Shown: piece by piece, positions 1-24,388 of the stretch
How the letters are laid out: each line of letters starts with the position of its first letter
Position numbering within the stretch: the first letter of the stretch is position 1
Source of the DNA: a virus
Reading direction: 5' to 3' (one strand)
Virus record (IMG/VR): IMGVR_UViG_3300042691_002288
Coordinates: 1-24,388 of that record
Length of the DNA stretch: 24,388 bases
The notes under the pieces: model-generated
Told to the model about the DNA's origin: nothing
Database searches by the model: none
The model's input: the letters and a program-made list of their open reading frames with translations, nothing else
Program-made: the position numbers and the translations under genes

Positions 1-1
1 T

Positions 2-1264
2 TCTTTAGCATTTTATAATAGTGGGTTTGAAAAAAGCCTTGTAATAATAATTGATAGAAATGGATCTTATGTAAATAACAAAGGTCATGAATGTGAAAGT
101 GTTTTAGTAGCGGAATACCCTAGTGTATTTAAGACTTTGCACAAAAGATATTGGGATAACAATGGTTTAGGAATTGTAAAGGTATATGAATCAGCAACTA
201 CTCTTATTGGCCAGCATCCTTTGGAAAATGGAAAAACTATGGGATTATCCTCGTATGGAAATCCATCTAAATCAGATGATTTCTTTTATGAAGATGGCAA
301 AGTCAAGAATCATCTTTTTGAAGGTTTACTTATGGATAGATTTGACACAAGTGTGTCTATATTAAAAAAGAATAAAAACATTAGAGTAGATGGTGTCACA
401 AAAGAAAACTATCAGCCTTATGCCGATTATGCACACCAGGTACAAAAGCAAACACAAGAGCAAGTGTTAAAACTTATAAAGAAATTTACCAAAGAGACTG
501 GGATTAAGAATGTTTGTATTACTGGTGGATATGCTTTAAATGTAATAGCAAATAATTACTACCTTGAAAATTGTGAAGATATAAACTTTTACTTTGAGCC
601 AATTGCTGATGATAGTGGAAACAGCATTGGTGCTGCAATGAACGTTTATAGAGATATGACCCTAGACAAGTCTATATACCCTCTAGAAGACACTTTTTTT
701 CAAGGATTTGAGTATGACCTACCTTTTGATACAGTAGACGTTTCATATGCAGATATTGTTAAAAACCTACTAGATCAAAAAACTATTGGTGTCTTTAATA
801 AAAAGTCTGAGGCTGGACCTAGAGCCCTTGGAAATAGATCAATCCTTTTTGACCCAAGAAATAAAGATGGTAAAGATATTGTAAACAAAATAAAAAATAG
901 AGAATGGTATAGACCATTTGGTGCGGTAATGTTAGAAGAAGATTTTCAAGAATACTTTTACACCAATGGCGATGTTAATAATGAATATATGACTGTTGCC
1001 TATAAATGTAAAGAAGGGGTATCTTCTATGATTCCATCTGTTGTTCATGTTGATAATACTTCTAGAATTCAAACAGTTAATTCAGGTCATATTTATGAAT
1101 TGTTAAAAGAGTTTAAAAAGAATACTGGAATAGGAATATTATTGAATACTAGTTTTAATACAGCAGGAATGCCATTAGTTGAAACTCCAGAAGAGGCTAT
1201 TAATGTATTAAGATCTACAGCATTAGATGCTATTTGGTTTCCTCAAAAAGGATTATTGGTTTAA
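2..1264 (+). CDS. NodU/CmcH-family carbamoyltransferase, 5' end outside the window
   Basis: The reading frame is open from base 2, so the gene starts left of the window; about 420 residues are present, against roughly 550-600 for the family. What is seen: the end of the N-terminal ASKHA-fold domain (AFYNSGF followed by a hydrophobic strand ending IDRNGS), then GQHPLENGKTMGLSSYG, the nucleotide-site signature TGGYALN near residue 175, EPIADDSGNSIGAA, and the C-terminal Carbam_trans_C domain with SEAGPRALGNRS and REWYRPFGAVM. Family members move a carbamoyl group from carbamoyl phosphate, through an adenylate, to a hydroxyl. In phages the acceptor may be a sugar or a hydroxymethylated base; this window does not say which. 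Oddity: the usual DGxG after the first hydrophobic strand reads DRNG. It is the only plus-strand gene and its stop codon abuts the stop of the convergent gene. Family call is firm; substrate is unknown. Confidence 0.93.
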   Translation, partial: SLAFYNSGFEKSLVIIIDRNGSYVNNKGHECESVLVAEYPSVFKTLHKRYWDNNGLGIVKVYESATTLIGQHPLENGKTMGLSSYGNPSKSDDFFYEDGKVKNHLFEGLLMDRFDTSVSILKKNKNIRVDGVTKENYQPYADYAHQVQKQTQEQVLKLIKKFTKETGIKNVCITGGYALNVIANNYYLENCEDINFYFEPIADDSGNSIGAAMNVYRDMTLDKSIYPLEDTFFQGFEYDLPFDTVDVSYADIVKNLLDQKTIGVFNKKSEAGPRALGNRSILFDPRNKDGKDIVNKIKNREWYRPFGAVMLEEDFQEYFYTNGDVNNEYMTVAYKCKEGVSSMIPSVVHVDNTSRIQTVNSGHIYELLKEFKKNTGIGILLNTSFNTAGMPLVETPEEAINVLRSTALDAIWFPQKGLLV

Positions 1265-1516
1265 TTATTCTTCAATGATTTCAATATCTTGAATAAATGC
1301 TGGATCTAAAAATTGTCCATATCCAGAAGTAAATAGTTCTTCTGCTTTTAATTCATCAATAGTATATTCTTTTCCACATACATACATATCATTAGATTCA
1401 TCTACTTCAAAATCAAAAGGACTTATAAAAGTTGAATAATGAGTTCCACTATCTACTTTTTTTATAACCCCGCTATTTTCTTCAATAGGGCTTAGTGGTT
1501 TAAATTTATAGTTCAT
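1265..1516 (-). CDS. small acidic protein of unknown function
   Basis: An 83-residue acidic protein that I do not recognise. It has no signal peptide, membrane segment or obvious repeat. The middle (FISPFDFEVDESNDMYVCG) is strongly polar, and the C terminus ends in a run rich in isoleucine and glutamate. It is the last gene of the minus-strand run, nine bases after the glycine-rich gene, with a good ribosome binding site (AAGGAAAATAT before ATG). Its stop codon lies directly against the stop of the plus-strand carbamoyltransferase. The tight spacing and clear ribosome binding site support a real gene. A place in the tail-fibre group, or a chaperone role for the preceding adhesin, is only a guess from position. 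Confidence 0.7.
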   Translation of the reverse strand: MNYKFKPLSPIEENSGVIKKVDSGTHYSTFISPFDFEVDESNDMYVCGKEYTIDELKAEELFTSGYGQFLDPAFIQDIEIIEE

Positions 1517-1525
1517 ATATTTTCC

Positions 1526-2305
1526 TTATGGTTTAACATATCTTATCATGACAATACCAGATCTTCCAGCATTACCACCGCCACCACCTGCACCAGTATT
1601 ATTTCCTAGATATGTTGTTCCTCCACCATCTCTTGATCCACCTGCACCACCTCTAGCATATTCTGTTGAAGTTCCATTAAAGTTTATAGTAAGACTTGCT
1701 CCACCTGGTTGAGAAGAAAGATCTCCACCACCTTGAACTCCAGCACCACCAGCACCTCCACCTGAACCAGCACCCCAACTTAAATGTTGGTTAGCACCTC
1801 CGTTATTTCCTTGTCCAGCAGTACCATTTCCAAAACCAGTTCCTCTTCCTGCACCACCACCAGATCCACCAGTAGTTCCAGAATATACACCGTCACCCCT
1901 ACCACCATGACCTCCACCAATAGTGCTTACCAGTGAACCAATAGATGATACACCACCAGAACTTGGGACTGATGTTCCACCATTTCCAACTGTAACTAAA
2001 TGTGTAATAGGTGTTACATTAGAAATTGTTCCTTGTAGTAAACCTCCTGCACCACCACCTCCACCTGATCCACCAAAGTTAGTATTTGGTCCACCACCTG
2101 AACCACCACCTGCAACAACTAAATATTGGATATCTGATTTACCACTTAAAACTTGAAAATTATCAGTAGAATTAAATGTGTGAACTATATATGTTGTTCC
2201 ACTAATAGTGGCTTCTGTCATTACTCCGCCAGTTGCGGTAAATGGACTACTTTGTTGTCTTCCTACTATACCTCTAGCCCCATTGAATGATGATAATATT
2301 GGCAT
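1526..2305 (-). CDS. glycine-rich tail adhesin, subtype I
   Basis: A 259-residue protein. Residues 1-60 form a short N-terminal region with the motif VHTFNSTDNFQVLSG, followed by YLVVAGGGSGG at about 61-71, the usual entry into the phage glycine-rich domain. From there to the end, glycine runs alternate with short variable segments, and the protein closes with SGIVMIRYVKP, the conserved C-terminal strand of this family. Related glycine-rich tips, such as the gp38 adhesins of T-even-like phages, fold as packed polyglycine-II helices whose loops bind receptors; that this protein does the same is inference. It follows the 310-aa adaptor-like fibre by eight bases, with AAGGA as ribosome binding site. 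Unlike four of its paralogues it lacks histidines after the first glycine run. One of six paralogues here; a host-contact role is likely. Confidence 0.85.
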   Translation of the reverse strand: MPILSSFNGARGIVGRQQSSPFTATGGVMTEATISGTTYIVHTFNSTDNFQVLSGKSDIQYLVVAGGGSGGGPNTNFGGSGGGGGAGGLLQGTISNVTPITHLVTVGNGGTSVPSSGGVSSIGSLVSTIGGGHGGRGDGVYSGTTGGSGGGAGRGTGFGNGTAGQGNNGGANQHLSWGAGSGGGAGGAGVQGGGDLSSQPGGASLTINFNGTSTEYARGGAGGSRDGGGTTYLGNNTGAGGGGGNAGRSGIVMIRYVKP

Positions 2306-2313
2306 AAGATTCC

Positions 2314-3246
2314 TTAAATATTTAGATTTGTGCTACCAAGTACTATCCAAGAATCAGATAGTCTTAGAAGTGAGAATATAAAGACATCAATCTTGTTTAG
2401 AGAACTTGTTGGGGTTGGAGCAGTTCCACCAACCCATCTAATAGTTTGGTTTGTACCATTAATACTTATAGCATTAGGAATATATCCAGTTGCTGCTTGT
2501 GTTATCATAAATGACATTGTTGTTACTCTATTATTTGTTGTTGGAACATTTGTTAGTATTACACCAAAGTTTGCAATTGTTCCTGACGATGTATGAAATA
2601 TTGCACCATCATTATAATTTCCAGTTACGGATCCAGATACAAATGATAAACTATTTACAACTTCTGTAACTTCAGCAATGTTTGCTGCTCCAGTGACTGT
2701 TAAAGTTGTTAAGTTTGCTGTTGTTGCAGACAATGTTGTTGAGTTTAAAGTAGGTGCAACTACAGTTCCTGTAAAAGTAGGATTTGCAGTAGGTGCATAT
2801 GCTGAAATATTTACTGGTGAAATATTGTAATCTTTATCAATCCAAACTTGACCATGTGTTGGCGTACCAGGTTCATCGTTTACGTATGAAACAACTCCAG
2901 CAGCAGTTACGCTTGGAACTGTTCCGTCTTGATCTACCCAAATATAGCCTTCTGGAAGTGTTGTTGTTGTATTATCTGCTCTTACTAATAAATGAGGAAT
3001 TGCTGTTTGAACAACTCCACCACCTGATGGTGTACTTTCTTGTAATTCTAATCTTGTGTTAAAGTTTGTTAAATGTGAATGAACACTGTCTGCTGCTGGT
3101 GCTTCTGCACCTGTATAGTTATCTAGACCATAGTGATAAAGTTTAAAAGCCTCTACGATATTTGCTTGATCGTTTAATGAGGGGATCTTTGTATCAAATT
3201 CTGTAGCACCGTATCCAGATGCATCACTTAAAAATTGACCTGCCAT
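2314..3246 (-). CDS. tail-fibre/adaptor protein with HxH motif
   Basis: A 310-residue protein typical of aquatic phage fibres. The N-terminal 70 residues carry ANIVEAFKLYHYG and SVHSHLTNF, a pattern I associate with tail-fibre N-terminal regions. Residues 95-150 contain two copies of the short WVDQDG/WIDKDY module shared with other fibres here. After a threonine-rich beta-repeat stretch (about 155-190) comes a C-terminal domain of about 110 residues ending QTIRWVGGTAPTPTSS and SWIVLGSTNLNI. That C-terminal domain is clearly paralogous to the 188-aa protein at 10083-10649. Both are followed directly by a tip-like gene, here a glycine-rich adhesin, which suggests an adaptor role. The ATG is preceded by AAGAAGGTG. 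Structural fibre identity is good; exact virion position is unknown. Confidence 0.85.
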   Translation of the reverse strand: MAGQFLSDASGYGATEFDTKIPSLNDQANIVEAFKLYHYGLDNYTGAEAPAADSVHSHLTNFNTRLELQESTPSGGGVVQTAIPHLLVRADNTTTTLPEGYIWVDQDGTVPSVTAAGVVSYVNDEPGTPTHGQVWIDKDYNISPVNISAYAPTANPTFTGTVVAPTLNSTTLSATTANLTTLTVTGAANIAEVTEVVNSLSFVSGSVTGNYNDGAIFHTSSGTIANFGVILTNVPTTNNRVTTMSFMITQAATGYIPNAISINGTNQTIRWVGGTAPTPTSSLNKIDVFIFSLLRLSDSWIVLGSTNLNI

Positions 3247-3265
3247 TTTGCTTCACCTTCTTAAA

Positions 3266-3841
3266 TTATAACACGATAGTAATAGATATATTAAAGACTA
3301 TATTGCCTGATAAATCAGTTGTACTACCCGCTATTTGTTTTGCCTTGACCGTAAATAGTAGTGCTCTTGTTCCAGAAACGCTTAGAGCCTTTGCTGAAAT
3401 TGAATGAGCAATTGCTTCAGAGTGTTGTGGAGTAAGTTGAATAGATATGTTCTCTGCTAATAGTGATGCTGGTGCATCTTGATAAATTTCACTTAAAGGT
3501 ATAGATACACTTGCACTACCTGAAGCAAAGTTTAATGTTTCTATCTTACTAAATAATATTGGTTGAAACTTTAATACTGATTGCCATTCGTTACCGCCAG
3601 GAACTGTATTGTATTGATAGACAACTCCATAGTCTCCGCCAGCATCTGTTCTAACATAAAGATCACTAACAATTGGACTTTCGTTAACAAAGGCACCTGT
3701 GTTAATATTTGGATCTCCAGAACCAGAGTATATTAAACTTCCACGTTGTCCAGATGAACCAATATCTAAAGCAACATCGATTGCTGCTGGTGGACCAAAT
3801 ACTGTGATTGAATCAGTTTGAACTACTGAATTAATTGCCAT
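3266..3841 (-). CDS. virion structural protein of unknown role
   Basis: A 191-residue protein starting MAINSVVQTDSITVFGPP. Residues 1-40 hold a glycine/serine turn-rich strand segment (GSSGQRGSLIYSGSGDPN). Residues 60-95 carry DLYVRTDAGGDYGVVYQY and EWQSVLKF, resembling a short phage beta domain. The C-terminal half is all beta by composition and ends in alternating hydrophobic strands. I recall similar N termini in aquatic phage genes next to tail fibres, but no function. Its ATG directly follows the stop codon of the 116-aa gene with no gap, so the two are probably co-translated. No catalytic motif or membrane segment is visible. A baseplate or fibre component is the likeliest role. Confidence 0.75.
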   Translation of the reverse strand: MAINSVVQTDSITVFGPPAAIDVALDIGSSGQRGSLIYSGSGDPNINTGAFVNESPIVSDLYVRTDAGGDYGVVYQYNTVPGGNEWQSVLKFQPILFSKIETLNFASGSASVSIPLSEIYQDAPASLLAENISIQLTPQHSEAIAHSISAKALSVSGTRALLFTVKAKQIAGSTTDLSGNIVFNISITIVL

Positions 3842-4192
3842 TTATACCCTGCCAGATACGTCTTGTGTTACGCTAATATTTCCTGTTAGTAGTGTGTACT
3901 TAGTTGATGCTGATGTATCATTAATTTGAACATCATAAGTATATGTTGCTAAAGACATTAAGTCTCCTAGCGTTGGTGTAATCTTACATATCAAGGCTGT
4001 AGAGCCAGACTTTGTTACGCTTCCTGTTCCAACTAGCGTTGCACCAGTGCCTCTATCTGTTGCTACTGTAAATAGATTAGAGTTGTAAGATGATAAGTCA
4101 AATGCAGTTCCATTAGCGTTCTTTGGATAAATCACGAATTCGTAACTATCACCACGGTAGTAATTGAAATTATATGTTGCTGGAAATGCCAT
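3842..4192 (-). CDS. small beta-sandwich protein, BppU-N-like
   Basis: A 116-residue protein. The pattern YNFNYYRGDSYEFVIYPKN, then FDLSSYNSNLFT near residue 40, TYTYDVQIND near 85 and LLTGNISVTQDVSGRV at the end resembles the immunoglobulin-like N-terminal fold of phage baseplate upper proteins (BppU type). In such proteins a GDS/GDT turn follows the first strand and the chain ends in a DVS/DVT strand. This is a remote, pattern-based assignment. The gene is preceded by a 28-base gap with a TATAAT-like box and the ribosome binding site AAAGGGTG. It abuts the next gene with no gap. A structural role in the tail tip is plausible. Confidence 0.75.
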   Translation of the reverse strand: MAFPATYNFNYYRGDSYEFVIYPKNANGTAFDLSSYNSNLFTVATDRGTGATLVGTGSVTKSGSTALICKITPTLGDLMSLATYTYDVQINDTSASTKYTLLTGNISVTQDVSGRV

Positions 4193-4208
4193 TTATATCA
4201 CCCTTTTT

Positions 4209-4214
4209 ATTATA
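4209..4214 (-). promoter_or_regulatory. TATAAT box, candidate promoter element
   Basis: The minus strand reads AATGATATAATAAAAAGGG in the 28-base gap before the 116-aa gene. The same GATATAATA string occurs in the gap at 4847-4876. A TTGACA lies only four bases upstream, too close to be a -35 box. Weak evidence. Confidence 0.25.
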
Positions 4215-4220
4215 TCATTG

Positions 4221-4478
4221 TCAAGCAAGGTCGCCCCATGTTACATTTTGTAGATTAAATACTGACTTGAATTCTATCCAAGTTGCATTTATTACTACAT
4301 ATAAACCTACTACTTCATTTAATTCCCCGCTTAATTTAAAATAAACAGTTCCTTCTTTTGCAGCATGTGTTGGATCTGCTGCACCAAATTCATAGTTTGG
4401 TTGAACTCCAGCAATAGGAACCCATTCGGTTCCATTCCAAACTTGTGCTGGTCTTGAATTAGCGGATATGTTAGGCAT
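4221..4478 (-). CDS. short protein made of the WNGTEWVPI fibre module
   Basis: An 85-residue protein. Its N terminus, RPAQVWNGTEWVPI at about residues 8-21, is the same module that opens the 231-aa and 299-aa fibres in this window. The following EGTVYFKLSG corresponds to the GTVWVDS part of that module. The remainder (VVGLYVVINATWIEFKSVF) is hydrophobic but too broken for a membrane helix. It may therefore be a free-standing copy of a module that elsewhere starts a fibre. It is coupled by a one-base TAATG overlap to the 122-aa gene before it. Its function is not known; a virion docking or decoration role is inference. Confidence 0.75.
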   Translation of the reverse strand: MPNISANSRPAQVWNGTEWVPIAGVQPNYEFGAADPTHAAKEGTVYFKLSGELNEVVGLYVVINATWIEFKSVFNLQNVTWGDLA

Positions 4479-4846
4479 TAGTTAAGAAGACTTGATTCTT
4501 CCCATTCCCCTTTGTTATCATTCCATACATAAAACTTATCATCATCTGGGTATGCAACTGGTGCTTCCCATTGACAAGTTTCTTCATTCAATACCCATTT
4601 ACTAAATGGTTTTGGTGAAATAAAAGCATCTTTACTGGAATCATAGACATATCCATTACCAGCATAGTTTTTTCTAAAACTGCCGTTGTATGATGTTTGC
4701 TTCCAAGTGCCACCTAATAAATTGTGACAAAATTCTATACCTACTTCTTCTGATTCAACGCCGTTAGCGTCTAAACAGTCTTTGTTATCTACAACAATCA
4801 CTCTTTGAACGATGTTGTCTGAGTTTAATTCTGCAAAATGTGCCAT
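4478..4846 (-). CDS. conserved small phage protein next to tail fibres
   Basis: A 122-residue protein starting MAHFAELNSDNIVQRVIVVDN. It contains TWKQTSYNGSFRKNYAG around residues 47-63, DAFISPKPFSKWVLNEETC around 73-91, and an acidic, tryptophan-rich end (FYVWNDNKGEWEESS). I recognise this pattern as a small protein common in aquatic myoviruses near fibre genes, but I know of no established function. The conserved aromatic and proline-rich core suggests a compact folded domain. It has the strongest ribosome binding site in the window, AAGGAGGAGA at 4851-4860, in a 30-base gap that also holds a TATAAT-like box. It may therefore begin a transcription unit and be well expressed. A fibre-assembly role is possible but unproven. 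Confidence 0.85.
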   Translation of the reverse strand: MAHFAELNSDNIVQRVIVVDNKDCLDANGVESEEVGIEFCHNLLGGTWKQTSYNGSFRKNYAGNGYVYDSSKDAFISPKPFSKWVLNEETCQWEAPVAYPDDDKFYVWNDNKGEWEESSLLN

Positions 4847-4850
4847 TTGA

Positions 4851-4860
4851 TCTCCTCCTT
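4851..4860 (-). promoter_or_regulatory. strong Shine-Dalgarno site
   Basis: On the minus strand these bases read AAGGAGGAGA, with near-perfect complementarity to the 16S rRNA 3' end, a few bases before the ATG at 4846. Most genes here show only AAGGA, AAGGGG or no separate site, so this one stands out. Confidence 0.8.
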
Positions 4861-4865
4861 GTTAT

Positions 4866-4871
4866 ATTATA
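4866..4871 (-). promoter_or_regulatory. TATAAT box, candidate promoter element
   Basis: The minus strand reads GGATATAATATAACAAGG in the gap before the 122-aa gene, with TATAAT about 20 bases upstream of its ATG. There is no convincing -35 hexamer, which would fit a phage late promoter that needs only a -10-like element. The call rests on one hexamer in AT-rich DNA. Confidence 0.3.
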
Positions 4872-4876
4872 TCCTA

Positions 4877-5563
4877 CTAGTCTCTATATCCGTAAACTTT
4901 TACAGTACCTGAAATACTAGAAGTGTTTGGTAGTATGGTAAATCCGTCAAATGACGTTTGAGTAGTATTAGCAAAACCACCACGTTTAGAAACCCTAACT
5001 GTTGTATCTACCTGATATGCATATGTATCCCATGTTCCAGCGGTAGTTACTGACAAAAATGGATTAGTTACTTCTAAATTAATATATGCTCCTCCACCAT
5101 CAGATGTATTTAATAAATATAACATGTTTGAAATACTACTTGTTCCATTGCTACCACCACTGAATGTTGTTCCAGCATCTCCATAAACTCCTTGAAAATG
5201 AAATTTATAATCTCCACCAGCATTGTCTGTTCCGCTAGAACGAAATCTAACACTAATATTTGCTGCTGCTGCTGCGGTTAGGCCACTAACAACAATTTTA
5301 TAATCTTGATAAGATGAAGAAAAACATTCATTTAAAGATACGGTAGCAGCATTGGAAAAAGTCACGGTTCCATTGGTTCCTATTGTTCCATTAACTACAG
5401 ATGTTGGTCTAATGAGAACAAGACCTGGCAAATATGCTGCTTGATTTAAATATGTTGCACTTGCAGTGCTTTGAGATAAATAGTTATATGCAGATATCTC
5501 TGCATCAGTAGTAATAGCGGTACTTGTTGATAAAATCTTTGACATTTCTCTTGTTATACCCAT
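4877..5563 (-). CDS. tail-fibre protein, shared N-terminal module A
   Basis: A 228-residue protein. Residues 1-40 (MGITREMSKILSTSTAI, then TDAEISAYNYLSQSTAS) closely match the start of the neighbouring 352-aa fibre. The rest is different: a beta-rich C-terminal domain with YQDYKIVVSGL near residue 85, FRSSGTDNAGGDYKFH near 105, and DGFTILPNTSSISGTVKVYG before the stop. That ending is a common phage fibre C-terminal domain. It lies 23 bases after the 352-aa gene, with AAGGGG as ribosome binding site at somewhat long spacing. An internal ATG at residue 7 is possible, but matching the paralogue's start favours the first ATG. Likely a receptor-binding or decoration fibre sharing a docking site with its neighbour. 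Confidence 0.85.
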   Translation of the reverse strand: MGITREMSKILSTSTAITTDAEISAYNYLSQSTASATYLNQAAYLPGLVLIRPTSVVNGTIGTNGTVTFSNAATVSLNECFSSSYQDYKIVVSGLTAAAAANISVRFRSSGTDNAGGDYKFHFQGVYGDAGTTFSGGSNGTSSISNMLYLLNTSDGGGAYINLEVTNPFLSVTTAGTWDTYAYQVDTTVRVSKRGGFANTTQTSFDGFTILPNTSSISGTVKVYGYRD

Positions 5564-5586
5564 AATATTATTCTATACCCCTTGTT

Positions 5587-6645
5587 TTATAATTCTGCAG
5601 TTAATGTTACAACATTTCCATTATTTTCTGGTAATGATAAAAGAACTGGTCTTGGAGCAGTTAACCCAGAAAAGTTTGGAACACTAGTCAAATATATAAA
5701 GTCTACCCCAGAATAATTTGTTCCAAACCCTACAGACGATTGTGTATTATTATTAGTATTATCACCCTGAACGTTTAAAACTCCAGTTTGACCTATAATT
5801 GGGCCTACTCTCATTTGAGTATGTAGGTGGCTATAAGCATTTACTTGAGTTGATGTAACAGTTACTGCAGATAGATGTGAAACTCTTTGATAATATCTTT
5901 GACATAATCTTAATTCATCAGCAATATGTCTTTGTTCAAATTCAGTAGCAATAGATCCTTTTTCTAATTGAACTCCCCAAATATCTATTGCCCCAGTATT
6001 TGCATTTGATATTTGAAATGATATCCATAATGAATCATCATTATTTGTACCAATAGTTTTTCCAGATATACTTGGAACTAAAACTGTATAAGAGAATCTT
6101 TGCCATGATGAAGTTACTGTTTGTGAAGAAATTCCTGTTACTACTAAAGAACTTGGACTGCCACCTGTTCCAAAATGTTGTACAATACGTGGTCCAAATG
6201 CAACTGTTCCTGAAGAAATTCTAGCCCAAAAAGAAAGAGTTACGGTTTGTCCTGCAAATGTTCTTACACCTTCTATTTTTTGAGTTAATTCATAATTTTG
6301 AGAATTGCTTGAAATGGTCCACCTTCCATAAAACCTAGGTTCGTAACCAGGTATTTCATTTCCTCCAGTTGCAAATCCTGCTTGAGTAAATGATCCAGTT
6401 GCAAATCCAACTATCCATCTATCGGCACTATAAACATTGTTTGTACTAAAAGAAGTTCCTCTTTGCCAAATGTCAAAGCCACCATTTATAATTTTATTTT
6501 TATATGAAGTTACTGGAGAAGATAATGGGGTATAAATAGAAGAAGCAGTAGAGTTTGTTAAATATCCAAGTGATGCAACTTCTGCGTCTGTTGCTAATAC
6601 ACTACTTGTTGTTAATAGACTAGCAATATCTCTTGCTCTACCCAT
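5587..6645 (-). CDS. tail-fibre protein with NGGFDIWQRG domain
   Basis: A 352-residue protein. Residues 1-40 are the same N-terminal module as the 228-aa fibre that follows (MGRARDIASLLTTSSVL, then TDAEVASLGYLTNSTAS). From residue 50 it has the widespread phage fibre domain beginning NKIINGGFDIWQRGTS and VYSADRW. This domain has a jelly-roll-like pattern (VTLSFWARISSG, SWQRFSYTVLVP) and ends at about 222-254 with IWGVQLEKGS, FEQRHIADELRLCQRYYQR. Such domains are considered carbohydrate-binding-like. The last 100 residues are beta rich. It starts one base after the stop of the glycine-rich gene upstream in the transcript. Fibre identity is firm; the ligand is unknown. Confidence 0.92.
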   Translation of the reverse strand: MGRARDIASLLTTSSVLATDAEVASLGYLTNSTASSIYTPLSSPVTSYKNKIINGGFDIWQRGTSFSTNNVYSADRWIVGFATGSFTQAGFATGGNEIPGYEPRFYGRWTISSNSQNYELTQKIEGVRTFAGQTVTLSFWARISSGTVAFGPRIVQHFGTGGSPSSLVVTGISSQTVTSSWQRFSYTVLVPSISGKTIGTNNDDSLWISFQISNANTGAIDIWGVQLEKGSIATEFEQRHIADELRLCQRYYQRVSHLSAVTVTSTQVNAYSHLHTQMRVGPIIGQTGVLNVQGDNTNNNTQSSVGFGTNYSGVDFIYLTSVPNFSGLTAPRPVLLSLPENNGNVVTLTAEL

Positions 6646-6646
6646 T

Positions 6647-7522
6647 TTAGGCTATCCTATAGCGAACTATTACAATACCGCTTCCGCCACCTGTTCCACT
6701 TCTAGTTCCACCACCTGAAGCAGCCCCAACTCCTCCGCCTCCACCACCACTATTTACAGCACCAGCAGAACCTACGTTTCCTCCACCTCTACCACCTACA
6801 CCACCTCCACCAGCACCTCCAGCAATGTTTGCACCCCAATCGTGACCAGCACCGCCACCACCGCCACCAGCATAATGAGTATTAGTACCAGTAATGGAAT
6901 TTGCTAAACCATCTCCACCAGCACCACCTGGTTGACTTTGGTTACCATCTGGTGCCTTACCACCTGGTGCACCTGCACCGCCACCTCCACCTGCACCATA
7001 TCCAGAAGTTCCGTTTCCTCCACCACCATTGTTTCCTTGACCAGCAGTTCCTTGAGCACTAGTCGTAGTGGAATGTGTGGCACCTCCACCTGATCCACCA
7101 GGAAGTCCACTTTGATTTTCTGTATGAGATGCACCACCACCACCACCTAATGCAACAATGTTATTAAAACTTGAATTTTGTCCGCTTTGTCCTCTACCGT
7201 TAGTAGCGTTTCCACCAGATCCAACAACAACGTTATAAGAACCAATTCCTAAACCTTGAGTTCCAAATAAATATCCACCAGCACCGCCTCCGCCACCAGC
7301 AGGCGTACTGCTGGTAATTCCACCACCTGCACCGCCACCTGCAACAATTAAATAATTAACATCTCCTGTGCCAGCAGTTATTTGAAATGTTCCGCTACCT
7401 GTAAATGTATGATATCTGTAGGTTATTCCACCTACTGTATAATCTGAGAATGCTCCACCAATTGCTACTATGTATGCTCCTGCTGGATTTTTTCCAATTG
7501 AATTTAATGAACTTATTGGCAT
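6647..7522 (-). CDS. glycine-rich tail adhesin, subtype I
   Basis: A 291-residue protein. Residues 1-56 hold an N-terminal region with TYRYHTFTGSGTFQITAG, then VNYLIVAGGGAGGG starts the glycine-rich domain at about residue 56. That domain runs to the end through many glycine runs separated by short variable loops and closes with SGIVIVRYRIA. The small-loop segments, such as GQSGQNSSFNN and GQGNNGGGG, recur in the paralogues. Its ATG overlaps the stop codon of the 111-aa small beta protein by one base, so its translation is probably coupled to it. The same arrangement occurs at 18026. Likely a receptor-binding tip with polyglycine-II packing by analogy with gp38-type adhesins; this is inference. 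Confidence 0.87.
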   Translation of the reverse strand: MPISSLNSIGKNPAGAYIVAIGGAFSDYTVGGITYRYHTFTGSGTFQITAGTGDVNYLIVAGGGAGGGITSSTPAGGGGGAGGYLFGTQGLGIGSYNVVVGSGGNATNGRGQSGQNSSFNNIVALGGGGGASHTENQSGLPGGSGGGATHSTTTSAQGTAGQGNNGGGGNGTSGYGAGGGGGAGAPGGKAPDGNQSQPGGAGGDGLANSITGTNTHYAGGGGGGAGHDWGANIAGGAGGGGVGGRGGGNVGSAGAVNSGGGGGGVGAASGGGTRSGTGGGSGIVIVRYRIA

Positions 7523-7857
7523 TAGTCTGCAGTCACCTCCGCGTATGATAATGTAAAACTAACATCGTTACTAGAGGCCCATACTGACATAACATCAGCA
7601 GCACCCATCGTAATTCCGTCTCCTAGTTGTATTGTGTCAAATGGAGAAACAGTTAAACCAAAAAATAAATAGTGTTTATTAACTATTGATTCACCCAATG
7701 GTCTTACTGCAATTCTTACTGAAGCAGATACGCTTCCTAAGTTACAAACGTGTATATTTGATACTACTGTTTGTGTGAGTGCTGGAACTGAATATAAAGT
7801 TGTTAATACTCCAGCAGATGGTATAACCTGAGCGGGCGACTTATAAACATTAGGCAT
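7522..7857 (-). CDS. small beta protein preceding a glycine-rich adhesin
   Basis: A 111-residue protein starting MPNVYKSPAQVIPSAG. I chose the ATG at 7857 because it forms a TAATG overlap with the upstream stop. The open frame extends upstream only through 21 tryptophan- and arginine-rich codons inside the previous gene, which look like shadow. The region QTVVSNIHVCN, then GESIVNKHYLFFG and QLGDGITMGAADVMSVW, matches the C-terminal half of the 189-aa protein at 18026-18595 (QTLISTITVTN, GETLSKKHYIAWG, LTLGLTITSGDKIVAF). The 115-aa protein at 19325 looks like a third relative. Alternating hydrophobic residues suggest a beta sandwich. It sits between a fibre and an adhesin and is coupled to both, so an adaptor or cap role is likely but unproven. 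Confidence 0.85.
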   Translation of the reverse strand: MPNVYKSPAQVIPSAGVLTTLYSVPALTQTVVSNIHVCNLGSVSASVRIAVRPLGESIVNKHYLFFGLTVSPFDTIQLGDGITMGAADVMSVWASSNDVSFTLSYAEVTAD

Positions 7858-9341
7858 TAGTATACTCCAAAGAATGGGTGAAGACCAGAGTCTCCGCCAC
7901 CACCAGAAACAGCGATCCACTTAGTTCCATTATACACTTTCAATTTGGGTGAAGTGATAGTTGTAGAATCAATCCATAGCGTACCAGGAACTGGTGAAGT
8001 TGGTGATGCTGATACATAAGGTATGTTTGGTTCAAAATCAAGACTAGCCACATTAAATGGCTTTAATCCAATAACTTCTAATATATCTCCAGAAACAATG
8101 GGGGTAGCAAAAGTAATAACAGTATTTGCTAATCTTGTATAGTCAATAACTGGGGTAAGTAAAATACCATTTAAATATACTTGTTCATATCCAGGAATAT
8201 AACTTAGAGTAGTTCCTAAATCATCTACCCCTGTAATTACAGAAGCACTTGATAGATAGGCTTTTCTCCATCTAGAATATTCATTATATTTAGAATCTAT
8301 TTGACCTTGAGTATATGTACTAACATTTGTAGAATTTTGATATGCATAAATATCTATAATTTCATTAGGCAATATTGGTTGATTTAAAGTAATTAAATTT
8401 GTATTAGTAGTAGTATATTCATTATTAGCAAGTAATACTCCATTTATGAATACTTGTTCATACCCTGGATTATATTGTAAACTATATAGATTATCATCAG
8501 ATCCAGTTATAGCAGTTGCTGATGCAGAGTATGTCTTTCTCCATCTAGTAAATGCCATACTTGCAGTTTTAGGAAGATAATTACTTACTGCATTTGCGAT
8601 TGTTAAGTAATCAGTGCTTGCAATAAATTGAGTTAAATATGTTGAAGAAGCAGAAGATTGAGTTAGGTAAGTTGATGATGCTGATGCTTTAGATAAGTAG
8701 TCTTGTGCTATTTGTGCTGGGGTGGTGTATGTTGATGATGCTGAAGACTGAGTTAAGTAGTTTGATGATGCTGAAGACTGAGTTAAGTATGTTGATGATG
8801 CTGAGGATAATGTAAGATAGTCAAGAAATTCTGGTTCAACAAAAGATGTACCATTAAAGTATTTTAAAACACCGTTATCTGAGTCAACCCAAAATGTTCC
8901 AACATTTATAAATGGATCAGAAATTGATGGATCTGCTGATTGATAAATTGCAGCACTATCACTTACGTTAGCCCATTTTAATCCATTCCACATGTGTGTT
9001 TTTTTAGTATCTGTTTCATATATGACCATTCCAATATTTGGATACCCTGGTCTTGTTACAGATGTAACGTAAACAAAAGGATTAAGTCTTAAGTAGTCAA
9101 GTCCCATTTGAACATTTGTTGCACTTGCTGAAGTATAAATTGAAGGACTGTAAGCAATTTGAGTTGCACTTGTTGCGGTGTAGTCTGGAGTTGCAGATGC
9201 TGCACTATTTACCCAAACTGTTCCAATTTCTACAATGTCTGGTTCTGATGCTTGATAAACAACCTTTGCTGTTGTTCCAAGCAAATTATCAACGGCGGGC
9301 TGCCAAGCAAGTCCGTCCCAAATATACATTGGTTTTGTCAT
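7857..9341 (-). CDS. tail fibre with 10-residue repeats and duplicated NGxLL domain
   Basis: A 494-residue protein. Residues 5-47 hold the opening module MYIWDGLAWQPA with GTVWVNS, and a second set is at 117-165 (MWNGLKW, GTFWVDSDNG). Residues 174-260 are a decamer repeat array of the form SSASSTYLTQ. Two copies of a domain of about 70 residues follow at 266-334 and 357-427, each with RWRK(T/A)Y, then PGYEQV, NG(V/I)LL and a final strand. The C terminus (439-494) is the module LWIDST, LKVYNGTKWIAVSG, then a short glycine stretch. These are typical phage fibre shaft and knob parts. The stop overlaps the start of the 111-aa gene. It leads a three-gene cassette that is repeated at 16998-19291. 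Probably a trimeric fibre. Confidence 0.92.
   Translation of the reverse strand: MTKPMYIWDGLAWQPAVDNLLGTTAKVVYQASEPDIVEIGTVWVNSAASATPDYTATSATQIAYSPSIYTSASATNVQMGLDYLRLNPFVYVTSVTRPGYPNIGMVIYETDTKKTHMWNGLKWANVSDSAAIYQSADPSISDPFINVGTFWVDSDNGVLKYFNGTSFVEPEFLDYLTLSSASSTYLTQSSASSNYLTQSSASSTYTTPAQIAQDYLSKASASSTYLTQSSASSTYLTQFIASTDYLTIANAVSNYLPKTASMAFTRWRKTYSASATAITGSDDNLYSLQYNPGYEQVFINGVLLANNEYTTTNTNLITLNQPILPNEIIDIYAYQNSTNVSTYTQGQIDSKYNEYSRWRKAYLSSASVITGVDDLGTTLSYIPGYEQVYLNGILLTPVIDYTRLANTVITFATPIVSGDILEVIGLKPFNVASLDFEPNIPYVSASPTSPVPGTLWIDSTTITSPKLKVYNGTKWIAVSGGGGDSGLHPFFGVY
8583..8822 (-). repeat. 30-bp in-frame repeats coding a 10-residue fibre repeat
   Basis: About eight consecutive 30-bp units in the same register code for decapeptides of the type TYLTQSSASS in the 494-aa fibre. 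Two plus-strand units (8731-8760 and 8761-8790) are almost identical, sharing TGATGATGCTGAAGACTGAG. The unit at 8701-8730 has diverged, and the flanking ones are degenerate. The repeats keep frame, so unit number can change without breaking the gene. Confidence 0.85.
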
Positions 9342-9357
9342 TTAATTCACCTTTTTC

Positions 9358-9363
9358 ATTATA
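9358..9363 (-). promoter_or_regulatory. TATAAT box, candidate promoter element
   Basis: The minus strand of the 25-base gap before the 494-aa fibre reads CTATAATGCTATAATGAAAAAGG. It contains two TATAAT strings in tandem; the first overlaps the stop codon of the lectin gene. The second lies about 17 bases upstream of the ATG. No -35 box is clear. Weak, but the same element recurs in other long gaps. Confidence 0.25.
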
Positions 9364-9366
9364 GCA

Positions 9367-10074
9367 TTATAGGCCATGTACGTTCCTTAAAGCATTAAAA
9401 TTATCAAAAATTTCTATATTTGATAAGGCACGATCATATACTCTAATGGTAGATATTCTACATTGTGAAAACTCTCCAGGATTTCCATTATGTATGTTAC
9501 AAACTTGAGCAGTAAAATTATTTGTAAATCCATTTTTAGAACCTGCTGGATTTCCATTTTTGTATGCATATGCTACTGAAGATTCTCTTTTTACTACAAT
9601 ATGATTCCAAGTATTTAAAGTTAAACCCCAACCAGCAGTTGACCCATAAGTATCAAAAGTTGGAGTATATAGATAAACCTGTCCACCTCCAGGTGATCCC
9701 ACATCTGCTTTTAAGGCTAATGTTGTTTGCAATGGAAAAGCAATCATGTGTGTATATTTTGTAAAATCTTGTGGATATATCCAACATTCTAGTGTAAAAT
9801 CTCCTGTACCAAAAGCAAACTTTGAGTTAGATGCTATTGTTGCAAAATCATCAGTTCCGTCAAATTGAATATAAGGTCTAGTTACCGTTGGACCATTTGT
9901 TAAAGTTGCATTTGTTGGACTTGCACTAAGATCTATCCATGTTGTACCAGATCCAGGGTATGAGTTAGAATTATTAGCATATAAGTTTAAAACAAGTCCA
10001 ATTGAAGATACTTTATATCTTGCATTTTTACTATAGACGCTATTATTGCCACCAAGAGTTGTTAAAGTAGGCAT
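9367..10074 (-). CDS. LamG / concanavalin A-like lectin domain fibre tip
   Basis: A 235-residue protein. After about 25 N-terminal residues it has the classic opening LVLNLYANNSNSYPGSGTTW and IDLS (27-50), then the strand IQFDGTDDFATIAS (69-82), GDFTLECWIYPQ (91-102), TLNTWNHIVVKRES (152-165) and ISTIRVYDRALSNIEIFDNF (207-226). This is the laminin G-like (Laminin_G_3) jelly roll, which fills almost the whole chain. Such domains bind carbohydrates and are common at phage fibre tips. It follows the 188-aa adaptor-like protein by eight bases with AAGGAG. Its first residues (MPTLTTLGGNNSVY) resemble those of glycine-rich adhesins in the same position, hinting at interchangeable tips. Lectin fold is firm; the ligand is unknown. 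Confidence 0.92.
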   Translation of the reverse strand: MPTLTTLGGNNSVYSKNARYKVSSIGLVLNLYANNSNSYPGSGTTWIDLSASPTNATLTNGPTVTRPYIQFDGTDDFATIASNSKFAFGTGDFTLECWIYPQDFTKYTHMIAFPLQTTLALKADVGSPGGGQVYLYTPTFDTYGSTAGWGLTLNTWNHIVVKRESSVAYAYKNGNPAGSKNGFTNNFTAQVCNIHNGNPGEFSQCRISTIRVYDRALSNIEIFDNFNALRNVHGL

Positions 10075-10082
10075 TGTTCTCC

Positions 10083-10649
10083 TTAAATATTTATACTGGC
10101 GTTACCAATAACTATCCAAGAGTTAGATCTTCTAATTATAGAAAAGTTATATATGTCTAATTTTCCAGCAAGGCTTGTTGGTACTGGGGCTACTCCACTT
10201 ACCCACTTTATAGTCTGTGTAACTCCGTTAACTTGAAGAGTAGAAACTCCATATCCAATATTTCCTTGTGGAATAATTAAAGATATTGTAGTTGATTTTA
10301 AATTAGTTGTAGGAACATTATCAACATTAAGTACAAAGTTTGAAGATGCACTATTTGACAAATAAAATAAAGCAGAATTATTAAAATCAGCATAACAAAG
10401 AGCACTTGGAGTTACAATAACATCTGTTATTTTTTCTATAATTTCAGATATTTCAAGTCTTCCAGTAACATCTACTGTATTTGTAAAAGATGCTGATGCT
10501 GTAGTTGTTGGGGGGTTAGAAATATTACTTACCCCAGATATATTATTAGTACCAATAGTATTATTAACAATAGTTGAATTATTACCTGATGATAATATAG
10601 GAATGTTTAATTCATAGTCATATTGATGATTGAGTTTATTTAATCCCAT
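10083..10649 (-). CDS. short fibre/adaptor protein paralogous to the 310-aa fibre
   Basis: A 188-residue protein. The first 60 residues are polar and asparagine/serine rich. Residues 62-80 hold VTGRLEISEIIEKI, a short helix-like link seen in the equivalent place in the 310-aa fibre. The C-terminal 90 residues match that protein's C-terminal domain: NVPTTN, QTIKWVSGVAPVPTS and SWIVIGNASINI. Both genes end with the same AATATTTAA stop context and both precede a tip gene, here the LamG lectin. I infer an adaptor that carries the lectin, or a shorter fibre end domain. The start has AAGGGG a few bases upstream, after a nine-base gap from the 1002-aa gene. Confidence 0.85.
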   Translation of the reverse strand: MGLNKLNHQYDYELNIPILSSGNNSTIVNNTIGTNNISGVSNISNPPTTTASASFTNTVDVTGRLEISEIIEKITDVIVTPSALCYADFNNSALFYLSNSASSNFVLNVDNVPTTNLKSTTISLIIPQGNIGYGVSTLQVNGVTQTIKWVSGVAPVPTSLAGKLDIYNFSIIRRSNSWIVIGNASINI

Positions 10650-10658
10650 ACCCGCCCC

Positions 10659-13600
10659 TTATGCCTGGGCTTCGGTCCAAGATAGTCGTGCTAGTACGTC
10701 AATTGAAGAGGAACCAGTATTTGTTACCACAAGTGTAAGAACATCTGGTCCGTCTGGATAAATATTTGTGTTAGCATTTGCTCCTCCACCACCCAAAACT
10801 GAGTTACCAAGATCTCGAACAGTTCCTAAATCTAGTGTTGATGTTCCTTGAGAAAGCAAACCAGCAGTTACTTCACCACCAGAAACTGTCGTTGATCCGC
10901 CAGCATAGTTTGCAATTTGTGCAAGACTTGAGTTTGCAATACCAGTTACGTTATTAATAGCGTTTGTCCATGTAGTTGCAGTGCTTGGAGTTCCGTTAAG
11001 TACTGCTGTTACAAGCATGTTTGCTGTAGCAGTTCTAGTTGTAATACCAAGTGATACTAAAACTAACTGCATTCTATTAACAAGTTCTCGTGTTCCAAAG
11101 TTTGCAGCAATACCATTATCTACAGATGGTGCTACTCGAATTGAAAGCAAGGCTCTTGAAGCACCTGCTGCAATGGCGGTATAAGATGTTTGACCATAAG
11201 TAAATACCAAAGACTTATCTTCGTCAAATCGTCCGTCCATAATAACGGAAGTTCCCCAATGTGATATTTGTGCAGCATATGATGGAAATGCTAATTCAAC
11301 CATTGTTGGAGATGTTGCAGATATTGTGAATGCTTGTGGACTTGCCATACCCATTGGTGCAAATAACACTCCAGTTGGATTTGTTGCAGTTGCTGCTTGA
11401 GTAAATGTTAATGTTGTTCCACTAATTGCTGAAACATAAGTTCCATCTGGAAAATCTGGACTAATAACTCTTTGACCAATTTGAATACCTGATGTACTTG
11501 CCACAACACCAGTATTTGTACCATTTGTAATTGAAACTGTTACTCCACCTGTTGATCCAGCCTGTGCTCTTGTTAATCCAGTGAATGATGTTGTTGTTTT
11601 TCCTGCATAATTGATATATTCATATTTAGAACCATCTCTTACGCACAATGTTCCACTAGGTGGAAAGTTTGCGGTACTAGTTACATAAATTGCAGTATCA
11701 GTATTTGAAGCACTTGATGTTAAATTTGTATAAATTGTATCTGTTGAAGATTCGTAACGTGCTGGAAGGTTTCCAGAACGCATATATGCTTCGCTATTAA
11801 TATTATTGTTAGGAGTTTTGTGAACATAAGTTACGTTTCCATCTCTTCCACGAACACCGTATCTAACATATCCTGCACCATACCATGAATAATCAATGTA
11901 AAACATTTGCATTTTTGATAAATCTAAAATCATTCCAGATGGACCAGTTCCATCCATTTTATCAATATTCCATTGTGATTGAGGAACTTTTGTATCTACA
12001 GTTCTTGAAACTATAGCAAATTGAGTTGTTGTTCCTCTATATGAAGGTGTAATTGTCATACTTGTATCACTTTCAATACTTTGAACTTTATAAGATACCC
12101 CACGAATTACCAAGTAGTCTCCAACGTTAAGTTGTCTTGCAAAAAATGTTGGGAATGAAGAATCTGTTTGTGTAACTGTATTTGAATTATTTGTAGCAGT
12201 TACTCTTCCAGAAATTTGGAATGTAGAGTTTCTACGAACTGCGTAAAGTTCTTGTCCATTAAATTCAAAGAATAATCCGTTTTGATTATCAAAAATTCCA
12301 AGTTTGTTTGAGCATCCGTACCATGAAAGCACTGCTGCATAGTAAGGTCCTTGACCTACTGATGATGTTGGAACTGTTGGAAGTGTATATTGAAATTTAT
12401 TATATCCAACGATAGATGTTACTGTAAAATCTCCATTATATACTGGGTCAGTACATCCAGCAATTCTAACTATAACTCCTGGCTGTAAATTGTGTTGATC
12501 TTTTGTTTGAACTGTTACGGTTTGTCCAACTGTAGTAATTGAGTCAAGTTGAAGATTTGGTTTTAAAATTGTTCCTGAAGACATTTGCATACCTTTACCT
12601 GATTGGTAACGGAAATAACGTCTTGTTTGACGAATTGCTTGTTCATTATTTGAGTTAGCGTTTGCTGAAAATACTACTCCACCGTCAAATGGTCTGTGTA
12701 AAAATTGTGCTTTTGGAACTACATAAACCGTTGCTGCTGCACCAGACAATGTTCCAGTTGGTGCTGCTAATGTATAGTAAGTAAATTGTGTTGGGCTTGT
12801 AATTGTACAAACTGGAAATGTTCCATTAGGTGCATTTGTTGTAGCAGTTGCTCCAATAATGCTTACTTCGTTTCCAATTGCTAATCCATGAGGTACTGTT
12901 GTTGTAACAGAAATTGCTTGACCAGCATAAGACATTGTTGGTGCTCCACCAATTGGTGCACCTGTATAAATTAAACCTGAATAAATAACTGTTTTATTTG
13001 CATCAAGTATTGATGAAACTCCGCTTGAGTTAACCGCTCTACCAGTGTATGTAAATGAACTTGTTCCTCCACCAGATTCTATTGTGAAGTTTCCATTAGC
13101 AATTGAAAGATATGTATCATAAACAGATATTGATGTACCATTTGCTGGTGCTGTGCCACTTGACAATGTAACTGTAACTACTCTTGAGTTTGTATTCATT
13201 GTTATTGCTGAAACGTTTGGAACTGGTGCTGGTGATGTATATGCAAATGGTCTTTGATTTATTAAGCCAAGATTTTCCCATTTTGAAACTTGTGGACCGT
13301 ATTCAAAGTCAGTATCGATAAGTGCTTGTGGAGTTGTTACTCTAAGTTTGTTTGTTGAATCTAGATATGCTTCTGATGGAGTAAATCTTTCTTCATATTC
13401 ATCAACTAAAATAGATAATTTATCTGTTGATGACATGGCTGCTGTATTATAATTTAATACAACTGATGTTCTATCTTCCATAGTAGGTGTAACTGATGCT
13501 GAGACTGTGCCTCTTAAACTTGGATCTGAAAAGTTATAAATTACAATGTTTCTAGTTACGTTAGTTATTAAAACTAATCTTTCTGCTGGTACATATTGAG

Positions 13601-13667
13601 GGAATGTTACTGTCTTTGTTGCTGGGTTAAATGTATAACCTGTTTCAAATATTACTTTTCTTGCCAT
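10659..13667 (-). CDS. large virion structural protein (myovirus type)
   Basis: A 1002-residue protein, the largest in the window. Residues 112-143 contain TPQALIDTDFEYGPQVSKW and ENLGLINQRPF. Residues 322-360 contain FLHRPFDGGVVFS and TRRYFRYQSGKG, and 565-606 contain WNIDKMDGTGPSG and FYIDYSWYGAGYVRYGVRG. I recognise these blocks from large structural proteins of aquatic T4-like phages, whose precise place in the tail is not established. Inserted between them are beta domains with HGL or HNL, then NGxFxV and FxYxL (about 250-310 and 380-430, perhaps a third near 155-212). A FPPSGTLCVRDGSKYEYINY segment lies near 668-687. The C terminus has a glycine-rich turn and beta strands. It lies among fibre genes, three bases after the 299-aa fibre. 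Confidence 0.9.
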   Translation of the reverse strand: MARKVIFETGYTFNPATKTVTFPQYVPAERLVLITNVTRNIVIYNFSDPSLRGTVSASVTPTMEDRTSVVLNYNTAAMSSTDKLSILVDEYEERFTPSEAYLDSTNKLRVTTPQALIDTDFEYGPQVSKWENLGLINQRPFAYTSPAPVPNVSAITMNTNSRVVTVTLSSGTAPANGTSISVYDTYLSIANGNFTIESGGGTSSFTYTGRAVNSSGVSSILDANKTVIYSGLIYTGAPIGGAPTMSYAGQAISVTTTVPHGLAIGNEVSIIGATATTNAPNGTFPVCTITSPTQFTYYTLAAPTGTLSGAAATVYVVPKAQFLHRPFDGGVVFSANANSNNEQAIRQTRRYFRYQSGKGMQMSSGTILKPNLQLDSITTVGQTVTVQTKDQHNLQPGVIVRIAGCTDPVYNGDFTVTSIVGYNKFQYTLPTVPTSSVGQGPYYAAVLSWYGCSNKLGIFDNQNGLFFEFNGQELYAVRRNSTFQISGRVTATNNSNTVTQTDSSFPTFFARQLNVGDYLVIRGVSYKVQSIESDTSMTITPSYRGTTTQFAIVSRTVDTKVPQSQWNIDKMDGTGPSGMILDLSKMQMFYIDYSWYGAGYVRYGVRGRDGNVTYVHKTPNNNINSEAYMRSGNLPARYESSTDTIYTNLTSSASNTDTAIYVTSTANFPPSGTLCVRDGSKYEYINYAGKTTTSFTGLTRAQAGSTGGVTVSITNGTNTGVVASTSGIQIGQRVISPDFPDGTYVSAISGTTLTFTQAATATNPTGVLFAPMGMASPQAFTISATSPTMVELAFPSYAAQISHWGTSVIMDGRFDEDKSLVFTYGQTSYTAIAAGASRALLSIRVAPSVDNGIAANFGTRELVNRMQLVLVSLGITTRTATANMLVTAVLNGTPSTATTWTNAINNVTGIANSSLAQIANYAGGSTTVSGGEVTAGLLSQGTSTLDLGTVRDLGNSVLGGGGANANTNIYPDGPDVLTLVVTNTGSSSIDVLARLSWTEAQA

Positions 13668-13670
13668 TTG

Positions 13671-14570
13671 TTAGCCTCCCAGCATTATATCTGTTGCTTT
13701 GAACGGATATATCCTGTTTCTTGTAGTTGTTGCCGAACCCATCATTATCCTAGCATCGAACGTTGATCCAGCGGGTGGTCTTTCTGAAAATGCAATGTAC
13801 CCTTCTGAGTCTATCATAAATCCGTCTCTAGGAAGCATTGACTGCCAGACGTATTCGGGAAAGTCTACTGTTTGTATTATACCATTAATCGTAAGTAATA
13901 GTCTATATGGGTTTGCAAGATTTACTATTTCTCCTCTATATGTTGGATAAAATCTACTTTCTATACCGTCAAATTTCCATTTCAAATCATCTAATGGAAT
14001 TATGTCGTCATCTACAAATAAAGATATTTTATTATTAACATCGTCATAATTTACAGATACCCCCGCAGTTGAGGCACTTGCGAATAGTGAGGCAATAAGG
14101 TCTTGAATAAATTCTTGTCCAGATGATCCGTAGTTAACATATTGTGAAGATGCACTTTGTTTGCTTAGGTATTCTGCTGAGGCACCAGTCTTACTTAGAT
14201 AGTTTGAAGATGCTGTTGTATTAGATAAATAGTTTGTTGTAACATTATTTGATAGTGTTACTAAAGAAGAGTTTATAGCACTTACAGATGCACTATTAGA
14301 GTTAGTAAAGTTAAATAGTTCAGTGCTTGTTGCAAAGCCTGCTGAAGCAGCAATTAATTCTGTTAAATCAGTATGTGTATGGTCTGAACCACTTATTTCA
14401 GAATCGGCATCTACCCATAGCAAGCCTATTTTAGGATCAGATGGTGATGCTGATGAATATGAAACATATGTATAGTTACCAACGTTTGTTATATCATTTA
14501 CAGGAATCCATTGTGATCCAGACCACACATAGGCTGGTCTAGTTGTTAAGGATATAGTTGCTGAGGCCAT
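13671..14570 (-). CDS. tail fibre with HTHT motif and conserved C-terminal domain
   Basis: A 299-residue protein. Residues 10-23 hold the opening module TRPAYVWSGSQWIPV, with GLLWVDADSE at 49-58. SGSDHTHTDLTELI at 60-73 contains an HxH motif like those that bind metal in T4 fibre proteins. Residues 110-160 hold a short decamer array (NYLSNTTASS, EYLSKQSASS). The last 110 residues are a distinctive domain: RFYPTYRG, YRLLLTINGIIQ, FPEYVWQSMLPRDGF and IYPFKATDIMLGG at the very end. I recall this end domain from aquatic myovirus fibres. Its ATG overlaps the stop of the assembly chaperone by one base, so chaperone and fibre are made together. Probably one client of that chaperone. Confidence 0.9.
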   Translation of the reverse strand: MASATISLTTRPAYVWSGSQWIPVNDITNVGNYTYVSYSSASPSDPKIGLLWVDADSEISGSDHTHTDLTELIAASAGFATSTELFNFTNSNSASVSAINSSLVTLSNNVTTNYLSNTTASSNYLSKTGASAEYLSKQSASSQYVNYGSSGQEFIQDLIASLFASASTAGVSVNYDDVNNKISLFVDDDIIPLDDLKWKFDGIESRFYPTYRGEIVNLANPYRLLLTINGIIQTVDFPEYVWQSMLPRDGFMIDSEGYIAFSERPPAGSTFDARIMMGSATTTRNRIYPFKATDIMLGG

Positions 14571-14968
14571 TACGCATCTTCTCCTGGAACTGTATCTGTA
14601 ATAAAGTCTTCATCTTCTGGTCTGACTTCTCCAGGAAACCTAGGAAAATCAACGTAGGCAGGAAATTCTGTATTGGCTGGTAAATCCCTTAAGGCTCTTC
14701 TGTAAGTCGTCCATTCAGCCCTTAATTCCTCTGTAATAGGTGCGTCTGCTATCTGAGTCCAATCACAATTTAATAATCTTTTATTTCTTTCCTGTCTTAA
14801 TGTTTCCCATCTAATAATATTAGTTTTTTCAAAATTTATAATTTGATCTACCTTGATATCTAATTCTTCATCGGTATATTCAATTGGATTACCAAGTGAA
14901 TCATAACTTATATTATTAATTAAGTTAGTTCTGGCAATCTCTCTTAGTTCTATTTCTTTTTCAGTCAT
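14570..14968 (-). CDS. phage tail-fibre assembly chaperone (Phage_tail_APC-like)
   Basis: A 132-residue protein. Residues 54-97 hold the family signature: RWETLRQERNKRLLNCDWTQ, then ADAPITEEL, then WTTYRRALRDLP. After this comes a proline-rich end (FPAYVDFPRFPGEVRP). This matches the small chaperones thought to fold or load tail fibres, as encoded next to fibre genes in many phages. Residues 1-50 are an added charged, partly helical segment. It sits between the three tandem glycine-rich adhesins and the 299-aa fibre, two bases after the former and overlapping the latter. No Shine-Dalgarno site is visible, so translation probably depends on the upstream gene. It is the only chaperone-like gene among more than 20 fibre and structural genes. 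Confidence 0.87.
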   Translation of the reverse strand: MTEKEIELREIARTNLINNISYDSLGNPIEYTDEELDIKVDQIINFEKTNIIRWETLRQERNKRLLNCDWTQIADAPITEELRAEWTTYRRALRDLPANTEFPAYVDFPRFPGEVRPEDEDFITDTVPGEDA

Positions 14969-14970
14969 AA

Positions 14971-15972
14971 TTAAAATGAAGTAGGATTAGTAAAACCAAA
15001 TCTTACTATAACTACCCCACTACCCCCTTTTCCTGCTGAACCACTTGGACTTGCATGCGATCCGCCACCGCCGCCGCCTAAACCATCTGTACCATTTCCT
15101 GGAACTACGTTTGGACTATGGCTTGCACCATTTCCTCCTCCACCAATTCCACCTGTAGAACTTGCAGTATGTCCATGTCCGCCACCACCACCTGAATAAT
15201 GTGTTGCTGTACCAGTAATACTATTTACTTGTCCTGGTCCACCTGGTCCACCGTTATTTCCACTAACAGTAGTTCCAACTCCACCTGCACCACCTCCACC
15301 ACCGCCACCCCATGATGAGTGATGATATCCTCCACCACCATAATTTCCTTGACCTAATTGAGCAGAACCACCGTGACCTCTTCTTTCTCCTGGTGTATCT
15401 CCACCTGCAGAGGAATTTCCCATTGCACCACCTCCACCAGAACCACCTGGTGTTCCATTACCATAAGCACATTGATAATTACCACCACCGCCACCACCTA
15501 TGGCCATTAAATGCATAAATGATGAATTACCACCTGGAACTCCTGGAGAGTTGCTACTATAAGGTCCAGAAGCACCTCCTGCACCAACCGTTATTAGTGT
15601 ACTATTTGTATCTACTAAAATACCAGACTCGTAAATATAACCACCGCCGCCACCGCCACCACCGTGATGATTTCCTCCACCACCGCCACCACCAATTATT
15701 AATACGTCTGCATATGCACCAACAAATGGTGATAAATCTACAGTTTGTGAACCTGTATTTGTAAATGATTTATATGCAAACCAACTTGCACCTGATGCGT
15801 AAGTTATCCAACCATAATTTTGAATCCATTGAATAAATGTTGGACTTGCACTAAATATTTGTGTTTTTGAAACACCTTGATTAATTTTTGTTGTAACAAA
15901 TCTATATAAGGCTGGATTTGCTCCAGCAGGCAAAACACTTGCTAATTCAGAAGTAGAAAAATTATCTGGCAT
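14971..15972 (-). CDS. glycine-rich tail adhesin, subtype II (third of a tandem triplet)
   Basis: A 333-residue protein. Residues 5-85 are an N-terminal domain shared with the next two upstream genes: FSTSELASVLPAG, LYRFVTTKINQGVSK and GWITYASGASWFAYKSF. Then ADVLIIGGGGGGGNHHGG starts the glycine-rich domain near residue 88, which ends SGVVIVRFGFTNPTSF. It has unusually many histidines in the loops (NHHGG, YHHSSW, GHGHT), and poly-glycine tracts of up to seven or more. The start overlaps the stop of the preceding adhesin by one base. GGC codons are frequent in the glycine tracts, though the genome is AT rich. Likely a receptor-binding tip; which of the three is displayed is unknown. Confidence 0.88.
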   Translation of the reverse strand: MPDNFSTSELASVLPAGANPALYRFVTTKINQGVSKTQIFSASPTFIQWIQNYGWITYASGASWFAYKSFTNTGSQTVDLSPFVGAYADVLIIGGGGGGGNHHGGGGGGGGYIYESGILVDTNSTLITVGAGGASGPYSSNSPGVPGGNSSFMHLMAIGGGGGGNYQCAYGNGTPGGSGGGGAMGNSSAGGDTPGERRGHGGSAQLGQGNYGGGGYHHSSWGGGGGGGAGGVGTTVSGNNGGPGGPGQVNSITGTATHYSGGGGGHGHTASSTGGIGGGGNGASHSPNVVPGNGTDGLGGGGGGSHASPSGSAGKGGSGVVIVRFGFTNPTSF

Positions 15973-16997
15973 TATCCAATACCCCCTGGAGAATAAACAA
16001 TTTGAGTCCTAATAACAACTATACCAGTTGCACCAGAGCCGCCTCTAATACTATTACTATGACCGCCACCACCGCCACCACCGCCACTATTTGGAGCAGC
16101 AGCAGCGTGAGCATTAACAAAAGATGGATGCGTTAGTCCCAATCCTCCGCCACCTATTCCACCAGTTCCACCAAAGTATGCATGAGACCATCCACCACCT
16201 CCACCTGCAAACCATCTTGTATAACCTAAAATTGTATTTGATAAACCATTTCCACCAGCACCACCAGAGTCGTTTCCAAGTCTACCGACACCAGTAGATC
16301 CAGCACCTCCACCGCCACCACTAGGGTATCCTATACCAGCGTGCCAACCTGAACCACCATGATTTCCTTGACCAGTTACTGCATATCCAGGAGTTGATAC
16401 TTGACTGTTTGATTGCCAAGTAAAGTTATTTCCGTTACCACTAGAGTGTCCGATTGATCCACCACCACCTGATCCACCAGCAGAACCAGAGCCAACATTG
16501 CTATAAGTTCCACCACCTCCACCACCTATTGAAATTATGTCGTCAATAACTGAGTTTGAACCATTTGAACCTCTTGCATTTGATTGACTTGCCATGGCAC
16601 CAAGGCCGCCTTCACCAACTGTAATAGAAATATTAGATTTATTAAAAACCTTTGTTGTTAAGCGATATCCTCCTGCTCCACCACCACCACCATGTTGTCC
16701 GCCACCTCCACCTCCACCTGCAACACATAAAACATCAAAAGTGTTTTTTTCAAATGGTGTTATTGTTGTAGTTGTTGTTCCAGCAGTATTAAATTCTTTA
16801 CATGCATAAAATGCGTTTGATTGAAAATATATTTTCCATCCAAGTGATTCTAGATAATTTAAATAACTTATACCGTCATATGTTTTTGTTCTAGTAAAAT
16901 CATTTTGCATTGCATATGAGAAATATCTATATACCCCGCTAGTATTTCCATTTTTTAATAATGCAGTAACGTCATCAGAAGTGTAAATTTCTGGCAT
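15972..16997 (-). CDS. glycine-rich tail adhesin, subtype II (second of a tandem triplet)
   Basis: A 341-residue protein. The N-terminal domain (residues 4-87) matches its two tandem neighbours in layout: YTSDDVTALLKNG, VYRYFSYAMQNDFTRTK and SLGWKIYFQSNAFYACKEF. The glycine-rich domain begins FDVLCVAGGGGGGGQHGG near residue 87 and ends TGIVVIRTQIVYSPGGIG. Its loops differ strongly from the neighbours in length and residues. One loop is aromatic (WFAGGGGGWSHAYFGG), and a run of eight glycines lies near the end. The gene begins immediately after the stop of the preceding adhesin with no gap. The pattern points to tandem duplication followed by loop divergence. Confidence 0.88.
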   Translation of the reverse strand: MPEIYTSDDVTALLKNGNTSGVYRYFSYAMQNDFTRTKTYDGISYLNYLESLGWKIYFQSNAFYACKEFNTAGTTTTTITPFEKNTFDVLCVAGGGGGGGQHGGGGGAGGYRLTTKVFNKSNISITVGEGGLGAMASQSNARGSNGSNSVIDDIISIGGGGGGTYSNVGSGSAGGSGGGGSIGHSSGNGNNFTWQSNSQVSTPGYAVTGQGNHGGSGWHAGIGYPSGGGGGAGSTGVGRLGNDSGGAGGNGLSNTILGYTRWFAGGGGGWSHAYFGGTGGIGGGGLGLTHPSFVNAHAAAAPNSGGGGGGGGHSNSIRGGSGATGIVVIRTQIVYSPGGIG

Positions 16998-18026
16998 TTA
17001 GATTGACCCCGCTGGGAAAGATAGTGGGAATCTTACTACTACAACTCCAGAGCCGCCATGTCCACCCATAAATGATACAGACCATCCTCCACCACCACCG
17101 CCACCAGTATTTGCTATGCCATCACTTGCTTTATACATATATGTACCACCAAAACCTCCACCACCATTACCACCTGTTCCTCCAGGATTTGATTCACCAC
17201 TTCCACCACCGCCACCGCCAGCATAAAATTTAGTAACTCCAGTTATTGAGTTTGATAATCCTCCACCACCTGCTCCACCTCTACTTCCTGTTCCCCAAGA
17301 ACCGTCAGCACCTGCAGCACCTGCACCTCCACCACCGCCACCTACGTGGTTACTATCATGTCTTCCACGACCACCATTATTTCCTTGACCAGAAGTTCCA
17401 GTACCACCATTACTCCAAGTAGATCCTGAAGGTCCAAGAGATCCTCCACCACCAGATCCACCAGCAGAACCATTTCTTGTTGGGTCTCCAGACCAAGCAC
17501 CTCCACCTCCACCACCAATTGCTGTTATTGATCCAAAAACAGAATTTTGACCATTAGCACCTCTAATATCTGTTGCTTGAACACTTAAACCACCATTTCC
17601 AACTGTTACTGTTTGATTACCGCTTACTGCAACATTTGTTTCATATCTATATCCACCAGCACCGCCTCCACCTGCGTGATGTGAACCACCTGCACCACCA
17701 CCTGCTACAACAAGAACGTCAGCATTTGTTCCATTAAAAGGACCAGCATTCCAAGTTGTTGTACCACTTGTAAATTCTTTATATGCAAAATAATTTCCAG
17801 AAGAATCTCTATATGTTGTATAACCATTAGAAGCAATATAATCTAAATACTGAGTACCAGATAATATATTTGCCTTTGTTTTACCCTGGCTAATTGCCCA
17901 TGCAACATATGAAAATGTTGCGGGTGGTGAACTAATTGGAATTATATTTGCTAATTCTGAATATGAAAATAAAGTTTGACCTACTGAACTACTTCCTGTA
18001 GTTCCTCTTATACTATTTACAGCCAT
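16998..18026 (-). CDS. glycine-rich tail adhesin, subtype II (first of a tandem triplet)
   Basis: A 342-residue protein. After a 17-residue leader (MAVNSIRGTTGSSSVGQ) comes the subtype II N-terminal domain: FSYSELANIIPIS, FSYVAWAISQGKTK, then YTTYRDSSGNYFAYKEF, ending near residue 103. ADVLVVAGGGAGGSHHAGG starts the glycine-rich part, which ends SGVVVVRFPLSFPAGSI. The leader is absent from the other two members of the triplet and resembles the start of fibre-type genes, so it may be the original docking peptide. Its ATG overlaps the stop of the 189-aa small beta protein by one base, repeating the arrangement at 7522. Receptor-binding tip by analogy with gp38-type adhesins. Confidence 0.88.
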   Translation of the reverse strand: MAVNSIRGTTGSSSVGQTLFSYSELANIIPISSPPATFSYVAWAISQGKTKANILSGTQYLDYIASNGYTTYRDSSGNYFAYKEFTSGTTTWNAGPFNGTNADVLVVAGGGAGGSHHAGGGGAGGYRYETNVAVSGNQTVTVGNGGLSVQATDIRGANGQNSVFGSITAIGGGGGGAWSGDPTRNGSAGGSGGGGSLGPSGSTWSNGGTGTSGQGNNGGRGRHDSNHVGGGGGGAGAAGADGSWGTGSRGGAGGGGLSNSITGVTKFYAGGGGGGSGESNPGGTGGNGGGGFGGTYMYKASDGIANTGGGGGGGWSVSFMGGHGGSGVVVVRFPLSFPAGSI

Positions 18027-18595
18027 TAGACTATTTCTCCCCCAAATAAAGATATAGCAATATTTGGAGCACCAAATGCCACTATCTTATCTCCTGATGT
18101 AATTGTTAATCCTAAAGTTAATGAAATCTGATCTCTTGCTAAAATACCTGGTCCCCAGGCTATATAATGTTTCTTGCTTAAAGTTTCCCCAGTTTTAACT
18201 ACTGCTATAAAGAATGTTCCGTCTGTATTTGAACAGTTTGTTACTGTTATTGTTGAAATTAATGTTTGAGTACTTGGTGAGGCTGGACATGTGTAGATAA
18301 TTGTTTCTGGAACATAGGCAACGCTAGCACCAACAGTTGCTGCTGTTACTACGTTACTTGCAGTTACTGGGTATGTGAAAGAAGTATTATTTGGTACAGT
18401 AGAAACATCTTGATTACCATTAAATATTGCATCAATTCCTGTTACTGTTACATAGTTTCCTTCAACAATGTTATGTGATGTTGCTGTTGTTAGAGTTACA
18501 AGATTACTTGTTAAGTTTCTAAATGAAATGGCTCTTGATTCTGTGGTTAAAAGAGTTTGACCTAAAATCTTTAAGGTTTTTACTTGTTGTGCCAT
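18026..18595 (-). CDS. small two-domain beta protein preceding a glycine-rich adhesin
   Basis: A 189-residue protein. Residues 20-95 form an added domain with LTTATSHNIVEGNYVTVTGI, FNGNQDVSTVPNNTSFTYPV. This is the same HNL/NGxF/FxY pattern found in the 1002-aa structural protein. Residues 98-189 (QTLISTITVTN, GETLSKKHYIAWG, LTLGLTITSGDKIVAF) match the whole 111-aa protein at 7522-7857. The gene is thus that small protein with an extra N-terminal beta domain. It lies between the 231-aa fibre (no gap) and the first of the triplet adhesins (one-base overlap), just as its shorter relative lies between a fibre and an adhesin. Likely a linker or adaptor in a fibre tip; inferred from context. Confidence 0.85.
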   Translation of the reverse strand: MAQQVKTLKILGQTLLTTESRAISFRNLTSNLVTLTTATSHNIVEGNYVTVTGIDAIFNGNQDVSTVPNNTSFTYPVTASNVVTAATVGASVAYVPETIIYTCPASPSTQTLISTITVTNCSNTDGTFFIAVVKTGETLSKKHYIAWGPGILARDQISLTLGLTITSGDKIVAFGAPNIAISLFGGEIV

Positions 18596-19291
18596 TTATA
18601 CTCCCATAAGCAGTAGCGTGTCAAAAATATCCCCGCCGCCGCCAGCACCTGACATTTCAATCCAGGTACTTCCATTATACACTTTCAATATCGGTGCTTC
18701 TGCTTCTGTTGTATCGATCCAAAGTTGTCCAGTTGCAATTTGATATGCAGGAGATGAAGTATTATAGGTAATATTAGGTTCATATGTAGCAGACGCTGCT
18801 GTTACTGTTAAATATGTTGCTGAAGCATTGGCGGTAGAAAGAATACTCATTACATCTTGATTAGTCCATTGAGTAGAAGAAGAATTATATGCTAATAATT
18901 GATTATTTGAAGGGGAAGCAATAGTGCTATCTGTAAGACTATTTAAATTTGTAATTGTAGAAGATATTGTTAATGTATTTGTAGCACTAGCAGCATTTAA
19001 AGTAATGCTTGTTCCTGCTTCTATATTTATATTATCAAAATCTGAATCTGCTAATATTTGTTGTGTTGCTGGAGTTGTTGTGATGTATCCAAAACCATGA
19101 GGATTAACTATTCCTGTACCTAGATAATCGTTACTATCTACCCAAACTGTACCTACATCTAAAGCACTAACGTCTGGTTGATTTGGTTGATATAGTACTG
19201 CATCATTTCTTGTTTGAGTAATTGGTACCCAGTTAGTTCCATTCCAGACATATGCTGGTCTAGTAGTATCTAGTATTTGTGCCGAAGACAT
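18596..19291 (-). CDS. tail fibre with WNGTNWVPI opening and KVYNG ending
   Basis: A 231-residue protein. Residues 9-52 hold the opening module TTRPAYVWNGTNWVPI with GTVWVDSND. Residues 73-115 (TPATQQILADSDFDN, then GTSITLNAASATNTLTI) are closely similar to residues 62-99 of the 659-aa fibre. A short decamer repeat (ANASATYLTVTAASATYEP) follows. The C terminus carries QLWIDTTEAEAP, LKVYNGSTWIEMSG and a glycine run, as in the 494-aa fibre. It is in effect a short version of that fibre without the duplicated NGxLL domains. The ribosome binding site is AAAGGAG at slightly long spacing. It heads a cassette of fibre, small beta protein and glycine-rich adhesin. Confidence 0.9.
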   Translation of the reverse strand: MSSAQILDTTRPAYVWNGTNWVPITQTRNDAVLYQPNQPDVSALDVGTVWVDSNDYLGTGIVNPHGFGYITTTPATQQILADSDFDNINIEAGTSITLNAASATNTLTISSTITNLNSLTDSTIASPSNNQLLAYNSSSTQWTNQDVMSILSTANASATYLTVTAASATYEPNITYNTSSPAYQIATGQLWIDTTEAEAPILKVYNGSTWIEMSGAGGGGDIFDTLLLMGV

Positions 19292-19324
19292 AATTGGTAA
19301 TAACTCCTTTAATTAAATTAGATA

Positions 19325-19672
19325 CTATGAAACTCTATTTACATATCCTAAAACTGATACAAGATTTGCACTAGCGGCAAACCCTCTTACAACTGCTGAA
19401 TTATTTAATGGTAGACCAGGAACAACTAGTACTAAACCAGATTCTCCAGGAATATTTAATTCTATTTGATCTTTTTCTGCAGTACCACCAAATTCTACGG
19501 TAAATTTTACACTTGTTGATGCTGAATTATCTGCATACAGCCATACTTCGTCTAAACCAGTTATTCCAGGTTGAGATGTGTGTATTAATGTTCCAGGAGT
19601 TGATGTTGCTGCAACTAGTGTTGACGCTCCATTTATAGAAGAACTAAGAAAAGTTTTTGTAAAAGTAGCCAT
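19325..19672 (-). CDS. small beta protein, probable relative of the fibre-linked small proteins
   Basis: A 115-residue protein starting MATFTKTFLSSSINGAS. The layout of its strands (TPGTLIHTSQ, then EVWLYADNSASTSVKFTVEF, IPGESGLVLVVPGLPL, ending VSVLGYVNRVS) resembles the 111-aa protein and the C-terminal half of the 189-aa protein. That similarity is weaker than theirs to each other and is my inference. It has no signal peptide or membrane segment. It lies two bases after the 113-aa gene, with an AAAGAGG ribosome binding site inside that gene's last codons. Virion structural or tip component is the likeliest role. Confidence 0.75.
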   Translation of the reverse strand: MATFTKTFLSSSINGASTLVAATSTPGTLIHTSQPGITGLDEVWLYADNSASTSVKFTVEFGGTAEKDQIELNIPGESGLVLVVPGLPLNNSAVVRGFAASANLVSVLGYVNRVS

Positions 19673-19674
19673 GT

Positions 19675-20016
19675 TTACCTCTTTACCATTGTATCATTTT
19701 TTCTAGGGTATGGTATTTTTAACTCATCTAGTCTTTTGGCTGCATGAATGTCACTACCTTTTCCATAGTATGTTGAATCTATCTTTCTATTTATAACTAC
19801 CATATAAAATTCAGCATATGGCATCCATGATGCATATACTCCACTAGAACCTTTTTCTGCAATTACTTCCCAAATATCAATATCTTCTATTTGTAATTCT
19901 CTTTTATAATCCCATTTTGGATTTGGGGGAAGTGAATTTTTTTGGTTATTCCAATTTTCATCAAAATAATCTGTACAATCTGTAAATATATCTTTACTTG
20001 TTCTAAAAAGTGGCAT
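19675..20016 (-). CDS. conserved phage protein of unknown function
   Basis: A 113-residue protein starting MPLFRTSKDIFTDC. It contains KWDYKRELQIEDIDIWEVIA at about 34-53 and YASWMPYAEFYMVVINRKID at about 61-80. A lysine-rich end has YGKGSDIHAAKRL and the final residues MVKR. I recall related small proteins in aquatic myovirus genomes, with the TSKDIF start and the PYAEFYM core, but no known role. Unlike its neighbours it is not beta-repeat rich, and its charge pattern suggests a soluble, mixed alpha/beta domain. It overlaps the stop of the glycine-rich adhesin before it by one base. It may help assemble or attach that adhesin, but this is speculation from position. Confidence 0.8.
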   Translation of the reverse strand: MPLFRTSKDIFTDCTDYFDENWNNQKNSLPPNPKWDYKRELQIEDIDIWEVIAEKGSSGVYASWMPYAEFYMVVINRKIDSTYYGKGSDIHAAKRLDELKIPYPRKNDTMVKR

Positions 20017-20939
20017 TATATTGCATACCTAACTATTATTACTCCACTACCGCCAACAGACGAAACTTCTCCACTACCGTGTCCAGATCCACCACCGCCA
20101 CCGCCAAGACCATTTGTTCCAGCAACTCCTCTTCCACCTTCACCTCGACCATCTCCTCCACCACCAGTTCCTCCATTTCCATGACCATTCCATGCCATAC
20201 CGTTATGACCACCACCGCCTCCACCACCAGCGTAAAATGTTCCAAAGAATGATCTACCAGATCCGCCATTACCATTTCCACCAGTTGAGTTTGTGTTATT
20301 TGAATTTACGCCTGCTGCACCAGCACCGCCTCCACCACCAGAACCATGTGCTTGACTTCCTGTATTATTAAAAAGTGAATTTCCGTTGCCACCAGCATGT
20401 CCATAACCAATTCCACCAGTAGATCCTTGTATTGTATTTCCACCTAAACAACCTACGTGTGCTGCACCACCACCTGGTCCTCCACCTCCACCTGAACCGC
20501 CATCTCTTCCTGAAGTCCTGTTATTATTTGTACCAGCACCGCCTCCACCACCTACTGCTATTAATCCAGAAAATGTTGAGTTTGAACCACTTGCTGCTGG
20601 ACCAAAGTACATGTTAGATTGTGATATTCCACCAGCACCCACTGTTATTGCATAGTTTCCAACATTTCCATTTACTGATTGTGATGATACGTAAAGTATT
20701 CCACCACCACCTCCACCACCTGCGTGTGATCCAGCACCTGCACCACCACCAGCAACTAATAATATTTCAATATCTTTTGATCCATTTCTAACTGTAAATA
20801 CATCTGGACCAGTTGCTTGAAATGTGTGTATTTTAAATTGTCCAGCATATGATATTGCTCCACCAACTGCATCAAATGTGCTATTTTCTTCTATTTTTGA
20901 TATTTGTCTACCTGATAAAAATCTTTGTATACCGCTCAT
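20016..20939 (-). CDS. glycine-rich tail adhesin, subtype I with histidine
   Basis: A 307-residue protein. Residues 1-58 have a short N-terminal region with FKIHTFQATGPDVFTVRNG, then IEILLVAGGGAGAGSHAGG starts the glycine-rich domain near residue 58. That domain runs to the end and closes SGVIIVRYAI. The HTF and FxVxxG pattern before the glycine entry groups it with the genes at 1526 and 6647, but the SHAGG after the first glycine run is shared with the triplet at 14971-18026. It may thus be intermediate or recombinant. The start overlaps the stop of the 659-aa fibre by one base, so fibre and adhesin are probably produced together. Likely receptor-binding tip. Confidence 0.88.
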   Translation of the reverse strand: MSGIQRFLSGRQISKIEENSTFDAVGGAISYAGQFKIHTFQATGPDVFTVRNGSKDIEILLVAGGGAGAGSHAGGGGGGGILYVSSQSVNGNVGNYAITVGAGGISQSNMYFGPAASGSNSTFSGLIAVGGGGGAGTNNNRTSGRDGGSGGGGGPGGGAAHVGCLGGNTIQGSTGGIGYGHAGGNGNSLFNNTGSQAHGSGGGGGAGAAGVNSNNTNSTGGNGNGGSGRSFFGTFYAGGGGGGGHNGMAWNGHGNGGTGGGGDGRGEGGRGVAGTNGLGGGGGGSGHGSGEVSSVGGSGVIIVRYAI

Positions 20940-22918
20940 TATGCAAACATCCTCCCTGCAATTATTGCTTGGCTATCATCAACAGCAGCACCAAGTTGAA
21001 CCCATGCACTTCCATTATAAACTTTTAATGCAGGTGGTTGACTATTTGAATCTACCCACATATCTCCAGTGTTAGGAGTTGATGGTTCAGAAGTAGAATA
21101 AGGTATTACTTTTTCATATTGAGTAGAAGCACTAGACTGTGTAAGATAAAGATCTAATATATCTGCATTATCATTTAATGCCTCTGCTAATTCATTTAAT
21201 GTGTTTAATGCTGCTGGTGCACCATCTATAAGATAATTAACTGCTGCAGCACTTGCTGTTTGAATTGTTGAAGATAAATCTATACTTGCTAACTGAGTAC
21301 TAGTGTAAGCACTTGCTGAATTAAAAGCATTAGCACTTGCTGATCTTGCATAAGCCTGACTTGCATATTGCAATAAACTTTCTGCATTATTTAATGTAAT
21401 AAGTTTTGATTCATTGAATCTAACATCGTTATTTGAATCTATTGTTATTGGAATATTAGTATTTGAGTTAGGAGATTTAATGTATAAAGAGTTTGGTCCA
21501 AGATATAAATCTTTTACTCTAAAAGCACTTGATCCTACTGAGTAAATGTTGTCTGCATCTGGTAATAGATTTCCATAATTATCTTCTAGCCAAAATGTTA
21601 ATTGATTTACATATGGAGCAGAACTTCCACTATACCCCACAGAAGCGTTGCTATCTACCCAGATATCACCAATGGAAAGTTGACTTGTATCTGGTTGCTC
21701 TGTTGAATATATTACAGAAGCACCATCACCACCTGCACCACCTCCACCAGTTCCTACTAATATAATTTGATTACTTGCTGAGTTGTATGAAGCAGTAATA
21801 TTTGTATGATTTCCATGTACCAATGCTGTTGATGCAGTAGTTAGTCCTCTTGTATTTGTATAATATAAATTACTACCCTCTTCAATATCAGAAGTAGTTA
21901 AAGCATTTATTTGAGAATCGGTATAGGCACTTGCAGAGCCGTAAGCGGCAACTGAGGCGGTATTTATAATATTTTGTTTAGGACTATTTAACCATAAAGA
22001 AGAAGCAGAATTCCATATAACAATATCTCCATCTGCAACTGAAGTAATTCTTACATCATGTAATTCATCTAATTCATACCCATTTTGTGGTTTTACATAT
22101 ATTCTTCCTGAAACAGCATTTTTCTTTAATACTACCCCGACAAATACATAATGATTAGGTGCTTGTGGTTTTACAGTTGAGAGCACTCCAGCACTAGCAG
22201 ATAGATATAATATATCTCCTTCATTAAATGCATTTGTATTAATATTTTTTATTATACCTTGGGTAACAACAAATCCTTCTCCACCCGCAGTAATATTTTC
22301 TGCAACTATACCTATGGTTAGTGCTGATCCAGTATCATTTAAATTATATGCTCTTGTAACTTGTGGTCTTTGACCTTGAGCACCTGAAAGTTTTACTACT
22401 TCGCCTTTATTTAATGTGGTTGCTTCACCATTATTGGCAAGAATAATAATTTCTTGACCTAGACCAACATTTACTTGTCCGTCAAGTTGTATAGATAATG
22501 TAGAATCTCCAGAATCCCAAGCAATAGTTCCTACAGAAGCAGATGTGCTTTCTGGGGTAGTGTCAAAAGCAATGTAGTCTGGATATTGAATAGAATCTAC
22601 GTTGGTATAATTACCAGTTGAGTTAATTGTTATTGAGTCAGAAGCACTTGCTGCTGTAATAGATATATTCTCTCCAGCAATTAAAGTTAATGTGTCTCCT
22701 GTTGAGTCTGCAACTATTGTTTCTGTTGCTGGACTAGTTTGAATATTTAAAAATGCAGATCCAGATCCACCACCACCTTGTAATTCTTGCCATGCACCGT
22801 TTACATAAATTTTTATAGCATCTATAGTTGTATTAAAGTAAACCTGACCTTCGACACCATTTGCTGGGTCGGAAGGTAGGCTAACTAAACCTATGGGTGT
22901 TAAAAAATTCTTTGCCAT
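20939..22918 (-). CDS. long tail fibre, multi-module
   Basis: A 659-residue protein. Seen in order: an opening module GQVYFNTTIDAIKIYVNGAW (24-43); SPATETIVADS with ENISITAASASDS (62-95); a domain at 162-285 with NKGEVVKLSGAQGQRPQV, GDILYLSASAGVL and GYELDELHDVRI; the fibre motif LTTSDIEEGSNLYYTNTR (340-357); a glycine break (390-400); GDIWVDSN (417-424); IYSVGSSAFRVKDLYLG (458-474); an alanine/serine helical stretch (515-560); GAPAALNTLNELAEALND (566-583); a decamer SSAST repeat; and the closing module MWVDSN with LKVYNGSAWVQLG. All are widespread phage fibre elements. A 58-base gap with a TATAAAAT box and a hairpin lies before it; the ribosome binding site is AAGGA. Confidence 0.93.
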   Translation of the reverse strand: MAKNFLTPIGLVSLPSDPANGVEGQVYFNTTIDAIKIYVNGAWQELQGGGGSGSAFLNIQTSPATETIVADSTGDTLTLIAGENISITAASASDSITINSTGNYTNVDSIQYPDYIAFDTTPESTSASVGTIAWDSGDSTLSIQLDGQVNVGLGQEIIILANNGEATTLNKGEVVKLSGAQGQRPQVTRAYNLNDTGSALTIGIVAENITAGGEGFVVTQGIIKNINTNAFNEGDILYLSASAGVLSTVKPQAPNHYVFVGVVLKKNAVSGRIYVKPQNGYELDELHDVRITSVADGDIVIWNSASSLWLNSPKQNIINTASVAAYGSASAYTDSQINALTTSDIEEGSNLYYTNTRGLTTASTALVHGNHTNITASYNSASNQIILVGTGGGGAGGDGASVIYSTEQPDTSQLSIGDIWVDSNASVGYSGSSAPYVNQLTFWLEDNYGNLLPDADNIYSVGSSAFRVKDLYLGPNSLYIKSPNSNTNIPITIDSNNDVRFNESKLITLNNAESLLQYASQAYARSASANAFNSASAYTSTQLASIDLSSTIQTASAAAVNYLIDGAPAALNTLNELAEALNDNADILDLYLTQSSASTQYEKVIPYSTSEPSTPNTGDMWVDSNSQPPALKVYNGSAWVQLGAAVDDSQAIIAGRMFA

Positions 22919-22934
22919 TTCAATTCCTTAGTTA

Positions 22935-22963
22935 GAGAGGGTAGGGTTTTAATCTACCCCCTC
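22935..22963 (-). promoter_or_regulatory. 10-bp stem-loop in the leader of the 659-aa fibre gene
   Basis: On the minus strand GAGGGGGTAG pairs with CTACCCTCTC (one G-T pair) around a nine-base loop. No run of T follows on the minus strand, so it is not a classic intrinsic terminator for the fibre operon. It lies just upstream of the AAGGA ribosome binding site and five bases after a TATAAAAT box. A 5' protective hairpin, an attenuator or a processing site are options. Confidence 0.6.
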
Positions 22964-22968
22964 AATAT

Positions 22969-22976
22969 ATTTTATA
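22969..22976 (-). promoter_or_regulatory. TATAAAAT box, candidate phage late promoter
   Basis: The minus strand reads TAGTATAAAATATATTGAGG directly after the stop of the right-edge fibre gene. TATAAAAT is close to the T4-type late promoter consensus TATAAATA. A start about six bases downstream would fall on the first base of the hairpin stem. No -35 element is seen, as expected for late promoters. In AT-rich DNA a chance match is possible. Confidence 0.4.
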
Positions 22977-24388
22977 CTATCCAACGATAACTACGCGGTA
23001 TGCGTTGTTTGTTGGTGCTGTTGCAAATGAGACAGTAACTGTATTTGCGTCTGTTCTAACGACATCAGTTTCTACTGTGTCAAAAGATGAATTATCATAA
23101 ACATTAACGACAACATCTCTGCTGCCTAGATTATGAGTAATTGCAAATGAAGTACTTGAACCATTTCCAACGTTAGCAGAAGCCTTCTTTGTGAAGCCAT
23201 CTGTTACGAATGCTGATTCTAATGTTGTTTTATCTACTGCTAATCCACTTGTTGTTGACAAGTAAGAATTAGATGCTGCAAGAATTACAGAAGCACTAAG
23301 TGTTCCTGCACCACCTGCATTATCAGTATATCCAAAATCAATAGTTGCAGAATCTGTTGCCATTAAACCAACGGCATCTTCTACTGCTTCTTGGAAATCA
23401 GTAATTGCAGAAGCACTATGTGTGTGACCTTCTAGTGATACAGCATATGATGCACTACCATTGTTTGCAGTCCACTTGCCTTCTGATTCATCCCAAAAGA
23501 ATGAAGCATTGGCACTGTCTCCACGTTCTACTTCAATACCAGCATCTGCAACAGGAGTTCCTGTAGCATTACTGTTAAGAAGAACAATATTGTCTTCTAC
23601 AGTTAATGTTGCTGTATTTAGGTATGTTGTGCTACCTGATACTGTTAAGTTTCCGTCTACAACTAAGTCACCAGCGACTGTTACGTTATCTGGCAAACCG
23701 ATTTGTACAGCACCTGCTGATGCAGATACAGTAATTTCATTGTTTGTTCCAGTAAGACTTGTTACGCCAGTGTTAGTAATTGTTAAAGCGGCACCTTCGC
23801 CACTTCCGCTAATATTAATACCAGTTCCTGCTGTTGCAGAAGCAACATAGTCACCTGTTGTATCAGTTCCTAGTGCTACAGAGTTTGGTTGAACTGTTGC
23901 ATTAATTGTAATGTCAGTTGAACCATTAAAACTTGCACTACCACTTAAATCTCCACCTAGGGAGATTGTTCTTGCTGTTGCTAGTGTGGAAGCAGTTGCT
24001 GCGTTTCCTGTAGTGTTAGCATTAATTGTTGATGGTAAACTTAGCGTTACTGATCCAGTTGATGCAGATACTTCAATTTCGTCTGCTGTACCAGCAAGGT
24101 TTATTACACCAGTGTTGGTAACAACTAAACTGCTTGTTTCGTCATTGTAGTTTACATTTATACCAGTTCCTGCATCAATTAAAGACGCAATTAAATCTTC
24201 AATTTCTTCGTTAGAAGCACCTACGAATTGCCATGCTGAAGCAGAGCCATTGTAGAATTTTAATTTTTGATTTGAGGTATTAAAGTAAACTTGACCTGCT
24301 TTTCCAGTTTCTGGATCTGTTCCAAGATTTTGAATAACACCATTTAATAATTGATTGGTATTAAGATCTAAGTTTGTTAAAAATTTTC
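22977..24388 (-). CDS. tail fibre, 5' end outside the window
   Basis: The frame stays open to the right edge (in-frame codons from 24386), so the start is missing; 470 residues are visible. A TTG near 23696 is internal and not a likely start. Visible order: GQVYFNTSNQKLKFYNGS (31-48); two copies of a unit with NTGV, G(T)xxEIxVSASxG and LP (about 91-120 and 206-233); the widespread fibre repeat GNAATASTLATARTISLGG with FNGSTDITINATV (127-165); GNLTVSGSTTYLNTATLTVEDN (245-265 region); DAGIEVERG and FFWDESEGKW; GHTHSASAITDFQEAVEDAV with an HxH motif at 321-323; and the C-terminal domain HNLGSRDVVVNVYDNSSF to AYRVVIVG. All are typical aquatic phage fibre elements. It is the first visible gene of the minus-strand run. 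Confidence 0.92.
   Translation of the reverse strand, partial: KFLTNLDLNTNQLLNGVIQNLGTDPETGKAGQVYFNTSNQKLKFYNGSASAWQFVGASNEEIEDLIASLIDAGTGINVNYNDETSSLVVTNTGVINLAGTADEIEVSASTGSVTLSLPSTINANTTGNAATASTLATARTISLGGDLSGSASFNGSTDITINATVQPNSVALGTDTTGDYVASATAGTGINISGSGEGAALTITNTGVTSLTGTNNEITVSASAGAVQIGLPDNVTVAGDLVVDGNLTVSGSTTYLNTATLTVEDNIVLLNSNATGTPVADAGIEVERGDSANASFFWDESEGKWTANNGSASYAVSLEGHTHSASAITDFQEAVEDAVGLMATDSATIDFGYTDNAGGAGTLSASVILAASNSYLSTTSGLAVDKTTLESAFVTDGFTKKASANVGNGSSTSFAITHNLGSRDVVVNVYDNSSFDTVETDVVRTDANTVTVSFATAPTNNAYRVVIVG

What the first reader, a model, noticed from the sequence alone, without database searches (positions are those of the whole stretch)
1526..20939. Six glycine-rich adhesin paralogues in two subtypes
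Genes at 1526, 6647, 14971, 15972, 16998 and 20016 share the (V/I)AGGG or (I)GGGG entry, glycine runs with short variable loops, and an SG(V/I)(V/I)xxR ending. Three have a short HTF-type N-terminal region (subtype I) and three a longer SEL/GWxxY-type domain (subtype II). Loop sequences differ greatly while the glycine frame is kept. This is what one expects if polyglycine-II packed loops are the variable receptor contacts, as in gp38-type adhesins.
Basis: partly seen in the sequence, partly recalled or inferred. Interest (0 to 1): 0.7.

Follow-up and report, generated by a model that had tools for sequence, protein, structure and literature searches.

The report
Glycine-rich phage tail-tip adhesin family
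This fragment of a virus that infects bacteria carries six related glycine-rich proteins that are very probably swappable gripping tips for its tail fibres; the family and its fold are already known, but such a large set, with close relatives exchanging tips gene by gene, shows how these viruses may adjust which hosts they can grip.

Summary
The six genes exist at the stated coordinates, are homologous far beyond composition bias, and all pass the curated cut-off of Pfam PF21722 (Gly_rich_2). AlphaFold2 models of one gene of each subtype are confident (pLDDT 92 and 89). Their best solved match is the Pam3 cyanophage tail fibre gp24 (Z 15.8 for both), then mycobacteriophage Bxb1 gp33. The domain is therefore a TNF-like sandwich with a packed glycine lattice (TG fold). 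It is not a recognisable gp38: the gp38 model PF05268 finds nothing in the window, and PF21722 finds nothing in phage S16. Non-glycine positions evolve faster than control genes (dN/dS 0.33 against 0.14) but below 1. Variation is mostly at gene level: one slot is hypervariable, one copy with its two neighbours is missing in two relatives, one slot swaps with a LamG-like gene, and the tandem cassette has a different genealogy from its flanks. In relatives the same domain is fused to fibre C-termini. A tail-assembly chaperone follows the tandem, and a small unnamed protein recurs just upstream of such genes (9 of 16 independent cases, 2.2 expected). Best reading: interchangeable receptor-binding tips, a new member of a known kind. 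Receptor, host and oligomeric state are unknown.

The parts
1526..2305 (-). Gly-rich adhesin, subtype I (259 aa); PF21722 domain at 1538-2161
   Evidence: orthologues 85-92% identical in L011 and L012
6647..7522 (-). Gly-rich adhesin, subtype I (291 aa); hypervariable slot; PF21722 domain at 6656-7402
   Evidence: orthologues only 54-59% while gene 7857-9341 is 84-95%; model m1f7ee52350c5, pLDDT 92.2
14971..15972 (-). Gly-rich adhesin, subtype II (333 aa); PF21722 domain at 14998-15720
15972..16997 (-). Gly-rich adhesin, subtype II (341 aa); PF21722 domain at 16005-16784
16998..18026 (-). Gly-rich adhesin, subtype II (342 aa); PF21722 domain at 17028-17768
   Evidence: model m42681c974b9a, pLDDT 88.6
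20016..20939 (-). Gly-rich adhesin, subtype I (307 aa), start overlapping the stop of the long fibre-like gene; missing from this place in L011 and L012
17769..17978 (-). subtype II N-terminal helical module of 16998-18026 (about residues 17-86; four short helices in the model); putative docking module
   Evidence: no match in 50,697 phage records
16788..16997 (-). subtype II N-terminal module of 15972-16997
15763..15972 (-). subtype II N-terminal module of 14971-15972
14570..14968 (-). tail (fibre) assembly chaperone, PF16778 Phage_tail_APC, directly downstream of the subtype II tandem
   Evidence: PF16778 E 3e-19; phrog_4912 tail fiber assembly E 1e-19; same place in L008, L011, L012
20939..22918 (-). 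long fibre-like protein (659 aa) just upstream of 20016-20939; its counterparts in L011 (916 aa) and L012 (1077 aa) carry a C-terminal Gly-rich domain
7522..7920 (-). small partner protein (about 110 aa from the likely start near 7857) immediately upstream of 6647-7522
18026..18595 (-). protein whose C-terminal half is the same partner family, immediately upstream of 16998-18026
9367..10074 (-). LamG/ConA-like protein in a slot that holds a Gly-rich gene (13596-14348) in L012
   Evidence: PF13385 E 1e-16; slot swap

Best explanation
The six genes encode receptor-binding tip proteins of a tailed phage's fibres. Each has a TNF-like beta-sandwich from which glycine-rich stretches run out and pack side by side into a rigid lattice; the short non-glycine loops between them form the contact surface. 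Different N-terminal parts (short leaders in subtype I, a helical module in subtype II) would dock the tips on different fibres or baseplate sites, helped by the assembly chaperone encoded next to the tandem and perhaps by a small partner protein encoded just upstream. The phage would change what it grips partly by loop substitutions, but mainly by swapping, gaining or losing whole tip genes in fixed slots. Shown here: homology, predicted fold, gene neighbourhood, slot swaps, faster loop evolution. Inferred: presence on the virion, docking role of the N-terminal modules, receptor binding.
For: PF21722 and phrog_2295 matches for all six. Models: pLDDT 92.2/pTM 0.90 and 88.6/0.88. Pam3 fibre 7ypx: Z 15.8, rmsd 2.5 over 184 residues (6647) and Z 15.8, rmsd 4.4 over 217 (16998); Bxb1 9d93: Z 14.9 and 14.7. 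The A4 profile against PDB sequences finds only the Pam3 fibre with significance (E 2.5e-6). [quoted passage not shown] In Klebsiella phage SCNJ1-Y, whose fibre resembles Pam3 gp24, mutations at Thr169 and Ser209 in the glycine-rich domain restored infection (PMC12671077). In relatives the domain is the C-terminal part of long fibre-like proteins: L011 916 aa, L012 1077 aa, and L075 1141 aa with tail-protein family matches at its N-terminus. Adjacent tail-assembly chaperone. Slot turnover. dN/dS of non-glycine positions 0.33 against 0.14 in eight control genes; 0.67 in the 6647 slot. Tandem genealogy differs from flanking genes, p < 1e-11.
Against: No experiment exists on this phage; host and receptor are unknown. 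dN/dS stays below 1, so loop variation could be relaxed constraint instead of selection for new contacts. Conservation of the glycines is no stronger than that of glycines in ordinary neighbouring genes (0.064 against 0.054). Some relatives of the large structural protein lack PF21722 matches in the held sequence (5 of 24 records searched). Six different tips on one virion has not been demonstrated.
Confidence: 0.75

Rival explanations
1. They are true gp38-type adhesins: a polyglycine sandwich on a beta-helix, capping a gp37-like trimer through an N-terminal helical bundle.
For: Glycine runs separated by variable loops as in gp38 (PMC6851490; PMC12892980); subtype II has N-terminal helices; 20016-20939 follows a long fibre-like gene.
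Against: No PF05268 match in the window and no PF21722 match in S16, while PF05268 finds S16 gp38 at E 2e-74. The models match Pam3 gp24 and Bxb1 gp33 instead. Subtype I has no helical bundle.
Confidence: 0.07
2. They are brush-like accessory domains as described for Bxb1 gp33, giving many weak, rather unspecific contacts with the cell surface; they do not set host range.
For: Bxb1 gp33 (tail wing brush domain, PMC13243192) is the second-best fold match, Z 14.7-14.9; many copies per phage.
Against: Hypervariable 6647 slot, slot swaps and gene gain or loss fit specificity better; mutations in a related domain changed infection in SCNJ1-Y (PMC12671077).
Confidence: 0.15
3. They are parts of head fibres or other virion decoration without a role in tail-mediated adsorption.
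For: The neighbouring 10659-13667 matches phrog_5838, filed under head and packaging, and 5587-6645 has a weak head-spike-fibre match below its cut-off.
Against: Tail-assembly chaperone next door, fusion to fibre-like proteins including one with tail-protein matches, the partner protein encoded among tail genes in other phages, and location of the two solved homologues on tail structures.
Confidence: 0.05

Closest known systems
Cyanophage Pam3 tail fibre gp24 (PDB 7YFW, 7YPX)
   Same: TNF-like domain plus glycine-rich lattice with a variable tip; the only significant PDB sequence match (E 2.5e-6); best fold match (Z 15.8)
   Different: gp24 is one fibre with a long helical shaft and its own chaperone gp25; here there are six stand-alone genes with short or helical N-termini
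Mycobacteriophage Bxb1 gp33, tail wing brush domain (PDB 9D93)
   Same: similar fold by model (Z 14.7-14.9)
   Different: a siphophage tail tip of a mycobacterial host; described there as a brush domain
gp38 adhesin of S16, T2 and PP01 (PF05268, PDB 6F45)
   Same: packed polyglycine helices with variable loops as the receptor contact: the same working principle
   Different: different Pfam family with no cross-match either way; gp38 builds its lattice on a beta-helix
Klebsiella phage SCNJ1-Y TFP_Y
   Same: Pam3-like TNF and glycine-rich domains; recognises lipopolysaccharide (PMC12671077)
   Different: single fibre protein; its own sequence was not compared here
Synechococcus phage Bellamy
   Same: a cultured phage with many copies: 11 PF21722 matches, 9 over the cut-off
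   Different: copies mostly lie two per ORF in longer proteins; annotated as hypothetical or tail fiber
ALK/LTK receptor TG domain
   Same: TNF-like plus glycine-rich arrangement (Z 6.1-7.7)
   Different: animal receptor kinases; the scores are in the range that can mean a shared arrangement only

Membership tests
Gly_rich_2 (PF21722) | score above the curated cut-off (24.3 bits) | tested here: met
   42.2-88.2 bits for all six
TNF-like/glycine-rich (TG) fibre tips, Pam3 gp24 kind | TNF-like sandwich with packed glycine-rich extensions | tested here: met
   two confident models, one of each subtype; Z 15.8 to 7ypx; the other four by sequence homology
TNF-like/glycine-rich (TG) fibre tips, Pam3 gp24 kind | significant sequence similarity to the solved fibre | tested here: met
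   profile E 2.5e-6 to 7yfw
TNF-like/glycine-rich (TG) fibre tips, Pam3 gp24 kind | trimer with an N-terminal helical docking domain | not testable with these tools
   oligomers were not modelled; subtype II has N-terminal helices, subtype I does not
TNF-like/glycine-rich (TG) fibre tips, Pam3 gp24 kind | adjacent assembly chaperone | tested here: met
   PF16778 gene directly after the tandem, conserved in three relatives; its homology to Pam3 gp25 was not established
gp38 adhesins (PF05268) | match to the family profile | tested here: not met
   no match in the window at E up to 1; S16 control matches at 2e-74
gp38 adhesins (PF05268) | beta-helix base carrying the polyglycine sandwich | tested here: inconclusive
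   models match TNF-like structures; 6F45 was not listed, which does not exclude it
gp38 adhesins (PF05268) | caps the tip of a gp37 trimer | not testable with these tools
   would need a complex structure
Bxb1 gp33 brush domain | fold | tested here: met
   Z 14.9 and 14.7
Bxb1 gp33 brush domain | tail wing location | not testable with these tools
   no virion data

The most novel reading that the evidence does not exclude
One virion carries six to eight different TG-fold tips at once, each docked through its own N-terminal module or small partner protein to a fixed slot, and the phage lineage swaps tips between slots and with unrelated lectin-like modules, giving a combinatorial, multi-receptor adsorption apparatus.
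Probability: 0.25. Interest if true: 0.6.

Novelty: new member of a known kind. Interest (0 to 1): 0.4.

Why it matters
PF21722 proteins are common in environmental phages but mostly annotated only as 'glycine-rich domain-containing'. Linking this set to a solved fold, an assembly chaperone, fibre fusions and slot-by-slot exchange gives a concrete and testable role. The small partner protein is a simple genomic marker for such adhesins and could help annotate many phage genomes, including one isolate whose adhesin ORF is missing from its deposited annotation (Pontimonas phage phiPsal1).

Tried and rejected
Relatives sought with the glycine-only alignment or with 20016-20939 gave nothing, and tblastn of whole proteins against phages gave nothing; low-complexity filtering is the likely cause for the latter. 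Absence of 6F45 (gp38) from the fold lists is not used as proof. A diversity-generating retroelement as the source of variation: no reverse transcriptase (PF00078) in the window or the three closest contigs, which are fragments. Conserved glycines as a sign of special constraint: rejected, glycines in control genes are equally conserved. Recent gene conversion among the six across whole genes: not seen, as each slot's copy is closer to its orthologue (82-92%, or 54-59% in the 6647 slot) than to other copies. Loop orientation (distal or proximal) could not be assigned without coordinates. Host assignment failed: no psbA-type gene (PF00124) in relatives' fragments and no near DNA match in phage records. 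A solved relative of the partner family was not found (best E 0.08).
Full report
OBSERVATION. The window is a complete 24,388-base virus record, itself a fragment of a tailed phage. Its large structural protein (10659-13667, phrog_5838) is about 45% identical to those of Synechococcus phages such as S-RSM4, but there is no close DNA match in 50,697 phage records. They align along their length and pass the PF21722 cut-off. A leave-one-out profile test gives 55-184 bits for real sequences and at most 19.4 for composition-preserving shuffles. The motif description holds with small exceptions (see observation check).

SUBTYPES. The two subtypes are real as N-terminal architectures. Subtype II carries a helical module of about 60 residues (helices at 22-28, 35-46, 51-54 and 57-66 of 16998). 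This module was found only in this phage group: no match among phage records, and only the same three relatives in the viral contigs. The glycine domains themselves do not form two clades: 15972 and 16998 are sisters (100/98), while 14971 and the subtype I domains fall at poorly resolved places among domains of other phages. 'Six paralogues' should therefore be read as six members of a large family gathered in one genome, with one clear local duplication.

FOLD. AlphaFold2 models built on 46 and 53 aligned sequences from the window and fetched loci are confident (pLDDT 92.2, pTM 0.90 for 6647; 88.6, 0.88 for 16998). Both match the Pam3 cyanophage fibre best (Z 15.8; rmsd 2.5 over 184 residues and 4.4 over 217), then the Bxb1 tail tip (Z 14.9, 14.7), then the ALK/LTK TG domains at Z 6.1-7.7, which by itself could be a shared arrangement. 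The sequence profile finds only the Pam3 fibre with significance (E 2.5e-6). In Pam3 the glycine-rich motifs stack in a four-layer lattice with the most variable residues at the distal tip (PMC9608196), and polyproline-II-type bundles have been noted in 7YFW and in Bxb1 gp33 (PMC13243192). The polyglycine core is thus predicted by homology; helix geometry was not measured here. By contrast, PF05268 (gp38) finds nothing in the window, finds S16 gp38 at 2e-74, and PF21722 finds nothing in S16.

NEIGHBOURHOOD. The tandem 18026-16998-15972-14971 is tightly spaced or overlapping, with stop and start codons sharing a base at several junctions, and is followed by a Phage_tail_APC chaperone gene. Gene 20016-20939 overlaps the end of a 659-aa fibre-like gene; the counterparts of that gene in relatives are 916 and 1077 aa and end in a PF21722 domain. 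Elsewhere the domain ends a 1141-aa protein with tail-protein matches at its start (L075). These fusions place the domain at fibre ends.

PARTNER. A family of about 105 residues is encoded directly upstream of 6647 and, as the C-terminal half of 18026-18595, of 16998. Across the fetched loci it is followed directly by a glycine-rich gene in 19 of 26 cases; after collapsing near-identical phages, 9 of 16 against 2.2 expected (p = 5e-5). The same arrangement is seen in two of five further records found afterwards with the partner alone (ct2KA10 and Pontimonas phage phiPsal1). The loci were partly chosen because they carry glycine-rich genes; the permutation within loci allows for that, and the five later records are free of it. 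Its role is unknown; adaptor or co-adhesin is a guess.

VARIATION. Against three relatives, four slots are 82-92% identical and the 6647 slot only 54-59%, while its neighbour 7857-9341 is 84-95%. Gene 20016-20939 and the two genes after it are missing from L011 and L012, but part of that group is present in L008. The LamG-like gene 9367-10074 is replaced in L012 by another glycine-rich gene. Pooled dN/dS in four slots is 0.33 at non-glycine positions, 0.19 in N-termini and 0.064 at glycines; eight control genes give 0.139 and 0.054 at non-glycine and glycine positions. Loops are therefore less constrained than ordinary genes here, but not shown to be under positive selection. Site patterns among four phages group the window with L011 through the tandem and 13671-14570, but mainly with L008 in 10659-13667, and without such a majority in 18026-19291 (chi-square p = 7e-25 and 2e-12 against the tandem). 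Within genes, clustering is significant only for 15972 among the tandem genes (p = 0.003). Exchange is thus mostly of genes or cassettes; with four sequences, small tracts could be missed.

COPY NUMBER. The two longest close relatives have eight PF21722 matches each in 56 and 81 kb, and the cultured phage Bellamy has nine over the cut-off. Large sets are a feature of several phage lineages, not a peculiarity of this window.

CONCLUSION. Most likely these are interchangeable receptor-binding tips of the TG fold. Experimental support comes from related proteins only (SCNJ1-Y, PMC12671077; a glycine-rich adhesin gene tracking host range in haloarchaeal viruses, PMC8651126; gp38 itself, PMC12892980).

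Noticed in passing
window 7522-7920, 18026-18595 and many loci (alignment A6): A small protein family (about 105 aa, no Pfam family over its cut-off; weak phrog_1276 and phrog_11338 matches) recurs immediately upstream of Gly-rich genes; in Streptomyces phage Saftant and phiPsal1 it lies among tail genes.
   Followed up: partly
L089 (Pontimonas phage phiPsal1) 4328-5236: A 302-aa Gly-rich open frame (E 7e-39) is missing from the deposited annotation, which calls an ORF at 4527-5000 (locus coordinates) in another frame instead.
   Followed up: no
window 2-1264 (+): NodU/Nol-like carbamoyltransferase (phrog_1601, E 5e-107), a metabolic or host-takeover gene on the opposite strand.
   Followed up: no
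window 4877-6645: Two fibre-like genes whose slot differs strongly in L011 and L012 (N-terminal 59 residues of 5587-6645 60% identical in L011, the rest unmatched): another variable slot next to a Gly-rich gene.
   Followed up: partly
window 2314-3246 and 10083-10649: These two genes share a C-terminal region: each one's counterpart in the relatives matches the other at 34-41%; paralogous structural proteins of unknown role.
   Followed up: no
window 20939-22918: Residues 164-270 match Phage_cement_2 (PF09956, E 3e-6) inside a fibre-like protein.
   Followed up: no
[quoted passage not shown]
   Followed up: no

Follow-up and report, generated by a model that had tools for sequence, protein, structure and literature searches.

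Our analyses point to a tailed-phage receptor-binding unit, encoded twice in the viral DNA studied here, in which a small jelly-roll protein probably constitutes the joint between the C-terminal tail of a fibre and the N-terminal leader of a separate tip protein. This reading draws on the order and homology of the genes, on predicted folds, and on how the parts are conserved and co-vary; from them we infer the docking and oligomeric state of the parts, their presence in the virion and binding to the host of this virus.

The window, i.e. the whole stretch of DNA that was analysed, is the complete virus record IMGVR_UViG_3300042691_002288, a linear fragment of 24388 bases in which 28 genes were called. 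One, at the left end, codes for a carbamoyltransferase, and the other 27, many of them fibre-like, lie on the minus strand. The carbamoyltransferase (137-1264) adjoins fibre genes, as it does in the cyanophages P-SSM2 and S-CAM1. Near relatives of the window virus are G001 (80.7 kb), G003 (56 kb), G004 and G002, while a scan of genome contigs yielded no relative and named no prophage or host. Judged by portal kinship together with head and tail gene order, G001 is Stanwilliamsviridae-like, the window itself being without head genes: its portal protein shares 54% identity with those of Streptomyces phages of this family, and its order of ribonucleotide reductase followed by portal, protease, capsid, tail tube and tape measure is that of phage Comrade. 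On these sequence grounds, the window virus is most likely a siphovirus.

Each cassette of the window comprises a fibre gene, a small gene and a glycine-rich gene (Table 1). As described by the first-pass annotation, this order is present twice, all six reading frames are open at the tabulated coordinates, and the two small proteins are related (BLASTP E 1e-9, 33% over 81 aa, among the 28 window genes); residues 97-188 of S189 also matched a profile of 45 small-family sequences with an HHalign probability of 98.8%. Two further arguments for the unit held good as observations but carried less weight. The fibres F231 and F494 do match at their opening and over their C-terminal 53 aa (53%, E 2.5e-12), but neither motif is specific to the cassettes: two further window genes (13671-14570, 4221-4478) have WNG-type openings, and another, the fibre gene 20939-22918, has the LKVYNG ending, so that motifs shared with fibres outside the cassettes add little. 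Similarly, the adhesin genes do start within the stop codon of the small genes (one-base TAATG overlaps at 18026 and 7522, and at 7857 between fibre and small gene), which adds little because one-base overlaps occur at 8 of the 26 junctions between neighbouring minus-strand window genes. A candidate additional member of the small family, S115 (19325-19672), picked by eye, found no support in profile comparison (E 0.4, HHalign 0.4%).

Table 1. Coordinates of cassette components and of other fibre and tip genes in the window
Feature	Position	Strand	Details
Fibre F659	20939..22918	-	directly precedes GLY6, no small protein between
Glycine-rich GLY6	20016..20939	-	Pfam
Fibre F231, cassette one	18596..19291	-	231 aa; counterparts in G001, G003
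F231 C-terminal tail, residues 224-231 (DTLLLMGV)	18599..18622	-	tail score 9.8, highest among 28 window genes
Small protein S189, cassette one	18026..18595	-	189 aa; jelly-roll family plus putative inserted domain
S189 residues 97-188, jelly-roll family	18032-18307	-	profile comparison
Glycine-rich tip GLY5, cassette one	16998..18026	-	PF21722 E 3e-21
GLY5 leader, about 19 residues	17970..18026	-	without counterpart in tandem neighbours GLY4, GLY3
Glycine-rich GLY4, tandem paralogue	15972..16997	-	Pfam, BLASTP, tree
Glycine-rich GLY3, tandem paralogue	14971..15972	-	Pfam, BLASTP, tree
Fibre-like gene with 166-aa domain of 2314-3246	10083..10649	-	BLASTP; then LamG lectin
LamG lectin	9367..10074	-	PF13385 E 1e-16
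Fibre F494, cassette two	7857..9341	-	494 aa
F494 C-terminal tail, residues 487-494 (LHPFFGVY), HPF form	7860..7883	-	similar tails in other viruses
Small jelly-roll protein S111, cassette two	7522..7857	-	AlphaFold2 pLDDT 90.6
Glycine-rich tip GLY2, cassette two	6647..7522	-	AlphaFold2 pLDDT 92.1; Pam3 fibre Z 15.9
GLY2 leader, about 14 residues	7481..7522	-	residues 2-13 pLDDT under 50
Fibre-like gene, 166-aa C-terminal domain in common with 10083-10649	2314..3246	-	E 4e-29; then GLY1
Glycine-rich GLY1	1526..2305	-	Pfam

Glycine-rich genes in the window number six rather than two, three of them in tandem in cassette one, and all six passed the curated cut-off of PF21722 (Gly_rich_2; 42-88 bits vs 24.3). 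NCBIfam families sought for eight proteins gave no assignment. The gene 2314-3246 and GLY1 form, by their sequences, a putative second kind of fibre/tip pair. The place of F659 and GLY6 is occupied in G001 and G003 by a single chain comprising a fibre and a glycine-rich domain; the LamG lectin locus is kept in G003, G001 having a glycine-rich gene instead. The 1002-aa protein (10659-13667) has counterparts in two other contigs (L119, L121), located after a small gene with a one-base overlap, which carry a leader at their start and appear without its first 100 residues. Two neighbouring genes (4877-5563 and 5587-6645) share a common 38-aa start (45%) with different bodies, and the G001 counterpart of the former keeps this start at 92% with a different body.

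Both window cassettes are retained in G001 and G003, the small gene of cassette two in G003 being detected by profile search, and G004 has one cassette. A third, beyond the carbamoyltransferase and outside the reach of the window, occurs in G001 (214-aa fibre, 109-aa small protein, 248-aa glycine-rich protein) and G003. Between the window and G001, identity in cassette two drops along the unit from the fibre (92%) to the small protein (79%) and the glycine-rich protein (54%); for F231 it amounts to 94% in G001 and 89% in G003. The proposal that one cassette was copied from the other and diverged was not borne out: a tree that holds both small proteins together in one clade was neither favoured nor rejected (p-AU 0.46), and a single small-protein clade for the three cassettes of the relatives was rejected (p-AU 0.009, for a group named after the tree had been seen). 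In the tree of the tips, GLY5 groups with its tandem neighbours GLY3 and GLY4 and not with GLY2. These three form one set with counterparts in G001 and G003, with GLY2 outside, and the tandem array therefore predates the split of the three viruses. A simple duplication of the cassette, at first thought likely, is not decided by the trees.

The search of viral genomes proposed as a check by the first-pass annotation recovered the same three-gene order in many other viruses. Scans of viral contigs in the first survey gave 138 loci, in 132 of which the small gene was called; throughout the surveys, identical cassettes were counted once. Where a small gene had a downstream gene, this was glycine-rich in 76/138 cases, vs 98/1669 other genes, and overlapped it by one base in 101/138. 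A further survey with the phiPsal1 protein as query gave 80 loci, including a group (L174-L192) with a glycine-rich downstream gene in 13/15 and 61 loci of pelagiphage-like setting (L193-L253) with none. In the latter, homologues of the small protein lie between a gene mostly of 400-735 aa and a short one mostly of 60-120 aa, and probably have another virion role. A fourth scan, using the family alignment as query, confirmed at least 563 of 600 stretches among the matches listed; 4/80 contigs already in earlier sets were left out, and in the 76 new contigs, again among the matches listed, the downstream gene was glycine-rich in 22/81 cases and overlapped by one base in 50/81. Downstream genes of other types include a roughly 190-aa family, collagen-like proteins, DUF285 and repeat proteins, so that the glycine-rich tip is one tip among several. 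The originally described unit therefore stands as regards the order of fibre, small protein and tip, and proved narrower than what is seen, as the tip need not be glycine-rich.

Among known phages, the arrangement occurs in phiPsal1 and in the isolated Planktophila phages E7 (L014) and F5 (L013), the latter two carrying a fibre, a 108-aa small protein and two glycine-rich genes. In E7 and F5, a hypervariable island that contains two collagen-like proteins along with a portion of the tail fibre has been described as possibly involved in host recognition, no joint being proposed in the portion of that account available (PMC10202952). A looser arrangement with an extra gene in between is found in the cyanophages P-SSM2 and S-CAM1. 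A tblastn search of phage records with GLY5 gave no match at E 1e-5. In phiPsal1 (L012) an unannotated 298-aa glycine-rich reading frame (8298-9194) lies directly after the small gene, CDS 022 and 023 being annotated within it in another frame. Contigs with two cassettes number at least seven. The serial order fibre, small protein, 167-aa segment, small protein, glycine-rich protein was found in L152, and also in L153, and from its sequence reads as if joints were used twice within one fibre. In L064 a single reading frame (3698-4831) comprises a small protein and a glycine-rich domain without leader, and was not counted as evidence because it comes from one short contig that may be misassembled.

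The AlphaFold2 model of S111 is a single jelly roll (pLDDT 91, rounded). Its fold matches include nucleoplasmin-type domains (Z 10), Ena pili (Z 9.8), the KHP40 cement protein (7dou, Z 9.2) and the HFTV1 turret (8qpg, Z 9.1), likenesses that are, as far as the model goes, generic, and a fold search of predicted viral proteins returned phage proteins in large number, with virion structural and tail fibre-like among their names. S189 has a first strand (KILGQ), a putative inserted domain at about residues 14-96 that is similar to a segment of the major tail proteins of Microbacterium phages, and then the jelly-roll family part. Two small-type domains also stand at the start of a fibre-like protein in S-CAM1 and P-SSM2, the weaker of each pair being marginal. 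A sequence search of solved structures gave no convincing match for either GLY5 or the small family. The GLY2 model, with a disordered leader, matched Pam3 gp24 (Z 15.9 and 15.3; 2.4 Å over 184 residues, 27% identity) and the tail tip chain Q of mycobacteriophage Bxb1 (PDB 9d93, Z 15.0), a resemblance in the fold of the glycine-rich domain; the next-best matches reached only 7.5. Within the glycine-rich tips the glycine positions are constant and the intervening stretches variable, a pattern also described for gp38 tips.

Fibres upstream of a small gene carry a hydrophobic C-terminal tail (FLLMGA, LMLGGM, HPFLLGGM and similar). The first pattern was drawn up after inspecting these tails; a profile trained on loci L027-L106 gave an AUC of 0.85 on the remaining loci, where 24/47 upstream genes and 6/518 other genes exceeded the 99th percentile of the latter group. 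A fixed rule derived from the first-survey tails was then applied to the later sets, and was matched by 14/38 upstream genes vs 14/369 others in the phiPsal1 survey and, among the matches listed in the fourth scan, by 33/45 vs 81/481, these 81 including other segments of fibres that end alike as well as chance matches. The pelagiphage-like loci lack the tail, except that a few dissimilar ends match the rule, and the F494 tail fails the strict rule and has a low score in the trained profile. In three loci (L284, L288, L298) several short fibre-like genes follow one another, all with the same kind of hydrophobic tail. A leader profile of the downstream genes gave an AUC of 0.82, with only 19/52 above the 99th percentile. 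BLASTP alignments of GLY4 and GLY3 start at GLY5 residues 19-20.

Across 33 loci of one clade, median pairwise identity was 0.91 for the small protein and 0.70 for the leader, vs 0.47 for both the remainder of the tip and the whole fibre. In 72 pairs with small proteins 85% or more alike and tips of different class, the leaders retained a median identity of 0.68 and the tip bodies 0.28; leader identity was 0.18 in pairs with small proteins under 45%. Coupling was assessed outside L193-L253, which have no tips. In a five-part joint analysis, the small protein was linked most strongly, by partial correlation, to the tail (0.48; 0.45 out of sample) and next to the leader (0.28; 0.16 out of sample). 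The pN/pS ratio was 0.14 for the fibre tail and the small gene, 0.41 for the first-tip leader and 0.45 for the second-tip leader, against 0.92 for unaligned tip codons taken as control. Phage kinship is only incompletely removed in all these comparisons.

The unit of shaft, linker and tip first suggested from the window thus fits conservation, co-variation and folds, its origin by simple duplication being unsupported. The hydrophobic tail of the fibre would dock on the small protein, the short leader of the tip would dock on it too, and the folded tip, glycine-rich or other, would bind the host. Since only tail, joint and leader would have to match, tips would be exchangeable and several units per phage possible. 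Covalent forms of such a joint may be seen in the single-chain fibre and glycine-rich proteins of G001 and G003, the small-type domains of the S-CAM1 and P-SSM2 fibre-like proteins and the L152 series. Counting against it are the 61 pelagiphage-like loci that have the small protein and neither tail nor glycine-rich tip, the pairing of F659 with GLY6, the departure of F494 from the strict tail rule, the weakness of the leader coupling out of sample, incompletely controlled phage relatedness and, among the matches listed in the fourth scan, both the low share of glycine-rich tips and the other genes meeting the tail rule.

Similar designs are already known, according to the portions of the reports at hand, from gp37 with gp38 and Pam3 gp24 with gp25. 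Pam3 gp24 (PDB 7ypx, 7yfw) resembles GLY2 in combining a TNF-like with a glycine-rich host-binding domain, and Pam3 is there described with one fibre protein, which has a helical domain for docking, and with gp25, a chaperone in the form of a helical bundle (PMC9608196). The cassette differs in that fibre and tip are separate proteins, accompanied by one of jelly-roll fold, and in that the tip carries a short leader: instead of an N-terminal helical docking domain of the gp24 type, GLY2 has about 13 disordered residues with no helix of 4 or more. The gp38 adhesins of T2-type phages, S16 and PP01 likewise are separate tip proteins at the fibre end, with a glycine-rich frame, hypervariable loops and an N-terminal part that sets fibre compatibility, although the gp37/gp38 design as presented in the available part of that source has no intervening small protein (PMC12892980). 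The gp38 family was absent among Pfam matches at E 0.1, and S16 gp38 from the fold lists, an absence that does not exclude likeness. Haloarchaeal hafunavirus adhesins share, at the level of description, a glycine-rich tip, a hypervariable region tracking host range and an adjacent small-protein gene, but the available description names the adhesin gene before the small one (PMC8651126). A joint of the kind proposed here was not described in any title or abstract of the open-access papers searched, within the search terms used.

The comparison with Pam3 raises the alternative of a chaperone role in fibre assembly, with the small protein capping the end of the fibre and departing before virion maturation. 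The small gene adjoins the fibre gene, and gp25 was undetected in Pam3 virions according to the consulted portion of that study (PMC9608196); however, the S111 model is all strand bar short helical turns near residues 53-62, one jelly roll without the C-terminal helical trimerisation domain of Tfa and gp25, small-type domains are built into cyanophage fibre-like proteins, and several homologues are named virion structural proteins, if by record label only. We regard this role as unlikely. A location of the cassette on the head, as head fibres or capsid decoration, seems to us improbable to a like degree: the resemblance of the jelly roll to cement and turret proteins of phages, the presence in F659 of a Pfam domain of cement type and weak head-category PHROG matches of the fibres speak for it, but that resemblance is generic in the model, the cassettes of E7 and phiPsal1 lie among tail and lysis genes, and those of the cyanophages adjoin genes named tail fibre.

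The hypervariable tip position and a leader coupling partly shared with fibre and tail would also suit a mobile island of tail genes, in which neighbourhood is all that unites the parts and the common leader is a recombination junction with no docking role. Purifying selection on leader and tail at high synonymous divergence argues against this, as does the leader of the second tandem tip, also conserved despite variable flanks, and we consider such an explanation quite improbable.

Beyond the window, the jelly-roll joint may possibly represent a plug-and-socket standard, an extension that we advance tentatively, in which the fibre tail fits one side and the tip leader the other. Such a standard would be used, sometimes serially, by unrelated aquatic phages (actinophages and cyanophages), with types of tail and leader matched to their joints, and with several tips carried and exchanged independently. 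For phages of aquatic bacteria that are abundant but hard to grow, host range can mostly not be read from the genome. If the joint marks the start of the tip gene, tips would become findable in metagenomes whatever their fold, and the isolated Planktophila phages allow a direct test of the proposed joint.
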